Below are positions 1-64,000 of a stretch of DNA of 64,000 nt, one piece after another. Position numbers and translations under genes: made by a program. The DNA is from a virus. Where the stretch lies: positions 1-64,000 of IMG/VR virus record IMGVR_UViG_3300042402_001758; one strand, given 5' to 3'. Numbering within the stretch: position 1 is the stretch's first letter; the number at the start of each line of letters is the position of its first letter. The notes beneath the pieces are model-generated. The model did no database searches, was not told the origin of the DNA, and saw only the letters and a list, made by a program, of their open reading frames with translations.

Positions 1-879
1 GCAGAACAAAAACTATGGGACCTCATGGTCCAAAATATTGAAGCAACTAGATTACTCGTTGAACGAGTGGGGGATTTAAATGAACGACTTAGAATGGTTC
101 GTATCAGTTCTGACATTTTACCAGTATACACTGAGCGGACTTGGAGTTATTTTTGGCGTCGCAGTGACGTTAGGGCTTACTGTGAATCACAGTTTAGCCA
201 AGTGGGTGAGTTGGCTCGTAGCCGTGACGTGCGTCTATCTTTTCATCCAGGCCAATTTTGCGTTCTGGCAAGCAGTGATCCAGATATTGTCTCCCGTAGC
301 ATCGACGAGTTTGAATACCATGTAGACATGGCTCGCTGGATGGGCTATGGTCGAACTTTCCAAGATTTTAAAATTAATGTACATATATCTGGTAGGCAAG
401 GACCTGATGGTGTTCGTGCTGCCTATCAACGTCTTAGCCCTGAAGCACGTAACACACTCACAATTGAAAATGAAGAAATAAGTTATGGACTTAACGACTG
501 CTTACTTATTGGCGACCTTGTGCCTATTGTTATGGATATACATCACCACTGGATCCGTGAAGGAGAGTATATCCAACCTAATGACGATAGGGTTAAACGT
601 GTTATTGATAGCTGGCGCGGGGTGCGTCCTGTCTGTCATTATAGTGTTAGCCGCGAGGACATACTTATTAAGCATTGTGTAGACACGCTGCCGGATCATA
701 CACAATTACTATTAGTAGGACACAAAAAACAAAAACTTAGAGCACATAGTGATTTCTATTGGAACACCGCAGTTAATCAATGGGCATTGAGTTTTAATGA
801 TCAATTTGATATTATGTGCGAATCAAAAGCTAAAAATTTAGCTAGTTTTGCATTATACGAACAAAGTTTATTAAAATAA
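1..879 (+). CDS. uvdE: UV damage endonuclease UvdE/UvsE-like, 5'-partial
   Basis: TIM-barrel UV-damage endonuclease, which nicks DNA 5' of UV photoproducts to start alternative excision repair. Family motifs seen in order: VRISSDILP, SFHPGQF, NVHISG, the metal-ligand segment TIENEE, MDIHHHW and CHYSVSR; these His/Glu/Asp residues form the metal site in the family. The frame is open to base 1 with eight codons before the first visible Met at base 25, and family members have about 30 further N-terminal residues, so the true start is probably left of the window. The gene ends just before a strong bidirectional terminator. Phage copies presumably repair sunlight damage. Confidence 0.9.
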   Translation, partial: AEQKLWDLMVQNIEATRLLVERVGDLNERLRMVRISSDILPVYTERTWSYFWRRSDVRAYCESQFSQVGELARSRDVRLSFHPGQFCVLASSDPDIVSRSIDEFEYHVDMARWMGYGRTFQDFKINVHISGRQGPDGVRAAYQRLSPEARNTLTIENEEISYGLNDCLLIGDLVPIVMDIHHHWIREGEYIQPNDDRVKRVIDSWRGVRPVCHYSVSREDILIKHCVDTLPDHTQLLLVGHKKQKLRAHSDFYWNTAVNQWALSFNDQFDIMCESKAKNLASFALYEQSLLK

Positions 880-905
880 AAGGGCTCCGAAGAGCCCTTT
901 TTTAT
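879..905. terminator. Bidirectional rho-independent terminator between convergent genes
   Basis: AAAAGGGCTC-CGA-AGAGCCCTTTT: a GGGCTC/GAGCCC stem flanked by an A-run and a T-run, placed exactly between the plus-strand uvdE-like gene and the minus-strand gene ending at 902, so it can serve both. Confidence 0.9.
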
Positions 906-1249
906 TCTGCTTTTGGTTTTCTGCCGCGTGGTTTTTTAACTTTTTCCACTACTTCTTCTGTTACTTCTTTGACCTTTTTCTTGGTCTTTTTCACTGCTTC
1001 TTTAGCATCTTCTAAATTTACTTTTCCATCACCATTAACATCTAAAACATTAGTTAATGTTGGCATCACTGGAATACTCTCATGACCAATTCCATCTACT
1101 TTAGTTGTTGTATGTGGTGGTTCAACTTTATAAGGTGCTTTTGTAGCAGCATCTAATGGATGTTTTCCATCCGAATCTTCTTTGTTCAAGACTCGGTATC
1201 CAACATAAACCATTGCAGCGATAAGTGCGATAGCAATAATAATTTCCAT
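902..1249 (-). CDS. Small membrane-anchored protein with EF-hand-like loop and basic tail
   Basis: 115 aa. Seen: an N-terminal hydrophobic segment (about residues 2-19) with no cleavage site, consistent with a signal anchor; a 12-residue loop DVNGDGKVNLED that matches the EF-hand/dockerin calcium loop at positions 1, 3, 5, 9 and 12; a Lys/Glu-rich, probably helical stretch; and a C-terminal KKPRGRKPK resembling an AT-hook. Function unknown. Upstream on the minus strand lie a good Shine-Dalgarno (AAGGAGAT) and a late-type CTAAATA motif. The combination of membrane anchor, calcium loop and DNA-binding-like tail is unusual, but such a short basic tail can arise by chance. Confidence 0.75.
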   Translation of the reverse strand: MEIIIAIALIAAMVYVGYRVLNKEDSDGKHPLDAATKAPYKVEPPHTTTKVDGIGHESIPVMPTLTNVLDVNGDGKVNLEDAKEAVKKTKKKVKEVTEEVVEKVKKPRGRKPKAE

Positions 1250-1266
1250 AGAAATCTCCTTGTGAG

Positions 1267-1274
1267 TTATTTAG
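1267..1274 (-). promoter_or_regulatory. T4-late-type promoter motif
   Basis: Read on the minus strand the bases are ACTAAATA, matching TATAAATA at its last six positions. A start about 6 nt downstream would give a leader of about 12 nt before the ATG at 1249, including the AAGGAGAT ribosome site. Confidence 0.45.
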
Positions 1275-1294
1275 TGAATTAAAACACGTATAAA

Positions 1295-1582
1295 TTAAAA
1301 TCTGTTTATAGGCAATGTACTACTAGCAGGTAAGTCCCAAATAAATCTACGCTCAACACCCTTTTTTTGAGCAAATCTTTTACTGTCACAATTGTTGCAG
1401 CAATGAAAATAATTGTTACTTAATCTCTTTGGACTAACATCACCTTTTGGCCTAGAAAAATTACAACCGCAATTATCACAAGTAAACACAACATTGGTTC
1501 TTGTACGTGTATATTTGTGTTGAATGCCCGATTTACTAATGCGATAGTAAACTTCCTCTAATTTTTCTTCGCGAATGAACAT
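1295..1582 (-). CDS. Small zinc-finger-like protein, function unknown
   Basis: 95 aa. Two cysteine knuckles are visible, CDNCGC (about residues 35-40) and CCNNC (about 61-65), separated by a basic stretch; this looks like a four-Cys zinc ribbon. The C-terminus has IWDLPASSTLPI. No nuclease motif (HNH, GIY-YIG) is visible, so I do not call it a homing endonuclease. It is divergently oriented from the Fe-S carrier gene and shares a short, hairpin-rich intergenic region with it. A TATAAT sits on the minus strand at 1605-1600, but no convincing -35 accompanies it. Confidence 0.65.
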   Translation of the reverse strand: MFIREEKLEEVYYRISKSGIQHKYTRTRTNVVFTCDNCGCNFSRPKGDVSPKRLSNNYFHCCNNCDSKRFAQKKGVERRFIWDLPASSTLPINRF

Positions 1583-1606
1583 AATTTATTTACATTCGGA
1601 TTATAA

Positions 1607-1639
1607 AATCCTTTGATAAATATTGTATCAAAGAGGATT
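1607..1639 (+). promoter_or_regulatory. Late promoter inside an RBS-sequestering hairpin
   Basis: AATCC-TTTGATA (1607-1618) pairs with TATCAAA-(GA)-GGATT (1626-1639): a 12-bp stem with a 2-nt bulge. The left part contains GATAAATA (1615-1622), one mismatch from T4 late TATAAATA; the right arm contains the Shine-Dalgarno AGAGGA for the ATG at 1642. A late transcript beginning near 1628 would lack the left arm and leave the ribosome site free. Confidence 0.55.
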
Positions 1640-1641
1640 GT

Positions 1642-1974
1642 ATGCTGATAATTTCAGAATCTGCTGCTAACAAAATTAAAGAAGTGTGCGAAGAAGAAGG
1701 AAATCCAGATCTAAAACTTAGAATGTTTGTTCAAGGTGGAGGATGTTCTGGTTTTCAATATGGATTTACATTAGATGAAATAGAAAATGAAGACGATTTT
1801 TCTATAGAATCTCATGGTGTTAAAGTATTAGTCGACTCCATGAGTTTTCAATACATTCAAGGAGCAGAAGTTGATTACAAGGAAGATATACACGGATCTT
1901 CCTTCGTTATTAACAACCCAAATGCAGAAACTACTTGTGGTTGCGGATCAAGTTTTGCTCCATCAGAATATTAA
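1642..1974 (+). CDS. A-type Fe-S cluster carrier (ErpA/IscA/HesB family)
   Basis: 110 aa, full length for the family. The three cluster-binding cysteines are present: Cys35 in [11 protein letters not shown], and Cys99 and Cys101 in TTCGCGSSF near the C-terminus. A-type carriers bind [Fe-S] clusters and hand them to apo-proteins in the cytoplasm. ErpA and IscA cannot be told apart by eye. It is the first gene before the giant fibre gene (14 bases apart), so it may be co-expressed with late genes. Plausible phage clients are its own radical-SAM QueE or host Fe-S enzymes (inference). Confidence 0.92.
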
Positions 1975-1987
1975 AAGAGGTTAATAA

Positions 1988-4900
1988 ATGGCTAGAAGAA
2001 TAATTGACATTGGTGTTGTAGGTAATGACGGAACTGGTGACAGTATTCGCGAATCTTTTAGAAAGGTTAATGAAAACTTTAGAGATTTATACGCGGTATT
2101 CGGTCAAGGCGATTTTATAAAAAGTACAGATTTAGACGATTTTCCTGCTACATATGAAGCACAACAGATATTCGTTGTTAATAATGCAGGCGATAATGTA
2201 CTGGCAAAAACTCTAGTAGCAGGCGATGGCATCGGAATCACTCAAACCGATACAACTGTAACCGTTGAAAGCACTTCTTCAGAATTAAACTCAGACATTA
2301 GTCCAAGTCTCGGTGCTTCATTATTTGGCAATAATTTTGCAATTGCTAAAGTTGCCGATCCTAGCACAGCAGTTATAAATCAATTCAATACTGTGCATAA
2401 TCTAGAAGGCAGCACTGCGATTCTAGAAGACGACTTTGTTACAGATAAAGGATATAATGATAGAAGATATCAGCAAAAATCTCTTAACGGAGTAGGAAAA
2501 CCTCAACGTGCAAGGTCAGAACCGTTAACTCCAGAATCGACATATACATTAGTCGGATGGGAAACTATTAGTGCATTTGGTCCAGGCCTTGCAAAAATTG
2601 TCGGTCATGGATTTAATGCAGGCAGCGATGGTTTAAAGATTAGATATAACACTACTGGAACTCCGGCTACTGGACTAGCTAATGACAGTTTTTATTACAT
2701 TAGATATGTTGACGGAGATCACTTAAGTTTACATCCAACTGAACTAGAAGCAAGAGCTAACACAAATAAAATTATAATTCCCGATGGATCAGGAACCGGT
2801 ACACAAACTTTTACTGACATAACTTACAATGAATTGTTGGAAGGCAATTGGTTAACCGACGAAATATTACCAAGAAATTCTGTAGTTCGTCGTCAAGGCG
2901 ATACTATGACTGGTGCATTAACACTTAATGATCACCCTGGACAATTACAAGGATTCGGAACACCTAATGCAGGTGATGACTTACAGGCAGCTACCAAATA
3001 TTATGTAGATAATTCTAGTCACAGAAGTCCAACAAATTTATTCGTTTCTACTATTGGAGACGACTTACAACGTAAAACACCTTCTGGCAGTGAAGGACGC
3101 AGTTACTCTTATGCTTATGCAACTGTTGGAGCTGCTTGTTTAAGAGCACAACAATTATTAGAAATAGCTAATCAAGAATTAGGTAATTATACTCAAACTA
3201 TTTCTTACACTATTGGAAACACACAATATAATACTACTATTTCATCTAGTTCTTATGAGATTGTAAACTCTACAGGATATAATGATACAGTAGCTCATAT
3301 ACTAGAAAATAAATTCTTTATACAAGAAGAAGTTATTGCTTACATTGATTACTTGGTAGAAAATGATCTAACAATTACACTATCGGGGTACGGTGATGTT
3401 AACTTTGAAGATTTTGTTTATAACAAAGAACTGTGCAAACGTGATCTTGGATTGATCATTGAAGGACTGTGCATTGATCTTTTAACCGGCGGAACGTATC
3501 AAACAATATGGGCAGGCAAATCTTACTACAGAAACGCTAGTGCTTTGTTAGCAAGAGGTAGACAGTTAGGCCAGACACTAGTTGCGTTAGATTATTTTCA
3601 ACAATTATTACAATTAGCATTAGACAATTCTGCTCCAGCGACGTATTACAATAACATTGTAATTTTTACTCCTTATGGTTCTACTCCAGCTGAATTTAAT
3701 ATAACAGATGACATAGTATTAACACGCTATGTAACATTGATCAACATTATTAAAAATGGTTATGAAGGAATCGCAGCACCAACATTTGGCAATGGAATCT
3801 ACAGATTTGAATTTAGCAATGGTGCTACCGGATATGTAGATCAAGGAAATCCTGCAAACACTGATATTATTGCAGGAAAATTAGTTAGAGGAAAATCTAG
3901 TGGTGCTGTAGGTAAAATATTTAGATATGAAAGAAACCCGTCTGCTGGTAAAGATAGACTAAGTCTCCAACTACTAAGACCTATTAATTTCATAGAAGGA
4001 GAGGAGATAGAATATGGCGAGTCTATTAAAGATCTCAATATTACTATCCATGTTGAAAGCGGAGTATATTTTGAAGACTATCCTATTAGATTATCCGAGA
4101 ATATTTCTATTAAAGGCGACGAATTTAGACGTGTTCTAATTCGTCCTGCTAATCGAGTAAGTCAAAGTCCTTGGGCAAATACTTTCTTTAGAAGAGACTC
4201 AGTGTTTGATGGACTTCGAGTTACTGATTTCATCGGATCTCCTAACCCTACAAACAATGCACCTCCAGGAGTAAAATCTTATCCAGGCCAAGGCCCGGTC
4301 ATTGCTGGTAGTTTTGTTATTGGCGCGACATATATCATCGACAGTATTGGAACTACTAACTGGACGGCCATTGGTGCTCCAGTAGGCTATGCTATAGGAA
4401 CAGAATTTACTACAACAGGTGTTGGATCTGGAACAGGCACTGCATTTAGACCTTCAGCTACAACTGGAACAATCAATGTAGCATTAGGTACAGGTGTAGC
4501 AAGCACTTCATGGATTGGTCAAATCTGGGGAGGTAATGGAGGCGAGGGCGTCATCAAAGCCATTAATCTTGGAAACATGACAGTGGAGCTTCATGACGAC
4601 CTAATTAGTAAAGTCGGTATTCCTGCCACCGAATGGTATATCTACGAAACAACAGAATTTGGATATCATTATTTACGTGACCCAGATCGTGATATTAATG
4701 TAGGACCTAGTTTTGCGAATCCTGGGGAATACAATTCAGCTGCTGACACAATTGAAAGTAGCAAACTTATTATAGCAAATGCTGTAACAATTTATACTTC
4801 AGGCTTGGGGCCAACACTTTCTCCGAGTGAAATCGAAGAAAGCGAACGGGATATTGGATTTGTTGTAGATTCAATTGTCAAAGATTTAAGATTAGGCGGT

Positions 4901-7900
4901 AGAGAATATAGTCTAGAACAACAGGGAAAATTTTCAGATGTAACATTTACTGTTAGTCGTATTGCTGGCATAAATTACATTTCTACATATATCAACACAT
5001 TTATAATTCCTAGTGAAAGTACTGCTGCAAAAGTTGTAGTAAACAATTTAGTTTCTACTGTGTCTTTTGCGTTTGATCCAGCATATAATCCTCCTAAAAA
5101 TAATAGATTAATGGATGTATTCTTATGTAATGATGCAACTATTTTAAGAAACATTACTTGCCAAGGTCACGGCGGATTTATGATGGTACTAGATCCAAGT
5201 GGTCAGATACTTAGTAGATCACCATATGCACAGACTTGTTCGAGCATAAGTGGCAGTACTAATAGACAACGATTTGCTGGAGGTCAATTTATTGACGGAT
5301 TTACTGGAAGAACTAGAGCTACTATTAATAGTTTCTATGTTACCAGTGGAGTTCAGGTTTTAAACTTAACAGGTGCAGACTTACAAAGAAGACAACTACA
5401 AACACCTACTAGTTTTTATATTAACGATGTTAGATTACAAATCGACAGTGTATCTTCTTATGACCCTAGTTCTGGAAACACTGCTGTTTTATTAAATCCT
5501 AGCACACCCTGGCCAGCGAATGATCCAGGAACCGAAGCTATATTCGAAGCGGAGATACAAAACGGTTCCGGAGCACCTGGAAATATTCTAATCGTTTCAG
5601 ATATAATTAGAGGAACTTTATTACCAGGTGCAACAATTACTGGCACAGGTGTTGCAGCATCAACTACCATTGTAGCACAGACATCTGGAACCACAGGCGG
5701 AATCGGATCCTACACAGTCAGCGGTGCTCCCCAATTAGTACCAATTGAAACTAAAATTACACAACAGCCTGTGCCGTGGACTTATCCAAGAACTCCGGAC
5801 ATCGATATCGAGACAGCTGGTTATAGATCAATGCTGGCTAATGATTTTACACAGGTTAATGATCTAGGCTACGGAATTTTAGCGACAAATAATGGATTAA
5901 CTGAACAAGTTAGTACATTTACATACTACTGTCACACTTCGTACATGGCAAGTAATGGAGCACAAATACGTGCCACTAATGGATCAAGTTGTTACGGAGT
6001 GTATGGATTAAGAGCAAGAGGGCAGGATCCTACTGAAATTCCTGATGATGTAAACTTAGTTTTCAAGCAAGTACAATCAGCTAAAGTTTTTGTAACCGAC
6101 AGAAACCCTTATCCGACATTAGATGATGGAAGCACTGTATTTTACATCTACGATTATGCATATCCTCCTTTTAATGTTAGCGAAGCAGAGTTTAGTCATC
6201 CTGTAGAAGGGTTGACTAGATACGAAATAACCAGCTTACAAAAAACTAGTGTAGCAGCTGGTATAGCAGCAGGAGAATTTGTTGCTACAAGAAACTATAT
6301 TATACAATTTGTAGGAACTACTAATTTTGTCAGTATTGGAGCCACTGCTTCGGCAGTAGTCACTGGTACTATCGGTGATGGATTCGGCGGATCAGGTACA
6401 ATTTTAAATGTGACTTTTGTTACATCTGGTACATTAGCTCTAGGAACATATATCACAGGAACTGGTATTACACCTGGAACATTCATTGAGCAGTTTGGAA
6501 CTGGTACAGGCGGAATGGGTACTTATGTGGTTAACAATACCCAGAATGTTAGCTCAACTACTATAACTGGACAACCTGCTGTAGATACACAATTTACTGC
6601 ATCTGGTGTTGGATCAGGCAATGGTCGTGCATGGGAAGCATTTACTATAACAAATATTAGTAAAGCTAATCCAGCTGTAGTCACAGTAGCAGCACCTGGA
6701 CATAATCTTATAGACGGTAATATGCTACGAATTAAAAATGTAGCAGGTATGACCGCAATTAATAATAATGTAAGCGGAAGTGTTTATTACATTAAAAATA
6801 TAAGTTCAACACAGTTTTCTTTATATACTGATCAACAACTAGTAACTTCTCTAAATACAAATACTATTGCATATAGCGCATACACTAGTGGAGGTGTAGC
6901 TTACGGCGGTAGTGAAATCATGAGAGCTCAGTTAAGCACTGCTGGTACAACAGGTGGTAGTGCCGGCGGCTTACAAGAACAGGTTGTAAACAAAGAAATT
7001 TTAGATATTCGTGTACTACAACAACAACAGTTTTCAAACTTAGATGAAATTCCTGTAACTAGACCTAGTACTGCTATCATTTTTGACGATCAAGACAATG
7101 TAGTATATAGATCTATTGCCTTTAGTATAAATGCACCTAGTGCGTTAGGCGATCTCCCAGATAACCATGCCGTGATCACTACCGATACTAGTTTTAGCTA
7201 CTGGTTACCTCAAGTAGAAGCTCTTAATACTACAACAACTGACCCAGTCGACGGCGCTCCAAAAACTATGGGTGCCACGGCTGGTGATACTAGGTTAGCG
7301 GTATTAGACATAACTGATCCTATAACTATTGCTGCTCTTAATGAGGGAGATAAAATTTTTGCATGGAGAGGCAAGACACACAGAATTGTTCAGTATGTAG
7401 AAAGCTCTGGTGTAATTCCTGCTTATGTCGAGATAGCTAATTTAATCCCTGATGTGAATATTAACACATCACCTGTAGCAGACGGAATACAAGTTCCTTT
7501 CAGTGCTATTCAAGATTACGCTCTTAGAGCAGGATTTCAAGGAGGAGTTCCTGCTAACATCTATGTGCGTATTAGCACTATGCGAGCTACAGGACACGAT
7601 TTATTAAATGTTGGCACAGGAGGATACAATAGTTCCAACTATCCTAATAATATTTTTGGAGATCCTGTTTCGGAGAAAGATTCATCTAAAGAAGTTTTTG
7701 AACAAACAACTGGACGGGTATTCTATGTCACAACCGACCAGGATGGTATTTTTAGAGTAGGAAGGTATTTCAGAGTTGACCAAGGCACTGGAGATGTAAG
7801 TTTTAATGCAGGTATTGCACTTACAAACTTAACTGGTATTGGTTTTAAACGAGGAGTAACAGTAAACGAATTCAGTTCAGATGACGAAATGACTGATGCT

Positions 7901-9625
7901 GCTCCGGACACTGTGCCAACTGAACAGGCTATTGTAAACTATATCAGTTATGTTTTACATCTGAACAGGGACGGAGGTATTTCTACTAAATTTATTGGCC
8001 CTGGATATATGCCAAGAAACGGAGCTATTGCTGCTACGGCTAATATGGATCTCGGCGGTTTTCAGATTAATAATTTACAAGCACCTACATTAGATGACGA
8101 TGCTGCTAATAAAGTTTATGTAGACACACAAGTTGCCAGCGTAGATAGTTTATTTAAATTAAAAGACGTAGAAGTAAATTATCCTGAAGCAGGAGATTTA
8201 TTAATTTATGTAGGTACTGGAGATAGCAGCACACTAAATTTATGGCAAAATGCCACTGTAACTGGTGATGTTCAACTACAATTTGACAGCTCTGCAAATA
8301 CTGTAGCTGCTGTAATTACTGCTAATGCTATTGGTAATACAGAAATTGATTATGCATCGGGTATACAACAATCTAAACTTACTTTAGCCAACGGTCAAGT
8401 ATCATCAAGTGATGGTGCAATTAGTATTCCTATAACAGGACTATTCCCAAGTACAGGTTCTACTGGTGCTATCGGAGCGACTCCTGGTCAAGTAAGAATA
8501 ACATACGGCGCAGTTGGTAGTATCCCATATAGCATAGGCCAAAGAATAGTATTAACTAATGTTACTCCTAACATATATAACCAAGAATGGGTAGTGGTTG
8601 ATTCATCAACTACTATAACTTCGATAACATGTAGTCTAACTAACAGTTATGTTAGTGGTGGTAATATTACCTTACAAAGAGGTTCTGCATTATTTGATAC
8701 CGCAAACTTTGAAGTATCTAACAATGGATGGATTGGTATTAAAGCCAACGGTGTATCTCTCGGCGAAATGGCCACGTTGACTGCTAATTCAGTTATAGGA
8801 AATTTAGGAACAAGTGCGGCTACACCTGGTGCTATAACTCCGACTAACTTGTTTAAGAGAGGCACATGGGATTCGTTTAATGGTAGCACAACTTCAGGAA
8901 CAAATTATGCTTACACATTCACTCCTGGTGCGACCGAAGCCGCTAGCACATTTGCTATGACAATAGTAAGTACATCAGGAGCTAATAACAGTATTGTGAA
9001 AACTTCGAGTACTGGAGAAATTGATGCCACTGCTTATAAACTATCATCGAGCACCATAATTGACCAGCCTGCAGATTTTTCAGGCTTATTGACTATTTTT
9101 ACTGCATTCGATCCATCTGTTACTACTCAGTTAAAAACTCAAGGTGGTGTTCCTATACTAACATATGCAGGCAATAATGCTGCAACAACTCCTGTGGAAG
9201 TAAAAGGTCAATGGCAACTAGGAGCTAGTGCTACGTTAGAAGCTACATTCGCTGACTTGGCAGAATGGTATAGTGCAGATATAGAATACGAACCTGGAAC
9301 TGTGTTGATATTCGGTGGAGATGCTGAAGTGACTACTACTACAACATTTGGTGATAGTCGTGTGGCAGGTGTTGTTTCGACAGATCCAGGATTCAAAATG
9401 AATGGATCATTACAGGGAACACGAGCATGTATCGCACTACAAGGGCGAGTTCCATGTAAGGTAGTTGGTAAAATTAAAAAAGGAGAAATGCTTACCACAG
9501 CTGGTGTAGCAGGATATGCTGCTAAAGCTATTAATCCTCAAGTCGGTACAATTATAGGTAAAGCATTAGAAAATAAGGATACACTAGAAGCTGGTGTTAT
9601 CGAAGTCGCTGTGGGGCGTGTATAA
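1988..9625 (+). CDS. Giant modular tail-fibre/virion surface protein (2545 aa)
   Basis: Probable receptor-binding or baseplate-associated fibre. It begins with the [20 protein letters not shown] segment shared by several neighbouring proteins, likely a common anchoring or trimerisation module. It contains [12 protein letters not shown], a parallel beta-helix-like stretch ([15 protein letters not shown], about residues 685-720), and shuffled small modules: two GTTNW/F...GVGSG units and two TGTG...GTY/SYTV units, one pair nested (see findings). The C-terminal region, from [20 protein letters not shown] to [10 protein letters not shown], looks like a capping or chaperone-like domain also seen in other marine phage fibres (recollection). 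It is low in Cys and rich in Thr/Gly/Ser/Asn, typical of beta-structured fibres. The stop overlaps the next start (TAATG). Confidence 0.85.
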
Positions 9626-9930
9626 TGGCAAAACAAACAATAAACTTAGGTACGGCTGATAAAGGTAATGGCGATCCGTTACGTACTGCATTTAATAAAG
9701 TAAATGAAAATTTTACTGAACTGTATACCTTAGTAGGTGTGGCTAGCTTAACAGAACTAGCTCAAGATTATGCAGCACAAATGTTAGTCAACGGTAATCA
9801 CGAAGGTGCTACTGTAGAGTATGACGATGTAAACAATAAATTAAATATTATTGTTGCACAAGACTACGACGGAGGAGCGGCCTCCACAATATATGATGAC
9901 GAAACACTTTTAGATGGAGGCGGAGCATAA
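9625..9930 (+). CDS. Small fibre-associated protein with shared N-terminal anchor motif
   Basis: 101 aa. Residues 1-40 repeat the anchor motif of the giant fibre (GNGDPLRTAFNKVNENFTELY); the remainder is a short acidic tail with predicted beta segments. The ATG overlaps the previous stop (TAATG) and the stop lies one base before the next start, so it is translated with the fibres. It may be an adaptor that joins a fibre to the baseplate, or the conserved stub of a fibre that lost its distal part. Exact function not recognised. Confidence 0.7.
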   Translation: MAKQTINLGTADKGNGDPLRTAFNKVNENFTELYTLVGVASLTELAQDYAAQMLVNGNHEGATVEYDDVNNKLNIIVAQDYDGGAASTIYDDETLLDGGGA

Positions 9931-9931
9931 C

Positions 9932-12322
9932 ATGGCACGTAGAATACAATTAAGAAGAGATACAGCAGCAAATTGGTTAAGCACTAATCCTACCTTGGCT
10001 CAAGGTGAGATTGGTATTGACTTGACCAATAATAAAATTAAAATAGGTACTGGTACTACTGCCTGGAACAGTCTTGCCTACTGGGATGATAAAGAAACTG
10101 CATCTATTGGTGCATTTGATTTTACTGGTAATGTGATAACAACTAATGACAGTAGTAATGTTATTATAGATCAAGCAGTTGAAATAAAAAGTGATTTAAA
10201 AGTTGCAGGGAATTTAGAACCTACTATTAATTTAAATTCATCATTAGGTAGTCCAACAAAACAGTGGCGAGATATATTCGTCAGCAACGGCTCTGTATAC
10301 ATCGGTGATATTAAACTGAGTAACGATAACGGCCAGTTAATTGTTCAACAGGTTACTAATCCTGGACAGGCCAATGAATCACCGGTTCCTGGACCAAGCA
10401 GGGTGACCACAGATAGATTAACAAACGGTGTTAATACTTTTGTACTTTTAGATGATGGTACTGTAGAATTAAACGGTGATCCTTTCGGATCAGTACAACC
10501 ATACTTAGAACTAACCAATGAACCTTTTATTACACGACCCGTGATATTAGGCACACCAGTTACTGTTACAGTACCTGTAACAGGTATCAATGCTCAAGTT
10601 CAAGTTAATATTATAGGAGGCCCTGGATACCCAATATTAAGCGATGTCATAGTAGTTGCTCCAGGTACAGGTTATGTACCAGGTACGACTTATAAAATCT
10701 ACGGTTATCAAATTGGCGGCTCCAACGATGCTACTGATAGTATAACATTTACCATAGACACAGTAAACGGGTCAGGCGGCATATTAACTGTCGCCAATGC
10801 TGCCTTTACTGGTGTTGCAACAAACAATCCAGCAGGTTACGGCAATGTTGGCATTGATTATCAACCAGTACAAATATTTGATGAGATTGGACCAGGATTG
10901 ATTCTGACACGAGATCTAAATCAAGGTATCTACAACAGTGCAGTGGAACTAGAATACGATAATAGCACTTATCTCAGTCCTTTAGGCACAGAATGGAATG
11001 CGGATGGATGGGGGGATTTAACAGGAATAGGCGCTAGGTCATACACACCCTGGCGTCAGGCCTTAAACAATCAAGTGGGTAACTACATCGTTGCCAGCGA
11101 ACTAGTCATGCACGACATAGCCAACGACAAGTATTATAAGTTTGATTTTGCTGCTTGGGGTGGCAACAACGGTGGCTACAGTTACACTAGGACAGAAGTA
11201 ACTGATCCTAATTATTTTAAGAAAGATGACTACGCCACTGCCAACAACGTAGACGTTATTGAAGACGACTCCACATTACAGATTGGTATTACTCGCGGAA
11301 ATAATAACGGTATCTACAATCCATTCATTGAAGAAGGATGGGATGAAGATGTCAGTCCACAGGGCACAGTATGGAACATAGATGGTTGGGCCGATCTGTC
11401 CAACATTGAAACAAGAACATACGATAATCTATACGCAGCATTTGGTGAAGGTGGTTTAGGAAACAAGATAGTAGGTACAGAATGTGTAATGTATGTACCT
11501 AGCATAGAAAAATATTACGCTATTCAATTCCTAAGTTGGACACAAGGCGATATGGGTGGTGGGTTTAGTTACACACGTAAAGAGATAGATTTAACCAAGG
11601 TCAACGAAGGCATTAAATTCCCAGACGGTACAATATTAAAATCCGCACAAGGCATTGGTCGTGTAAAATCAACAGCCTCCGGTAATCGTAGAATAGAAGA
11701 AACCACAGGTTACAATCAAGTCACAGTTACTCAACGGGTAACTACTAATCTAACCACTGTGGCTTCAAGAGCAGAAACAGGCGGTTATTATATCTGGATT
11801 GACAGTACCGCAACTACTATAGACGATATCATAAACACTCCTGCGAATTATGGCGATGCCTATGAGTTTGAATTTTCCTTAAACAATACTGTTTGGTACA
11901 CATGGACAGGCGGAATTGGTAACAGTGGCAATAGCACGGGGTATAGTGTAACACAACCTTTAACTTATCTACAAGGTGACACAGTTTACTTTAGATACAA
12001 GACAGGAGGGGGATCAGTTGTGTGGTGGGACAAGGCAGACTTGCCTGGAGGTGCAGGTAACTTCCGTGGTGCTGTCATTGACTATCACGCCTATACCGGC
12101 GAATCAACTATCATCGGCACTATACACATCGTAGACGATGATGGTGAAGAACATATCAGTCATCAAGAAGTACAAAGTGGTAGCACAGACGGTGAGAACG
12201 ATGATCTCTGGTTAGTGACCACAGAAGGCCAAATAAAGTATCGTCGCATAGACGGTGAAAGCAAAACACTGAAAATACATTGGACCGCTAAGGTATTCTA
12301 CGGTTCGGAACTATACGATTAA
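9932..12322 (+). CDS. Tail fibre with Mtd-type N-terminal domain and internal duplication
   Basis: 796 aa from the Met at 9932, chosen because MARRIQLRRDTAANW is the usual beginning of Mtd-N-like fibre domains; the upstream in-frame ATG at 9914 would overlap the previous gene. Residues 1-60 (LAQGEIGIDLTNNKIKIGTG...WNSL) resemble the N-terminal domain of the Bordetella phage major tropism determinant. Two copies of an about 105-residue unit follow (nt about 10894-11200 and 11272-11592), each with a GIYN...SP.GT.WN.DGW.DL core and a GG(G)YSYTR-type end. The C-terminal part carries further beta-rich sequence. No C-type-lectin variable region or retroelement is seen. Confidence 0.82.
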   Translation: MARRIQLRRDTAANWLSTNPTLAQGEIGIDLTNNKIKIGTGTTAWNSLAYWDDKETASIGAFDFTGNVITTNDSSNVIIDQAVEIKSDLKVAGNLEPTINLNSSLGSPTKQWRDIFVSNGSVYIGDIKLSNDNGQLIVQQVTNPGQANESPVPGPSRVTTDRLTNGVNTFVLLDDGTVELNGDPFGSVQPYLELTNEPFITRPVILGTPVTVTVPVTGINAQVQVNIIGGPGYPILSDVIVVAPGTGYVPGTTYKIYGYQIGGSNDATDSITFTIDTVNGSGGILTVANAAFTGVATNNPAGYGNVGIDYQPVQIFDEIGPGLILTRDLNQGIYNSAVELEYDNSTYLSPLGTEWNADGWGDLTGIGARSYTPWRQALNNQVGNYIVASELVMHDIANDKYYKFDFAAWGGNNGGYSYTRTEVTDPNYFKKDDYATANNVDVIEDDSTLQIGITRGNNNGIYNPFIEEGWDEDVSPQGTVWNIDGWADLSNIETRTYDNLYAAFGEGGLGNKIVGTECVMYVPSIEKYYAIQFLSWTQGDMGGGFSYTRKEIDLTKVNEGIKFPDGTILKSAQGIGRVKSTASGNRRIEETTGYNQVTVTQRVTTNLTTVASRAETGGYYIWIDSTATTIDDIINTPANYGDAYEFEFSLNNTVWYTWTGGIGNSGNSTGYSVTQPLTYLQGDTVYFRYKTGGGSVVWWDKADLPGGAGNFRGAVIDYHAYTGESTIIGTIHIVDDDGEEHISHQEVQSGSTDGENDDLWLVTTEGQIKYRRIDGESKTLKIHWTAKVFYGSELYD

Positions 12323-12337
12323 CAAGGACGAACAACA

Positions 12338-15300
12338 ATGACAACTATTAGAAAAATTGTAACAAGTAAAGTAGACGGCAACAGTGCTGATTCCACTGAC
12401 ACAAACGAAATTCGCCCTTTTGGTGAAATTGCGGTATACTTAAACACTGAGCCAAATCCAGACAAACTTACCCTAATGATGTTTGATGGTACAAGAACAC
12501 ACCTTAAGAGTATGGTATTGGCTCCCGGTCGTTTGTATGGGTCGGATGCTGATTCCGGTGACGGCAATAGCCGCGACACTATCAAGTTAATCCCGGATGC
12601 CAGTCTAAGCGATTATACTGGCAACGATCAATATCTCATTATCGATCCCACAGGCGGAATTCGTATCCGTGCTGGTGGTACACAGGATGCATCAACTGCT
12701 GATTTGTACATTGGTGGCGAAAAAACATTTGTGCGTGTCAGTGATACCTCAGATGATGTAGTGATTAGAACCGGACTTAATGCAGAAATAGAAAATGTTG
12801 CGGTGGATGTAGTAGATGAACTAGGCCCAGGCGGCGTTTGGCGTATGTTTTTTCTTGACGCAGATTATCCTAATTTAGGTACAACTGTTCAAGTAGGCGA
12901 CACCGTAACTACATCTTGGGGAACCCCCATAACTGCTACCATTACCAATATTGTACAAGACACTGGTGCAGACACTTGGGCTCTGCACTTTGATCAAGAT
13001 ATTACTGCGGAATTTAATGCTGGACCGCAAACAGTCACCTTTAACCGAGGGCTGGAAGTGTTATTGATTACGACACGTCTAAGCAAAACTTGGACATTTG
13101 ACGACACAGGTAAAACTGTATTGCCAAGCACAGCAATATTCAACGGTACTGACGGCATTGTTTTAAACAATCTCAATGCAGGTATTGCGGGTCTGTTCAA
13201 CGACGGCGATGTTTACATCACAGGTGGCAACAGCGTAAGATTTACTGGCATCGGCGAATTTGATGGCAATAGTACATCAGCATTAAGATTCTGGAACGCA
13301 GAAGGTCGTCACTCCTCAGGCAATGACCCTACAGAATTAGTAACATTGGATGTGGGCAATGACGCAACCGATGGAGACCCCACAGAAGGTTTTCTCAAGA
13401 TCATTACAGAAAAAGAAACAGGTAGCAACAAAGAGTGGAAGTTTGATGCCAACGGTGTACTACACTTGCCTACAAGTGGAGACATTGTAGACAGCGAAGG
13501 CAACTCAGTGTTAAGTGGTATGGCCAACAATAATATTTGGGTACAGACATTTGTGTCCAGTACTCCCGAAACAGATTTCCCACAAATCGCAACCAGTGTA
13601 GAATATGACAGTGACGGCAATGTCATTGCTCTGTTCAGTCATAGCCTGCCTGATATTGGTGAGTCTGGCGGCAGATATTTCTCAGTGGGCAAATACACTG
13701 ACACTGGTACTAAATTATGGACAGCAAGATTTGCCGACGATCTTGAAACAGACGGTTGGGGCTTGGCCGTTGACAATGCTGATGGTTGGATTTATGTCGC
13801 AGGACAAACTGGCGGAGACGTTTACACCTATGACTTATCTACCTTGACTAAAATTGATAGTAGTGACGGTAGCGTGGTGTGGAGTAAAATTTATGACTTT
13901 GGTTTTGCCAGTTCAAGTCCTGTAGTTGATGTGGACAGTGATGGCAATCCTGTTATGGTTGGCTGGGCTAACAACGGAACTGATAGTTATCTAACAGTTA
14001 CTAAGATTGACAAAACCAACGGTAACGTTACATGGACAAGAAAATTAGACGGGCAGACTAACGAACAGGCCTATGGTATGGCAGTGGGTCCTACTGGTGA
14101 GATAGTGGCTGTTGGTACTGTGGATAATCTTAACTATCCAGAACCATATCGCACGATTGTTACTCTAACTGCTACTCCCGCTAGCGATCCAGACTGGACT
14201 ACTGATATACTAGGAGCAACTGTTGGCGGTTTAACTTATGATGTTACCTTCACTGACGGCGTTCCTACATTTAGCAATATTGTTGATACAGATGGCAATC
14301 GCTACGAGGGCGACTTGATTGGTACTTTTAATGCTAGTCAGTTAGGATCTGGATCCACTAACATGGAAATTAGAGTAGGAACAACTACTGGCGAAGACAT
14401 GTCCGACCGTATGGTAGTGGTCAAATATGCCAGTGACGGAACTATTGCTTGGCAAAAGGCCATACAGTTTGACGCGGACTATGACTGCTCAGGAGCAGAT
14501 GCTGACATTGACAGCAATGGCAATATCTACATTTGCGGACAATTTGACATTACCGGCGGCCCTTTTCCTGGTACTGGTATAGCCTTGGTTAAATTTGACA
14601 GCACAGGTGTTAAACAGTGGAGCCGTCGTGTAACAGGCGACTGTATTTCAACCGCTACCAGTATAGTAGTTGGACCTGATGACAAACTTTATATATCAGG
14701 CGTTAATGGCGACGAGATTGCGGAGACGTTTACTTGGGTAGTGGCCAAATACAGTCTTGATGGTCTTGTAGAATGGCAACGATTTATTGAAAACACTGAT
14801 AGTTGGACATTTGCTGGTGGGCTTTTTGGCCCAGAAAGTGGCGGCAGCAACATAGCAGTTAGACAGGGTTATGTGGCACTGGCAGGCGGATTTGGTAGTT
14901 TTGACCAGCAGGCTTATGCCGCTGTGCTACAAGTTTCAGACACGGGCAATGTGTTCGCAGCGGGCCCTTGGAGCGTTACAGTCGCAAACCTCAGCGGCAC
15001 ACTCAACGGCACAGCCAGTGACATTGGAGTAGTCAACGCCGATCTAACTGACTCAGACAATGCGTTAACTGTCAGTGCTGACTCAGTTACTCTTGAAACA
15101 CAAGTCCTCGCCTTCCTCATAGGTACTTTATACACAGCACCTGGCGGCGACAACAGTTTAGTTAACGGTGTGTATTCCGTTGTTTTAGGCGATACTGGCA
15201 CAGTGACATTGCCAGCAGGTGGTACTATCACTGAAGGATATGTTACCAGCAATCCTACAATTCAACTTACTCCAGCAAGCCCAGATGTGGCCAGTCAGAA

Positions 15301-16579
15301 GTTGGTGATCAAAGGCGGCGGAGGCTTTAATTATACCTATACTGACAATGGTATAAACATAAACTATTATAATAACACCGCTCTAGTTGGTGATACTCTT
15401 ACTTTCTACATATATTCACCTACTTACGCTGACCAAACGCTCTACTGGTGGATCTATCCAGAGGGTGCTAACATATCAGATCCAGGATCAGGCACAGTAG
15501 TATTGACTGGCAGTAACGGCACTATTAGTTTTGAACTAGACAGTGATGACAATGAGTTTACTATTCGTGTGTCACCTGAAGAGAATAACTATGACCCTTC
15601 GAGTGTAGGTGTTGAAACAGGCTTGATCAACGCTGACGCACCTACTTTTAATGTTGAGCATCACCTACACTTGACCACAGGCGACTTGGAAGAAACCAGT
15701 ATCTTCTTAGGCACTGACAATCACAATGTGCGTACTACCACTGATGGCGGTATTGAAATAAACACATTCCTATATCCAAGCGGTGATGGTAACGGCAAGT
15801 GGACTTTTGACTCCAATGGATTCCTAAACGCCCCTAACCAAAGAGTTATTAGGTTCTATGACGAGTATGGAGCATTCAATGGAGCAATAGGTGGAGACAA
15901 TTTAGATCATGTGGTCTTTGCCGCTGGTGAAAATAAAGGTATAAAAGTTTTTACAGACGATGGGACCAAACTTTGGACATTTGGCACAGATGGTTCGTTA
16001 ACTGTACCAGGCCATATACATAGTGAAGGCAACATCAATATTGATATCAACTTGAGTGACTCAACTCTGCGTAGATGGCAGTTTGGTGAGGATGGTGTTT
16101 TAAATGTTCCAGGAGGAATTGTAGTAGAGTACGAAGAAGATTTTACAATTTCTACATCCTATCTAGGATTGAGTAGTCCTCCTGGACCTGTAACAAACAC
16201 TTTAACATTTGCTGCCAACGGTGATTTAACAGTTCCTGAACTAATATTAGGAACAGCTGACCTTACTCTTAGAGCCGCTGCTGGATACACCACAAGTATT
16301 GAAGCGGGAGTTGGTGGTACTATTGAAATTGGTTATCAAGGGGATCCACCTGCCAACATTTACATTGGAACTGCTACTACGGGATATACTACTACTGTTA
16401 GGATTGCAAGTGATCGAATAAGAATGTCAGCGGATGTGCCAACAAGTAGCAAAGGGCAATCTGGAGATGTTACAGGGCAGATTGCCTTTTCGTCAACCCA
16501 TATCTATTACTGCACAGCGTCCTATGATGGCACCACTGACATTTGGAAGCGTGTGGAGCTAACAGGTGGCGTTTGGTAA
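12338..16579 (+). CDS. Tail fibre with beta-propeller-like repeats (1413 aa)
   Basis: The N-terminus (GEIAVYLNTEPNPDKLTLMMFDGT) is a variant of the Mtd-N-like fibre start. Residues about 405-880 contain repeated blades of the type D.DGN.Y(V/I)(A/C)G...(V/L)(T/V)K.(D/S)..G...W(T/S/Q)(R/K), the pattern of SBBP/PQQ-like beta-propellers. The C-terminal third returns to GKWTFDSNGFLNAP-type repeats (LWTFGTDGSLTVPG, RWQFGEDGVLNVPG). A propeller on a fibre suggests carbohydrate or surface-protein binding (inference). Base composition is richer in G+C than the neighbouring giant fibre, suggesting a separate origin. Confidence 0.8.
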   Translation: MTTIRKIVTSKVDGNSADSTDTNEIRPFGEIAVYLNTEPNPDKLTLMMFDGTRTHLKSMVLAPGRLYGSDADSGDGNSRDTIKLIPDASLSDYTGNDQYLIIDPTGGIRIRAGGTQDASTADLYIGGEKTFVRVSDTSDDVVIRTGLNAEIENVAVDVVDELGPGGVWRMFFLDADYPNLGTTVQVGDTVTTSWGTPITATITNIVQDTGADTWALHFDQDITAEFNAGPQTVTFNRGLEVLLITTRLSKTWTFDDTGKTVLPSTAIFNGTDGIVLNNLNAGIAGLFNDGDVYITGGNSVRFTGIGEFDGNSTSALRFWNAEGRHSSGNDPTELVTLDVGNDATDGDPTEGFLKIITEKETGSNKEWKFDANGVLHLPTSGDIVDSEGNSVLSGMANNNIWVQTFVSSTPETDFPQIATSVEYDSDGNVIALFSHSLPDIGESGGRYFSVGKYTDTGTKLWTARFADDLETDGWGLAVDNADGWIYVAGQTGGDVYTYDLSTLTKIDSSDGSVVWSKIYDFGFASSSPVVDVDSDGNPVMVGWANNGTDSYLTVTKIDKTNGNVTWTRKLDGQTNEQAYGMAVGPTGEIVAVGTVDNLNYPEPYRTIVTLTATPASDPDWTTDILGATVGGLTYDVTFTDGVPTFSNIVDTDGNRYEGDLIGTFNASQLGSGSTNMEIRVGTTTGEDMSDRMVVVKYASDGTIAWQKAIQFDADYDCSGADADIDSNGNIYICGQFDITGGPFPGTGIALVKFDSTGVKQWSRRVTGDCISTATSIVVGPDDKLYISGVNGDEIAETFTWVVAKYSLDGLVEWQRFIENTDSWTFAGGLFGPESGGSNIAVRQGYVALAGGFGSFDQQAYAAVLQVSDTGNVFAAGPWSVTVANLSGTLNGTASDIGVVNADLTDSDNALTVSADSVTLETQVLAFLIGTLYTAPGGDNSLVNGVYSVVLGDTGTVTLPAGGTITEGYVTSNPTIQLTPASPDVASQKLVIKGGGGFNYTYTDNGININYYNNTALVGDTLTFYIYSPTYADQTLYWWIYPEGANISDPGSGTVVLTGSNGTISFELDSDDNEFTIRVSPEENNYDPSSVGVETGLINADAPTFNVEHHLHLTTGDLEETSIFLGTDNHNVRTTTDGGIEINTFLYPSGDGNGKWTFDSNGFLNAPNQRVIRFYDEYGAFNGAIGGDNLDHVVFAAGENKGIKVFTDDGTKLWTFGTDGSLTVPGHIHSEGNINIDINLSDSTLRRWQFGEDGVLNVPGGIVVEYEEDFTISTSYLGLSSPPGPVTNTLTFAANGDLTVPELILGTADLTLRAAAGYTTSIEAGVGGTIEIGYQGDPPANIYIGTATTGYTTTVRIASDRIRMSADVPTSSKGQSGDVTGQIAFSSTHIYYCTASYDGTTDIWKRVELTGGVW

Positions 16580-16580
16580 T

Positions 16581-17357
16581 ATGCGAGCATTTGCTATAGT
16601 ACTGAAAGAAAGTGAATTAGCACAGACAATCAGTGCCAAAGCTGTAGCTGCCGCTGCATTACACGGTGTTGCCTTAGAAATATATGATGCTGTACTGGGC
16701 TACAATAGCCGACCATTATTTGAAAAATACGGTATAGATAAGTTTTTAAACTATACCATAATAGACAAGCCCGGACATCAAGGTTGTTTCTTGAGCCACT
16801 TTGAACTGTGGCAGAAGTGTGTGAAATTAGACGAACCTGTCATTATCTTAGAACACGATGGCATCTTTATCCGAGATTTACCGGAAGATGTGTTAGATCA
16901 TTTTGATGAAGTGTTGAGATTAGACTGCTTCCAGGCCTTTGTCAAGGACTACGATGAGAAGGTCAAGGCCAGTTTAGATCAGCCCATAGACTACTATCGC
17001 AGACCAGCGGACTATGAGTATCACAGCAGTGGTGGCTACTATGTTGGGGCTTATGGCTACATCATAAAACCACAGGCAGCACAGAAACTTATTGATCACG
17101 CACAACAAAGAGGTGTGGTCTGTACAGAAGCACATTTAGGGCTAAAGATAGTTGATATAGTATCTGTCACTGCCACAGTGGTTAGACTAGACAGCTATTA
17201 TACAGAACAGAATCAAGATCAGTGGCAATTATATAGTACCACTAATGATCTTAGTTTGGCTGTAAAAGGTAGTAATTCATTAAGCAATCCAACATACATT
17301 AGCCCTAGAAAATATCGAGAACTTCACAGTAAATATACTAAAGAGAGTGTAACATGA
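16581..17357 (+). CDS. Glycosyltransferase family 25-like protein
   Basis: 258 aa from the ATG at 16581, one base after the preceding stop; the upstream in-frame GTG is less likely. Family features: MRAFAIVLKESE start, GHQGCFLSHFELWQKC (acceptor-side motif of GT25/LPS galactosyltransferases), ILEHDGIF (the acidic, DxD-like metal site), and GAYGYIIKPQAAQKLI. GT25 enzymes transfer sugars, often galactose, to LPS or to hydroxylated collagen residues. Set among fibre genes, it may glycosylate a fibre or alter host LPS. The stop overlaps the start of a 17-codon anchor-motif remnant (ATGA). Confidence 0.85.
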   Translation: MRAFAIVLKESELAQTISAKAVAAAALHGVALEIYDAVLGYNSRPLFEKYGIDKFLNYTIIDKPGHQGCFLSHFELWQKCVKLDEPVIILEHDGIFIRDLPEDVLDHFDEVLRLDCFQAFVKDYDEKVKASLDQPIDYYRRPADYEYHSSGGYYVGAYGYIIKPQAAQKLIDHAQQRGVVCTEAHLGLKIVDIVSVTATVVRLDSYYTEQNQDQWQLYSTTNDLSLAVKGSNSLSNPTYISPRKYRELHSKYTKESVT

Positions 17358-17407
17358 CTATACAAACAATTAATATCGGCAATGTGGCGACACCTGGTAA
17401 TCAATAA
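17354..17407 (+). pseudogene. Remnant of an anchor-motif fibre gene (17 codons)
   Basis: Reads MTIQTINIGNVATPGNQ and stops. The first residues copy the anchor motif that begins intact structural proteins nearby (compare [17 protein letters not shown] at 9625 and MPITLVDLGNFANDGTGD at 18135), then it breaks where GTGD would be expected. It overlaps the GT25 stop as ATGA and ends three bases before the desaturase ATG. The likely reading is that a fibre gene was deleted or replaced here by the desaturase. A functional micropeptide cannot be excluded. Confidence 0.6.
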
Positions 17408-17410
17408 CAA

Positions 17411-18115
17411 ATGACAATAATTTTAATCACATTACTACTAACACACATCACAATCATGTGTGTTACCTTGTATCTACATCGTTGTCAAGCGCACAGAAGT
17501 GTAGAATTTCATCCTGCGGTCAATCATTTTATGCGATTTTGGCTATGGCTTACAACTGGAATGACTACTAAAGCATGGGTAGCAGTACATAGAAAACATC
17601 ATCAAACCACAGATGTTGAAGGCGATCCACACAGTCCACACGTATTTGGTATTAAACGATTACTACTAGGCGGATGGAGTTTGTACCACGAAGCAACTAA
17701 AGATCCTAACATGGTCATAAAGTACGGCATGGGCACTCCTAAAGATCGTATTGAAAAATTCTACACTAGATATCACCGCCACGGTATTCTTGTAATGTTA
17801 GTCATAGACTTGTTATTATTTGGGCCGTGGGGTTTTCTAGTGTGGGGTGTACAAATGATCTGGATTCCATTCTGGGCCGCTGGATTTATCAATGGCATTG
17901 GACACTGGTGGGGCTATCGCAACGGCGAAACTAAGGATCACAGTCGCAATGTCAGTCCTTGGGGTATATTAATTGGCGGTGAAGAGCTACACAACAATCA
18001 TCATTTAGATCCAGCCAGCCCTAAATTAAGTAGAAAATGTTGGGAATTTGACATCGGCTGGTTTTATATACGAATTTTACAAATGCTCAGATTAGCAAAA
18101 ACCAAAACCAGATAA
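17411..18115 (+). CDS. Membrane fatty-acid (acyl-lipid/acyl-CoA) desaturase
   Basis: 234 aa with the three histidine boxes of the delta-9-type di-iron desaturases: HRCQAH (23-28), HRKHH (60-64) and HNNHH (194-198). Hydrophobic segments at about residues 2-20 and in the middle (LVMLVIDLLLFGPWGFLVW) are consistent with an integral membrane enzyme. The family inserts a cis double bond into fatty acyl chains using O2 and ferredoxin/cytochrome b5-type electrons. It is shorter than the usual 270-300 aa but keeps every box. Likely role: altering host membrane fluidity during infection. A late-type motif overlaps its last codons and serves the next gene. Confidence 0.92.
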   Translation: MTIILITLLLTHITIMCVTLYLHRCQAHRSVEFHPAVNHFMRFWLWLTTGMTTKAWVAVHRKHHQTTDVEGDPHSPHVFGIKRLLLGGWSLYHEATKDPNMVIKYGMGTPKDRIEKFYTRYHRHGILVMLVIDLLLFGPWGFLVWGVQMIWIPFWAAGFINGIGHWWGYRNGETKDHSRNVSPWGILIGGEELHNNHHLDPASPKLSRKCWEFDIGWFYIRILQMLRLAKTKTR

Positions 18116-18118
18116 ATA
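18111..18118 (+). promoter_or_regulatory. T4-late-type promoter motif GATAAATA
   Basis: GATAAATA, one mismatch from TATAAATA, over the desaturase stop codon. A start near 18124 gives a leader of about 11 nt with AAAGAGA before the ATG at 18135. No surrounding inverted repeat is seen, unlike the sites at 1607 and 20094. Confidence 0.45.
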
Positions 18119-18134
18119 AATTAAAGAGAATGAC

Positions 18135-18689
18135 ATGCCTATTACACTAGTAGATTTAGGAAATTTTGCAAACGACGGAACAGGTGACGATCTACGCACG
18201 GCTTTTGAAAAGGTAAATGGTAATTTTACTGCTTTAGACAATGTTACTATTTCTAATGCTACTAATTTAGGTGCAGGCGCTCCGGTATTTGCAGGAAAAG
18301 TTGGTAGTTTAGAAGTAGGTGATAATCTTACTTTTAGAAGTTTAAGTAGTGGTGCAAATATACAAATTGCCTACGATGGCTCTAGTATTACTATTGCATC
18401 AACAGCGACTTTTACTGGTCAAGTAAGCGATATTTCCAATCATAATTTACAAGATCTTGGTAACGTATCAGCAGTTACTCCAACCGTAGGTCAAGCATTA
18501 GTATGGCAAGGAGCTACATGGGGTCCTGGTAGCTCCTCTGAATCGGGCATAGACTTTAGTTTTCCGGACTTAGATGGATCGTTTACTAACCCTATACAAT
18601 TTTTATTAGGGCAAACTGATTTAGATTTTGGTCCATTTATTATAACATCGTTTGATACAGAATTAAATTTAGATTTAGGAACATTTTAA
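18135..18689 (+). CDS. Structural protein with shared anchor motif
   Basis: 184 aa. The N-terminus FANDGTGDDLRTAFEKVNGNF is the anchor motif, followed by a beta-rich region and a NLQDLGNVS...GQALVWQGATWGPG unit, a shorter relative of the GQVLKFDGTNWIN repeats in the next gene. The C-terminal 55 residues are acidic (DFSFPDLDGSF...DLDFG). Probably a baseplate or short-fibre component; specific role not recognised. Spaced 16 bases from the next gene with a clear AGGAGA ribosome site. Confidence 0.72.
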   Translation: MPITLVDLGNFANDGTGDDLRTAFEKVNGNFTALDNVTISNATNLGAGAPVFAGKVGSLEVGDNLTFRSLSSGANIQIAYDGSSITIASTATFTGQVSDISNHNLQDLGNVSAVTPTVGQALVWQGATWGPGSSSESGIDFSFPDLDGSFTNPIQFLLGQTDLDFGPFIITSFDTELNLDLGTF

Positions 18690-18705
18690 GGTTTAGGAGA
18701 AACAA

Positions 18706-20088
18706 ATGGCATTGAAATTAAGACAAGGGTTAGCTAGCGACAGACTAAGCATAACTCCTGCCAGCGGAGAATTAATTTATACTACTGACACTAAACAACT
18801 CTATGTAGGCGATGGATCTACAGCAGGAGGCAATAGTATCAGCGGTGCTATACCAGTTACTATCAATAGCTTATCCGATGTTGTTATTAACAGTGCCACT
18901 AATGGACAAGTATTAAAATTTGATGGTACGAATTGGATAAATGGCACTGACAATACTGGTGCAGGTTCAACAAATTTAGACGGTCTAACTGACGTAGTTA
19001 TTACTAGTGCTACTACTGGTCAAATTTTAAAATATAACGGAACTAATTGGATTAATGCTGCTGAAACTGGTGGCGGCGGATCAATGACGTCTTTCAGCAT
19101 TACTGGCGATGACAGCACTACTACTAGATCAATCACAGATGGTGAGACAATAAATTTCCTAGGCGGCGGATCAATAACTGTAAGCGTGACTGGTGGAGAT
19201 CAAATACTTATTACCAACGACGAGCGTGTACAAGTAGGAACTGCTGGCTCAATTGCATTTTATCGTAATAACGCAAGCAACGTAGAAGGTACAGATACTG
19301 GTTCATTAAGTTTCGATGAGCCTACCGGTAAATTATTCTCTACTAGACTAGAAACTAATCTTATCTATACCGATAGTGCCATCTTACCTATCGTTAATAG
19401 AAGTGTGTCTAATCCGTTCGTTACTCTCGGTGGCACAATTGATTCAACTGAATATAGTACAAAACTATTAGTACAAAATGTAGATTTTGATCCTAATCTT
19501 ACACATACTGTTTTTAAAAATGTATACGATACTCAATTTGTTAACGCTGCAATTTTTGCCAGATCTAGAGGAACGTTAGCCACAGAAACAGCAGTGCAAA
19601 TTGGAGATTATCTAGGCACAATTATAATGTCAGGTAATGACGGCACTGTTCAACGAGGATCTACATTTATAACTACGCAAGTAGAAGCAGTAAGTTCAGG
19701 ATATGTAAATGGTTCATTGGTCCTAGGAACTAATGATAATGTAGGAACTCCCCAACCTATAATTATATTAACTAGTAAAAAATATGCTACATTTGGTGGA
19801 CCGATTACTGTTCCTCCTCAAGAATTAGATTTTTCTAGTGGTAATATTACACTAGCTTTCGATGACATCGCGTCCAATTATATGTATTCGACAGGTATGA
19901 GTACAAACAGAGATTTAACTTTGCCTAGTCCTTCTAGTACTATCTCAGGATTACGTATTTGTATTATCAATAAAGATGCTACTTGGGTAATAACTGCTAA
20001 GTACGGTTTAACAACAATTACAACAGTAAACGCTTTAGCTGTTAAAGAAATCTATTGCGACGGTACTGCTTGGAACGTCTTATACTAA
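18706..20088 (+). CDS. Tail fibre with Mtd-N-like start and GQxLKxxGTNWIN repeats
   Basis: 460 aa. It begins MALKLRQGLASDRLSITPASGELIYTTDTKQLYVGDGST, the Mtd-N-like fibre start. Two tandem units follow (LSDVVINSATNGQVLKFDGTNWIN and LTDVVITSATTGQILKYNGTNWIN), a phage fibre shaft repeat. The distal region is beta-rich and ends GTAWNVLY. Likely a receptor-binding fibre. The gene ends six bases before the inverted repeat that holds the next late promoter. Confidence 0.8.
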   Translation: MALKLRQGLASDRLSITPASGELIYTTDTKQLYVGDGSTAGGNSISGAIPVTINSLSDVVINSATNGQVLKFDGTNWINGTDNTGAGSTNLDGLTDVVITSATTGQILKYNGTNWINAAETGGGGSMTSFSITGDDSTTTRSITDGETINFLGGGSITVSVTGGDQILITNDERVQVGTAGSIAFYRNNASNVEGTDTGSLSFDEPTGKLFSTRLETNLIYTDSAILPIVNRSVSNPFVTLGGTIDSTEYSTKLLVQNVDFDPNLTHTVFKNVYDTQFVNAAIFARSRGTLATETAVQIGDYLGTIIMSGNDGTVQRGSTFITTQVEAVSSGYVNGSLVLGTNDNVGTPQPIIILTSKKYATFGGPITVPPQELDFSSGNITLAFDDIASNYMYSTGMSTNRDLTLPSPSSTISGLRICIINKDATWVITAKYGLTTITTVNALAVKEIYCDGTAWNVLY

Positions 20089-20093
20089 GAAAG

Positions 20094-20127
20094 GATAATC
20101 CTATAAATATGTAATAATAGGATTATC
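20094..20127 (+). promoter_or_regulatory. Perfect late promoter TATAAATA inside an 11-bp inverted repeat (RBS switch)
   Basis: GATAATCCTAT (20094-20104) and ATAGGATTATC (20117-20127) are perfect inverted copies with a 12-nt loop. TATAAATA, identical to the T4 late consensus, occupies 20102-20109. The right arm holds AGGA, the Shine-Dalgarno for the ATG at 20130. Late transcripts should begin near 20115, without the left arm, leaving AGGA free; read-through RNA would bury it. Confidence 0.65.
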
Positions 20128-20129
20128 TA

Positions 20130-22715
20130 ATGTTAGATATTTGGACTGAACGATCAGGATATAATTTTGGCACTATCCCAGAAAGAACCGCTGTTAATAT
20201 TTCATTACCTCTAATAAGCCCATTAGGGCCAGGAATTGAATACACTGTTATTTCTGGTCAGCTACCGCCAGGTCTGAGATTAGAAAATTCATCCATAGTA
20301 GGAACAGCTTTTGAAGTTCCGAGAGATACAGAATTTAAATTTGTCGTTAGAGCTAGATTAGGTACAGATTTCTCAGATAGAACTTTTTTTATCAATGTCA
20401 CTGGTGCTGATATACCAGAATGGAATATTGCAGCAGGTGCACTTCCAGTAGGTCCTAATGATGCATATTATATTTTAGACAGTTCGTATATAGATTTTCA
20501 ACTGTCCGTTACAGATACAGATACTGCTGCTGGACAAGAGTTAAAATATTTTATTCCTAGCGGTGGCGGCGAGCTACCTCCAGGATTAATTTTAACGGAC
20601 AGTGGAAGAATTGTAGGTTGGGTACAACCGGTTTTAGCTCCTCCTTTAGCTAAGGGTAATGGCAGATTTGATAAACAACTGTTTGATGAGTATGCTTATG
20701 ATTACGGATTAAGACCAACTAATGGCTATGACAGTTTTATTTTTGATTTGTTGACGTTTGATTTTGGAACTGAAAGTTTACCTCCAAGAAAATTAAATAG
20801 AAACTTTGAATTCAATGTCATAGTAACCGATGGAGACAGTCAATCTGCAAGAAAATTTAGAATCTTTGTAGTCGGAGATGATTTTTTTAGAGCAGACAAC
20901 ACTGTAACTACAGCAGGAAACAATACTTTTACCGCAGATATTACTTACGCAAGAGCACCTATTTGGACTACTCCTAATTTCTTAGGAACATTTAGAGCAA
21001 ACAATTATAAGACATTTAAATTAGATACCTACGAAGCTCTTGTTGTAGGTCCTATTGTGTATTCTTTAGAAAGTGTAAATCCAGAAATTTTTGGTGTATC
21101 TTACACTACTAGCATGACCGAAAATAAAATTGGCACAAATAAATTAAGATTAAAAAATGTAAAGGGGATCCCCTTAGTAGGACATAAGATACAACTTTCA
21201 GAATACGTTGAAAATGCCAGCGCCACAGTTTATACAATTTCCAATGTTGTAAAAATATCAGAGACAGATTATTTGTTAACTATTGTTGGTAATTTTACTA
21301 GTACTATTCCAAATTTTACCAATTTGTATTTAGGTACAGATAGTATATTACCTCCTGGTATGTTATTTGATCCAACAACCAGCGAAGTATTTGGTGTTTT
21401 ACCTTATCAAACTGCTATTACTAAAGATTATAAGTTTACCGTTAAGGCTACTCGATTCACAGAAAAAGGGGAAACTGCTAGCAGTAAGAGAATATTCACT
21501 GCTAGAATAATTGGAGAAATTGATTCAACTATCGTTTGGAACACTGACAGCAATTTAGGATCAATTGGTGCAAATTATGTTAGTACGTTAAGCATCAGTG
21601 CTACTACTACTTTTACACAATCTCCTGTATTATATTTCTTAATCAGCGGGCAACTACCACCTGGATTAACATTAAATTTTGACGGAGAAATAGTAGGTAA
21701 AGTAAATCAATTTGAAATTGATAATACTCCCGGATTAATACTGTTCGACGGAGGAGCATTAACTTTTGACGACGGTGAAACTACTATCGATAGATCTTAT
21801 TCGTTCGAAGTCGAGGCAAGAGATGTGTTAGGATACAGTGCAGTTAGACGAACATTCACTATCAACATAGACACTCCTAATGACAGATTATTCAGTAACT
21901 TAATCGTAAAACCGTTTTTAAAAACAGATCAAAGAAATGTTTGGAAATCTTTCATTAATGATCCAGATATTTTTGAAAATAATTCAATTTATAGACCTAG
22001 TGATCCAAACTTTGGTATACAAAAAGATTTAAAAATGTTAGTGTATGCTGGTATCGAAACTAAAACAGCGGCAGAAGTTGTAGGCATGACTGGAAGAAAT
22101 CATAAACCTAAAAGATTCAAATTAGGATCAATAAAAACTGCCATAGCTACAGTGCCGTATACAGATACCGTTGTTTATGAAGTAGTTTATCTAGAAGTGT
22201 TCGATCCACTAGAAATAGGAAAAAAATATTTGCCTACTCCGGTAGTAACTTCAAAACAATCTAGATTAATTACTGTAGATCAAAACAATCAATTTTACGC
22301 AGGACCATTTGATCAAAATACACCTAGTTTTTCCAGAGCTAATCCATTTCTAGCCACTGTGGATCGATCAGATGTTTTCGCCAGCGATCCCGAATCTTCA
22401 TTAAAATTTGCCAGCAGTATTTCAATTTGGCGTAAAAGAATTAGAGAATTAGGATTAATAGACAGTAATTATTTGCCACTATGGATGCGCAGTATTCAAC
22501 TTGGGCAAGTACAACCCCTCGGGTATATTACTGCTATTCCTATTTGCTATTGTAAACCTGGAAAATCCACTGATATATTATTAAGAATTAAAAATAGCGG
22601 ATTTGATTTTAGCCAAATTGATTATACTATTGATAGATATATCATAGATGCAGTTACCGGATATAGTAAAGATAAATATATTGCTTTCAGAAACGACAGG
22701 ACCACAATATCATGA
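20130..22715 (+). CDS. Virion protein with He_PIG/Ig-like repeats (861 aa)
   Basis: At least four repeats of the putative-Ig He_PIG type are visible through their SGQLPPGL core: ISGQLPPGLRLENSSIVGT, GGGELPPGLILTDSGRIVG, DSILPPGMLFDPTTSEVFG and ISGQLPPGLTLNFDGEIVG, each followed by a strand such as YKFTVKATRF or FKFVVRARLG. These domains occur in bacterial and phage surface adhesins. The C-terminal about 270 residues, with SIWRKRIRELGLIDSNYLPLW, are different and may attach to the tail or baseplate. Expressed from the consensus late promoter just upstream. Stop and next start overlap (ATGA). Confidence 0.82.
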   Translation: MLDIWTERSGYNFGTIPERTAVNISLPLISPLGPGIEYTVISGQLPPGLRLENSSIVGTAFEVPRDTEFKFVVRARLGTDFSDRTFFINVTGADIPEWNIAAGALPVGPNDAYYILDSSYIDFQLSVTDTDTAAGQELKYFIPSGGGELPPGLILTDSGRIVGWVQPVLAPPLAKGNGRFDKQLFDEYAYDYGLRPTNGYDSFIFDLLTFDFGTESLPPRKLNRNFEFNVIVTDGDSQSARKFRIFVVGDDFFRADNTVTTAGNNTFTADITYARAPIWTTPNFLGTFRANNYKTFKLDTYEALVVGPIVYSLESVNPEIFGVSYTTSMTENKIGTNKLRLKNVKGIPLVGHKIQLSEYVENASATVYTISNVVKISETDYLLTIVGNFTSTIPNFTNLYLGTDSILPPGMLFDPTTSEVFGVLPYQTAITKDYKFTVKATRFTEKGETASSKRIFTARIIGEIDSTIVWNTDSNLGSIGANYVSTLSISATTTFTQSPVLYFLISGQLPPGLTLNFDGEIVGKVNQFEIDNTPGLILFDGGALTFDDGETTIDRSYSFEVEARDVLGYSAVRRTFTINIDTPNDRLFSNLIVKPFLKTDQRNVWKSFINDPDIFENNSIYRPSDPNFGIQKDLKMLVYAGIETKTAAEVVGMTGRNHKPKRFKLGSIKTAIATVPYTDTVVYEVVYLEVFDPLEIGKKYLPTPVVTSKQSRLITVDQNNQFYAGPFDQNTPSFSRANPFLATVDRSDVFASDPESSLKFASSISIWRKRIRELGLIDSNYLPLWMRSIQLGQVQPLGYITAIPICYCKPGKSTDILLRIKNSGFDFSQIDYTIDRYIIDAVTGYSKDKYIAFRNDRTTIS

Positions 22716-23278
22716 GCTCAATAGTTTTTAGTACCATCGACGAAGAATTTCCAATAGCAGGAAAAGATAATAATAGTCAAGGATTTAGAGACAATTTTAA
22801 CATCATAAAAAATGCATTATCTACTGCTAGAACTGAAATTGGAAATTTAGAATTAAACACAGCAAAAACCAACGATGACAACGATTTCAATGGAGTAATT
22901 ATTGGAAATGCTGAAATTAGAAGATTATATCATTCTGTAGATAATCAACCTGGAGTATCAGGTGATGTTACGTTAGATACTCGAGATGCAGATTTGTTTA
23001 AACTTAGTTGTACTGGCAATGCTAATTTTATTTTAAGTCAATGGCCAGCCGATAATTTATATCGAAAAATATTTTTGCATATTAATACAACCAGCACAGA
23101 AGTTGATTTTACAGTAAATTTCACTTCGTCATCGCCTGGAGGATTAACTAGAAAAGAATCGTCTTTAACTCTTCCTTTCAGTACAGGTCTAGTTGTAGAC
23201 GTTACACATATTTTTGAAGTTAGTACCCTAGACGGCGGCGACAATATTTTTGTAAAACATGTAGGAACCTTCTCTTAA
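22712..23278 (+). CDS. Structural protein with divergent anchor motif
   Basis: 188 aa. FPIAGKDNNSQGFRDNFNIIKNAL at residues about 14-37 is a divergent copy of the anchor motif (GxGDxxRxAFxKVNENF). A short probable coiled coil (STARTEIGNLELNTAK) and a compact beta domain follow. It lies between the Ig-repeat protein and a small coiled-coil protein with overlapping starts and stops, suggesting a baseplate-linked product translated in series. Specific role not recognised. Confidence 0.7.
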   Translation: MSSIVFSTIDEEFPIAGKDNNSQGFRDNFNIIKNALSTARTEIGNLELNTAKTNDDNDFNGVIIGNAEIRRLYHSVDNQPGVSGDVTLDTRDADLFKLSCTGNANFILSQWPADNLYRKIFLHINTTSTEVDFTVNFTSSSPGGLTRKESSLTLPFSTGLVVDVTHIFEVSTLDGGDNIFVKHVGTFS

Positions 23279-23508
23279 TGCATCCATTAGTAGACGATCT
23301 TGCCGATTTGAAAGATCCAGAATTAGAAAATAAAATTCTGGATCTTAGTAAAAAATATTGGCAAACAAGAAACTCGAATGTTCAACATCAAATTAGAATG
23401 TTATTAGATGTATATAATGACGAACTTCGAAATCGTAGATCAAAACTTTTACAACAACAATTAGAAAATCGAAATCAAGATCTTGACAAATTAATAAAAG
23501 TTAATTAA
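23278..23508 (+). CDS. Small helical protein, function unknown
   Basis: 76 aa, almost entirely helical and charged (DLADLKDPELENKILDLSKKYWQTRN...RNRRSKLLQQQLENRNQDLDKL), probably a coiled coil. The first base of its ATG is the last base of the preceding stop (TAATG), so it belongs to the late structural operon. A sigma70-type promoter for the next gene lies in its last codons. It may be a scaffold or tail-assembly helper; I do not recognise a family. Confidence 0.65.
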   Translation: MHPLVDDLADLKDPELENKILDLSKKYWQTRNSNVQHQIRMLLDVYNDELRNRRSKLLQQQLENRNQDLDKLIKVN

Positions 23509-23511
23509 AAT
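23483..23511 (+). promoter_or_regulatory. Sigma70-type early promoter, apparently leaderless
   Basis: TTGACA (23483-23488), 17-bp spacer, TAAAAT (23506-23511). The predicted start, seven bases after the -10, is the A of the ATG at 23518, so the mRNA would have no leader. No Shine-Dalgarno is visible before that ATG, in agreement. Confidence 0.6.
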
Positions 23512-23517
23512 AACTTT

Positions 23518-24003
23518 ATGAAAATTAGTCCTACTGGTCAGTCTATTTTTGACGACAAAGATATATTTGAACTTCTTTATACCAACGAGTTAGATATTTT
23601 AGAAAATATCATATCTGAATCCAGCTACGATATAGAACGTTTAGAAATATTTTCAAATTTAAAAATACAAAAAAATAACTCAGAAAATTTAGATGATCAA
23701 TTACAAAAAAATTGGTTCGTCCCTGATGAGTATAAAAATTTGGATATAGAAGGATATCTTGTTCATATATGTCCAAAAGAACACTATCAACGTCTAATAG
23801 AAGAACTTCAAGAATACAGGGCCAGAAATATGATAGATTTGCTACGTTGGCTCAAATATTTTGTCGATACTTGTAGAAAAAATAATATAGTCTGGGGAGT
23901 AGGACGAGGATCTAGTGTGGCTAGTTATGTGCTATTTTTGTTAGATGTGCATAAAATTGATAGTATCAAATATAAATTAAATTGGCAAGAATTTTTAAGA
24001 TAA
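23518..24003 (+). CDS. Truncated DnaE (family C polymerase)-like fragment protein
   Basis: 161 aa. Residues 125-161, with GVGRGSSVASYV and the end LNWQEFLR, match the start of the bacterial Pol III alpha polymerase core (GRGSAAGSLVAYLLGIT...FERFL). The protein stops immediately before the place where DnaE has its catalytic PDFDxD aspartates, and there is no PHP domain. It cannot be a polymerase. It may bind DNA, a nucleotide or a host replisome partner, or be a domesticated decoy (inference). The N-terminal 120 residues are acidic and unlike DnaE to my eye. Transcribed from its own apparently leaderless promoter. Confidence 0.7.
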   Translation: MKISPTGQSIFDDKDIFELLYTNELDILENIISESSYDIERLEIFSNLKIQKNNSENLDDQLQKNWFVPDEYKNLDIEGYLVHICPKEHYQRLIEELQEYRARNMIDLLRWLKYFVDTCRKNNIVWGVGRGSSVASYVLFLLDVHKIDSIKYKLNWQEFLR

Positions 24004-24027
24004 GTAAGTATATTATAGGAGTTTATT

Positions 24028-24267
24028 ATGGGAATGAAAGAACAACCACGTAAAGTTTATAAAACAATGCAGGGTAAAGAACTTGATTTAGACAAACTTA
24101 GAATGAAGAATGAAATGACATTAGCTGTCGGAAATGTTAGAGTAAATGCCCGAGGAGATGAACTAGGTCCTGGTGGAAAAATTATTAAGAAAAGAGAAGA
24201 TATTATGACAGAATATCATACTGATTCTAAAAATATTATCATGCCTAAGAATAAAGGTGAAGCATGA
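24028..24267 (+). CDS. Conserved-looking small phage protein, function unknown
   Basis: 79 aa, charged, no membrane segment. Distinctive core ELDLDKLRMKNEMTLAVGNVRVNARGDELGPGGKIIKK. A strong ribosome site (TAGGAG) precedes the ATG, and the stop overlaps the co-chaperonin start by four bases (ATGA), suggesting coupled translation. I recall similar proteins in other T4-like marine phages but cannot name a function. Confidence 0.65.
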   Translation: MGMKEQPRKVYKTMQGKELDLDKLRMKNEMTLAVGNVRVNARGDELGPGGKIIKKREDIMTEYHTDSKNIIMPKNKGEA

Positions 24268-24608
24268 ACGTAGTTCAAGGAAAAATAAAACCACTCAAAA
24301 AAAATATATTAATAACTGACATGGAGTTCGGTGAAGAAAGAACTAGTTCAGGAATTATTATACAAAAATTAGATGGTAAATTAGAAGGAATTAAACCTCG
24401 ATGGGGCCGTGTATGGGCTATAGGGCCTGAAGTTACAGATCTTAAAATTGGTGATTGGGTATGTGTTGCTCACGGTAGGTGGACTAGAGGTATCAAAGTT
24501 ATGGATGAAACAGCAGGTGAAATCGTTATTAGAAAAATTGATAATGATGAAATTCTAATTGTTTCTGATGAAAAACCTGCAGACATACAAGTAGGGGAAG
24601 GATCCTGA
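24264..24608 (+). CDS. GroES/gp31-like co-chaperonin
   Basis: 114 aa, length of T4 gp31. The GroES beta-barrel pattern is visible: IKPLKKNILI, then the mobile-loop region ERTSSGIIIQK, GRVWAIGPEVTDLKIGDWVCVAHG, and IVIRKIDNDEILIV near the C-terminus. The SSGIII tripeptide region is where GroES-type loops contact GroEL. T4 gp31 replaces GroES to fold the major capsid protein; this one likely caps the host GroEL in the same way. Translationally linked to the genes on both sides (ATGA overlaps). Confidence 0.88.
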   Translation: MNVVQGKIKPLKKNILITDMEFGEERTSSGIIIQKLDGKLEGIKPRWGRVWAIGPEVTDLKIGDWVCVAHGRWTRGIKVMDETAGEIVIRKIDNDEILIVSDEKPADIQVGEGS

Positions 24609-24970
24609 TGACTAATTTGTTTAAGGATCAAGAAAGATTCATGCGAGCTTGCGATCAAGATGTAGATGATTTTAACCAGAATCAATTCAATATGTACTTA
24701 GGATTGATTGAAGAAGAAACCAAAGAACTTTCTACAGCAATTAGTAATCATGATCAAGTAGAAACATTAGATGCATTAATTGATATTCTAGTTGTTACTA
24801 TTGGTGCTATTCATTCGATGGGAGCAGATGGCGAAGGAGCATGGAACGAAGTCATGCGCACCAACTTTGCCAAAATTGATTCCGAAACTGGTAAAGTTCG
24901 AAAACGCGAAGACGGCAAAGTTCTTAAACCAGAAGGCTGGTCTCCACCAAATCTAAAACCTTACATCTAA
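24608..24970 (+). CDS. MazG-like/PRA-PH all-alpha NTP pyrophosphohydrolase
   Basis: 120 aa. The EExxE...ExxD metal-binding pattern of all-alpha NTP-PPases is present: GLIEEETKELSTAI and ETLDALIDILVVTIGAI. These enzymes hydrolyse NTPs or dNTPs to the monophosphate plus PPi; phage MazG proteins are thought to clean nucleotide pools or affect (p)ppGpp, though for cyanophage MazG dGTP/dCTP are the better substrates (general knowledge). The C-terminal KVRKREDGKVLKPEGWSPPNL is typical of phage members. The first base of its ATG is the last base of the preceding stop. Confidence 0.85.
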   Translation: MTNLFKDQERFMRACDQDVDDFNQNQFNMYLGLIEEETKELSTAISNHDQVETLDALIDILVVTIGAIHSMGADGEGAWNEVMRTNFAKIDSETGKVRKREDGKVLKPEGWSPPNLKPYI

Positions 24971-24974
24971 TCAA

Positions 24975-24992
24975 AGGGCCTTGACTGGCCCT
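24975..24992 (+). terminator. Hairpin whose loop is a promoter -35
   Basis: AGGGCC-TTGACT-GGCCCT, a 6-bp GC-rich stem followed by ATTATTTT, so a weak intrinsic terminator for the MazG-like operon. The 6-nt loop TTGACT is also the -35 box of the next promoter. Confidence 0.65.
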
Positions 24993-25009
24993 ATTATTTT
25001 CTCTATAAT
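24981..25009 (+). promoter_or_regulatory. Sigma70-type early promoter before clamp-loader operon
   Basis: TTGACT (24981-24986), 17-bp spacer, TATAAT (25004-25009). Predicted start near 25016, then AGAAAGGA and the ATG at 25027. The -35 lies in the loop of the terminator hairpin. Confidence 0.7.
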
Positions 25010-25026
25010 ATTAGAAAGGATCAAAT

Positions 25027-25176
25027 ATGACTGAAAAAGATAAACTTGAGCAATCTGTAATAGACTTGCACAACATAGCAAGATTTATTGAACAAAAAAT
25101 TGGTATAGGACTTCTAAGTGAAGATATTAGAAAATGTGCGGATAGATTGCATGAATTAACTAAAGAGGTGTATTAA
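25027..25176 (+). CDS. Small helical protein (49 aa) leading the clamp-loader operon
   Basis: MTEKDKLEQSVIDLHNIAR start, then a helical, charged sequence ending LHELTKEVY; no transmembrane segment. It has a good ribosome site (AAAGGA) seven bases from the ATG and lies directly behind a strong early promoter; the stop TAA shares its last base with the gp44 start. Function unknown. Position suggests a regulator or host-interaction peptide expressed with the clamp loader. Confidence 0.7.
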   Translation: MTEKDKLEQSVIDLHNIARFIEQKIGIGLLSEDIRKCADRLHELTKEVY

Positions 25177-26090
25177 TGAAAGAGCTATGGGTAGAAAAAT
25201 ATCGCCCTAAAACACTCGATGGATATGTATTTCGAGATTCACATCAAAAAGAACAAATAGAAAGTTGGGTTAAACAAGAAAGCATTCCCCATTTACTTTT
25301 TAGCGGAAATGCAGGTATTGGAAAAACTACATTAGCTAAAATTTTATTAAATGAATTAGAAATCAATGATTTAGATGTTTTAGAAATTAATGCAAGCCGT
25401 ACAAACAGTGTAGAAGATGTTAGAGACAAAATTGTAAATTTTGTCCAAATGATTCCTTTTGGAAATTTTAAGGTGGTATTATTAGATGAAGCTGATTATC
25501 TTAGTCCTAATGCGCAGGCTGCTCTCAGGGGTGTCATGGAAGAGTATCATACGACTTCTCGTTTTATCCTCACCTGTAACTACCCTAATCGCATTATCCC
25601 TGCTATACATTCACGATGTCAAGGATTTCACGTTGAGCGAACGGATATTACTGAGTTTACCGCTCGTGTTGCTACTATTCTTGTTAGCGAAGCGATTGAT
25701 TTTGAGTTGGATACACTTGATACGTTCGTGAAAGCAACTTATCCAGATTTGCGTAAATGTATTAATACTGTACAAATGAATAGTTTATCTGGTACATTAC
25801 ATACTCCCGAAAAGGGAGATACTGGAGAACAAGATTACAAAATTGAAATGGTAGAACTATTCAAAAAAGGTAAAATATCGGACGCACGTAAACTTGTTTG
25901 TAGTCAAGCTAGACCTGAAGAGATGGAAGAAATTTTCAGATGGTTGTACGACAATGTTGCAATCTTTGGTGACGATGAGCGTCAAGAAAAAGCAATTTTG
26001 TTTATCAAACAAGGCTTAGTAGATCATACTCTAGTCAGTGATCCAGAGATTAATCTTGCAGCAACACTAATAAGACTGTCGCATATCTAA
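25176..26090 (+). CDS. 44: Clamp-loader ATPase large subunit (gp44)
   Basis: 304 aa, near the 319 aa of T4 gp44. AAA+ features: N-terminal WVEKYRPKTLDGYV (RFC box II), Walker A GNAGIGKT (44-51), Walker B LLDEAD (102-107), and IHSRCQGF (the SRC sensor/arginine-finger motif). It loads the gp45 clamp on DNA using ATP. In T4 the partner gp62 is encoded next door; here the following gene is a DUF2452 protein and no gp62-like gene was recognised in the window. Confidence 0.95.
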   Translation: MKELWVEKYRPKTLDGYVFRDSHQKEQIESWVKQESIPHLLFSGNAGIGKTTLAKILLNELEINDLDVLEINASRTNSVEDVRDKIVNFVQMIPFGNFKVVLLDEADYLSPNAQAALRGVMEEYHTTSRFILTCNYPNRIIPAIHSRCQGFHVERTDITEFTARVATILVSEAIDFELDTLDTFVKATYPDLRKCINTVQMNSLSGTLHTPEKGDTGEQDYKIEMVELFKKGKISDARKLVCSQARPEEMEEIFRWLYDNVAIFGDDERQEKAILFIKQGLVDHTLVSDPEINLAATLIRLSHI

Positions 26091-26527
26091 TGGAATTAGA
26101 TCCTAAGGATCCTGAAAGACGTAATAGTTTAACCTATCCAATGGAGGTAGGGGCACCTAAGTTCGATTTAGTGCCTGTTACTAAACAAAAAGACATAATG
26201 CTTAATGTAGCAAGACTACATGCTCAGCAAGAATATGAACGCATTATGGAAGTAGTAAGAGTAATGCAACGTCAAGCAGATCAAATAAAACGTAGAATAG
26301 AAATTACAGATGCAGTTCATGCATCAGAATATCAATTCCAAGTATACCATAATCAAATATATTGGTTAATATTTGACAGTAAAGATAATAAAACTAGACT
26401 AAGCCCTATGGGCCCGAACGACTGGACTACTGGATCACCTGACAAATACAAATATATTGCTAGAGTGAAATGGTTAGGAGATTATACTTGGTTAGAAGTA
26501 GATGAAAAAGGAAATCCTATAGCATGA
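26090..26527 (+). CDS. DUF2452-family protein
   Basis: 145 aa. The pattern fits DUF2452: an N-terminal YPMEVGAPKFDLVPV, a long helix with QADQIKRRIEITDAVHASEY, then YHNQIYWLIF, LSPMGPNDW and YIARVKWLGDYTWLEVDE. Function of the family is unknown. It takes the place where gp62 follows gp44 in T4, with TAATG and ATGA overlaps on either side, so it is produced together with the clamp loader and dCMP deaminase. Whether it substitutes for gp62 is speculation. Confidence 0.75.
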   Translation: MELDPKDPERRNSLTYPMEVGAPKFDLVPVTKQKDIMLNVARLHAQQEYERIMEVVRVMQRQADQIKRRIEITDAVHASEYQFQVYHNQIYWLIFDSKDNKTRLSPMGPNDWTTGSPDKYKYIARVKWLGDYTWLEVDEKGNPIA

Positions 26528-27021
26528 AACAAAAATTTGTTCATTTGTACATGGATTGGGCTAAACGCCTTTCACAATTAAGCCACGCTAGGCGATTACA
26601 GGTAGGAGCAGTGATTGTAAAAGATGACACTGTAATTAGTTATGGGTATAATGGCATGCCAGCAGGATGGAACAATGAATGTGAAGATCGTGTATATGCA
26701 AACGAATGGACTATTGACAGTAACGAATGGCAATATATAGATAACGAAAGTAAGCCTTATAATTTAAAAACTAAACCGGAGGTACTTCATGCAGAATCAA
26801 ACGCAATCAGCAAACTGGCTCGTAGCCCTAACAGTGGCTCCGGTGCTGATATTTTTATCACACACAGCCCTTGTCTTGAATGCGCCAAACTCATTTATCA
26901 GTCTGGCATTAGTAGGGTGTTTTATTCTCAAGACTACCGCGATAGCTCAGGAATTGATTTCCTACTTCGGTCAGGGATACCAGTAGAACAAATAGGGGAG
27001 TTTCCTCCCCTATCATCTTAG
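26524..27021 (+). CDS. Deoxycytidylate (dCMP) deaminase
   Basis: 165 aa. Zinc-dependent deaminase motifs: HAE (His89-Ala-Glu91) and PCLEC (Cys117, Cys120). The long insert between the first strand region and HAE is typical of dCMP deaminases (T4 cd). The enzyme makes dUMP from dCMP for dTTP supply. The final codons fall in a perfect 9-bp hairpin, and the last four bases overlap the end of the convergent phoH gene. Confidence 0.92.
   Translation: MKQKFVHLYMDWAKRLSQLSHARRLQVGAVIVKDDTVISYGYNGMPAGWNNECEDRVYANEWTIDSNEWQYIDNESKPYNLKTKPEVLHAESNAISKLARSPNSGSGADIFITHSPCLECAKLIYQSGISRVFYSQDYRDSSGIDFLLRSGIPVEQIGEFPPLSS
26992..27013. terminator. Coding-embedded hairpin at convergent gene ends
   Basis: ATAGGGGAG-TTTC-CTCCCCTAT, a perfect 9-bp stem with a 4-nt loop inside the last codons of the dCMP deaminase and just past the phoH stop. 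On the minus strand it is followed by TTTGTTCT, so it most resembles a terminator for phoH; on the plus strand there is no T-run. Confidence 0.65.
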
Positions 27022-27734
27022 TCTCCGTAGATCGTTAAAACTTCTTTTACAGCGTCATGACGTTCTATATCATTACTGTCGAATCTTACAACATCTATAA
27101 ATTCTAATTTTTTATGTTGTTCTATCCTTTCTATAAAATTTATTAATCCGTTGTCCTTCAATCTATCTGCTTGTGCTAGATCTCCAGTGACTACCATTTT
27201 ACTGGCTTCCCCTAATCTAGTTAACAGCATTTTCATTTGATTCTGTGTAGCATTTTGCATTTCATCTGCTATAATGTAAGCATGTTTAAATGTTCTGCCA
27301 CGCATATATGCTAAAGGACTTATTTCTATAACATTTTCATACAACATAGTTTCAATGTCTTTTTGATTATAATATTCTCCTAATACATCAAAAATTGGAC
27401 GAGTCCACGGAGCCATTTTTTCATTTAATGTTCCTGGCAAAAATCCTAGGTCTTCGTCTACACTAACGGCGGGTCTAGTAACTATAATCTTATCGACCTT
27501 ACCTTCTTGAAATAGTCTTATACCAATTTGTACAGCCAATAAAGTCTTGCCTGTTCCAGCAGGACCGATAGCAAATACTATGTTTTTACTATCATCATTA
27601 AGCTTGGCTAGATATGTTTCTTGGTGTTTATTTCGAGGATGAATCAGCACTCGCTGCTTCTTGTTAGGAAGGTATGGTTGAAAATCAATTACATTTACGT
27701 CTGAAGTAAAGCGTTTTTTCACTCTTTTACTCAT
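27018..27734 (-). CDS. phoH: PhoH-like P-loop ATPase
   Basis: 238 aa from the ATG at 27734, chosen because GGGAGAAC stands just upstream and upstream codons look non-coding. Walker A GPAGTGKT (57-64), VTRPAVSVDEDLGFLPG, the Walker B region AYIIADEMQNAT and VVTGDLAQ are diagnostic of PhoH. PhoH-like genes are common in marine phages; the ATPase is linked to phosphate stress and RNA metabolism, with the phage role unsettled. It is the only minus-strand gene between 1.6 kb and 45.6 kb. Its leader holds a terminator-like hairpin. Confidence 0.93.
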   Translation of the reverse strand: MSKRVKKRFTSDVNVIDFQPYLPNKKQRVLIHPRNKHQETYLAKLNDDSKNIVFAIGPAGTGKTLLAVQIGIRLFQEGKVDKIIVTRPAVSVDEDLGFLPGTLNEKMAPWTRPIFDVLGEYYNQKDIETMLYENVIEISPLAYMRGRTFKHAYIIADEMQNATQNQMKMLLTRLGEASKMVVTGDLAQADRLKDNGLINFIERIEQHKKLEFIDVVRFDSNDIERHDAVKEVLTIYGD

Positions 27735-27751
27735 TAAGTTCTCCCACTTGT

Positions 27752-27797
27752 AAAAAAGCAGGACTTGTAGCGACCGCCCAGTAACTACAGAGGTCCT
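27752..27797 (-). ncRNA. Structured phoH leader: attenuator-like hairpin or small RNA end
   Basis: On the minus strand AGGAC-CTC-TGTAG pairs with CTACA-A-GTCCT around a 14-nt GC-rich loop, followed by GC and a run of six T. This is the form of an intrinsic terminator, but it lies upstream of the phoH start codon. It could be an attenuator or the end of a short minus-strand RNA. I see no strong promoter for it. Confidence 0.45.
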
Positions 27798-27852
27798 ACA
27801 AAAGTACTTATACATTATTCCAAAAAGTAAAGTTGTAACTTAAACATCTAAA

Positions 27853-27880
27853 CCAACTAAATAAGTATAGCATTTATTGG
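27853..27880 (+). promoter_or_regulatory. Late-type promoter in a weaker RBS-masking hairpin
   Basis: CCAA-CT-AAAT (27853-27862) can pair with ATTT-A-TTGG (27872-27880). The late-type motif ACTAAATA is at 27856-27863, and TTGGAA in the right arm is the only ribosome-site candidate before the ATG at 27889. Same plan as the sites at 1607, 20094 and 34920, but with an internal mismatch. Confidence 0.4.
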
Positions 27881-27888
27881 AACCTGTT

Positions 27889-28458
27889 ATGAGAGATATC
27901 CTAGACGTCATTGAAAATATTCAAACAATTTACAACAGTAATTCAAGCCTAAGCACCTTAAAAGACATCGAACGTGTACTAGATGAGATGGATATGTATG
28001 TGTATAAAAATTGGATTGACGGAGAATTAGTAGAAGGCCCTGTGGTCGAGCGTCACTGGGTAACTGCCAGTTTTATGTGGCCGAAATCCAAAATGCCCGA
28101 TCCTATGGCAGCTAAACGACTACTAGATTATGGATGTAAAGTAGTGTACGAAGAAACACATTTACTGTCTCCCAGAAAAGTCAAGGACCCTGATGATTTT
28201 AGACCTGGTACTAAAAAAGGTAAATTGGACAGAAAACCAGTTTGGGTTGTAAAACTTACTATGCCTAAAAAACTAGTAGAAGACACAACTAACGGTTATA
28301 TGACTAAAATGAGAGAAAGTATGGGTATAGGCAAAACTAGTAAAGCGGAAGCAGCACCAGCACAAGCAGCAGATCAAGCCGCATTACAATCAGCATCAGC
28401 TCCGGCAGCAGCTCCGGCAGCGGCACCTATAGGAGCTCCTAATGCACCAGCAGCTTAA
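27889..28458 (+). CDS. Probable virion protein, function unknown
   Basis: 189 aa from the ATG at 27889 (an upstream TTG at 27877 is less likely). An N-terminal helical region (DVIENIQTIYN...LKDIERVLDEMDMY) precedes a domain with RHWVTASFMWPKSKMPDPMAAKRLLDYGCKV and KPVWVVKLTMPKKLV; the tail from about residue 152 is a disordered Ala/Pro/Gln sequence. Low-complexity Ala/Pro tails recur in structural genes of this window. It overlaps the next gene by 17 bases. I do not recognise a named family. Confidence 0.65.
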   Translation: MRDILDVIENIQTIYNSNSSLSTLKDIERVLDEMDMYVYKNWIDGELVEGPVVERHWVTASFMWPKSKMPDPMAAKRLLDYGCKVVYEETHLLSPRKVKDPDDFRPGTKKGKLDRKPVWVVKLTMPKKLVEDTTNGYMTKMRESMGIGKTSKAEAAPAQAADQAALQSASAPAAAPAAAPIGAPNAPAA

Positions 28459-29179
28459 TGAAGAATTGCTAGCAGGCGACTTGCGTATGCTGGTAGATAA
28501 TATCTTTGAAATCGATAGTTATGCCAGCAAGATGGGATCTGACGAAGACATAGTAGTAATATCTTTCACTGTAGAACAAAAAGAACCAGCACAAGATCTT
28601 GTCAATTTTATCGAAAGAGGTTATGAATTTGTACTAGATGCAGATTCGACTCCTGGCGAACTACAGAACGGAAAATATAAAGTTTTTGTAGAAATGGAAA
28701 GAACTCAACGTGTTCCTGAACAAATTATGGAAATTTTATACGGAGTTGGAAAACTTTGCGATATCAATGATTTTAAATTCAGATATTATAAAAGTTTCCA
28801 TAGTGTAGAAGTAACAGAAGATAGTTTACAAGAAACTGTTCCTACAAATAAAGACGAATATCAATTAAAAATTCAAGAAAATAAATTAAACAACTTTTCT
28901 AATTTTTTTAATAAAAGTTATTTAGAAAGTATAGATGTTGATAACGATACACTACTTTTTCAAAAGAAATATGCAGAACCTTTGCGTATGAGAATTAAAG
29001 ATTTTGGATTAAAAGAATCTGTATATAAAAATTTAACTGGAAAGTTAATGATAGAATCAAAAGATATAGCAGAAGTTTTATTTTTTACAAAATATATAGG
29101 TAATTATAATATTAATAAAATAAGTGATTATTTTGTATTTGAAAATGAAAACTATGCACTAACACTAGAGAGAGTATAA
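28442..29179 (+). CDS. Conserved-looking phage protein, function unknown
   Basis: 245 aa from the ATG at 28442 inside the end of the previous gene; a Met at 28487 is an alternative start. Acidic N-terminal part (VDNIFEIDSYASKMGSDEDIVVISFTVEQKEPA), then a region with LCDINDFKFRYYKSFHSVEVTEDSLQETVP and a lysine-rich C-terminal half. No membrane segment. Its place between a late-type promoter and the lysis genes suggests a virion or assembly role, without sequence proof. Confidence 0.65.
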   Translation: MHQQLNEELLAGDLRMLVDNIFEIDSYASKMGSDEDIVVISFTVEQKEPAQDLVNFIERGYEFVLDADSTPGELQNGKYKVFVEMERTQRVPEQIMEILYGVGKLCDINDFKFRYYKSFHSVEVTEDSLQETVPTNKDEYQLKIQENKLNNFSNFFNKSYLESIDVDNDTLLFQKKYAEPLRMRIKDFGLKESVYKNLTGKLMIESKDIAEVLFFTKYIGNYNINKISDYFVFENENYALTLERV

Positions 29180-29661
29180 TGTGGTATTTACAATTCATGT
29201 ATAGTTTAATACCAGATAGCTGGATTGAATTAGCTACATACGCTATATTGGCTACAGGTATTACACTTTATATATTAAGTAAAGTTGTAGCTTGGATACC
29301 CTTTATTAAAGGTTACAAATTACCAATGGAATTAGTTGGTGTAATATTATATGGTGTCGGAGCTTTTTATGCAGGCGGGTATGGCGTAGAACGTATGTGG
29401 AGAGAACGTGTACAAGAAGTGCAGGCTAAAGTTAAAGAATTAGAAGGACGGCAGGCTGAAGTTGTAAAAGTTATAGAAACAAAAGTTATAACTAAAATTA
29501 AAACTGTAGAAGTTGTTAAAGAAGTTATAAAACAAGAAATAATAGAAAAAGAAAAACTCATAAATGCTAACTGCGATGTAAGTCCTGATGCTATCGAAAT
29601 GTTTAACAAATCAGTGACTAACCCAGAATTACTTCAAACTCCTGCAGGAGAAACAAAATGA
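29179..29661 (+). CDS. Inner-membrane spanin (i-spanin, Rz-like)
   Basis: 160 aa. Two hydrophobic segments (about residues 17-37 and 50-67) precede a long charged coiled coil (WRERVQEVQAKVKELEGRQAEVVKVIETK...VVKEVIKQEIIEKEKL) that would project into the periplasm. The next gene overlaps its stop by four bases and encodes a small lipoprotein. This is the standard i-spanin/o-spanin arrangement that fuses inner and outer membranes at lysis. A second membrane segment is not typical of lambda Rz, so topology is uncertain. Confidence 0.78.
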   Translation: MWYLQFMYSLIPDSWIELATYAILATGITLYILSKVVAWIPFIKGYKLPMELVGVILYGVGAFYAGGYGVERMWRERVQEVQAKVKELEGRQAEVVKVIETKVITKIKTVEVVKEVIKQEIIEKEKLINANCDVSPDAIEMFNKSVTNPELLQTPAGETK

Positions 29662-29927
29662 GATTAATTTTATTATTATGTATATTCTTATCAGGATGCT
29701 CTAGCACTGCGGTTCCTATTGTGATGAAATTCCCCGATGCACCGCCAAGTTTGATGACTCCTGCTGCGGATCTTAACAAATTGCCCGCAGATAAAAAAAT
29801 AGAAATGAGCGATATTATTCAAACTACTAATGCTAATTCGAAACTGTATTACGAACTTAAAATTAAATACGAAGCATGGCAAGAATGGTATAAAGAACAA
29901 AAAAGTATAGCAGATCAGTTAAAATAA
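29658..29927 (+). CDS. Outer-membrane spanin lipoprotein (o-spanin, Rz1-like)
   Basis: 89 aa. A signal peptide with lipobox LSGC (Cys14) gives a lipidated mature protein beginning CSSTAVP, followed by a Pro-rich region (MKFPDAPPSLMTPAA) and a helix (LYYELKIKYEAWQEWYKEQK). It starts inside the i-spanin stop (ATGA). Lipobox, Pro-rich linker and partner overlap all fit o-spanins, which imply a Gram-negative host. Confidence 0.8.
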   Translation: MRLILLLCIFLSGCSSTAVPIVMKFPDAPPSLMTPAADLNKLPADKKIEMSDIIQTTNANSKLYYELKIKYEAWQEWYKEQKSIADQLK

Positions 29928-29972
29928 CCAAAATAAATAAATAATAGCATATTACAGTAGTAAAGGAGCGTT

Positions 29973-30218
29973 ATGAACCACGATAGAAAAATGTTTAGAT
30001 GGTTAGGACTGCTTTTAATATTGCCCATTATATTAGCAGTCTGTGGCGGGGATAGGTTTAGATATCCGTGTCAAGATCCCGAAAATTGGGGTGAGAAACA
30101 GTGTCAAAAACCTTATTGTGAAGTCACAGGAACATGTCCTGAGCACATTTTTAAAGGTTCGGAAAATCCGCCGGCTCAGATCACTCAATCCAAACCAATT
30201 GATAAAGGATGCAAATAA
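29973..30218 (+). CDS. Small Cys-rich exported/membrane protein, function unknown
   Basis: 81 aa. N-terminal positively charged, then a hydrophobic segment (WLGLLLILPIILAVCGG); the sequence AVC is not a canonical lipobox, so it could be an anchor or an atypical lipoprotein. After the segment comes RYPCQDPENWGEKQCQKPYCEVTGTCPEH with four cysteines suited to disulfides, so the tail probably lies in the periplasm. Strong ribosome site AAAGGAG. Grouped with spanins and the next membrane protein; a lysis or superinfection role is a guess. Confidence 0.65.
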   Translation: MNHDRKMFRWLGLLLILPIILAVCGGDRFRYPCQDPENWGEKQCQKPYCEVTGTCPEHIFKGSENPPAQITQSKPIDKGCK

Positions 30219-30706
30219 TGGAAAAGTACGTAGACGATAAAGGTACAGAAATGTCAATTTACACAGAACAAGAGTTAATGGCTAGACTAAAATTTTTTAT
30301 TGGAATTTGTTTAGCATTAACATTAGTTGGAATCGTATTTGTTGTATTATATTCATTGATTTTTGTTACACAACCAATGAACGCTATTAGTCCAATGGAT
30401 CAAAAGTTTTTTGAACTTATTATTCCGATCGCCACTTTCTTAACAGGAACCTTAAGCGGAATCATGTTAGCAGGTGACGATAAAGAATTAAGAGCCAAAG
30501 CATTAGATGCTGCTAATAAACCCCCGCCAGTAAGTCCTGCACCAACGCCTATGTCGGCACCGAAGCCATTTAGTCCTGCTCCAATGACCATGGCAGCGGC
30601 ACCGATGGCAGCAGCACCTGTAGCAATGGCCAGCGATATGCCAACTATGTCTAAACCACAACCAAGCAGACCGCCATTGGACGAAGATTTTCCTCCATTA
30701 GATTGA
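30218..30706 (+). CDS. Two-TM membrane protein with Ala/Pro/Met-rich tail
   Basis: 162 aa from the ATG at 30218 (TAATG overlap; the upstream ATG at 30209 is less likely). Two hydrophobic segments (FFIGICLALTLVGIVFVVLY and FELIIPIATFLTGTLSGIML) are separated by a short loop and followed by a low-complexity P/A/M tail. Size, two membrane helices and position after spanins make it a holin candidate, but the long tail and lack of a recognised family leave this unproven. Its stop codon lies inside the -35 of the next promoter. Confidence 0.65.
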   Translation: MEKYVDDKGTEMSIYTEQELMARLKFFIGICLALTLVGIVFVVLYSLIFVTQPMNAISPMDQKFFELIIPIATFLTGTLSGIMLAGDDKELRAKALDAANKPPPVSPAPTPMSAPKPFSPAPMTMAAAPMAAAPVAMASDMPTMSKPQPSRPPLDEDFPPLD

Positions 30707-30731
30707 CATAGGATTTAAGTCCTTGTATAAT
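30703..30731 (+). promoter_or_regulatory. Consensus sigma70 promoter, leaderless, with palindromic spacer
   Basis: TTGACA (30703-30708), 17-bp spacer, TATAAT (30726-30731), both boxes perfect. The expected start is 30738-30739, the ATG being at 30739, so the message is leaderless. The spacer contains AGGATTTAAGTCCT (30710-30723), a near-perfect palindrome that could be an operator. Confidence 0.75.
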
Positions 30732-30738
30732 TAGTAGT

Positions 30739-31569
30739 ATGAACTATTATGAAATACTCGGAGTAAATGAAAAAGCCAGTCAGGATGATATAAAAAAGGC
30801 CTATAAAAAATTGGCCATGAAACATCATCCTGACCGTGGTGGCGATAATAAAAAATTCCAAGAAATATCTCAAGCATATGATACACTTAGTGATCCTAAT
30901 AAACGATCACAATATGATGCCGAATTAAACGGTACGAATCCTTTTATAAACATTAGATCAGGGTCTGGTTTTCCAAACTTCGAAGATATTTTTGGATTTC
31001 ATTTCGGACACGGCTTTGCTCAACAACGAGCTCCTAGAAATAGAGATCTAACTATAAGAATGAATGTTACATTCAAACAAAGTTATCTAGGAGCTCAAAT
31101 GATAGCAAAATACAGAACTCCTTCAGGAAAAAATAAAGAAGTTACTATAGATATACCTGCTGGTATACAATCCGGACAAACTATCAGACATCCTAGCCTG
31201 GGTGACGATAGTTACAGTAATTTTCCTCCTGGCGATCTAAATGTACAGATCATGGTAGAAAATGATCCAGAATGGATGCGTCGGAATGATGACTTGTGTA
31301 AAATTATACAAATAAACTCATTCGAAGCAATTTTAGGATGTACTAAAGAAATCAAATGTTTGGATGGAACTGTTATGCCAATAAAAATACGAGCTGGTGT
31401 AAATTCTGGAACTGAATTTAGCAGTAAAGGAAGAGGCTTCACTAATCTTTCTTCTGGCAGGTCAGGCAATTTAATTGTAGTTGTAGAAGTAATAACTCCT
31501 ACAATAAATGATCAAACAATCTTGAAACAAATTGAAAATATAAATGCTCAACTTAATTCACTATCCTAA
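30739..31569 (+). CDS. DnaJ/CbpA-type J-domain co-chaperone
   Basis: 276 aa. Residues 1-65 form a J domain with the essential HPD (30-32) after KKAYKKLAMKHH; then a G/F-type region (FPNFEDIFGFHFGHGF) and two DnaJ C-terminal beta domains (DLTIRMNVTFKQSYLGAQ; IDIPAGIQSGQTIR; DLNVQIMVENDPEWMRRNDDL). The CxxCxGxG zinc domain is absent, so this is type II. It should stimulate the host DnaK. The gene overlaps the deformylase start by 26 bases. Driven by a consensus early promoter. Confidence 0.93.
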   Translation: MNYYEILGVNEKASQDDIKKAYKKLAMKHHPDRGGDNKKFQEISQAYDTLSDPNKRSQYDAELNGTNPFINIRSGSGFPNFEDIFGFHFGHGFAQQRAPRNRDLTIRMNVTFKQSYLGAQMIAKYRTPSGKNKEVTIDIPAGIQSGQTIRHPSLGDDSYSNFPPGDLNVQIMVENDPEWMRRNDDLCKIIQINSFEAILGCTKEIKCLDGTVMPIKIRAGVNSGTEFSSKGRGFTNLSSGRSGNLIVVVEVITPTINDQTILKQIENINAQLNSLS

Positions 31570-32077
31570 TGAAATTTTAGATAAAAGATTAGACGATTTT
31601 GATTTTTCTAATCCTATTATAGATCCCTTAATACTAGAAGAATCTATGGTTACACTTATGGCTGAAGAAAATGGCATAGGGTTAAGTGCTAATCAGGTAG
31701 GTGTAAATGCCAGAGTATTTGTAATGTATCCTCATAATATAAAAGATGTGAACACGCCTTTTGCTGTTTTTAATCCTAAAATAATAAAAGTCAGCCAAGA
31801 AGTTGAATTGGAAGAGGAAGGATGTTTAAGTTTTCCTGGATTATTTTTTAAAGTTTCTCGACCTAAAATTATTCTAGTCGAGTTTCTTGACAGAGATAAT
31901 AATCAGCATATAATAGAACTAACAGGCATTGACGCTAGATGCTTCATGCACGAATTAGATCATTTAGATGGTATTTGCTTTATTGATCGCATTAGTAGGT
32001 TAAAATTAGATTTAGCTTTAAAAAAACAAAGGAAATATAATGGTAGAACCAAGCAACGAACTTCAACTAGTATTTGA
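31544..32077 (+). CDS. def: Peptide deformylase
   Basis: 177 aa. All three motifs: GIGLSANQ (44-51), EGCLSFPG (92-99, metal ligand Cys94), and HELDH (136-140, ligands His136 and His140, catalytic Glu137). It removes the N-formyl group from new proteins on the ribosome. Phage deformylases are known from marine viruses. Here it lies between a DnaJ and a ClpA-like gene, overlapping both, so it is part of a protein-maturation operon. Confidence 0.95.
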   Translation: MLNLIHYPNEILDKRLDDFDFSNPIIDPLILEESMVTLMAEENGIGLSANQVGVNARVFVMYPHNIKDVNTPFAVFNPKIIKVSQEVELEEEGCLSFPGLFFKVSRPKIILVEFLDRDNNQHIIELTGIDARCFMHELDHLDGICFIDRISRLKLDLALKKQRKYNGRTKQRTSTSI

Positions 32078-34292
32078 AAAATCAATCAAAGTAGCTACAC
32101 AATTAAAACACGATTATTTGACCATAGAGCATTTGCTATTCGCTATGCTATGCGAGGAAAATTTTTCAAATTGTTTAACTGGCTACGGAGCAGATCCTGA
32201 ATTTCTAAAGAAAAATCTCGAGCACTATTTAAAAAATAAATGTCAAAACATAGTATCCGAGCAGCAGGATGTAAAACCTAGAAAAACACAAGCAGTTGAA
32301 CGTATTCTAAATAAATCTTTCACACAGGTGTTGTTTAACGGCAGACAAAAAATTGAATCTGCAGATGTGTTTTTAGCCATGATGTCTGAAAAAAGAAGTT
32401 ATGCCTTTTATTATATACAGCAAGCAGGTATTGATAAAGATAAATTTAGTGATTATTTGAATAATGAAGTAGTTGAAATTGAAGAGGAAGCCGGTGTGGA
32501 GTCACATCACAATGATCGTGCTCTTAGAGCATTTACTGTTAATTTAAACGACGAAGTTAAAAAGAATAAAATAGATCCAGTAATTGGTAGAATAGAAGAA
32601 CTTGAAAATGTAGCACTTTGTTTGGGTCGCAGAACAAAAAGTAATGTATTATTGGTAGGAGATCCTGGAGTAGGCAAAACTGCTATAGCAGAAGGCCTTG
32701 CCTATAATATAGTAAAAGGTGCTGTACCAGAATTTCTAAAAAAATATACTGTATACAATCTCGATATTAGTGCTATGTTAGCAGGCAGTAAATACCGAGG
32801 CGATTTTGAAGAAAGGTTCAAGGCAGTACTGAAAAGTTTAGAAAAGAAAGGCAAAACTATTCTGTTTATTGACGAAGCACACATGGTAAGTGGTGCAGGA
32901 TCTGCAAATAACAATGCTAACGATTTGAGTAACATGATGAAGCCGGCATTGAGTAAAGGCAATATAAAGGTAGTGGCCAGTACAACATGGGAAGAATATC
33001 GTAAGTATTTTGAAAAAGATCGTGCATTGATGCGTAGATTCCAAAGAATTAGTGTAGATGAACCTACATCAGAAATGACTGTACAGATACTTAAAGGTAT
33101 TAAAAAATATTATGAACAACATCATAATGTTAAAATTAAAGACGACGCCATACAAGCAGCAATCAAACTAAGTGTAAAATATCAAGCAGATAAAAAATTG
33201 CCTGATAAAGCTATCGATCTTATTGATTGTGCGGCTAGTCGGTTTAATTTAAAATTAGCTGATAGTAGAACTATTACTGCTACTGAGATCGAGTTTGAAC
33301 TTAGCAAGATGATTAACATACCTACAGAAACAATTGCAGAAAGCGAAACTAATAATCTTGCTAACTTAGAAAGTAAAATTAAAGAAGATGTATACGGACA
33401 AGATACTGCTATTACAGATATTGTAGATAAAATTCTTGTAAGCCGAGCTGGACTGAAATCCGATGACAAGCCAATAGGTAGCTTTGTGTTTATGGGGCCG
33501 ACTGGTTGTGGAAAAACTGAAACAGCCAAAGCATTATCTAAACACTTAGGTGTAAAACTTGTTCGATTTGATATGAGTGAATATCAAGAAAAACACAGTA
33601 TTAGTAAACTTATCGGCAGTCCTCCAGGCTATGTTGGATTTGAAGAAAATGCTGGATTGCTAATTACTCAGATTCAAGAAAATCCTAATTGTGTTTTATT
33701 ATTGGATGAAATTGAAAAGAGTCATCCAGATGTAAGTACAATTTTATTACAAATCATGGACAATGGATTCGTCACAGGTAGTAATGGTAAACGTGCAGAT
33801 TGTAGAAATTTAGTGCTGATTCTTACCACTAATGCCGGAGCTCAAGAAGCAGAAAAAAATGTTATTGGATTCGGCAGTCAAGAAAAGACTTACGAAGATA
33901 AAGAACTTAAAAAATTCTTTGCTCCAGAATTCCGTAATAGATTAGACGGGATCGTTACATTTAACAAACTTTCAAAAGAAGTTATGGGTAAAATTGTAAC
34001 TAAATTTATCGATGAGGTACGTGAAAAAGTCAGAGAAAAAGGTGTTAAACTTAAGATTAATAAAGATGCTATAAATTGGTTAATCGAACGAGGATTTGAT
34101 AAGAAGATGGGTGCAAGACCTCTACAACGTGTTATTGATAAAGAAATTAAACGACCATTGTCTAAAATGCTATTATTCGGAGACTTAAAAAACAGTGGAG
34201 TGCTCACTATAGCTGTAGAAAATGATCAACTTACATTTAAATCTAAAGCTAAACAATCAGTATTAGAACATGAAATTCTTGAAATCGCATAA
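32040..34292 (+). CDS. clpA: ClpA-like AAA+ unfoldase with intact ClpP-docking IGF loop
   Basis: 750 aa, the length of E. coli ClpA (758). Order: Clp N-domain (1-145), first AAA+ with Walker A GDPGVGKT (207-214) and FIDEAH, second AAA+ with Walker A GPTGCGKT (486-493), LLDEIEKSH and the C-terminal D2 small domain (KMGARPLQRVIDKEIK). The ClpB middle coiled-coil domain is missing, which places it with ClpA/ClpC. Residues 609-611 are IGF, the loop tripeptide that docks on ClpP, in an alignment matching ClpA IGL. No phage ClpP is seen, so the host ClpP is the probable partner. Confidence 0.93.
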   Translation: MVEPSNELQLVFEKSIKVATQLKHDYLTIEHLLFAMLCEENFSNCLTGYGADPEFLKKNLEHYLKNKCQNIVSEQQDVKPRKTQAVERILNKSFTQVLFNGRQKIESADVFLAMMSEKRSYAFYYIQQAGIDKDKFSDYLNNEVVEIEEEAGVESHHNDRALRAFTVNLNDEVKKNKIDPVIGRIEELENVALCLGRRTKSNVLLVGDPGVGKTAIAEGLAYNIVKGAVPEFLKKYTVYNLDISAMLAGSKYRGDFEERFKAVLKSLEKKGKTILFIDEAHMVSGAGSANNNANDLSNMMKPALSKGNIKVVASTTWEEYRKYFEKDRALMRRFQRISVDEPTSEMTVQILKGIKKYYEQHHNVKIKDDAIQAAIKLSVKYQADKKLPDKAIDLIDCAASRFNLKLADSRTITATEIEFELSKMINIPTETIAESETNNLANLESKIKEDVYGQDTAITDIVDKILVSRAGLKSDDKPIGSFVFMGPTGCGKTETAKALSKHLGVKLVRFDMSEYQEKHSISKLIGSPPGYVGFEENAGLLITQIQENPNCVLLLDEIEKSHPDVSTILLQIMDNGFVTGSNGKRADCRNLVLILTTNAGAQEAEKNVIGFGSQEKTYEDKELKKFFAPEFRNRLDGIVTFNKLSKEVMGKIVTKFIDEVREKVREKGVKLKINKDAINWLIERGFDKKMGARPLQRVIDKEIKRPLSKMLLFGDLKNSGVLTIAVENDQLTFKSKAKQSVLEHEILEIA

Positions 34293-34902
34293 TGTAAAGT
34301 ATAGTACTAAGCTATTCCAGAACAAATACAAATTTAAAGTAGTGTTTACTTCTGGAGTAGCTGGCTGGTTTCGCGGATCTGACGCAATTAAGATCCAACA
34401 TATGTATGAAAACAGCGATCAATATTACTATTCAAGGCAAGCCACAGCAGGAGAGAAAAATCATGCCAACAAATTAAGTAAAGTTCTTGAATCAATTGAA
34501 AACTGGCAAGCAAGAGTAGAAACTCCGTTCGTTACTATCTATGTTGATACAGAAACAGATCTAGAAATAGTAGTCAAAAACTGTAAGAATAAAATAAAAT
34601 ATGTAGAAATACCTGATCCTAAAACCGAAAGCAAATTAACAGAAGGCACTGTGCTGGTTAAAAACTTAGATTATGCTTTTAAAGTTACATTAGGAGCAAC
34701 TACTCAAAATTACATAAGCTTTGTAGAATGGTGTAAAAACAATAACAAAATCAGACTACCAAAACGTGCTGCTAAGGATTTATGTAAGGATTATAGCCCT
34801 GGCGGGGGGTATTTTTACGTCAAAGATGACAAAAATCTCACTATGGTTAAGATGTTTTTAGGGCGTACAATTACAAAAGTAGAGAATGTAGTTAGAGCTT
34901 AA
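34270..34902 (+). CDS. Phage protein of unknown function
   Basis: 210 aa, basic and soluble, beginning inside the end of the ClpA-like gene (23-base overlap). Visible features: KFKVVFTSGVAGWFRGSDAIKI, a Lys-rich middle, VTIYVDTETDLEIVVKNCKNKIKYVEIPDP, and a C-terminal GGGYFYVKDDKNLTMVKMFLG. I recall similar sequences in other T4-like marine phages but no function. As the last gene of the DnaJ-PDF-ClpA operon it might be an adaptor or substrate-delivery factor (speculative). Confidence 0.6.
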   Translation: MKFLKSHNVKYSTKLFQNKYKFKVVFTSGVAGWFRGSDAIKIQHMYENSDQYYYSRQATAGEKNHANKLSKVLESIENWQARVETPFVTIYVDTETDLEIVVKNCKNKIKYVEIPDPKTESKLTEGTVLVKNLDYAFKVTLGATTQNYISFVEWCKNNNKIRLPKRAAKDLCKDYSPGGGYFYVKDDKNLTMVKMFLGRTITKVENVVRA

Positions 34903-34914
34903 AATCTGTAGATT

Positions 34915-34954
34915 AAAGACCCCAATACGATAAATATCATAAAGGGGCTTTTTT
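34915..34954 (+). promoter_or_regulatory. Terminator-like hairpin enclosing a late promoter and masking an RBS
   Basis: AAAGACCCC (34915-34923) pairs with GGGGCTTTT (34944-34952) and is followed by Ts. The loop contains GATAAATATC (34929-34938), a late-type motif that is itself palindromic. AAGGGG in the right arm is the only ribosome site for the ATG at 34955. It can stop upstream transcripts, and a start near 34942 yields RNA without the left arm and with a free Shine-Dalgarno. Confidence 0.6.
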
Positions 34955-36703
34955 ATGACTTCAGGGTCTATACTTAGAAATTATCTAGATATTTTAAACG
35001 AACAACAATCTAATCAAGTCAAAGTACCTCCAATTCCTGCTCTTCCTCCAACAGACGGAGAAGATGAAGGCGCAAAAGTCTATTCTAATCCCGATGGTAC
35101 AAGATCATATGCTGGAGCATTTGGCAAATTTACATATGATAAATCCGGCAAGGCAATAAAATATGCCACTCCTAATCTAGGCGGATTTGGAAAAGAGATT
35201 GATCTTCAAACCGGCCTTGTTAATACAGATGTGCAGGTAGGCGACATTAAAATGTCTACTAAACAGCGTCCAGATCAGAGCACAGTTACTAGTGCTAGTA
35301 CTTCTGTTGGTGCTAATACTGTTTCGATGGATCAAGGTATAGGATTTGGCGGTGCAGGCAAGGATGTTGAACAAGGTGGTAACAAAATTTATAGCGTAAC
35401 TGGTCCCGATCCAGAAGATAAAAGACAAGAACCAGATAAACAAAGTTTCGTTGGTAGAAAACCATCGCAACAAGAGCTAGGTGTGTTAATGAAGGAATCT
35501 AATAAAATGTCATTAAGAAAATATTTAGATATACTAAATGAAGGTCCTACTCCAGGAGTAGGACCTAACGCTGCTCCGACACCAGCAGCACCAGCAGCAC
35601 CAGCAGCACCAGCAGCACCAGCAGCTCAAACCAAATTTAAACTTTTGCTACCCACAGCCGCACAGCTTAAAGCTGAATATAAGGATGTAAGTCAAGTATC
35701 TTCAGGTATAGGTGCTCAAGGCAGTAGCCCTGAAGAGGTTCAACAAGATATAAAATCTTATGAGGCAGGAATTGCAAAATATAAAGCTACTATTGATAAC
35801 CTTACCAAACAAGGTAAGACACAGGCTGCACAGATTTATCAAAAACAATTAGATAGAATGCAAGGTTTTCTTAAACAAGCAGCCAGTGGCGAGCAAGGCG
35901 GAAGTTGGTACGATCCTGACAATATTGGAACTTTGGATACACAGACGCATCCTTTTGCTAAATTAGTAAGCGATGTAAGAGGACAATCTGGTGCAGCCTA
36001 TAAAGGCGATGGAGTACCTAAGGATGATAGTCCTATGAGTGGTTGGGAATCTATAGCCCAAGCCATAGCACTTCCTCAAGGTCAAGCTATGTGGTTAAAT
36101 GGCGATGTTGCCTTTAAACTTATGCACAAATTAAACCCTTGGGTATTTAAAGCACAGCCTAATACTCCAGAAATGGCTGCTCTACTACAATACAAAAGAG
36201 AATTACCTGATCCTCAAACAGGAGGTCCTAGTTCATTTAAAGAATCAAGACTTTCTAATAAAAGTCTTTTAGAACATATTGAAGCGATTGAAAATGAAGG
36301 ACCGTTGAGTTCTGGAGATTATTTTCATATCGAATTAGCAGAGGATGAAGGCATTGAAACTTGGGTCATAGCTGAATGGACAGAATCAGTATTGATCGAA
36401 GCAGATGCAACTACACTTAAATTATTAGAAGCTCATGGTTGTACATTCCATGATGATTTAACAGAAGCAGAATATCAAGGACGTAAAGTTCCTCTAGGCA
36501 AACGTATGGCTGGAGATGTTAAAAAATCTAAAGTATATGTTAAAAAACCTAACGGCAAAGTAGTTAAAGTGAATTTTGGTGACAAAAAAATGACTATTAA
36601 AAAGTCTAATCCAAAACGTCGTAAAAGTTTTAGAGCTAGACACAATTGTGCTAATCCTGGTCCACGGTGGAAAGCACGGTACTGGTCTTGCAGAGCATGG
36701 TAA
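34955..36703 (+). CDS. Probable internal virion protein, double capsid-targeting-like motif (582 aa)
   Basis: Begins SGSILRNYLDILNEQQ; a second copy, MSLRKYLDILNEGP, begins at an internal in-frame ATG (35507, residue 185) preceded by AAGGA. An Ala/Pro tract (residues about 208-224) follows. The C-terminal about 80 residues are basic: KVYVKKPNGKVVKVNFGD...KSFRARHNC...RWKARYWSCRAW, a module I associate with T4-like marine phage virion proteins. It looks like two proteins fused, or one gene with two starts. It opens the internal-protein cluster and uses the late promoter just upstream. Confidence 0.68.
   Translation: MTSGSILRNYLDILNEQQSNQVKVPPIPALPPTDGEDEGAKVYSNPDGTRSYAGAFGKFTYDKSGKAIKYATPNLGGFGKEIDLQTGLVNTDVQVGDIKMSTKQRPDQSTVTSASTSVGANTVSMDQGIGFGGAGKDVEQGGNKIYSVTGPDPEDKRQEPDKQSFVGRKPSQQELGVLMKESNKMSLRKYLDILNEGPTPGVGPNAAPTPAAPAAPAAPAAPAAQTKFKLLLPTAAQLKAEYKDVSQVSSGIGAQGSSPEEVQQDIKSYEAGIAKYKATIDNLTKQGKTQAAQIYQKQLDRMQGFLKQAASGEQGGSWYDPDNIGTLDTQTHPFAKLVSDVRGQSGAAYKGDGVPKDDSPMSGWESIAQAIALPQGQAMWLNGDVAFKLMHKLNPWVFKAQPNTPEMAALLQYKRELPDPQTGGPSSFKESRLSNKSLLEHIEAIENEGPLSSGDYFHIELAEDEGIETWVIAEWTESVLIEADATTLKLLEAHGCTFHDDLTEAEYQGRKVPLGKRMAGDVKKSKVYVKKPNGKVVKVNFGDKKMTIKKSNPKRRKSFRARHNCANPGPRWKARYWSCRAW
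35577..35627 (+). repeat. CCAGCAGCA-type microsatellite coding (P/A) repeats
   Basis: Tandem CCAGCAGCA units encode a PAA tract in the 582-aa protein. It is a disordered linker between the second targeting-like motif and the following domain, and a site where length changes by slippage would stay in frame (unit of nine bases). Confidence 0.8.
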
Positions 36704-36707
36704 AATT

Positions 36708-37046
36708 ATGAGAATAGACGAATTAGTTAATCCTGAAAAATTTAATGTAGAAGAATATGATCTTCAAGATGATCTAATCTTTTTTATGAACAACGATCCA
36801 GATTTCTATAGAAGACATTATTATCCTTCTATTATAAAAATGAAATTGCATCATGACAGAGGTCAAGAATTAGACTCTTCTAGTCTCAGTCCTATAGTTA
36901 AACATGCTTATAGTGCATATAAAGAAAAATTTCCTGTTAAAAATTTAGACAAAGATCTAGAAAAATCTGCTATAGATGACATATGTTCAAAAATTTTAGA
37001 AACAGAGATGGAAAATTTTAAAACAAAACAATACGACGAGAAATAA
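36708..37046 (+). CDS. Small virion-cluster protein, function unknown
   Basis: 112 aa from the ATG at 36708, five bases after the previous stop; the longer frame upstream overlaps the previous gene. MRIDELVNPEKFNVEEYD begins it, then LQDDLIFFMNNDPDFYRRHYYPSIIKMK, a helical acidic sequence, and a C-terminal KKYS/CSKIL-type helix. I recall relatives in T4-like marine phages, without function. Same direction and tight spacing suggest co-expression with the virion genes. Confidence 0.68.
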   Translation: MRIDELVNPEKFNVEEYDLQDDLIFFMNNDPDFYRRHYYPSIIKMKLHHDRGQELDSSSLSPIVKHAYSAYKEKFPVKNLDKDLEKSAIDDICSKILETEMENFKTKQYDEK

Positions 37047-37047
37047 A

Positions 37048-37752
37048 ATGCTACTAAGAGAATTGTTTGAAAATGCCCAATCTGAATCCGTAGGTATTAT
37101 TTTTGGAAGATTTAATCCTCCGCACCAAGGTCATAGAGCGGCTTGGAAAATGGCTTCTGAAAATAATTATTGGTTTGTGGGTACTAATCAAAGTACAGAA
37201 GGTCCTAAGGATCCATTACCTTTTAAAGTAAAAGTAGAAGTAATGAAAAAAATCTTTCCTCCTATCAAAGGAAATATTGTTGCAGAAACAAGTTGGCTTA
37301 CCCTAGCCAGCAAAGTTTATAAAGAGTATGGAGATATTCTTCTTAATGTATACACAGATGAAGAGTGGGTAATTAAAACACTGGTTCAGTATAACGGAAA
37401 AGAAGGTCCTCATGGTTTTTATAAATTTTCAAACATACAGCCCCAAGCCACACCAAGATTAAGCAGTGCTACAGATTTAAGAAATGCCGTAGTAGCAGGA
37501 GATCGAGATGCTTTTACAAAAGCTGCTGGTGTTGATGCGAATACAGAAATAGCTGGCCAACCATATTTTGATTTAGTTGCACATTATTTGTTTCCACAAG
37601 TAGAAAAAGAAAGAGAAAAGGAAGCAAAGAAAAAAGCCAAAGTTAAAAAAGAAGAAGCCGCTGGAGTGGGTATAATTACAAAACAAAATACCACAGTAGA
37701 TGTCAACAAGAATACACCAAGAAAAAATTTAAAAGCATTTAAATTAGTCTAA
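37048..37752 (+). CDS. Nucleotidyltransferase (NMNAT/cytidylyltransferase-like) with targeting-like N-terminus
   Basis: 234 aa. The nucleotidyltransferase HxGH signature is intact in GRFNPPHQGH (residues 20-29, His26 and His29), and TPRLSSATDLRNAV has the ISSTxIR-like second motif. Family members transfer a nucleotidyl group, for example ATP to NMN to form NAD. The first eight residues MLLRELFE, ahead of the fold, match the L-x-E end of T4 capsid-targeting peptides. The C-terminus has a Lys/Glu-rich helix and a basic tail. Substrate cannot be told. If packaged, it could act on host NAD metabolism at once after entry (inference). Confidence 0.8.
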   Translation: MLLRELFENAQSESVGIIFGRFNPPHQGHRAAWKMASENNYWFVGTNQSTEGPKDPLPFKVKVEVMKKIFPPIKGNIVAETSWLTLASKVYKEYGDILLNVYTDEEWVIKTLVQYNGKEGPHGFYKFSNIQPQATPRLSSATDLRNAVVAGDRDAFTKAAGVDANTEIAGQPYFDLVAHYLFPQVEKEREKEAKKKAKVKKEEAAGVGIITKQNTTVDVNKNTPRKNLKAFKLV

Positions 37753-37761
37753 GGATCAACA

Positions 37762-38202
37762 ATGGAAGAATTACAAAAAGCCAGTAAAGTAGCATTTGCC
37801 AGTACTTTTAGTTTCTATTTAAAAGCACACAACTTTCATTGGAACGTCGAAGGCATTCATTTTAAAGAATTACATGATCTTTTTGGTGCTATCTATGAAG
37901 AAGTATATGGTAGTATAGACGTATTTGCAGAACAAATTCGTAGTCAAGGCACATATGTTCCAGGTAGTTTTCAACGATTTAGTATGCTAACACAAATCGA
38001 CGACGAAACTAATATTCTTCCGCCCGAATCAATGTTACAAGAATTATTAGAAGACAACGAAAAAATTATTAAAGTTCTCAAATTAGTATTTCAAGAATCT
38101 GAAAAAAATGGAGAATATGGATTTAGTGATTTTGTAGCAGGCAGAATAGATGCACATCGTAAACATGGGTGGATGTTAAGGGCAAGTTTAAAAAATGGAT
38201 GA
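37762..38202 (+). CDS. dps: Dps-like ferritin-family protein
   Basis: 146 aa, Dps length. The ferroxidase motif HNFHWNVEGIHFKELHDLF and later DVFAEQI fit Dps: His26, His38, Asp53 and Glu57 match E. coli H51, H63, D78 and E82 in spacing, while the position of E. coli D67 is Gly42. Dps dodecamers oxidise and store iron and protect DNA. Among head-type genes it may protect packaged DNA or be carried into the cell. No basic N-terminal DNA-binding tail is visible. Confidence 0.85.
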   Translation: MEELQKASKVAFASTFSFYLKAHNFHWNVEGIHFKELHDLFGAIYEEVYGSIDVFAEQIRSQGTYVPGSFQRFSMLTQIDDETNILPPESMLQELLEDNEKIIKVLKLVFQESEKNGEYGFSDFVAGRIDAHRKHGWMLRASLKNG

Positions 38203-38419
38203 ATTAGATCAAATTAAAAAACTTGCTGGTATAAATGAATATAAAGGATGGCATGTCTGGGAGGGGAGCAATATCAGTATTACTGGCGACGAAAAAGGTC
38301 GTCTTATGAAGAAGCATAATATTAAACCAGGAACTCCTGAATGGTTTCAACTGTGGTTTAGCTTGCCCAAACTTACCGGTGAAAAACCTATTGGATCAGG
38401 TATTAGGAAAAATGACTGA
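38195..38419 (+). CDS. Small phage protein with IKKLAGI motif
   Basis: 74 aa, overlapping both neighbours. The N-terminus MDELDQIKKLAGINE is an amphipathic helix ending in Glu, similar to the C-terminal LHRIKQLAGLVK of the next protein and to the targeting-like starts of this cluster. The remainder (WHVWEGSNISITGDEKGRLMKKHNIKPGTPEWFQLWFSLPKLTGEKP) is a compact conserved-looking domain without known function. Confidence 0.65.
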   Translation: MDELDQIKKLAGINEYKGWHVWEGSNISITGDEKGRLMKKHNIKPGTPEWFQLWFSLPKLTGEKPIGSGIRKND

Positions 38420-39053
38420 TTACCAAATTATTCATGAAAATACTGCTGTACAGCGAGTGCCTAAACTCGCAAGCACAGCTCTAGCCGGTATAGTCAAACA
38501 AAAAATAGGTTCAAAAATAGCTAGTATAGTTGCTAAAAGTATTCCAGTTGTAGGCACTGTAGTTGCATTAAAAGGTGCCTATGATAAATTAAAAGCCATA
38601 TGGAACAGTGGGCAAAGTATTACTGGTGGCGATATTGTAGGAGCAGGATTAGATGTAGCTAGTACATTTGGCTCGTTTGTTACTACTATTCCTGCCACAG
38701 CGTATGCCATGGCTCGAGAACTATATGCAGAAGCATTTGCAGGTCCTAAAGGAGAACTAGTAACCTTAGAACAAGATTTAGTTGCTGATCCGCAAGGCAC
38801 TAAACAAAGACTTAATACTTTGGTAGGTAATATTACCAATACTATAAAACAAGAAGTTGATATAGCAATGGCAAAATTTAAAGGCACACCTGCTGCACCT
38901 CAGGCAGTAGCACAGGCACCCGCTGCTGTGCCGGCACCCGTGGCATCTACAACTAAACCACCGGTAGCAGCGGCACCTACTATAAAACCTCGAGTAGCCG
39001 AGACTGTAAAAGATTTACATAGAATAAAACAATTAGCTGGACTGGTGAAATGA
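38412..39053 (+). CDS. Probable internal virion protein with hydrophobic glycine-rich helices
   Basis: 213 aa from the ATG at 38412 (an upstream GTG at 38379 is less likely). It begins MTDYQIIHE, close to the T4 internal-protein start MKTYQEFIAE. The middle has alternating hydrophobic and Gly/Ala-rich helices (SKIASIVAKSIPVVGTVVALKGAYD; GGDIVGAGLDVASTFGSFVTTIPATAYAMA) suitable for membrane insertion. A Pro/Ala linker leads to the C-terminal DLHRIKQLAGLVK. It may be ejected with DNA and contact membranes; no known family recognised. Confidence 0.62.
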   Translation: MTDYQIIHENTAVQRVPKLASTALAGIVKQKIGSKIASIVAKSIPVVGTVVALKGAYDKLKAIWNSGQSITGGDIVGAGLDVASTFGSFVTTIPATAYAMARELYAEAFAGPKGELVTLEQDLVADPQGTKQRLNTLVGNITNTIKQEVDIAMAKFKGTPAAPQAVAQAPAAVPAPVASTTKPPVAAAPTIKPRVAETVKDLHRIKQLAGLVK

Positions 39054-40873
39054 AAATATTAGATATTATTACCGAACGACAAGAAATGCCTAAGGGTAAT
39101 ATGGGCTTAACAATCTTCGACATTGATGATACATTATTTCATACTACTGCTCAGATTAAAGTAATCAAAGACGGTAAAGTAGTACGTAGTTTAACTAATC
39201 AAGAATTTAATAATTACGAATTACAACCTGGTGAAGAATTTGACTTCGGCGAGTTTCGTAGTGCTGAAAAGTTTGCTAAAGAAAGCGAACCAATTAAACC
39301 AATGATCAACACATTAAAACGTATCCTAGACCGGGCAGCTAATACCAAAGTAATTATGTTAACTGCTCGTGCCGACTTTGATGATAAAGATAAATTTTTA
39401 AGTACGTTTGAAAAGTATGGTATTGATATGAGTCGTATACATGTTCATCGTGCAGGCAATTTACCTGGTGACGAACCGCCGGCTTATAAAAAAGCCGTAT
39501 GGGTAAGAAAGTATCTAAATACCGGCAAGTATAACAGAGTGAATCTTATTGATGATTCGATGACAAATTTAAAAGTATTCAAAAGTTTAGAACAAGAATA
39601 CCCTAATGTAGATTTTGATGCATATTTTGTAAAATCTTCTGGTAGTGTTGCTGTAGTAAGCGAAAGCCGTAGAAAGAAAAAATCTCGTCAACGAAAACAA
39701 AATTCACTTTTTAGTAGAAATACTTATGGCGGTTATGGAGCATGGGGTCCTGGACCTTACGGTGGTTATGGATACGACAGTGGATACAGCGGAGATGGTG
39801 GCGGAGAAGCTGAATCTATTAAAGAAAAATTAGATTCATATGGTAATGTTAAAGGCGACCCAATTGGTGATTTAATTTCTAATATACAAAAGAAAAAACA
39901 ACCTACTTCTGTAGACAAAAAAATATCAGGTCAGGCAGCTCAACCTGCTCCAATAACTGGCAATCCTTTAGAATCTACGCTAAGAAATTTTGCTTTAAAG
40001 GCAGGCATCAAAGGCAAAGAGCTTGCACAATTTTTAGCACAGTGCGCACACGAAACAGCAAATTATGCAACACTTGTAGAATTTGGTACATCTGACGAAT
40101 TTTTAAAAAAATACGATAAACAATTTAGTCCTGATAAGGCCAAAGAGTTAGGTAATACTATGTCTGGAGACGGACAAAGATTTAAAGGTCGCGGGTTTAT
40201 TCAATTAACAGGTCGATGGAATTATACTCAAGCCGGTCAAGCACTAGGTCTTCCTTTGGATAACAAACCCGAATTATTAGAAAAACCAGAAATCGCTGCC
40301 AAAGCCAGTGTGTGGTTCTGGAAAAATAGAGTCCAGCCTAATGTTAAAAACTTTACTGATACAAGAACTGTAACTAGGTATATTAATCCTGGACTAGCTG
40401 GTTTACAAAAACGTCACGGAATATTTCAAAATTACCTAAAAACTATGAATACTCCTATTAAAGAAGGAGATTTAATTCCATGGCCTAAAGGCACTGTAAA
40501 AGTAGATGTTAGTGACACATATGACTGGTATAAATTAGGTCAGCATATTAGTAATTTAAAAGGGTTAGGTAAACACGATTTCGGTCAAGGACCTCCTCAA
40601 ACTGTATTATCATTTGGCAGTGAACCTCTGGAACACGAATATATCAAATATCTTAAACAACTAGGATTAGATACACACGATATTGATGAAAATTTTGCAG
40701 ATGGTAAAAATCCTCAAGATAAAGGCGATAGTGCAAGACACGGGATTCCAAAAAAATCCAGTATCTCAACACTAAAAAAAATTAGAAGCAGTGACACAGC
40801 AAGTCCTCGTAAAAAACAATTAGCCCATTGGCAAATAAATATGAGGCAAGGTAAAAAAAGGAGTAGCAAATGA
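39050..40873 (+). CDS. HAD phosphatase-GH19 lysozyme fusion, targeting-like start (607 aa)
   Basis: Residues 1-9 MKILDIITE resemble a capsid-targeting peptide. Residues 18-200 are a HAD-type phosphatase or polynucleotide kinase 3'-phosphatase-like domain: FDIDDTLF (Asp24, Asp26), VIMLTAR and NLIDDS. A Gly/Tyr-rich linker follows (about 222-245). Residues about 300-470 form a GH19 muramidase/chitinase domain with CAHETAN (Glu335), GRGFIQLTGRWNYTQ and ASVWFWKN. The C-terminal region is basic. A virion-borne phosphatase-lysozyme could open the wall and repair or condition DNA ends at entry (inference). Confidence 0.82.
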   Translation: MKILDIITERQEMPKGNMGLTIFDIDDTLFHTTAQIKVIKDGKVVRSLTNQEFNNYELQPGEEFDFGEFRSAEKFAKESEPIKPMINTLKRILDRAANTKVIMLTARADFDDKDKFLSTFEKYGIDMSRIHVHRAGNLPGDEPPAYKKAVWVRKYLNTGKYNRVNLIDDSMTNLKVFKSLEQEYPNVDFDAYFVKSSGSVAVVSESRRKKKSRQRKQNSLFSRNTYGGYGAWGPGPYGGYGYDSGYSGDGGGEAESIKEKLDSYGNVKGDPIGDLISNIQKKKQPTSVDKKISGQAAQPAPITGNPLESTLRNFALKAGIKGKELAQFLAQCAHETANYATLVEFGTSDEFLKKYDKQFSPDKAKELGNTMSGDGQRFKGRGFIQLTGRWNYTQAGQALGLPLDNKPELLEKPEIAAKASVWFWKNRVQPNVKNFTDTRTVTRYINPGLAGLQKRHGIFQNYLKTMNTPIKEGDLIPWPKGTVKVDVSDTYDWYKLGQHISNLKGLGKHDFGQGPPQTVLSFGSEPLEHEYIKYLKQLGLDTHDIDENFADGKNPQDKGDSARHGIPKKSSISTLKKIRSSDTASPRKKQLAHWQINMRQGKKRSSK

Positions 40874-41505
40874 GTGGATTTGAATTTGATTTTACATTAA
40901 ACAATCTTAAAAAAGTAGTACATAAAAACAAAGAATTAGAGCTTTGGTATAATGCGTTTAATATGTACTTACCAAAATTTATGATTACTACACCTGCTAG
41001 AGTAGCAGGATTTATTGCACAATGTCAACACGAAAGTGCCGATTTTACTGCACTACAAGAAAATTTAAACTACGGAGCTAAAGGGCTTCGTGGATTATTT
41101 GGAAAATACTTTCCGGACGATGCTACAGCAAAAGCCTATGAGCGTAAACCTGAAAAGATCGCTAACAAAATCTATAGTAGTCGTATGGGCAATGGGCCTG
41201 AATCTAGCGGAGATGGTTGGAAATTCCGCGGTAGAGGTATTCTACAATTAACTGGACGTGACAATTATACTAAATGCAGTCGAGATTTATTCGGCGACGA
41301 TACATTAGCAAATGATCCGGACTTACTAAGAACTCCAGAATATGCGACCCTTAGTGCTTGCTGGTTCTGGTATAAGAATCAACTAAATGCAATTTGCGAC
41401 AAAGGTGACATTGTCTTATTAAGTAAAAGAATCAACGGTGGCACGATTGGCATGGAAGATCGTATTAAACATTGGAATGATGCATTAGATGCATTTGAGG
41501 GCTAA
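40870..41505 (+). CDS. GH19-family endolysin
   Basis: 211 aa, a stand-alone GH19 domain with IAQCQHESADF (catalytic Glu55), YGAKGLRGLFGKYF, KFRGRGILQLTGRDNYT and ACWFWYKNQLN. GH19 domains of phages cleave peptidoglycan. No signal peptide, so export would need a holin. It overlaps the fusion gene by four bases and is distantly similar to its GH19 domain, so one may be a duplicate of the other. It has no targeting-like start, which suits a lysis enzyme rather than a packaged one. Confidence 0.88.
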   Translation: MSGFEFDFTLNNLKKVVHKNKELELWYNAFNMYLPKFMITTPARVAGFIAQCQHESADFTALQENLNYGAKGLRGLFGKYFPDDATAKAYERKPEKIANKIYSSRMGNGPESSGDGWKFRGRGILQLTGRDNYTKCSRDLFGDDTLANDPDLLRTPEYATLSACWFWYKNQLNAICDKGDIVLLSKRINGGTIGMEDRIKHWNDALDAFEG

Positions 41506-41507
41506 TC

Positions 41508-41765
41508 ATGCGTTTAAGGGAACTATTAGGAGAAACTGCCACTGCTGGTGCTACTAGTGCCGGTAATATTGCTTCAGTGGTCAGTCCCCATGTTGCTATA
41601 GGTAAAGACCGAGGCAAAAAAAGCTACACAGGAACTCCGGGTAAATCTGGAACTAAGGCACCTAGTGTTCCCAAAACTGTTCAAGTTAAGAACCCAGACG
41701 GTACTGCTAAGAATGCATTAGATATAAAAAATAACATATTCGGCGGTGGTGCCGTCAAACGATAA
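41508..41765 (+). CDS. Small basic internal-protein candidate with targeting-like start
   Basis: 85 aa. It begins MRLRELLGETATAGATSAGNIASVV; cleavage after Glu9 would release a 76-residue basic, Gly/Ser/Lys-rich, probably disordered protein (KDRGKKSYTGTPGKSGTKAPSV...). Short targeting peptide plus small basic cargo is exactly the T4 internal protein plan. It follows the endolysin at two bases. Function after release is unknown. Confidence 0.66.
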   Translation: MRLRELLGETATAGATSAGNIASVVSPHVAIGKDRGKKSYTGTPGKSGTKAPSVPKTVQVKNPDGTAKNALDIKNNIFGGGAVKR

Positions 41766-41769
41766 ATAT
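41762..41769 (+). promoter_or_regulatory. T4-late-type promoter motif GATAAATA
   Basis: GATAAATA over the stop codon of the 85-aa gene. Start expected near 41775, then TTGGAG and the ATG at 41790. Only three bases of possible stem (ACG/CGT) flank it, so no ribosome-site switch is proposed here. Confidence 0.5.
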
Positions 41770-41789
41770 AACGTATTGGAGAAAAACTC

Positions 41790-42815
41790 ATGAATTTAGA
41801 TAGACGTCCAGATAATCACGAAGCTGCAATGGCCCGTGCTGATCTATACAAATTAGCCAACTATTCTATGAAATTATTTAAAATGATCCGAGAAGGTCAA
41901 GAACTAGAAGGTTGGGTGCAGGCTAAGATTACTAAAGCAGCTGATTATATTGCTAGTGTATACCATTTTATGGAATATGAAATGAAAGCTAGCGAATATG
42001 GCGATAAATTAGAAAACAGCGATGTCTACAGTGAAAGTGTACGTCTTGCATTTCAACAAAAATTAATGGAAGCAAAGCGTCAAGCTGAAAAAGTTAAAAA
42101 ACAAACTGACAAAGTCGAAGAAGGATTTGACGACTTAGAAAAGTATATGAAAGAAAAAGATAAACCGAAGCCAAGCGGCGGTGCTGGAAAAAAGCAAGGC
42201 AAGGCATACGGTGGCAGCAAACAGAAAGACGATGACAAAGAAAAGGATGTCAAAGAAGGCTTTGAAGAGATGCAAAAGTATCTTGAGAAAAAACGAGGCC
42301 CTCAACCTAGTGGCGGTAGTGGAATTAAAAAAGGATCCCGCTATGGCGGTAGTAAACAAGCAGCAGATAAAGAGGACGAGGAAGATGAAAAGCCGAAGAA
42401 GGATAAAAAAGTTAAAGAATCGTCTAAGCCAGATTATCTTGACTTCGACAAAGATGGTAACAAAAAAGAGCCAATGAAAAAGGCTCTTAAAGACAAGAAA
42501 ATAAAAGAAGGTGGTGACAAATTACCATCACCTCCCGACGAAGTACATCTACCTAAAAAAGGTAGTAAGCATGGCCCTGTAGATGTTTATCGTAAGAAAA
42601 CAAACGAAATGTCAAAAGGGTGTAATCAAACTATGGAGGGCAAGAGCTGTCCAGTACATGGTTTAAAAGAGTGTCCTATGGAAGAAGCAGTTAAGAAAGG
42701 CCTTTACTATAATGTAAACAAACGTAAAGCAGCAGGAACTAGTAGAGACAAAAATCATCCTAAAGCACCTAATGCTAAAGATTGGAAGGATGCAGCTAAA
42801 ACGGCTAAGAAATAA
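41790..42815 (+). CDS. Virion-type protein with tandem repeat and Lys-rich modules (341 aa)
   Basis: Residues 1-105 are helical (LYKLANYSMKLFKMIREGQELEGWVQAKITKAADYIASVYHFMEY). Two copies of an about 35-residue unit follow (nt about 42118-42228 and 42253-42360: EGF..(L/M).KY(M/L).K...P.PSGG.G...G..YGGSK), joined by acidic/Lys linkers. Then an EF-hand-like YLDFDKDGNKKEP segment, a four-Cys stretch (CNQTMEGKSCPVHGLKECP), and KGLYYNVNKRKAAGTSRDKN, a short module I recall from many marine phage virion proteins. Likely a head core or internal protein; exact role unknown. Confidence 0.7.
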   Translation: MNLDRRPDNHEAAMARADLYKLANYSMKLFKMIREGQELEGWVQAKITKAADYIASVYHFMEYEMKASEYGDKLENSDVYSESVRLAFQQKLMEAKRQAEKVKKQTDKVEEGFDDLEKYMKEKDKPKPSGGAGKKQGKAYGGSKQKDDDKEKDVKEGFEEMQKYLEKKRGPQPSGGSGIKKGSRYGGSKQAADKEDEEDEKPKKDKKVKESSKPDYLDFDKDGNKKEPMKKALKDKKIKEGGDKLPSPPDEVHLPKKGSKHGPVDVYRKKTNEMSKGCNQTMEGKSCPVHGLKECPMEEAVKKGLYYNVNKRKAAGTSRDKNHPKAPNAKDWKDAAKTAKK

Positions 42816-42818
42816 ATT

Positions 42819-43583
42819 ATGGATATGAAAAAATTCTTAGCTGCTGTAGATGGAGCGTCGGCACCTAACAAAACTTCTTCTAAAGATATGGAGAAGTTTT
42901 TGTCTATTGTTAATGAATCAAACAACAGACTAAGTACAGCAGAATTAATGGCTGTTCAACACTATCAAAAAGATATTACTAATCCGGTTCTTAATAAAGA
43001 AAAAGACGCTAAACCAAGCATGATCGGAAAATACTTTAAAAAAATAGAAGACGAAATATCCGAATCAGAAGAAAGATATAAAGACCGTGCCAAACAACTA
43101 GCAGAAAGAATCTCTAGAAAAATTAACGAAAAAACTGCTGACGTAGATTCCGCAGTAAAAGATTATCTATCCAAAGGTGGCGAAGTTAAACAGGGCAAAG
43201 CAAGTAAAGGCCCTCGTAAGGCAGGACTAAGTTTAGCTAGTAAACACATTGGCGGTAGTGGAGATAAAATGAAAGCTAGCCGCACAGGCAGAGCTTCAAA
43301 TACTCAAGGTAAACCTGTTGTACAAGTAGAAGATATTTTAGACAATATTAGACAACTAAAAAATCAACTAGACGAACAGATATCACAATTAGAAGAATAT
43401 TACACAGCGCCTCCAAATGATAGTAAAAGTCCTATTCCTGGAGACCATGTAAAAGGCTGTAGATGTAAAGAAGTTGAAGAAGGTCTTAGAGATCCGAAAG
43501 ATAATCCATGTTGGAAAGGTTACAAGCCTGTAGGAACAAAACAAAAGAACGGACGCACAGTTCCAAACTGTGTTCCAAAATAA
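42819..43583 (+). CDS. Virion-type protein with Cys-containing C-terminal module (254 aa)
   Basis: Starts MDMKKFLAAVDG and has a similar segment MEKFLSIVNESNN at about residues 24-36, both resembling targeting helices. A charged coiled region (ERYKDRAKQLAERISRKINEK), a coiled coil (DILDNIRQLKNQLDEQISQLEEYY) and the terminal DNPCWKGYKPVGTKQKNGRTVPNCV follow; the last segment is a compact Cys module I associate with marine T4-like virion proteins. Function unknown. Confidence 0.68.
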   Translation: MDMKKFLAAVDGASAPNKTSSKDMEKFLSIVNESNNRLSTAELMAVQHYQKDITNPVLNKEKDAKPSMIGKYFKKIEDEISESEERYKDRAKQLAERISRKINEKTADVDSAVKDYLSKGGEVKQGKASKGPRKAGLSLASKHIGGSGDKMKASRTGRASNTQGKPVVQVEDILDNIRQLKNQLDEQISQLEEYYTAPPNDSKSPIPGDHVKGCRCKEVEEGLRDPKDNPCWKGYKPVGTKQKNGRTVPNCVPK

Positions 43584-43686
43584 CACACCTTAGGACCGCT
43601 ATGGTGCGTAGGCGGCTGCTGCCTTAGTGAAACGATTCGCTACCGTGTAACTTAAAAGTGAGCAAGAATAATAATAGGAAAGAAAT
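43584..43686 (+). other. GC-rich, structured intergenic segment
   Basis: 103 bases without a convincing gene. The stretch 43589-43655 is far richer in G+C than the surrounding genes and contains foldable pieces: AGGCGGCTGCTGCCT (a 6-bp stem with a G-T pair) and CACC...GGTG. A nine-codon frame (MVRRRLLP) lies within it. It could be a small RNA, a 5' leader structure or a processed remnant. No tRNA T-arm is found. Confidence 0.4.
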
Positions 43687-44766
43687 ATGGACTTACAATC
43701 CTTAATTACAAAATTACAAGAAATTGAAAGTGGTGCGACACTATCTGAAGCAGCACCTACAGAATTTAAACCTACACATTTTCATAAAAATAACTTCGGT
43801 GGAAGAACATCCTTAATGTTACACAGCGATGGAAATTTCTATCATATGAAACAAGGGCAGTATCCTAATCAAGGTAGACAAGAAATTGCTAAATGGAACT
43901 TTGCTAAATTTGATCCTGAAGACAGATCTGCTGTTAATCCTACTAGTATCGACGGAGAGTTTGTTAATGGCAAGCCTGTTGATTATCCAGAAGGTGTCAC
44001 ATGGAAAACTTTTAATCAAGAAAAACAAGAACCTGGTACAATGGATACATTACCAACTGATGACCAGAAGAAAACCAGTAATTACACTGGTGTCGATCAA
44101 AAGAGTCCAGAACCTGAACCTACACAAGGTCAAAATACAGATATAGGTATAAACCTTCCTCCAGGAAAGAAAGAGCAAGACGAATTAGCTAAAGACATTG
44201 CTACTGCAATAAAACTATTAGACAAAGCAGAAGGTAAAAATGCAGCACCAGTAACTATCGAAAGTATTTCTAGAAAACTAGTAGAATCTTTTGGTTATGT
44301 TTTTGAAGCATTAAAAGATTTAAGCCCTGAAGAACAAAAGCAACTTACAGATGTAATGAGCAAGCTAGGACCGATGAAAGATCAACGCCCTGATGTCAAA
44401 ACTCTAGTAGATCGTTATATGGCATTACAAAAAGGTGCAGAAGCAACTCCAGCACCTACTCCTGAAAAACCAGCAGAGCCAGAAAAGCCAACTGGGCAAG
44501 CAGAGCAGCCAGCAGGCGAGGATCCGTTAATGACTCCCGAGGAACTTAAAACAGCAGTGGCTAGATTTAAAGAGCTGTTAGATAAGTCATTAATGAAGGA
44601 ACCAAGTGGTCAAAATCCTCAGCCTGATCCTAAAAAACGAATAGTGCCTGATCAAAAAATAGTTCCAGACCCTAAGAAGTCTGAGCCTGAACCAGAATAT
44701 ACTGATCCTTATGGCACAGACGATGCAGCTATGATTATGAAATATGCTGGAACAGCAAGAAAATAA
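43687..44766 (+). CDS. Probable internal virion protein with targeting-like start (359 aa)
   Basis: Starts MDLQSLITKLQEIES, close to the start of the next gene (MNIKDLMTKLSEIEN). A folded N-terminal domain (HFHKNNFGGRTSLMLHSDGNFYHMKQGQYPNQGRQEIAKW) is followed by helical and Pro/Glu-rich low-complexity segments. No enzyme motif recognised. The pair probably arose by duplication of the N-terminal region with different cargo domains. Confidence 0.62.
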   Translation: MDLQSLITKLQEIESGATLSEAAPTEFKPTHFHKNNFGGRTSLMLHSDGNFYHMKQGQYPNQGRQEIAKWNFAKFDPEDRSAVNPTSIDGEFVNGKPVDYPEGVTWKTFNQEKQEPGTMDTLPTDDQKKTSNYTGVDQKSPEPEPTQGQNTDIGINLPPGKKEQDELAKDIATAIKLLDKAEGKNAAPVTIESISRKLVESFGYVFEALKDLSPEEQKQLTDVMSKLGPMKDQRPDVKTLVDRYMALQKGAEATPAPTPEKPAEPEKPTGQAEQPAGEDPLMTPEELKTAVARFKELLDKSLMKEPSGQNPQPDPKKRIVPDQKIVPDPKKSEPEPEYTDPYGTDDAAMIMKYAGTARK

Positions 44767-44781
44767 GATCAGAGGACTAAA

Positions 44782-45621
44782 ATGAATATTAAAGACTTAA
44801 TGACAAAATTGTCAGAAATTGAAAATCGAATAGACGCTCCAGTATATGAAGTAATTTCATCAGCTGAGCAAACAGAACTTAATACATTATATTTGAAACT
44901 TAAAGACCTCGGCAAAGATTCAAGATATACAAATTACCCAAACATTCAAGATCTAAATAGAGAAATAGATCGTTACAACAGTGTTAGTAATGAAATTAGC
45001 AAATACTCTACTTCAACAGTTACTCCCGGATCTGATAAACCAGGCATGCCGGAAGTACCAAGACAGCCTATGCCTGGAGAAAAAACCAAAACAGGTGGAG
45101 ATAAACCTCTCGCTGGAAATCAATTTGCAGTTATGAAAATGCAGAAAGATCTAAAAGCAGCAGGTGCAGACTTAGGCACTTATGGTTCCAACAAAGACGG
45201 CATTGACGGAAATCTTGGAGGTCCAAATAGCAAAACTAGACAAGCTATGAAGAAATATCCAGATATTGCTAAAAAACACGGATTTCCTGTATCCGGACAA
45301 GCACCTATGGCAGATCCAAATGCAACCAAGACAGATCCAAATGCAACTAAGACAGAACCTGCACTTTGGAAAACAGATAAGTCCCTCGCATGGCAATTAA
45401 AAAATGCCATAGAAGGAATCGGAACAGATAATAAAGCAGTATTTAAAGTCTTACAATCAATCAAAGATGCTAAACAGTATCAAAGTGTATCTAAACAATA
45501 TCAAGAATACACAGGCGAAACATTAATGCAAGGCCTGAAGGGAGATCTTTCAGGTGGAGAAATGGCTCAAGCTCTTATACTTCTTAAACAAAAAGGGGTA
45601 GATATAAAATCTATTCAATAA
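44782..45621 (+). CDS. Targeting-like start + PG-binding-like + annexin-like repeat protein
   Basis: 279 aa. Residues 1-16 MNIKDLMTKLSEIEN resemble a capsid-targeting peptide. Residues about 113-158 (FAVMKMQKDLKAAGADLG...DGIDGNLGGPNSKTRQAM) resemble a peptidoglycan-binding-1 domain. Residues about 203-275 match an annexin repeat: LKNAIEGIGTDNKAVFKVL (GIGTD at 212-216) and later LMQGLKGDLSGGEMAQAL, comparable with annexin GxGTD and LKSELTG. The type II calcium ligands (GxGT plus an acidic residue about 40 positions later) are present. It ends at a strong terminator. A calcium-dependent membrane-binding role is inference. Confidence 0.7.
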   Translation: MNIKDLMTKLSEIENRIDAPVYEVISSAEQTELNTLYLKLKDLGKDSRYTNYPNIQDLNREIDRYNSVSNEISKYSTSTVTPGSDKPGMPEVPRQPMPGEKTKTGGDKPLAGNQFAVMKMQKDLKAAGADLGTYGSNKDGIDGNLGGPNSKTRQAMKKYPDIAKKHGFPVSGQAPMADPNATKTDPNATKTEPALWKTDKSLAWQLKNAIEGIGTDNKAVFKVLQSIKDAKQYQSVSKQYQEYTGETLMQGLKGDLSGGEMAQALILLKQKGVDIKSIQ

Positions 45622-45646
45622 AAAAGCCCCGCAAGGGGCTTTTTTA
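45620..45646. terminator. Strong bidirectional rho-independent terminator
   Basis: AAAAAAGCCCC-GCAA-GGGGCTTTTTT between convergent genes: a ten-pair stem with A- and T-runs on both sides, closing the virion cluster on the plus strand and the small secreted protein gene on the minus strand. Confidence 0.95.
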
Positions 45647-45967
45647 TTTGTGCCAATCTGCTTGAAAACAGTGTCTAACTTCATGTCCTAAAGTGTGCAT
45701 GGTTGTTTTCTTACCAGTAATGATTGTACACTGATCTCCTTTGAAAAAAGAGCAAGCCAACACACTCATACCAAAACCATTATAGCCTCTGCTACGTGAT
45801 TCTTTTTCACAGGCTTCTTGTACATTATCCACTGTCACCCAACGAATAGTAGACGATTCAGTAAAGTTTCTTTTGGTGTCAAATGGCGTATTTGGATTAT
45901 CCCAAGCATTGGCCCACACACTGTTAACAGCAAAAATTAAAGAAAAAGCAATAGTTTTAGTCTTCAT
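45644..45967 (-). CDS. Small secreted HExxH protein (metallopeptidase-like)
   Basis: 107 aa from the ATG at 45967 (the longer frame would need a TTG). A cleavable signal peptide is clear: MKTKTIAFSLIFAVNSVWANA with an ANA site. The mature part has TLGHEVRHCF, an HExxH zinc-protease-type motif, and several cysteines suited to disulfides. Too small for a well-known protease family; similar short HEVRHCF proteins exist in proteobacteria (recollection). It would act in the periplasm, perhaps on envelope proteins. No good ribosome site is seen. Confidence 0.7.
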   Translation of the reverse strand: MKTKTIAFSLIFAVNSVWANAWDNPNTPFDTKRNFTESSTIRWVTVDNVQEACEKESRSRGYNGFGMSVLACSFFKGDQCTIITGKKTTMHTLGHEVRHCFQADWHK

Positions 45968-46030
45968 AATGTAAGTAAGAAAGTTAACACAGTCCAAGTA
46001 TTATAAGTTCGAATACAAAATAAATCAAGA

Positions 46031-46053
46031 TTTTTGGTTAAATTTTTGGTTAA
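46031..46053 (+). repeat. Tandem TTTTTGGTTAA direct repeat upstream of early promoter
   Basis: TTTTTGGTTAA occurs at 46031-46041 and again at 46043-46053, 12 bases apart (about one helical turn), 18 bp before the consensus promoter at 46071. It may be an activator or repressor site, or an AT-rich upstream element. Confidence 0.5.
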
Positions 46054-46070
46054 CAAAAATATAATAAACA

Positions 46071-46099
46071 TTGACATTATAAATTTACTAACTTATAAT
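46071..46099 (+). promoter_or_regulatory. Consensus sigma70 early promoter
   Basis: TTGACA (46071-46076), 17-bp spacer, TATAAT (46094-46099): all twelve bases consensus. Start near 46106, then AGGAG and the ATG at 46122. It drives the DsbA-like gene and probably gp43 and gp45. Confidence 0.85.
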
Positions 46100-46121
46100 A
46101 AAGCTTTTATAGGAGTATGCT

Positions 46122-46385
46122 ATGAGTAGAATGTATGGACCCGAAGAAAAATCTAAACTAGAACGATTGATTAATGAAGGATCAACCGTTTTAAGGGAAA
46201 TCGAAGATTTACAAGAAGGTCTTAAAGAAACCGTTAAAGCAGTTGCAGAAGAATTAAATGTTAAACCTAGTATTATCAACAAAGCAATCAAAATTGCTCA
46301 TAAAGATAACTGGAAGGTACACGAAGAAGAATGGGATGAGATCGAAACTATCCTAGGAGTTACTAAAAACTTGCCTCAAGACTAA
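46122..46385 (+). CDS. dsbA: DsbA-like double-stranded DNA-binding protein
   Basis: 87 aa, the size of T4 DsbA (89). The C-terminal pattern KETVKAVAEELNVKPSIINKAIKIAHKDNWKVHEEEWDEIETIL matches the T4 DsbA helix arrangement (DELGVDGKMFNRLLALYHKDN...ETEEVVELYDTV). T4 DsbA is a dsDNA-binding protein acting at late promoters (here not the periplasmic disulfide enzyme). First gene of the replication cluster, from a consensus early promoter, followed by TAATG-type overlap with the next gene. Confidence 0.75.
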   Translation: MSRMYGPEEKSKLERLINEGSTVLREIEDLQEGLKETVKAVAEELNVKPSIINKAIKIAHKDNWKVHEEEWDEIETILGVTKNLPQD

Positions 46386-46669
46386 TGAACGATATTGTTT
46401 ATAACATATTTCAATGGATAAAAGATGATTGGCGATCTAATCGTATACGTTTTACTGTCGAGTTGTTTGCTTGGGTCCTTAGTATTGGTTGTAGTATCGC
46501 TATGGCAGCAACCGTCCCTAATCCGCCGTTGCTTATTCTTTATCCTATTTGGATTAGCGGTTGTTCTATGTACGCTTGGGCAGCTTGGACTCGCAGGTCG
46601 TTTGGGATGTTAGCAAATTATATGTTGTTAGTTACCATTGATATTGTAGGTCTAGTAAGAATGTTATGA
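46385..46669 (+). CDS. Small three-helix membrane protein, function unknown
   Basis: 94 aa. Hydrophobic segments at about 24-42, 47-67 and 74-93 with polar ends; the N-terminal MNDIVYNIFQWIKDDWRSNRI is amphipathic. Pattern VPNPPLLILYPIWISGCSMYAWA is distinctive. I recall similar small membrane proteins in marine phages, with no function. Couples by ATGA overlap to another small membrane protein. Confidence 0.68.
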   Translation: MNDIVYNIFQWIKDDWRSNRIRFTVELFAWVLSIGCSIAMAATVPNPPLLILYPIWISGCSMYAWAAWTRRSFGMLANYMLLVTIDIVGLVRML

Positions 46670-46833
46670 TAGCTCAGATACTATTCGAAATACTCTTAAG
46701 TTGGATTGGCATGGGTCTAGTAATGTTTATACTTTTAGATATTGGTCTTAACATTGCTATTTTATGTGAAAAAATTTCTGACCTTATAAGTAATTTTGCT
46801 AAATATCTCAGAGCAAGGTCTAATCAGCCATAA
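46666..46833 (+). CDS. Small membrane protein (55 aa)
   Basis: Starts MIAQILFEILLSWIGMGLVM; a single strong hydrophobic stretch (about residues 3-33) is followed by a short amphipathic tail with positive charges (KYLRARSNQP). Overlaps the previous stop as ATGA and ends 46 bases before gp43. Probably works with the preceding membrane protein; function unknown. Confidence 0.65.
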   Translation: MIAQILFEILLSWIGMGLVMFILLDIGLNIAILCEKISDLISNFAKYLRARSNQP

Positions 46834-46879
46834 ATGATTATTTTGGTATTTACCAGCCACAAATGGTATAGGAGAATTA

Positions 46880-49543
46880 ATGTACGTAGACGCATACTTT
46901 AACCGCGACTCTGATATCATACATATTGTTGAACGCAATGAACATGGTAAAAGAGTTTTCAAAGAATATCCAGTAAAATACACTTTTTATTACCCGGATG
47001 CTCGAGGTAAATTTACCAGCATCTATGGGGATCCCCTAAGTAGAATCGTTTGCAAAACTAGCAAAGATTTTCACAAAGAACTAAAAATACATAGTAATCA
47101 AACTCTGTACGAAGCAGATATTAACCCTATATTTGTATCTCTAAGCGAGCATTACTTAGGACAAGACGCTCCTAAGCTAAATGCAGCATTTTTCGATATT
47201 GAAGTAGACTTCGATCCTGAAAGAGGTTATGCAAGCCCCGACGATGCTTTTATGCCGATTACTGCTATAGCAGTATATCTTCAATGGCTAGAAACTATGG
47301 TTTGTTTGGCTATTCCTCCAAAGGGTGTCAGTATGGAAGATGCTAAAAAGCTTGTTGAAGAATTTCCTAACACTCATTTGTTTGATAACGAAGCAGATAT
47401 GTTAGATACTTTTCTTAATTTAATACAAGATGCAGATATATTAAGTGGCTGGAATAGTGAAGGATTCGATATTCCATATACCGTGAATCGAGTAACTAAA
47501 ACCCTAAGCAAAGACGACACACGAAGATTTTGTCTATGGAATCTACATCCTAGAAAGAGAGAATATGAACGTTACGGAAAAACAGCACAAACCTATGACT
47601 TGGTTGGACGGGTACACCTTGACTACCTCGAACTATACCGCAAATATACTTACGAAGAAAGACATTCCTATAGATTGGATGCCATCGCGGAATATGAACT
47701 TGGTGAAAGAAAAGTCCCGTACGAAGGTACGTTAGATCAATTGTATAACAATGACTTCAAAGAATTTATACGATACAATAGACAAGACTGTGCGCTGCTT
47801 GATAAGTTAGATAAAAAATTAAAATTCTTAGATTTAAGTAACAAACTGGCTCATGAAAATACTGTACTTCTACAAACAACTATGGGTGCGGTAGCTGTTA
47901 CAGAGCAAGCTATTATCAATGAAGCACATCGAAGAGGATTTCAAGTTCCTAATAGAACAAAGATGAGTGAACGTGAAGACACTGCTGCTGCCGGTGCATA
48001 TGTTGCTTATCCTAAAGAAGGATTACAAGATTGGGTAGGAAGTCTGGATATTAACAGTCTATACCCGAGTGCTATTCGTGCGCTTAATATGGGGCCAGAA
48101 ACTATTGTTGGACAATTACGTCAAACTATGACCGAAGAATACATACAAAATTTAATGGCCAAAGGAAAAAGCTTCGCAGCTAGTTGGGAGGGAAAATTTG
48201 GTTCTCTCGAATATGAAGCTGTAATGAATAAAGAAATAGGAACAGAGGTTGTTATTGACTGGGAAGATGATACTCATGACATTTTAAGTGCTGCTGAAGT
48301 TTATAAATTAATATTCGAAAGTAATCAGCCATTTATGTTAAGCAGTAATGGTACAATCTTTACATATGAAAAAGAAGGTATTATACCTGGATTATTAAAA
48401 CGATGGTATGCGGAACGTAAAGAAATGCAGGCAAAACTAAAAGAATGTATTTCTAACGGAAATAAGATCGAAGAAGAGTATTGGGATAAACGACAACTAG
48501 TTAAAAAAATTAACTTGAACAGTTTGTATGGTGCTATTCTTAATCCTGGTTGCAGATTCTTTGATAAACGAATTGGACAAAGTACTACACTAGTTGGTAG
48601 ACAAATTGCCAAACACATGGCCAGTAAAGTAAATGAAATTATAACAGGAGAATATAATCATGTTGGAAAAGCTATTATCTACGGCGATACTGATAGTTGT
48701 TATTTTTCTGCTTATAAGACGCTTAAAAAGGATATCGACGCTGGAAAAATTCCGTGGTCAAAAGAAACCATAACGTCATTGTATGATCAAATTGGAGAAG
48801 AAGTTAATAAAACTTTTCCTAAATTTATGCAAGATGTATTTCATTGTCCTACTAGTAGAGGAGAAGTTATAAAGGCAGGAAGAGAAATTGTCGGATCTAA
48901 AGCATTGTTTATTACAAAAAAACGTTATGCTGTTCTTTATTATGATAAAGAAGGCAAACGAGTAGACGTAGACGGTAAGCCTGGTAAAATTAAGGCCATG
49001 GGGTTAGATCTAAAACGCAGCGATACTCCAGAATTTATTCAAGACTTCTTAAGTGATGTGTTAGAAATGGTATTAACTGGATCTTCTGAAAGAGAAGTTT
49101 TAGATTTTATTAGTGAATTTAGAATCGCATTTAAGGCTCGCCCTGGCTGGGAGAAAGGTTCTCCCAAACGTGCAAATAATATCACGGAATATCAAAATAA
49201 AGAAGAAAGGCAAGGAAAGGCCAATATGCCAGGACATGTTCGTGCTAGCATTAATTGGAACACATTAAAACGTATGTTCGATGACAAATACAGTATGAAT
49301 ATTACAGACGGAGCTAAAGTTATTGTGTGTAAATTAAAAGATAACCCTTTAGAGTATTCTAGTGTAGCATACCCGGTTGATGAATTACGTTTGCCGCAAT
49401 GGTTTAAAGATTTGCCATTCGATCATGGAGAAATGGAGGCAACTATCATCGATAAAAAATTAGAAAATCTTATTGGTGTTTTAAATTGGAACATCAGAAG
49501 TACCGAAGAAAAGAATACATTTAATAGTCTTTTCGAAATGTAA
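46880..49543 (+). CDS. 43: Replicative DNA polymerase, family B (gp43)
   Basis: 887 aa (T4 gp43 898). Exonuclease motifs: FFDIEVDF (Asp106, Glu108), LSGWNSEGFDIPY and YNRQDCALLDKL. Polymerase motifs: SLDINSLYPS (Asp390), KKINLNSLYGAIL, and YGDTDS (Asp603, Asp605). C-terminal ETNTFNSLFEM-like end (EEKNTFNSLFEM) is the clamp-binding tail. It copies the phage genome with proofreading. Located between small membrane genes and gp45 rather than downstream of gp44-62-regA as in T4. Confidence 0.97.
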   Translation: MYVDAYFNRDSDIIHIVERNEHGKRVFKEYPVKYTFYYPDARGKFTSIYGDPLSRIVCKTSKDFHKELKIHSNQTLYEADINPIFVSLSEHYLGQDAPKLNAAFFDIEVDFDPERGYASPDDAFMPITAIAVYLQWLETMVCLAIPPKGVSMEDAKKLVEEFPNTHLFDNEADMLDTFLNLIQDADILSGWNSEGFDIPYTVNRVTKTLSKDDTRRFCLWNLHPRKREYERYGKTAQTYDLVGRVHLDYLELYRKYTYEERHSYRLDAIAEYELGERKVPYEGTLDQLYNNDFKEFIRYNRQDCALLDKLDKKLKFLDLSNKLAHENTVLLQTTMGAVAVTEQAIINEAHRRGFQVPNRTKMSEREDTAAAGAYVAYPKEGLQDWVGSLDINSLYPSAIRALNMGPETIVGQLRQTMTEEYIQNLMAKGKSFAASWEGKFGSLEYEAVMNKEIGTEVVIDWEDDTHDILSAAEVYKLIFESNQPFMLSSNGTIFTYEKEGIIPGLLKRWYAERKEMQAKLKECISNGNKIEEEYWDKRQLVKKINLNSLYGAILNPGCRFFDKRIGQSTTLVGRQIAKHMASKVNEIITGEYNHVGKAIIYGDTDSCYFSAYKTLKKDIDAGKIPWSKETITSLYDQIGEEVNKTFPKFMQDVFHCPTSRGEVIKAGREIVGSKALFITKKRYAVLYYDKEGKRVDVDGKPGKIKAMGLDLKRSDTPEFIQDFLSDVLEMVLTGSSEREVLDFISEFRIAFKARPGWEKGSPKRANNITEYQNKEERQGKANMPGHVRASINWNTLKRMFDDKYSMNITDGAKVIVCKLKDNPLEYSSVAYPVDELRLPQWFKDLPFDHGEMEATIIDKKLENLIGVLNWNIRSTEEKNTFNSLFEM

Positions 49544-49544
49544 A

Positions 49545-49552
49545 CCTAAATA
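49545..49552 (+). promoter_or_regulatory. Late-type promoter motif before gp45
   Basis: CCTAAATA, with the six TAAATA positions of the late consensus. A start near 49558 would exclude the upper ATG and leave GGAG-N6-ATG for the start at 49570, supporting that start. Confidence 0.4.
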
Positions 49553-49569
49553 ACCTTATGGAGAATAAA

Positions 49570-50301
49570 ATGAAAGATATTTTAACAGACATTGTAAGTC
49601 ATACACATACTTTAGGAAATATTCCTTTAGTTAAAATTACTGGAAACGAAGCAGAAACTATTATTGAGTCTATGGCAGAAGATCGTAGCGTAATTATCAA
49701 TGCTAAAACTAATAGCCCTGTGACTGAATTTACTGGAACATTCGGTATGCCTAACTTAGATAAGCTAAGTTTGCATTTAAGAAATCCTGAATATAAAGAA
49801 AATGCTAAAATCGAAGTAATTATAGCAGAAAGAAATGGTGAAGAAATTCCTGTAAGTTTACACTTTGAAAATAGTACAGGAGACTTTGTTAATGATTACA
49901 GATTTATGAATCAACAAATTATTAATGAAAAATTAAAAACTGTGAAATTTAAAGGAGCAAGTTGGGATATAGAATTAGAACCTAGTTTAGCTGCTATTAC
50001 AAGATTAAAATTACAGTCTCAAGTGCATAGTGAAGAACCTGTATTTCAAGTAAAAACTGAAAATGGAAACTTAGTATTCTTCTTTGGAGATGCAAGTACT
50101 CATGCAGGAAGTTTTATTTTTGAAGCAGGTGTAACTGGAAAATTGAAACAAGTATGGAGTTGGCCGATTTCTCAAGTGCTAAACATTCTTAGTCTAGACG
50201 GAGATAAAGTAATGAAAATTGCAGATGCAGGTGCAATGATGATCACAGTAAACAGCGGTTTAGCCAGTTATGATTACATTTTGCCAGCACATACAAAATG
50301 A
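49570..50301 (+). CDS. 45: Sliding clamp (gp45)
   Basis: 243 aa from the ATG at 49570 (GGAG six bases before it; an upstream ATG at 49558 would be four residues longer). Recognised by overall pattern as the T4-type PCNA-like clamp: KITGNEAETIIESMAEDRSVIINAKTNSPVTEFTGTFGMPNLDKLSLHL, INEKLKTVKFKGASWDIELEPSLAAI and the end VNSGLASYDYILPAHTK. T4 gp45 is 228 aa. Forms a trimeric ring on DNA with gp43 and also activates late transcription in T4. That role would suit the late-type promoters seen in this window. Confidence 0.9.
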   Translation: MKDILTDIVSHTHTLGNIPLVKITGNEAETIIESMAEDRSVIINAKTNSPVTEFTGTFGMPNLDKLSLHLRNPEYKENAKIEVIIAERNGEEIPVSLHFENSTGDFVNDYRFMNQQIINEKLKTVKFKGASWDIELEPSLAAITRLKLQSQVHSEEPVFQVKTENGNLVFFFGDASTHAGSFIFEAGVTGKLKQVWSWPISQVLNILSLDGDKVMKIADAGAMMITVNSGLASYDYILPAHTK

Positions 50302-50501
50302 TTGAAACAAAAACACGAACTATAGTGCGAATGATAACATATAGAATCACTGCTTGGTTATTCACTATCTTTTGGACTTGGTTATTTATAGGTGATGTAG
50401 CAAAAAGTACAGGGTTTGCTACAGCACTGCATATACTTTTGAGTATCGATTATTACATACACGAACGTATATGGTTAAAAATTAAATGGGGAAGGCAATA
50501 A
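50298..50501 (+). CDS. DUF2061-family membrane protein
   Basis: 67 aa. Pattern TKTRTIVRMITYRITAWLFTIFWTWLFIGDVAKSTGFATALHILLSIDYYIHERIWLKIKWG fits DUF2061: a conserved (S/T)xxWR/YR-type start, two membrane helices and YxHERxW near the end. Function of the family is not known. Overlaps gp45 (ATGA) and the next gene (TAATG). Confidence 0.82.
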   Translation: MIETKTRTIVRMITYRITAWLFTIFWTWLFIGDVAKSTGFATALHILLSIDYYIHERIWLKIKWGRQ

Positions 50502-50989
50502 TGGGAATGAGAGAAAAAGATCAAGCAGATTTTGATTTAGAAACATTTGTGGATTTATTTGATACAGCAATGAGTTCAGATAATCCGGCAGTACAACGAG
50601 CACTAAAAAATTTAGTGTTAATTAGTGCTATGGTTAATGCACAACAAAATCCTGAAGGACTACGTAAAGGTCCATTACGTAGAATAGTAGATGATATTAA
50701 TAATATTACTAGACGATTAAGTAATTTAGAAAATGCAGGAGCATATAGATCAACTTATGCACCTACAACAATAACATCTCCAGGAACTGCTGTGCCTTCT
50801 GGACCATGGACCGGTACTAATCCTCCTGTACATCCTGGGCAAACTCATTGGCCTACTACATTGCCTGGTACTATACCTCCTGGAACTATCATAAGCGGAT
50901 CTAGCACTTCAGATACATTTAAAGCACAAGCTATGAATCAGATAGATGTACAAGTAGGATCATTGTTAGAAAAATTAGAGGCAAAATGA
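50501..50989 (+). CDS. Phage protein with helical N-terminus and Pro/Thr-rich linker, unknown
   Basis: 162 aa from the ATG at 50501 (TAATG; the longer frame upstream overlaps the membrane gene). Helical residues 1-75 (FDLETFVDLFDTAMSSDNPAVQRALKNLVLISAMVNAQQNP) are followed by a T/P/G-rich linker (TTITSPGTAVPSGPWTG...) and a C-terminal helix (AMNQIDVQVGSLLEKLEAK). No catalytic motif. Overlaps the DpdA-like gene by four bases; may be its partner. Confidence 0.65.
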   Translation: MGMREKDQADFDLETFVDLFDTAMSSDNPAVQRALKNLVLISAMVNAQQNPEGLRKGPLRRIVDDINNITRRLSNLENAGAYRSTYAPTTITSPGTAVPSGPWTGTNPPVHPGQTHWPTTLPGTIPPGTIISGSSTSDTFKAQAMNQIDVQVGSLLEKLEAK

Positions 50990-52530
50990 ATACAGATTTA
51001 ACTGCCACACAAAACGATTATGCATTATTTTTACCTGCTACTAGCGGCTTTTATGCATCGTTCATTGGATATCAGAGACATAGATATCCTTATGTACAAC
51101 CTAGCAGAATACCACAAAACTTTATTAACGATGTCGAAGGACTTAATTATCTAGATCCTCAAAAAGGATTATTCTATTATAAGTGGTGTTTATATTCTGC
51201 TGGTCACGCAAATTTAGATTTAGCTAAAAATGATGATAGAGAATCTATGTTCAGGAATCGTCCAAGAAATGGAGACAGTTGGGTTCTTGGGGACTCTGGA
51301 GGATTCCAGATAGGTAAAGGAAAGTGGGAAGCCGACTGGAAAGATCCTAATTGTCCGGCTGCACAGAAAAAACGTAGTCAAGTATTGACTTGGATGGACA
51401 GTCTAATGGATTATGGAATGTGTTTAGATATTCCTGCTTGGGTAGCTCGTAGTCCTGAAGGCGCTGCTGCTAGTAAAATTAATTCCTATATGGAAGCAGT
51501 TCAAGGCACATATCTAAATAATGACTACTTTATTAAAAATCGAAATGGTAATTGTAAATTTTTAAACGTGTTACAAGGTGAAAATCATTCAGATGCTGAA
51601 GATTGGTATCAACGTATGAAACACTATTGCGATCCGAAGGTATTTCCAGATGCACATTTTAACGGTTGGGCTATGGGTGGACAAAATATGTGCGATTTGC
51701 ATCTCACTTTGAAAAGACTTGTATCTTTAAGATTTGACGGTTTATTAGAAAAAGGTAAACAAGACTGGATGCACTTCTTAGGAACAAGTAAATTGGAATG
51801 GGCATTATTACTTACCGATATTCAACGTGCTGTAAGAAAATATCATAATGAAAACTTTACTATTAGTTTTGATTGTGCAAGTCCATTTTTGGCCACTGCT
51901 AATGGCCAAATGTACATACAGACAGAAATTGAAGATCGTAAGAAGTGGTTATATAGAATGTTACCTACTTTAGATAATAAACAATACGCAACAGATACAA
52001 GATTATTTAGAGATACATTAATTCAAGATGGGATATTCAAGTATGTAGAAAATAGCCCTGTATTAGATGGTGTTAAAACTAACGAAGTTTGTGTTTACGC
52101 TCCTGGTAACCTAAATAGGATGGGTAAAGAAAATAAAACTAGTTGGGATAGTTTCACTTATGCTATTCTCATGGGGCATAATGTTTGGATGCATCTTAGT
52201 TCTGTTCAAGAAGCCAATCGACAATATGATGCGGGTTTATGTCCTGGTATGCTAGTTCAAGAAAAATTTGATAGAATCTTTTTTAAAGACGTAATAGATG
52301 CAATTTTTGCAACTAGTGATAGAGGAGTTGCTGATCAAATCGTAGAAGAATTTAGTAAGTTTTGGATGGCAATTCCTGGCACTAGAGGTTACACAGGAAA
52401 ACGCACTATAAACGCAAATACCAATTTTGCCAAATTCTTTGACGATAATGATAATGATAATGTACAATCTGACGTCGTTGAAGACTTTTCCGAAGATAAA
52501 CTTGATGAACTTGAAGAAAGTATAAAATGA
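50986..52530 (+). CDS. dpdA: DpdA/TGT-like 7-deazaguanine DNA transglycosylase
   Basis: 514 aa. Fingerprint of the TGT fold: LGDSGGFQIG (Asp103-Ser-Gly-Gly-Phe-Gln108), DIPAWVA, NVLQGEN, NGWAMGG and FDCASPF (Asp296, Cys297), equivalent to TGT DSGGFQ, VQGG, AIGG and FDCVxPTR with catalytic aspartates. It is larger than bacterial TGT and lacks the usual CxCxxC zinc tail. Phage and bacterial members of this group (DpdA) swap guanine in DNA for preQ0-type bases. FolE, a QueD-like protein and QueE in the same window support this reading. Confidence 0.82.
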   Translation: MNTDLTATQNDYALFLPATSGFYASFIGYQRHRYPYVQPSRIPQNFINDVEGLNYLDPQKGLFYYKWCLYSAGHANLDLAKNDDRESMFRNRPRNGDSWVLGDSGGFQIGKGKWEADWKDPNCPAAQKKRSQVLTWMDSLMDYGMCLDIPAWVARSPEGAAASKINSYMEAVQGTYLNNDYFIKNRNGNCKFLNVLQGENHSDAEDWYQRMKHYCDPKVFPDAHFNGWAMGGQNMCDLHLTLKRLVSLRFDGLLEKGKQDWMHFLGTSKLEWALLLTDIQRAVRKYHNENFTISFDCASPFLATANGQMYIQTEIEDRKKWLYRMLPTLDNKQYATDTRLFRDTLIQDGIFKYVENSPVLDGVKTNEVCVYAPGNLNRMGKENKTSWDSFTYAILMGHNVWMHLSSVQEANRQYDAGLCPGMLVQEKFDRIFFKDVIDAIFATSDRGVADQIVEEFSKFWMAIPGTRGYTGKRTINANTNFAKFFDDNDNDNVQSDVVEDFSEDKLDELEESIK

Positions 52531-52772
52531 CTTTGCCAGATGAAAGATTTCGAGCTGTGCTTAGAACAAGAGAGCTGTTAGTAAACTTGTGTAACCCACA
52601 GCATACTCCCCGAGTTCCTAAAATTATCAGAGATGAAGCAAGATGGTGTCTACGACACTATCCTGATTATTATGATATGAATAAAACATCTCAAACAAGT
52701 CCTGATATTTTTCAAGAAAGAATGGAACCAGTAACTAGACTTTTTAAACAGTATGAGGAAAATGTAAAATGA
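52527..52772 (+). CDS. BPSL0761-like small protein
   Basis: 81 aa. MTLPDERFRAVLRTRELLVNLCNPQHTPRVPKIIRDEARWCLRHYPDYYDM matches the pattern of the BPSL0761 family seen in proteobacteria (T.PDER..A...TR..L..L.....TPRVP...R..A...LRHYP). Function unknown. Overlaps the stop of the DpdA-like gene by four bases and the next start by four. Confidence 0.75.
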   Translation: MTLPDERFRAVLRTRELLVNLCNPQHTPRVPKIIRDEARWCLRHYPDYYDMNKTSQTSPDIFQERMEPVTRLFKQYEENVK

Positions 52773-53272
52773 TTACAATTAAAGATTTTATGGAATGTGT
52801 AGATTATCGTATCACTGAAGGAAGCGACTATCTATGGAACTGTTTTGGTCCGAACGCTCATGCATTAGATTGCTGGAATGGAGATCACGACGGTTTTAGT
52901 ATCGGTATTGTATTTGATACTAAAACTACTACTGTATATAAATTCGAAGCACACGATTATGATAAAGAAAACAGTTATCGGTGGATACATCCTGAATTTA
53001 GAGAAGCACATAATAACGAATCTAAAACCAGAGGTGTAGATGTTAAAGAAGCATATGATCATGTTAACTTTGTAGATATTGATTTAGCTGATGACATCAT
53101 AGAAAAAGCTACACATATTGTTATGGGTATCGATTATGATGAACGTGTGCAAGTACCATTAGACCTTCCAGACAATTTATTAAATAAACTTTTCAGAATT
53201 GCGCACGAACAAGATATTACTCTAAACGAATTAGTAGAAAACATTCTTAGAGAAGAACTTAAAATTCAATGA
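52769..53272 (+). CDS. Protein with C-terminal ribbon-helix-helix-like segment, unknown
   Basis: 167 aa. An N-terminal domain (YRITEGSDYLWNCFGPNAHALDCWNGDHDGFSIGIVFDTKTTTVYKFEAHDY) of unknown function, and a C-terminal segment VQVPLDLPDNLLNKLFRIAHEQDITLNELVENILREELK that looks like the MetJ/Arc fold (strand, helix, loop, helix). It might be a regulator. Overlaps both neighbours by four bases. Confidence 0.62.
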   Translation: MITIKDFMECVDYRITEGSDYLWNCFGPNAHALDCWNGDHDGFSIGIVFDTKTTTVYKFEAHDYDKENSYRWIHPEFREAHNNESKTRGVDVKEAYDHVNFVDIDLADDIIEKATHIVMGIDYDERVQVPLDLPDNLLNKLFRIAHEQDITLNELVENILREELKIQ

Positions 53273-54144
53273 AAAGTCTTATTATAGGCATGGGTATCGG
53301 TCAATTATACAAAAATGTACTGACCAATCTAGGAGCCGAGATTGTAACAGTAGATTCTGATATTAGTAAAAAAGCAGACTTTCCTGATGCTGTATCAGCT
53401 ATACTAGCTAGAGGCCCTTTTGATACTGCTCACATCTGTACACCAAATTTTACACATTTTCAATTAGCTGTAAAAATTTCCCACGAATGTAAAATTGTGT
53501 TTATCGAAAAGCCTGGTGTGGCCACGGCTAGTAATTGGATGACTCTTGTTCACTCCTTTCCTGATACACGTTTTATGATGGTGAAGAATAATATGTGGCG
53601 TAGTAACATCAAAGAATTACAAGAATCTGCTCAATCGGCGGACAGGGTCAGACTTAATTGGTTAAATCAAGATCGTGTGCCTAGTCCTGGAAGCTGGTTT
53701 ACTACAAAAAAACTTGCTTATGGTGGAGTTAGTAGAGATCTAATGCCTCACTTACTGAGCTTGTATATAGCGTTAAACCCTGACTGGTTAACTACTGCTA
53801 TGAATAATCGTTCTAGTTTGATGAGATACCATTTAAAAGATTTATTAAACACAGAATACGGCACAGTTAATTCAGATGGTACATACGATGTAGACGACTT
53901 TGCTCAAATACGATTTAGTAACAAATGGAAATTGACCGCAGACTGGCGCACATTAGATAAAGACAAACGTAACATTGAAATGGATTTCGGCAATAGCACA
54001 TTTACATATGAATTAGGATTATGCCCAGAAGATGCTTACGAACGTATGATCGACGATGCAATACGTAATCTCGATAATGACAAATTCTGGAGTAAACAAA
54101 ATACAATAGATTATTGGATTCACGAAAGAATGGAGAACTTTTGA
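53269..54144 (+). CDS. Gfo/Idh/MocA-type oxidoreductase
   Basis: 291 aa. N-terminal Rossmann motif IIGMGIGQLYKNVLTNLGAEIVTVD, HICTPNFTHFQLAV, and the family EKP motif in VFIEKPGVATASNW. The C-terminal alpha/beta domain has GGVSRDLMPHLLSL. Family enzymes oxidise or reduce sugars with NAD(P). Followed by a zinc-type dehydrogenase, so the two may form a two-step sugar/polyol conversion (inference). Substrate not known; the unusual absence of GxGxxG after GMGIGQ is only a variation. Confidence 0.8.
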   Translation: MKSLIIGMGIGQLYKNVLTNLGAEIVTVDSDISKKADFPDAVSAILARGPFDTAHICTPNFTHFQLAVKISHECKIVFIEKPGVATASNWMTLVHSFPDTRFMMVKNNMWRSNIKELQESAQSADRVRLNWLNQDRVPSPGSWFTTKKLAYGGVSRDLMPHLLSLYIALNPDWLTTAMNNRSSLMRYHLKDLLNTEYGTVNSDGTYDVDDFAQIRFSNKWKLTADWRTLDKDKRNIEMDFGNSTFTYELGLCPEDAYERMIDDAIRNLDNDKFWSKQNTIDYWIHERMENF

Positions 54145-55052
54145 AAGTACGTTTACTTAGAACATACAGTGATGGTAAGTTTGTAGAAGAAGAATGGACT
54201 AAACCAGAACCTGCTGATACTGAAATTGAAGTTAAAGCTGTTATGACTGGTGTTTGCCGTAGTGATATAGATATGATGACAGGCAAATTTCCTACATTGC
54301 CTGCTCATATGAGTGGTCACGAAGGATTAGGTATTGTTACCAAAGTTGGTGGACAAATACTCAATGTTAAAGAAGGCGATTATGTAGCGACTCGAGGAGA
54401 GCCTGCATATGCCGACTATTACAATGTTAGAGCTAGAGAATTTATAGTAGTTCCTAGCGCCGAGCCTAAATATATTTTAGAACCAGTAGCTTGTGGTATT
54501 AACATTGTCAAACAAAACAGCACATTACTTCAAAGCAAAATACTACAACTATCTAAATGTTTGATAATTGGTAGTGGCTTTCTTGCCTGGGTTGCTTACA
54601 ACACACTAAAACTAGATTATTACAAATTTGGTACTATTGAAGTTTGGGGGAATAGCAATCACGAACTGTGGGCAAATGAGAATGTATTAGTACAAGAGCC
54701 AAGTTACGAAAAATATGATGTGATTATTGACATTAGAGAACACACAGAAGTGCTGAAACGTAAACTGTTGGCTCCGCAAGGCGTTTGGATTATAGCTGCG
54801 GAAAAAGAATCATTCACAACTACATTTAGCGAACTACTTTGGAATGCCAATACTATTGCTATGCCTAGTCCAAGACATAACGGATTTTATAATGCAATGT
54901 ACGAAGCAGAGCTTTGGGTAAAAACAAATAATTTAAAAGTTGACACATTCTGGACTAAGTGCTATAATCGCAACACTGAATGGCAACAAGCATTCGAAGA
55001 TGGATTAAACAGACCACAAGGCTACAGTAGAGGATATATTAAATGGGATTAA
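54141..55052 (+). CDS. Zinc-type alcohol/polyol dehydrogenase (MDR), short
   Basis: 303 aa from a TTG at 54141, preferred over the TTG at 54114 because GGAG precedes it and it overlaps the previous stop by four bases. MDR features: GVCRSDIDMMTGKFPTLPAHMSGHEGLGIV (catalytic zinc Cys and the His-Glu pair), GDYVATRG, and the nucleotide-binding IIGSGFLAWVAYNTL, in which GxGxxG is altered. The structural-zinc four-Cys lobe is missing and the protein is shorter than the usual 340-350 aa. Likely sugar or polyol dehydrogenase. Confidence 0.78.
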   Translation: MKVRLLRTYSDGKFVEEEWTKPEPADTEIEVKAVMTGVCRSDIDMMTGKFPTLPAHMSGHEGLGIVTKVGGQILNVKEGDYVATRGEPAYADYYNVRAREFIVVPSAEPKYILEPVACGINIVKQNSTLLQSKILQLSKCLIIGSGFLAWVAYNTLKLDYYKFGTIEVWGNSNHELWANENVLVQEPSYEKYDVIIDIREHTEVLKRKLLAPQGVWIIAAEKESFTTTFSELLWNANTIAMPSPRHNGFYNAMYEAELWVKTNNLKVDTFWTKCYNRNTEWQQAFEDGLNRPQGYSRGYIKWD

Positions 55053-55576
55053 ACACAGAACAAAGGCAAGATGTAACTTATTTCACAGGCTATGAAGTAG
55101 AACATACTGTAGCTCACGGTATGTACACATTGTTCGTTGTAGGAACACCGAGTCTAAAAGACATTCTTGCAATAGCAGAAGATTCTCAAAGCTTCGAAGA
55201 TAAAGATAAACGTATTAAACAAATTTACTTTGGTACTAGTCAAAGTTTTAATCCGGCAACATATGATAACTGGAAAATTTGGGATAACAGGATTATGGGA
55301 TGCTTGGAGGCAGGATATTGGGTCTGCTTAGACTTCGATGTCAAATATGCTGAAGAAATACACGAAGAAGGGTGGTGCGAACAAGATAGATTTATTCCTA
55401 TGATTAGTGTAAAATTACCTTACATTAAACTTTACAACTACAACGCAACACTTAAAATTGACGACCGTACTTGGGGTGCTACTAATCCTGGAGTATGGAC
55501 CCATCAACTACACGATCTAATGCGTAAAACTAAGTATACACATTGGGATCAATATACACAGGACAGCCCAGTATGA
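55043..55576 (+). CDS. Conserved phage protein linked to modification genes, unknown
   Basis: 177 aa. Distinctive pattern TYFTGYEVEHTVAHGMYTLFVVGTPS, QIYFGTSQSF, GYWVCLDFDVKYAEEI, RFIPMISVKLPYIKLYNYNATLKIDD and TNPGVWTHQLHDL. I recall the same pattern in T4-like marine phages near FolE/Que genes, so it may take part in the 7-deazaguanine or nucleotide pathway, but no enzyme motif is recognised. Overlaps its neighbours by ten and four bases. Confidence 0.65.
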   Translation: MGLNTEQRQDVTYFTGYEVEHTVAHGMYTLFVVGTPSLKDILAIAEDSQSFEDKDKRIKQIYFGTSQSFNPATYDNWKIWDNRIMGCLEAGYWVCLDFDVKYAEEIHEEGWCEQDRFIPMISVKLPYIKLYNYNATLKIDDRTWGATNPGVWTHQLHDLMRKTKYTHWDQYTQDSPV

Positions 55577-56115
55577 AAATTAAACGAATCAAAAAAGATT
55601 ATACTGGTACTGTATTATCTAAAGATCATAGTATTCGAGGAAAACAATTTGAACAAGTTATGTCTAGAGATGGGTGGAACATTAACCAAGGCCCTGGCGC
55701 AGATTTACAACAGATTGGTATAGAAGTTAAAACTAAAGATGTAAATTCTGGTTCTGCCAATAGTGTAGGAACTATAACTGTTCAAGATATTTGTTCTTTA
55801 TCTTATAAACAAACTCATATTTTTGAAAAACTACAAAAGCAATTTAGAATAACTACTGCCGATGGAATAGTCACGAACCAAGATTTATTCGATTTTACAG
55901 ATCCATACATACAAGAAAAAATAGAAGAAGCTTACGAAATTGGAAGACAGAAAATAATTAATGGAGATAGGTCTTCATACATAAGAGGATCAGAATACGG
56001 TCATTTTGAACAAAGAACAGAAAATTCTTATGTATTTCGAATACCTGTAGGATCTATGAAGAAAATTGAATCAATGAGTAAATCAACCTTTAACGATTTT
56101 TTTGAATACAAATGA
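55573..56115 (+). CDS. PD-(D/E)XK / MutH-like nuclease
   Basis: 180 aa from the ATG at 55573 (ATGA overlap; an upstream start would be ten residues longer). Catalytic pattern RGKQFEQVM (Glu27), then GADLQQIGIEVKTK: Asp44, Glu51-Val-Lys53, the D-(x6)-E-x-K order of MutH/Sau3AI-type enzymes, whose core reads DFxxLGxELKT. The C-terminus is a long helical region. Probably a DNA nickase or endonuclease acting beside the DpdA-like system; perhaps unable to cut the phage's own modified DNA (inference). Confidence 0.72.
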   Translation: MKIKRIKKDYTGTVLSKDHSIRGKQFEQVMSRDGWNINQGPGADLQQIGIEVKTKDVNSGSANSVGTITVQDICSLSYKQTHIFEKLQKQFRITTADGIVTNQDLFDFTDPYIQEKIEEAYEIGRQKIINGDRSSYIRGSEYGHFEQRTENSYVFRIPVGSMKKIESMSKSTFNDFFEYK

Positions 56116-56507
56116 TAATCAAACAAGACATAAGACCAAATAAAATGATTTGGGTTACCTTTCGTAAAGAAGGTATTCATAAATATCCAGCAGCATTAAC
56201 TGATCCTAACCTAGCAACAGGAGACAAATATGACGTTTCGTTCCTCGGCCATCCTCATCGCCATATCTTTCATTTTCGTGTCTGGATTGGCGTTAATCAC
56301 AATGACAGAGACATTGAGTTCATCCAGTTTAAAAGATGGCTTGAAGAATTGTATAATGGCGACCAAGCTGTATTGCAATTAGATTATAAAAGTTGCGAAA
56401 TGATGTCAGATGATTTGTATGACATGATTTCAAAAAAGTATCCAAATAGAGAAGTTTGGATCGAGGTCTCCGAAGATGGAGAAAATGGTAGTTTTATCAA
56501 ATATTAA
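56112..56507 (+). CDS. T-fold 6-pyruvoyl-tetrahydropterin synthase/QueD-like protein
   Basis: 131 aa. FLGHPHRHIFHFRVWIGV resembles the zinc-binding HGH strand of QueD/PTPS, preceded by another His (GIHKYPAA); DRDIEFIQFKRWL matches the GMVxDF..LK step; SCEMMSDDLYDMI and VSEDGENGS match the later PT..E.LA and V.E...N positions. A QueD enzyme would convert dihydroneopterin triphosphate, made by FolE, to carboxytetrahydropterin for QueE. Canonical catalytic Cys position is unclear, so the step is inferred. Overlaps the nuclease gene by four bases. Confidence 0.62.
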   Translation: MIIKQDIRPNKMIWVTFRKEGIHKYPAALTDPNLATGDKYDVSFLGHPHRHIFHFRVWIGVNHNDRDIEFIQFKRWLEELYNGDQAVLQLDYKSCEMMSDDLYDMISKKYPNREVWIEVSEDGENGSFIKY

Positions 56508-56529
56508 TTTAATAAACAAGGAAACAAAA

Positions 56530-56754
56530 ATGGCTAAAAATTACAAAGGCTATGCATACTTCGATAACAATCCTAACATCGTTAAAATCTTTGACGACTT
56601 AGAAGCATTGCTCGACTTTTGTCGTTTCGAGTTACTGCCTTTTAATCAGGCAGATCTTTATAATAAAGAAAGCGATGTATGGAAGAGATTTCTACAAGCT
56701 AACAGGAATTTCAAAGGTCGTAACAATAACTATCGTAAACAAAAAGATCGCTAA
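56530..56754 (+). CDS. Small phage protein, function unknown
   Basis: 74 aa from the ATG at 56530, after AAGGAAAC; the longer frame runs back into the previous gene. MAKNYKGYAYFDNNPNIVKIFDDLEALLDFCRFELLPFNQADLYNKES then a basic C-terminus (FKGRNNNYRKQKDR) suggesting nucleic-acid binding. Stop overlaps the glycosyltransferase start (TAATG). Confidence 0.62.
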   Translation: MAKNYKGYAYFDNNPNIVKIFDDLEALLDFCRFELLPFNQADLYNKESDVWKRFLQANRNFKGRNNNYRKQKDR

Positions 56755-57848
56755 TGACTATCTATATTGTAGACTTAGAAGCAGTAGAAACACGTTATAC
56801 TGCTCAATGGAAAGAACATTTACCCCGAACATTACGAAAGGTTCATAAAAATGTTGAAGTTATCTCTGGCCCTGAGGATATTCCTCGTGCCACTACTCCT
56901 GGCGCCTTCCTTAATTTTGGTGGCACTAATATCTACAAGTCTTGTCAAATTGAAGAGATTAGCCGATTATTTACTACTGGCAAAATAAAAGCTCACGATC
57001 ATTTTTTATTTACAGATGCTTGGCATCCAGGTATTATTAATTTAAAATACATGAGTAGCTTACTTAGTATACCTGTTAAAATACACGCACTGTGGCACGC
57101 CGGTAGTTATGATCCCCAAGACTTTTTAGGCAGACTTATTGGCAATAAGCCGTGGGTTCGATATGCTGAAAAGTCATTCTTTGATGCTATCGATCATAAT
57201 TATTTTGCTACAGATTTTCATATTAAGATGTTTGTAGACAATTTATTAATGAATGGTTTAAAGAGTGAAAATCCTTGGTATCAAGAGGATTTCGAAGACT
57301 TATTAAACAGTCAAAAAATAATTCGTTCTGGCTGGCCTATGGAGTATTTCCAAGATATTTTTACACAATATCAAGGAATGAAAAAAAGAGATCTGATTCT
57401 TTTCCCACACAGACTTGCTCCAGAAAAGCAGGTGAATATTTTTAGAGATTTAAAAGAATTACTACCTCAGTATGAATTTATAATTTGCCAAGAACAAGAC
57501 TTGACGAAAAATGAATATCATAACTTATTGGGTGAAGCAAAAATTGTGTTTAGTGCTAATCTACAAGAAACACTAGGAATTAGTTGTTACGAAGGTTGTG
57601 TTCTTAATGCTATTCCTATGGTGCCAGACAGACTTTCATATACAGAAATGTACTTTAACAATTTCAAATATCCTAGCAACTGGACGGATACGTGGGACCA
57701 TTATATGGATCATAGGCAGATGTTAGTAAAAACAATAATAGATCACATGAATTTTTACGAAACAAGATTGCCAATGTTGTACAAACAAACGGAGGCTTTA
57801 CGTGAACAATTCTTCTCAGGAACCAATTTATACAGTAACCTTAGATGA
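56754..57848 (+). CDS. GT-B glycosyltransferase (group 1-like)
   Basis: 364 aa. C-terminal nucleotide-sugar site: LFPHRLAPEKQVNIFRDL and EAKIVFSANLQETLGISCYEGCVLNAIPMVPDRLSYTEMY, with the E(x7)E-like ETLGISCYE signature of GT4-type enzymes. N-terminal half lacks clear motifs. The acceptor may be modified DNA, as with T4 DNA glucosyltransferases, or LPS. A nucleotide-sugar dehydrogenase and two sugar-type dehydrogenases nearby favour some sugar product (inference). Confidence 0.78.
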   Translation: MTIYIVDLEAVETRYTAQWKEHLPRTLRKVHKNVEVISGPEDIPRATTPGAFLNFGGTNIYKSCQIEEISRLFTTGKIKAHDHFLFTDAWHPGIINLKYMSSLLSIPVKIHALWHAGSYDPQDFLGRLIGNKPWVRYAEKSFFDAIDHNYFATDFHIKMFVDNLLMNGLKSENPWYQEDFEDLLNSQKIIRSGWPMEYFQDIFTQYQGMKKRDLILFPHRLAPEKQVNIFRDLKELLPQYEFIICQEQDLTKNEYHNLLGEAKIVFSANLQETLGISCYEGCVLNAIPMVPDRLSYTEMYFNNFKYPSNWTDTWDHYMDHRQMLVKTIIDHMNFYETRLPMLYKQTEALREQFFSGTNLYSNLR

Positions 57849-58197
57849 AACAGAATCTTTAAAATCTGATGATATCACTGTAACTTGGGATGTGAATAGC
57901 CTCCCAAGTTTGAACACATCGGACATTATAACATTAACAGGTACACCTTATAATTCAGGATCTTATACAATAGGCAATATAGAAACAGTAGATTTAACTG
58001 GTATCGATTCTTTTACTACTTTTACTAATTTTTATAAAGACGAGTTTGATGGTAGATTTCCAGATTACGAACGTGTTCAAGAAATGTGTAAAGAATATCC
58101 TGGACTGGAAATCGCATACAGAAAATTTAAAGAAGTTTATAAAATGGTTAAAGAAGATTTTGACGGAAAAGAAAGAGAACGTAAAGGATACAAGTAG
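57802..58197 (+). CDS. Phage protein, GTG start, unknown
   Basis: 131 aa, starting at a GTG preceded by GGAGG, within the last codons of the glycosyltransferase (47-base overlap). N-terminal half is Thr/Ser/Asp-rich and beta-like (VTLDETESLKSDDITVTWDVNSLPSLNTSDIITLTGTPYNSGSYTIGN); the C-terminal half is helical and charged (ERVQEMCKEYPGLEIAYRKFKEVYKMVKEDF). The second half looks like a separate conserved helix region. Function unknown. Confidence 0.6.
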   Translation: MNNSSQEPIYTVTLDETESLKSDDITVTWDVNSLPSLNTSDIITLTGTPYNSGSYTIGNIETVDLTGIDSFTTFTNFYKDEFDGRFPDYERVQEMCKEYPGLEIAYRKFKEVYKMVKEDFDGKERERKGYK

Positions 58198-58198
58198 T

Positions 58199-58561
58199 AT
58201 GACAACGTTTACTATACCTGCTACAACTACTGGTCAAATTTATGTAAGCCCTAGTGGGTCTGGTGGCAGTGCAGTATGGTCCAATACAATTCATCCAACT
58301 ACTCAATTTGGAAACAATAACGGAAAACCTGTTATGGAAATTCCGAATAGTAGTAATCCCAGTATTAAAATTAACGGCAAGATAGAATGGAATGGTGACG
58401 ATCTGCACGAAAGATTAAAACGAATAGAAACTATGTTGAACATTCCTACAAGAGATGCTATAATGGAGGAGAAGTATTCAAAGCTTAAGAAAATTAATGA
58501 TGAATACAACAAAGCGTTAGCAGAATATAAAACTTGGGAAACTTTAAAGGACTCAAAATGA
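58199..58561 (+). CDS. Phage protein with Ser/Gly-rich N-terminus and coiled coil, unknown
   Basis: 120 aa from the ATG at 58199, one base after the previous stop; the longer upstream frame overlaps the prior gene. Residues 1-45 are T/S/G-rich beta type (TIPATTTGQIYVSPSGSGGSAVW); then IKINGKIEWNGDDLHERLKRIETMLNIPTRDAIMEEKYSKLKKINDEYNKALAEYKTWE, where INGKIEWNGDDLHERLKRIE is a segment I recall from other phage virion or tail-associated proteins. Role unknown. Confidence 0.62.
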   Translation: MTTFTIPATTTGQIYVSPSGSGGSAVWSNTIHPTTQFGNNNGKPVMEIPNSSNPSIKINGKIEWNGDDLHERLKRIETMLNIPTRDAIMEEKYSKLKKINDEYNKALAEYKTWETLKDSK

Positions 58562-58770
58562 TTGAACAACTAATAACAGATCAACCGGCTTGGAAGCTTC
58601 GTTTAAAAGTTAATGACTGTATGAAACCAGACGGACTTAAACATCTTATGTTTACTGGGGAACAGTATAACGACAAAGGCGAATTAACCAATTCTAGTAC
58701 ATACGATTTCTTTCTAAATCAAGAAGAAGTCTCTAAACTTTGGACAACCTTAGCAAATGGTGTAAGATGA
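58558..58770 (+). CDS. Small phage protein, function unknown
   Basis: 70 aa from the ATG at 58558, overlapping the previous stop by four bases. MIEQLITDQPAWKLRLKVNDCMKPDGLKHLMFTGEQYNDKGELTNSSTYDFFLNQEEVSKLWTTLANGVR: compact, soluble, no cysteine pair or membrane segment. Overlaps the PRTase start as ATGA. Confidence 0.62.
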   Translation: MIEQLITDQPAWKLRLKVNDCMKPDGLKHLMFTGEQYNDKGELTNSSTYDFFLNQEEVSKLWTTLANGVR

Positions 58771-59342
58771 AAAAAATACATGTAACTTGGTCGGATATTC
58801 AAGGCAGTGTTATCGAAATTGCTAGGCAATTACAAAAAGATAACTGGCGTCCAGATTACATTGTAGGAATCACACGCGGTGGTGCTGTTCCTGCTGTAAT
58901 GCTTAGTCAATACCTCGATATTCCTATGCGACCATTACAGGTCAGTTTACGTGACGGTGGCGAGTGTGTGAGCGACTTAGGCATGGCCGAAGATGCTTTT
59001 GGATATGTTCCTATGAATGATCGAGGGTATGAGCATTTTGAGATTACTGGATTGCCTGTACGTCACGATCCTACTAATCGAGATCTACGTAAAAAGATTT
59101 TGATAGTAGATGACATTAACGATACCGGTGCTACTATTGCCTGGATTAAAAAAGACTGGCCCAGTGGATGCCTTCCAAATAATCATGCTTGGAAAAATAT
59201 CTTTCATAACAACGTAAGATTTGCCGTGATTCATAATAATCTTGCTAGCAAAGAAGAAGTAGATTATTCAACTATAGAAATTAACAAAGCCGAAGAAGAC
59301 TGTTGGATTGTCTATCCCTGGGAGGAATTTTGGCGTGGATAA
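58767..59342 (+). CDS. Type I phosphoribosyltransferase
   Basis: 191 aa from the ATG at 58767 (ATGA overlap; the longer frame runs into the previous gene). PRPP-binding motif ILIVDDINDTGATI and IVGITRGGAVPAVMLSQYLDIPM identify a xanthine/hypoxanthine/guanine-type PRTase. An insert (DGGECVSDLGMAEDAFGYVPMNDRGYEHFEITGLPVRHDPTNRDL) and a C-terminal WIVYPWEEFWRG are present; WIVYPWE is typical of purine PRTases. Likely purine salvage, or handling of 7-deazapurine bases; substrate not determined. Confidence 0.85.
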   Translation: MKKIHVTWSDIQGSVIEIARQLQKDNWRPDYIVGITRGGAVPAVMLSQYLDIPMRPLQVSLRDGGECVSDLGMAEDAFGYVPMNDRGYEHFEITGLPVRHDPTNRDLRKKILIVDDINDTGATIAWIKKDWPSGCLPNNHAWKNIFHNNVRFAVIHNNLASKEEVDYSTIEINKAEEDCWIVYPWEEFWRG

Positions 59343-59715
59343 TAAAGAACTAGATCGTTTCTGCTGTAATTGGGATATTCAATTACGTCATAGTTCACGC
59401 ACTATTAGAAAGGCTAAACCACCACAGGTTAGCACTTATCAGGATGCACATGATTTTTATTTTGCTACAGAAGAGTTAGAGTGTTATGATATTCTAATAC
59501 CTAAAGATAACTTTCATGCCTTAGCCGAAATTGATCAAAGAATGAATGACGTAATTGTTAAATCTCGTGGAGATCAAGATTACATCAATCATATGAAGCG
59601 TAAAGAAATGATTGAGATTAAAGCAAGAAATAATAATCCTGCTGTTAAAAAGGCCTGGGATAATTATTCTACATTAATGAATATGGTTTGGAACGAGTAT
59701 GCTGACAGATATTGA
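59335..59715 (+). CDS. Phage protein, GTG start, unknown
   Basis: 126 aa from a GTG at 59335 that overlaps the PRTase stop and has GGAGG upstream. Sequence is helical and charged (RFCCNWDIQLRHSSRTIRKAKPPQVSTYQDAHDFYFATEELECYDILIPKDNFHALAEIDQRMNDVIVKSRG). No motif recognised. Overlaps the HIT gene by 17 bases. Confidence 0.6.
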   Translation: MDNKELDRFCCNWDIQLRHSSRTIRKAKPPQVSTYQDAHDFYFATEELECYDILIPKDNFHALAEIDQRMNDVIVKSRGDQDYINHMKRKEMIEIKARNNNPAVKKAWDNYSTLMNMVWNEYADRY

Positions 59716-60070
59716 AAAGGCCTTAAATGAAAAAAGAGCACCGTGGACAGAAATTGAATACAGAACTAAAGACTTCTGGGTCTTTAGAGACGCTTACGCA
59801 GTTACCCCAGGGCATTTGTTATTTGTGCCTACCGAAGAAAACTGGAACAATCTCTGGGAATGCTACAAAGCAGCCTACAAGTTCGGACACGAAGGTGTTG
59901 AAGCTGAAAGGTGGGATGCTTTTAACATCGGCCAAAATGTTGGAGAAGCAGCTGGCCAAACAGTAATGTATCCGCATGTGCATATGATACCTCGACGCAA
60001 AGGCGATATGGAAGATCCAAGAGGAGGAGTTAGACATGTCATTCCGGATAAAGGGAATTATAGAAAATGA
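59699..60070 (+). CDS. HIT-family nucleotide hydrolase-like protein
   Basis: 123 aa. TPGHLLFVPT and GQNVGEAAGQTVMYPHVHMIPRRKGD are the HIT-fold signatures. In the family HxHxHxx triad the first His is Tyr91 here, while His93 (nucleophile position) and His95 are kept. The C-terminal DPRGGVRHVIPDKGNY is typical of bacterial and phage HIT proteins. HIT enzymes cleave nucleotide phosphoramidates, Ap4A or dinucleotides. May relate to modified nucleotide turnover (inference). Confidence 0.85.
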   Translation: MLTDIEKALNEKRAPWTEIEYRTKDFWVFRDAYAVTPGHLLFVPTEENWNNLWECYKAAYKFGHEGVEAERWDAFNIGQNVGEAAGQTVMYPHVHMIPRRKGDMEDPRGGVRHVIPDKGNYRK

Positions 60071-60240
60071 TAGTTTACCTTGCATCGGCTACAAATACTG
60101 AGGGCGACAGAGCTATGGAAAGACTCTATTATACTAAAGAACGTGCAGAAGAAGCTGCTCAGGCTATGTGCGAAGAATTAAAAGAAAAAATGAATTGGAT
60201 CTATTATCCTATGATAGAGGAAATGGAACTTGTCGAATAA
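60067..60240 (+). CDS. Small phage protein (57 aa), unknown
   Basis: Starts MIVYLASATNTEGDRAMERL inside the HIT stop (ATGA) and ends where the next ATG begins (TAATG). A strand-like start and an acidic helical remainder (KERAEEAAQAMCEELKEKMNW...EEMELVE). The tight overlaps on both sides support that it is a real gene. Function unknown. Confidence 0.65.
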   Translation: MIVYLASATNTEGDRAMERLYYTKERAEEAAQAMCEELKEKMNWIYYPMIEEMELVE

Positions 60241-60455
60241 TGTCTAAAGACATGTCAGATACTTCGTTCAATATTTGGATCGATTGGAAAAAAGATGATA
60301 TGCCGTGGAATGAGATCTGTGTTAAGGTGTTGGAAGTGTTTGGATTGCCAGGACACCGTTACATTACTGCGTCGTCTACCATGCATTTAATTTTTAGATT
60401 TAAAACAGAAAACGATTATCGCTTATGTACAATATTATTAAGTGAATACTTATGA
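60240..60455 (+). CDS. Small phage protein, unknown
   Basis: 71 aa from the ATG at 60240 (TAATG; the longer upstream frame runs antiparallel to nothing useful and overlaps the 57-aa gene). MSKDMSDTSFNIWIDWKKDDMPWNEICVKVLEVFGLPGHRYITASSTMHLIFRFKTENDYRLCTILLSEYL: compact alpha/beta, FRFKTENDYRLCTILLSEYL is characteristic. Overlaps the next start by four bases. Function unknown. Confidence 0.62.
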   Translation: MSKDMSDTSFNIWIDWKKDDMPWNEICVKVLEVFGLPGHRYITASSTMHLIFRFKTENDYRLCTILLSEYL

Positions 60456-61249
60456 TTTATGAAAAAATTGGCATTATTGGGCACGGGTACGTAGGCGAAG
60501 CTATAACTCAAAACTTGATAACATCTTTCGAACCTATAATTTTAGATCCTGCTAAAGGTTATACAGCTACTTACAATCAAATTAAAAAAGAATGTTCTAG
60601 TGTATTTGTTTGTGTTCCTAGTCCGCAAGGCACCAATGGATATTGCGATACCAGTATAGTAGAAGAAGTTTTAAAAAATCTAGAAGGATATAACGGCACT
60701 ATTATTAGCAAAGTCACTGCTCCTCCGGATTTTTACGAATTATGGAATAAAAAATTACCTAATTTAGTATATGTTCCTGAATTCTTACGGGCAGAATCTA
60801 GTGTTACAGATTTTGGTAATACAGAATGGGTTATTATAGGTGGTTCTGTGGTAGCCTATCAACGTGACACAGCACGTATTTTAAAAGAAATACAACCAGG
60901 TATTAAACACGTAGAATATTGTGGTATAGGCGAAGCGGCATTTGTAAAATATTCTATTAATACATTCCTAGCAACTAAAGTTGTTTTTATGAATGAATTA
61001 AATCAACTAGCAAACACTCATAATTATGATTGGAAACACCTTGCCTACCTAATAAGAATGGATCGACGTATAGGCGATAGTCATACTCAAGTGCCTGGTC
61101 CAGATGGATACTATGGTTTTGGCGGTGCCTGTTTTCCTAAAGATACAGAAGCACTACTAAAATATTCTGAAGACCGTGGCATAAACCTAAATACATTAGG
61201 TGCCGCAGTAAAGAAAAATACTCTTTTGCGATTGACAAAACCTAAATAA
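60452..61249 (+). CDS. UDP-glucose/GDP-mannose dehydrogenase-like, short form
   Basis: 265 aa, lacking the C-terminal UDP-binding domain of full-length enzymes (about 400 aa). Rossmann GIIGHGYVGEAIT, VCVPSPQG, VPEFLRAESSVTDF, KYSINTFLATKVVFMNE, and FGGACFPKDT with catalytic Cys227. The family oxidises a nucleotide sugar to a uronate. Whether the short form is active or binds a different substrate is unknown. Its last codons contain the promoter for FolE. Confidence 0.88.
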   Translation: MIYEKIGIIGHGYVGEAITQNLITSFEPIILDPAKGYTATYNQIKKECSSVFVCVPSPQGTNGYCDTSIVEEVLKNLEGYNGTIISKVTAPPDFYELWNKKLPNLVYVPEFLRAESSVTDFGNTEWVIIGGSVVAYQRDTARILKEIQPGIKHVEYCGIGEAAFVKYSINTFLATKVVFMNELNQLANTHNYDWKHLAYLIRMDRRIGDSHTQVPGPDGYYGFGGACFPKDTEALLKYSEDRGINLNTLGAAVKKNTLLRLTKPK

Positions 61250-61260
61250 TATAATAAAAT
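61232..61260 (+). promoter_or_regulatory. Sigma70-type early promoter before folE
   Basis: TTGACA (61232-61237), 17-bp spacer, TAAAAT (61255-61260). Start near 61267, then AAAGGA and the ATG at 61279. The -35 lies inside the 3' end of the dehydrogenase gene. Confidence 0.7.
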
Positions 61261-61278
61261 AGCAAGAAAGGACAACTT

Positions 61279-62055
61279 ATGGTTTATAACAAAATGTATG
61301 TAAGTAACGATGATATTCACGAATCAGGAGTAGACGCAATGGCTGGAAATGGTGGCTACTCAGAAGGCAAAGTAAGCGATCAACTTCGTTTTAAAATGAA
61401 GCGAGATGGTAAAAGATTCTGGGCAGGCGACAATATTAGTGAATACATCTACGCAGACTCAACTCGACAACAGTTAATTGACGAAGCTACTGTGGCATTC
61501 GAACATGTATTGGATGCACTATTAATTGATCGAGAAACCGATCCTAACAGTCAAGGAACAGCAAGACGACTAGCTAAGATGTATTACAATGAAATTATGG
61601 CGGGTAGATACGAACTGGCACCAGATTGCACAGCATTTCCTAATGACAGCACAGATCGGTACGAAGGCATGCTTGTTGTTCGCAGTGAACTTCGTAGTAT
61701 GTGTAGTCACCATCACCAACCTGTATCTGGTGTTGCTTATATCGGTATTATCGCCGCTAATAAACTTATCGGTCTCAGTAAGTATACTCGTATTGCTCAG
61801 TGGTGTGCTCGCCGTGGCACTTTACAAGAAGAATTAGCTAATGACATTGCTAGAGAGATTATGAAGGCGACCGATGCCAAAGATGTAGGTGTTTACATAC
61901 AAGCCACACATGGCTGCTGTGAAAATCGCGGAATTATGGCACATAGCAGTCTTACACAGACTACAGTATTAAAAGGTGCTTTTAAAGATGATCAAGGAAC
62001 TAAAAAAGAATTCTTTGACAACATTAAACTACAACAGGACTTTGCTCCTAGATAA
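61279..62055 (+). CDS. folE: GTP cyclohydrolase I
   Basis: 258 aa. MCSHHHQPVSGVAYIGI (zinc Cys-His-His), KLIGLSKYTRI and THGCCENRGI (second zinc-ligand Cys) are diagnostic. The enzyme opens GTP to dihydroneopterin triphosphate, the first step to folate and also to 7-deazaguanines. The N-terminal about 60 residues are an extension. Beside the QueE gene it most likely feeds preQ0 synthesis. Own early promoter. Confidence 0.95.
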   Translation: MVYNKMYVSNDDIHESGVDAMAGNGGYSEGKVSDQLRFKMKRDGKRFWAGDNISEYIYADSTRQQLIDEATVAFEHVLDALLIDRETDPNSQGTARRLAKMYYNEIMAGRYELAPDCTAFPNDSTDRYEGMLVVRSELRSMCSHHHQPVSGVAYIGIIAANKLIGLSKYTRIAQWCARRGTLQEELANDIAREIMKATDAKDVGVYIQATHGCCENRGIMAHSSLTQTTVLKGAFKDDQGTKKEFFDNIKLQQDFAPR

Positions 62056-62063
62056 GGAAAATC

Positions 62064-62561
62064 ATGGCTAATTGGAAAGTATCGACTTACTACAAAAAAT
62101 CATGCGAAGAACACGAGCATTATGTTAAAGATGGAAAAACAATTATTCGTAAAACAGGATTCCGTGGTTGTAGTTTTTTTGTAGAAACAAATAATGATAA
62201 TCCTCCTGAATTCGAATTCACATATGTTCCAGGAGGCGACAAGAATAAAGACAGCATCAATATGTACGATTGCTGTTATAATAATATCGAAAATGTCGAA
62301 CTTGATACTATGTGGGACGGCTGTTGGGAAGATATAGAGTTTCCAGAAGATATGGACGAGGAACTACAAGAAGCACTAAAAGAACGTTTTGAAGAATCCA
62401 GTGTATATGAAGTACTGGAAGACGAAGAAGGATGGAGCCAAAACGAATGTGAGGCGTGGATTTGGGGACCAATTCTTATCGAGGATGAAAACGGTAACAA
62501 AGTTAAAATTATTTGTGCTGACGAGAATGGTGATGTAATAGATTTTAAAGAGGAAAATTAA
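62064..62561 (+). CDS. Acidic phage protein, unknown
   Basis: 165 aa, strongly acidic (WEDIEFPEDMDEELQEALKERFEES...EDEEGWSQNECEAW) with several cysteines. The N-terminus MANWKVSTYYKKSCEEHEHYV is characteristic. A DNA-mimic role (as for anti-restriction proteins) is conceivable from the charge only. Between FolE and small genes leading to QueE; AAGGAAAATC ribosome site. Confidence 0.62.
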   Translation: MANWKVSTYYKKSCEEHEHYVKDGKTIIRKTGFRGCSFFVETNNDNPPEFEFTYVPGGDKNKDSINMYDCCYNNIENVELDTMWDGCWEDIEFPEDMDEELQEALKERFEESSVYEVLEDEEGWSQNECEAWIWGPILIEDENGNKVKIICADENGDVIDFKEEN

Positions 62562-62562
62562 A

Positions 62563-62754
62563 ATGAATGTAAGTGATAAATTAGAAAAAGTTTCGGATAG
62601 TTTTACTGTTAACATGTACGATAACGGATTTATGGTAGACGTAAGTGGACGAGATCCAGATGGCGAATATAAAAGTGCTAGAATTCTCTGCCAAAACTTA
62701 GAGCAAGTTATTGCTCTAGTAACAGAAATTACTTCCATGGAAAGAGATAGTTAA
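62563..62754 (+). CDS. Small phage protein, unknown
   Basis: 63 aa, MNVSDKLEKVSDSFTVNMYDNGFMVDVSGRDPDGEYKSARILCQNLEQVIALVTEITSMERDS. An alpha/beta fold is suggested by VSDSFTVNMYDNGFMVDVSG. AGAGGA ribosome site precedes the ATG. The stop overlaps the next ATG (TAATG). I recall similar proteins in T4-like marine phages, function unknown. Confidence 0.62.
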   Translation: MNVSDKLEKVSDSFTVNMYDNGFMVDVSGRDPDGEYKSARILCQNLEQVIALVTEITSMERDS

Positions 62755-62975
62755 TGAATAAGCATAATGTCGACGATGTAATTTTCAGAATGAAGAATCT
62801 CAAAGAATATAAAGTAGTTCGGCCTCTGGCTGACGAGTTTGTTCTCAATGGAAAAATGCCTTACGATATTAAACTTGACAAAGATAATATGTTAACTGTA
62901 ACATTAATGGCTGTGGACAGAGTTGAAGCGGAACGTCGAGTTGACGAATTTCTAGAAGGAATGAAAGATGATTAA
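62754..62975 (+). CDS. Small phage protein, unknown
   Basis: 73 aa, alpha/beta, begins MNKHNVDDVIFRMKNLKEYKVV and ends RRVDEFLEGMKDD. No cysteine and no catalytic motif. Couples by TAATG to the gene before and by an eight-base overlap to the gene after. Function unknown. Confidence 0.6.
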   Translation: MNKHNVDDVIFRMKNLKEYKVVRPLADEFVLNGKMPYDIKLDKDNMLTVTLMAVDRVEAERRVDEFLEGMKDD

Positions 62976-63255
62976 AAAATGGTTTAAGAAAAAATTCAAA
63001 GAATGGTCTAAAGAAGCATGGGAAAGTGGAAGAGAAATTGTAGGACAAGATATTGTTGTTGAAAGTAATTCAATGCGTAGTGAGCCCGTTCTTAATTTTA
63101 CAATTTACAATGCTATTGGTGGCAAAATTGTAGAATTTAGATATCATGATAGACTGAAAGATCGTACTCACACACAAATGTACATCATTGGTAAAGATGA
63201 TGACTTTGGAGAGCGAATTGCCAAAATAGCTACATTGGAGGTACTAAAACAATGA
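62968..63255 (+). CDS. Small phage protein with amphipathic N-terminus, unknown
   Basis: 95 aa. Begins MIKKWFKKKFKEWSKEAWESG, an aromatic/basic amphipathic helix that could lie on a membrane or bind DNA; then a beta-rich part (DIVVESNSMRSEPVLNFTIYNAIGGKIVEFRYHD). Its stop overlaps the queE start (ATGA), so translation is coupled to the modification gene. Function unknown. Confidence 0.6.
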   Translation: MIKKWFKKKFKEWSKEAWESGREIVGQDIVVESNSMRSEPVLNFTIYNAIGGKIVEFRYHDRLKDRTHTQMYIIGKDDDFGERIAKIATLEVLKQ

Positions 63256-64000
63256 GTAAAATTAAAATAGCAGAACTATTTTATAGTATACAAGGAGAAG
63301 GACGCTTCATGGGTGTTCCTTCTATTTTCTTACGCACATTTGGTTGCAACTTTACCTGTGCTGGGTTCGGCATGCCTCCTGGAGAACGTAGCACTGCCAA
63401 CGATGATATTGCAGAAGTAGTACATTTGTACAACAAATATGAGGAACTTCCTATTGTAGAAACTGGATGCGACAGTTATGCAAGTTGGGATCCAAGATTT
63501 AAAGATCTAAGTCCTGTTCTCACTGTGGATGCCATAGCAAATAGAATGATAGATCTATTACCTGATAATAAATGGAGAGGAATACATTTAGTTATAACAG
63601 GTGGAGAACCTTTGTTAGGGTGGCAACGTAGCTATCCTGATTTATTAGATAACGATAAATTAAAAAAATTGAAAGATATCACATTTGAAACTAATGGTAC
63701 TCAAGAAATATCAAAAGATTTTAGAAAATATCTAGAAAAATGGACACATAAACACGGCTATCATAATCTTACATTTAGTGTGAGCCCAAAGTTAAGTGTT
63801 AGTGGAGAGAGAAGAGAAGATGCTATACGACCAGATATTGTAAAAAGTTATGAAGAGCTAGGACATACATATCTAAAATTTGTAGTTGCTAGCGAAGACG
63901 ATGTCAACGAAGCATTAGAAGTTATCGAAATTTATAAACAGGAAGATTTTGGCGGGCACATTTATTTAATGCCTGTTGGGGGTATCGAAAATGTATACGC
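63252..64000 (+). CDS. queE: 7-carboxy-7-deazaguanine synthase QueE, 3'-partial
   Basis: Open to the end of the window (249 complete codons). Radical-SAM enzyme that makes 7-carboxy-7-deazaguanine from carboxytetrahydropterin. Visible: FYSIQGEGRFMGVPSIFLRTFGCNFTC, ITGGEPLL (SAM-binding GGE motif), TFETNGTQ and FSVSPKLS. The cluster cysteines are Cys32 and Cys36, while the third corresponds to Cys73 (GCDSY) after an insertion of about 35 residues, unlike the usual CxxxCxxC. Starts inside the previous stop (ATGA). QueC is not in the window. Confidence 0.93.
   Translation, partial: MSKIKIAELFYSIQGEGRFMGVPSIFLRTFGCNFTCAGFGMPPGERSTANDDIAEVVHLYNKYEELPIVETGCDSYASWDPRFKDLSPVLTVDAIANRMIDLLPDNKWRGIHLVITGGEPLLGWQRSYPDLLDNDKLKKLKDITFETNGTQEISKDFRKYLEKWTHKHGYHNLTFSVSPKLSVSGERREDAIRPDIVKSYEELGHTYLKFVVASEDDVNEALEVIEIYKQEDFGGHIYLMPVGGIENVY

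Follow-up and report, generated by a model that had tools for sequence, protein, structure and literature searches.

A jumbo phage gene block that may encode a QueC-less, glycosylated 7-deazaguanine DNA modification

Phages that build 7-deazaguanines and insert them into their own DNA raise the question of which base is made when the early enzymes of synthesis are encoded and QueC is not found. This question is posed by the right-hand part of the window, the 64,000-nucleotide stretch of IMG/VR virus record IMGVR_UViG_3300042402_001758 (positions 1 to 64,000) analysed here. A 364.5-kb record with overlapping ends includes the entire 198,740-bp contig at 100% identity, and the source of the window is a jumbo phage with a genome of about 364 kb. 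The label "T4-like" given in a first-pass annotation is therefore loose; the DNA polymerase matches a phage polymerase family (phrog_262). That annotation had also read FolE, a QueE cut by the window edge and a TGT-fold protein, transcribed in one direction, as a DNA 7-deazaguanine system. All three genes were found on the plus strand, FolE and QueE were recovered by profile searches (Table 1), and the system as such draws good support from the fold, from the catalytic residues and from a neighbourhood of genes common to related loci. The NCBIfam QueE models also match QueE, but under their cut-offs, and the full-length protein contains exactly three cysteines (C32, C36 and C73).

Conservation of the block was assessed in 77 related loci (L012-L088), 38 of which extend at least 6 kb downstream and 24 at least 11 kb; the block recurs in these related contigs. 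The clamp-like protein is homologous to a gene of phage Phosso annotated as DNA polymerase III sliding clamp beta (E 3e-41, with five proteins in the pool searched). Matches to the conserved 177-aa protein at E <= 0.01 were limited to 11 PA5oct-type and 2 ACP17 records among the 50,697 phage records searched. The UDP-glucose dehydrogenase-like gene, a possible source of the sugar donor, is present in 13 of the 24 longest loci and was dropped as an obligatory donor enzyme; that it was not found in the other 11 is a point against the glycosylation reading.

Table 1 Features of the conserved gene block in the window. Locus counts refer to the 77 related loci or to those with the downstream length given.
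Feature	Coordinates	Strand	Evidence and conservation
Phage DNA polymerase	46880..49543	+	phrog_262 E 2.3e-201; homologue in 75/77 loci; upstream end of conserved block
Sliding-clamp-like protein	49558..50301	+	phrog_12062 (unknown function); homologue in 77/77 loci; between polymerase and transglycosylase
Predicted TGT-fold DNA guanine transglycosylase (DpdA-like)	50986..52530	+	D103-S104-G105-G106, D148, D296; fold model
Gfo/Idh/MocA-type oxidoreductase, optional member	53269..54144	+	PF01408 E 1.7e-6; 29/77 loci
Zinc alcohol-dehydrogenase-like protein, optional member, start codon uncertain	54114..55052	+	PF08240 E 9.5e-11; 29/77 loci
Conserved 177-aa protein of unknown function	55043..55576	+	38/38 loci with >=6 kb downstream
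131-aa QueD-like protein without the QueD cysteine	56112..56507	+	phrog_17812; 38/38 loci with >=6 kb downstream
Small conserved protein between QueD-like and glycosyltransferase genes	56476..56754	+	Homologue in 55/77 loci
GT-B fold, GT4-type glycosyltransferase (GT)	56754..57848	+	Predicted model; R220, K225, E272-x7-E280; 38/38 loci with >=6 kb downstream
Phosphoribosyltransferase	58740..59342	+	PF00156 E 1.7e-12; 33/38 loci with >=6 kb downstream
HIT-family protein	59699..60070	+	PF01230 E 6.9e-9; 23/38 loci with >=6 kb downstream
UDP-glucose/GDP-mannose dehydrogenase-type protein	60452..61249	+	PF00984 E 3.5e-20, PF03721 E 9.1e-10; N-terminal and central domains only
FolE, GTP cyclohydrolase I	61279..62055	+	PF01227 E 2.1e-39; phrog_2197; 20/24 loci with >=11 kb downstream
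QueE, 7-carboxy-7-deazaguanine synthase	63252..64000 (ends at 64100 in longer record, 100 bases beyond the window)	+	phrog_2076 E 9.5e-50; 19/24 loci with >=11 kb downstream

The 514-aa protein had no match in Pfam, PHROG or NCBIfam models. PDB sequence searches, whether with one sequence or with a profile, identified neither it nor the GT nor the 131-aa protein, and it was fold comparison that identified the transglycosylase and the GT. The structure prediction that the first-pass annotation had named beforehand as a test gave a TGT fold (AlphaFold2, pLDDT 79.7, pTM 0.83): the best 50 Foldseek matches were all TGTs (top E 7.5e-7, prob 1.00, TM-scores only 0.34-0.51), as were the best 50 by VIA (top Z 16.8, 310 residues, rmsd 4.6). 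The DSGGFQ and FDC motifs noted earlier lie at residues 103-108 and 295-297, and D103, S104, G105, G106, D148 and D296 are invariant across 14 diverse relatives. From the Z. mobilis TGT, we take D103, D148 and D296 to supply the catalytic aspartate pair and the base-recognition aspartate, and assign S-G-G its role likewise.

A profile of the 14 sequences aligned with five DpdA2-family sequences at an hhalign value of 96.9% (92.3% without GR7B; nine decoys below 1%), which dropped to 2.0% with the close-relative profile. The alignment for the modelled transglycosylase is shallow, with 55 sequences of which the others are 68-84% identical to the window protein. Direct tblastn of the window transglycosylase against Vibrio phage nt-1 gave no match, and DpdA1 of phage 9g, represented by a single sequence, scored 0.6% against the 514-aa profile. 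In Vibrio phage 2.275.O the neighbours of a homologue carry the annotations 7-cyano-7-deazaguanine reductase, vitamin transporter, queuosine biosynthesis (identified here as QueC), GTP cyclohydrolase I and QueD. In IMG/VR at least 599 stretches match the 514-aa family; when the transglycosylases of PA5oct and Vibrio 2.275.O were used as patterns, which reach only close relatives, no match was obtained there. Gene context makes it very probable that the enzyme acts on DNA, and its position next to the polymerase and clamp-like genes suggests activity near replication.

A canonical QueD is encoded 1.7-2.3 kb to the left of the window, so that FolE, QueD and QueE are all present in the phage. The protein at 56112, previously taken for a T-fold QueD-like protein, does show moderate kinship to QueD (hhalign 69% for a diverse profile, against at most 2.5% for nine decoy families), but it is not a standard QueD. 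The catalytic cysteine of E. coli QueD lies four residues ahead of the first histidine of HxH; the corresponding position in the 131-aa family is L45, invariant in 33 aligned sequences, as are H49, H51, S94-C95-E96 and E121.

QueC, which had been expected to the right of the window, was not found: PF06508 matched nothing in the 198,740-bp contig or the 364.5-kb record, and an HMM of phage QueC gave no match at E <= 10 among the ORFs of at least 50 aa in that record, while a leave-one-out version of the HMM recovered nt-1 QueC at 7e-70. A PP-loop gene at 347149 of the rotated record was rejected as QueC, as it matched neither model. The search for a QueF-like gene (PF14489) proposed in the first-pass annotation likewise gave no match in the 364.5-kb record; in six records besides 2.275.O with sub-cut-off QueF matches, five of these fell inside annotated FolE genes. 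As QueC was not found, preQ0 is not the predicted product, leaving the earlier proposal of preQ0 insertion unsupported. The encoded route is predicted from its genes to end at 7-carboxy-7-deazaguanine (CDG), and the final base is probably not derived from preQ0.

The 131-aa family was present in 12 of 18 phage records searched. QueC (PF06508) was over cut-off in one of these 12 (D479) and in all six of the others (one-sided Fisher 3.8e-4), so that the two are nearly mutually exclusive among these 18 phages, which represent few lineages and include 9g and nt-1, chosen as known pathway phages. The D479 match, over cut-off as it is, falls in an ORF with SGID at the expected SGGxD, and a sub-cut-off QueC match in X1 is an NAD-synthetase-like ORF by sequence reading. 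QueC-like PP-loop genes occurred in 3 of 20 related records, one of them over the Pfam cut-off. QueC is common in hosts: all 14 control genomes had a PF06508 match, which exceeded the cut-off in 12 of them.

The protein encoded at 56754 is, by its AlphaFold2 model (pLDDT 86.8, pTM 0.85), a GT-B fold, GT4-type glycosyltransferase, with glycogen synthase, BshA and MshA as the best Foldseek matches (best E 3.2e-10). E272 and E280, which form the E-x7-E motif of GT4-type enzymes, are invariant in 35 GT sequences; across six phages E280, R220 and K225 are invariant and E272 is replaced by D in BUCT. A relationship to the queuosine mannosyltransferase QTMAN/GTDC1 was considered and dropped, since PF12038, presumably that family, was not among the nine families matched by the 35 members at E <= 1. 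Homologues lie near pathway genes in five other lineages (PA5oct, Phosso, ACP17, X1 and BUCT-ZZ01), and in these five and the window phage the GT is at most one gene from the QueD-like gene; this includes Phosso, whose transglycosylase gene lies about 170 kb from the pair. The transglycosylases of ACP17, X1 and BUCT are DpdA2-type by their matches to nt-1 YP_008125322 (E 8e-38, 2e-40 and 9e-50, respectively), and the GT and QueD-like pair thus tracks the pathway across transglycosylase types. No GT match was found in 6 of the 12 carriers of the QueD-like protein, making the GT dispensable for the pathway, and four GT records had no match to the QueD-like protein. That the GT modifies a base in DNA is given an even chance. 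Neither the glycosyltransferase nor the tendency of a QueD-like protein to occur instead of QueC figured in the first-pass annotation.

Three other explanations of the locus were weighed. The transglycosylase might target phage or host tRNA rather than DNA, its fold being that of tRNA TGTs. This is very improbable: the C-x-C-x-x-C zinc motif of tRNA TGTs is absent from the 514-aa protein, which also has no match to tRNA TGT models (PF01702, TIGR00449/NCBIfam tgt) and whose profile may be kin to DpdA2; moreover, the gene is fixed next to polymerase and clamp-like genes, and ARAGORN found no tRNA gene within the window.

A preQ0 route could still operate with host help, the phage supplying FolE, QueD and QueE, the host QueC, and the GT acting elsewhere; as QueC was not found in the phage record, the preQ0 version of the first-pass annotation survives on this condition. 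Partial phage systems have been proposed to be complemented by host enzymes (Iyer et al. 2021, PMC7824862), and Bipper, a phage lacking only QueC, was assigned to the preQ0 group, with CDG mentioned as an alternative (Hutinet et al. 2019, PMC6884629). The QueD-like protein and QueC almost never occur together in the 18 records, and the GT and QueD-like genes are retained in all 38 loci that reach far enough downstream; both points make this route unlikely. Somewhat improbable, too, is a CDG-branch modification (dCDG or 7-deaza-dG) in which the GT has a separate job, for example the glycosylation of a virion protein or of polysaccharide on the host surface. The QueD-like carriers in which no GT was matched would fit such a job, as would the polysaccharide GT clusters found in jumbo phages (excerpts of PMC7824862), while the close pairing of GT and QueD-like genes in six phages, Phosso included, argues against it.

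The reading preferred here, tentatively and at just short of an even chance, is a QueC-less CDG-branch DNA modification followed by glycosylation of the base by the GT, with the chemistry predicted. It rests on the genes themselves, their modelled folds and conserved residues, their synteny and the negative searches for QueC. From these we infer that DNA is the substrate, that the QueD-like protein has the role given below and that the base is glycosylated. FolE, QueD and QueE would convert GTP to CDG, and the 131-aa protein would replace QueC, with CDG or the product of CDG as its substrate and decarboxylation as a possible reaction. The DpdA-like transglycosylase would then swap guanine in the phage's own DNA for the modified base, to which the GT4-fold enzyme would attach a sugar, and the resulting bulky group would guard against restriction. 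Salvage of the guanine released by the exchange is a possible role for the phosphoribosyltransferase. Decarboxylation and glycosylation fit poorly together, because decarboxylated 7-deazaguanine is bare at C7 with no obvious oxygen. The clash would be eased if the sugar were C-linked or placed elsewhere.

More broadly, and with a little less than even confidence, many jumbo and T4-like phages may carry a CDG-built, QueC-less, glycosylated 7-deazaguanine made with a cysteine-less QueD-derived enzyme for QueC, a dedicated GT4-fold DNA glycosyltransferase and at least two subfamilies of DNA transglycosylase, including a new one. If so, phage DNA would contain a sugar-bearing deazaguanine, a base class undescribed in the literature searched, and two anti-restriction strategies usually handled separately, deazaguanine and glycosylation, would be joined. 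No description of a GT-linked deazaguanine DNA modification was found in that literature, which included few subscription papers. A divergent DpdA-like family, invisible to Pfam, PHROGs and NCBIfam in the window protein, is now named, and a protein family is proposed to stand in for QueC, a role that can be tested. Paride, a GT carrier of the PA5oct type, is recorded with the laboratory host P. aeruginosa PAO1, which makes the prediction directly testable.

Among known systems, the DpdA2 pathway of Vibrio phage nt-1 (Hutinet et al. 2019, PMC6884629) is alike in that a TGT-superfamily DNA transglycosylase, possibly akin by profile to that of the window, shares a cluster with FolE and a QueD-type gene. 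It differs in that QueC adjoins DpdA2, the 131-aa QueD-like family is missing and the GT tblastn matches do not include nt-1. Pseudomonas jumbo phage PA5oct shares the transglycosylase (34% identity), the GT (gp167, 41%) and the QueD-like protein (gp166, 55%), with phosphoribosyltransferase and QueE downstream; FolE and two QueD lie elsewhere in its genome, and no QueC match was found there. A deazaguanine synthesis and incorporation system of PA5oct is already in print (Iyer et al. 2021, PMC7824862), and in excerpts of that account neither the GT nor the lack of QueC is mentioned as belonging to the system.

Cellulophaga phage phiST also groups FolE, QueD, QueE and the 131-aa family with no QueC match, but it has no GT match and a different, small TGT-like protein. 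Phages with dCDG and 7-deaza-dG were reportedly described by Cui et al. 2023, who gave a CDG decarboxylase the name DpdL. The GT proposed here would share with T4 the trait of a glycosyltransferase acting on a modified base of phage DNA. The acceptor in T4 is hydroxymethylcytosine, whereas the proposed acceptor is a deazaguanine. By fold, the GT best matches the glycogen synthase, BshA and MshA enzymes named above. In T4, the alpha- and beta-glucosyltransferases glycosylate the modified base after replication (excerpts of PMC13216743).

FolE, QueE and the 514-aa protein, all claimed in the first-pass annotation, were confirmed. No convincing family match to the 514-aa protein was found in Pfam, PHROG or NCBIfam. 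When 50,697 phage records were searched by tblastn, 14 contained a relative at E <= 0.01. Eleven are Pseudomonas records of the PA5oct type (34.5%); the others are Sinorhizobium phage Phosso, Vibrio phage 2.275.O and GR7B, the last a weak match to a protein whose annotation names a TGT domain. Relatives are also encoded in at least 599 stretches of IMG/VR. The top 80 of these were taken as related stretches L009-L088; three of them, L009-L011, encode a protein identical to that of the window, and L010 is the 364.5-kb record. Searches with the AlphaFold2 model (pLDDT 79.7, pTM 0.83; 55-sequence alignment) returned TGTs in all 50 matches listed, both by Foldseek, with modest TM-scores of 0.34-0.51, and by VIA-align 2 (Z up to 16.8), pointing to the proposed TGT fold. 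D103-S104-G105-G106-F107-Q108, D148 and D296 are invariant in a 14-sequence alignment reaching down to 24% identity, and no C-x-C-x-x-C motif was found in the protein. When compared by hhalign with a profile of five DpdA2-family sequences, the family scored 96.9% (92.3% without GR7B) against <1% for each of nine decoy families; the close-relative alignment A1 scored only 2.0%.

Coordinates of the features discussed, in the window unless another stretch is named
Feature	Location	Strand	Match or remark
Transglycosylase, 514 aa	50986-52530		
Gfo/Idh oxidoreductase and alcohol-dehydrogenase pair	53269-55052		between transglycosylase and 177-aa genes
177-aa protein	55043-55576		
QueD-like protein, 131 aa	56112-56507		phrog_17812, no assigned function
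Glycosyltransferase, 364 aa	56754-57848		
Canonical QueD	217584-217997 of 364.5-kb record	-	PF01242, E 6.1e-16; phrog_2389, E 1.6e-36
Cluster unusual for a phage	~229,800-241,400 of 364.5-kb record, outside the window		gene identities by eye only
QueC-like protein, related contig 3300043446_002177	L089 1072-1665		27.8 bits, over Pfam cut-off
Amidoligase candidate, Vibrio phage 2.275.O	L113 16726-17838		PF12224, 21.9 bits (cut-off 22)
Longer protein with 131-aa family as C-terminal part, Vibrio phage Bakedbeans	L131 11230-12381		
Longer protein with 131-aa family as C-terminal part, Chryseobacterium phage MA9V-3	L135 11464-12345		
Small TGT-like protein near 131-aa gene, Ahp1	L132 12450-13322		
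Small TGT-like protein near 131-aa gene, D479	L133 12683-13540		
Small TGT-like protein near 131-aa gene, RHph_I1_18	L130 14071-15339		
Small TGT-like protein near 131-aa gene, phiST	L127 15601-16380		
Distant glycosyltransferase relative and neighbours, Xanthomonas phage PhiXhv-12	L153 9669-12903		

Across 77 related loci (L012-L088), the genes typically run polymerase, clamp-like protein, transglycosylase, optional oxidoreductase pair, the 177-aa, 131-aa, 92-aa and 364-aa proteins, a phosphoribosyltransferase (PRT), a HIT protein, FolE, QueE and exonuclease, with a UDP-glucose dehydrogenase-like gene upstream or downstream in many loci. Wherever at least 6 kb follows the transglycosylase start (38 loci), both the 131-aa and the 364-aa genes are present. 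Both are likewise present in all 24 loci with at least 11 kb downstream, where FolE was found in 20, QueE in 19, PRT in 20 and the UDP-glucose dehydrogenase-like gene in 13. Because the loci share at least 65% identity in the transglycosylase and some are near-duplicates, these counts are not independent. The oxidoreductase pair of the window, found in 29 of the 77 loci, is possibly an optional sugar- or base-tailoring module.

Parts of the block recur in other phages. PA5oct carries transglycosylase, glycosyltransferase (GT) and 131-aa genes, PRT and QueE further on, and FolE and two QueD genes elsewhere; in Phosso the 131-aa gene and GT are followed by FolE and QueE, and the transglycosylase lies ~170 kb away. 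The order is QueD, FolE, 177-aa homologue, transglycosylase, GT, 131-aa gene and QueE in ACP17; FolE, three other genes, GT, transglycosylase, 131-aa gene and QueE in X1; and QueE, guanine phosphoribosyltransferase, a small gene, QueD, FolE, a 447-aa protein, transglycosylase, 131-aa gene and GT in BUCT-ZZ01. The GT proteins of Phosso, ACP17, X1 and BUCT were assigned to the family at 98.5-100% (hhalign). The ACP17 transglycosylase matched nt-1 YP_008125322 at E 8e-38, X1 at 2e-40 and BUCT at 9e-50; the available text of PMC6884629 defines YP_008125322 as the founding DpdA2. With DpdA2-family enzymes in these three phages and the window family elsewhere, one GT/131-aa pair thus appears to serve two transglycosylase types. 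In 2.275.O, which carries QueC and QueF, the gene directly after the transglycosylase homologue encodes the amidoligase candidate, which may offer a different means of tailoring the inserted base.

The 198,740-base virus record whose first 64 kb form the window is contained in full, at 100% identity, in IMGVR_UViG_3300042350_002797 (364,554 bases). The final 126 bases of the latter copy bases 46-171 of its start, following a ~45-base fold-back; on this end repeat we infer that the record is circularly closed and essentially complete. The window phage is therefore a jumbo phage. By eye, the unusual cluster in this record appears to contain ketoacyl synthase, acyl carrier protein, FabZ-like dehydratase, Rieske protein, ACP synthase, two desaturase-like proteins, a UbiB-like kinase and a PP-loop protein. 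Canonical QueD is encoded to the left of the window, some 1.7-2.3 kb from its first base. Neither PF06508 nor a phage-QueC HMM (0 matches at E <= 10) detected QueC, which had been expected to the right of the window, in the 364.5-kb record; this HMM, derived from seven phage proteins that are QueC or resemble it, recovered nt-1 QueC at E 7e-70 in a leave-one-out control. The related contig encoding a QueC-like protein over the cut-off indicates that the QueC-less state may not extend to every related member.

A profile search of 18 records, obtained from similarity searches, with 9g and nt-1 picked as known pathway phages, found the 131-aa protein in 12 (the 364.5-kb record, PA5oct, Phosso, ACP17, X1, BUCT, phiST, RHph_I1_18, Bakedbeans, Ahp1, D479 and MA9V-3) and not in 2.275.O, GR7B, 9g, nt-1, immuto or pf16. 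PF06508 exceeded its cut-off in one of the 12 carriers (D479) versus all six others (one-sided Fisher 3.8e-4, records treated without regard to kinship); the match in X1 fell below the cut-off. Across these records the 131-aa protein and QueC are near-exclusive. In Ahp1, D479 and Bakedbeans, FolE and a TGT-like gene represent the rest of the pathway in this comparison.

The proposed QueD likeness of the 131-aa protein was borne out in part: a diverse profile of the family matched QueD moderately, at 69% (nine decoy families <=2.5%; hhalign), but the QueD cysteine is replaced by leucine in 33/33 sequences, and the narrower alignment A4 reached only 30.6%. The small Ahp1 TGT-like protein matched D479, RHph_I1_18 and Bakedbeans by tblastn and, weakly, an immuto gene annotated as DNA guanine transglycosylase; the phiST protein matched a profile of these proteins at 98%.

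The predicted structure of the 364-aa protein (AlphaFold2; pLDDT 86.8, pTM 0.85) identifies it as a glycosyltransferase, Foldseek returning GT4-type GT-B enzymes: glycogen synthase 3l01 (E 3.2e-10), BshA 3mbo (6.9e-10) and MshA. By sequence alone, Glycos_transf_1 matches were weak (11/35 members, best E 0.0054). E272-x7-E280 is invariant in 35 sequences; a comparison of six phage lineages showed R220, K225 and E280 unchanged throughout, with E272 replaced once, by Asp. Profile searches found GT in 6/12 records with the 131-aa protein and not in 2.275.O or GR7B; 9g, nt-1, immuto and pf16 were not among 19 records matched by tblastn. Four of these 19, three Xanthomonas PhiXhv phages and Erwinia Ep032 (~25% identity), are absent from the 26 records matched by the 131-aa protein. 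In PhiXhv-12 the GT relative adjoins genes annotated as glutamine-fructose-6-phosphate aminotransferase and sugar deacetylase (BshB-like). This resembles a separate cluster for sugar modification, and members of the wider GT family thus also occur outside the deazaguanine pathway.

FolE, QueD and QueE convert GTP to 7-carboxy-7-deazaguanine (CDG), according to the available text of PMC13329287. The phage enzymes would do the same, and since QueC was not found the encoded route would end at CDG. For the step after CDG, the strongest candidate is the 131-aa protein, which would occupy QueC's place; the transglycosylase would put the resulting base into DNA, and GT would add a sugar after insertion. 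In 2023, Cui et al. reportedly described phages with dCDG and 7-deaza-dG and put forward a CDG decarboxylase. A decarboxylated base would offer no obvious acceptor oxygen for a sugar, and it is here that the model is weakest; alternatively, the carboxylate could be the acceptor, the sugar could be C-linked to the base, or GT could act on another target.

Within the literature searched for deazaguanine with glycosyltransferase or glycosylation, as far as its available text extends, no report of GT-linked deazaguanine DNA modification was found. The available text of Iyer et al. 2021 (PMC7824862) describes a deazaguanine synthesis and incorporation system in PA5oct, so such a system was already known from this type of phage, and also describes some jumbo phages with a partial system that may rely on host enzymes.
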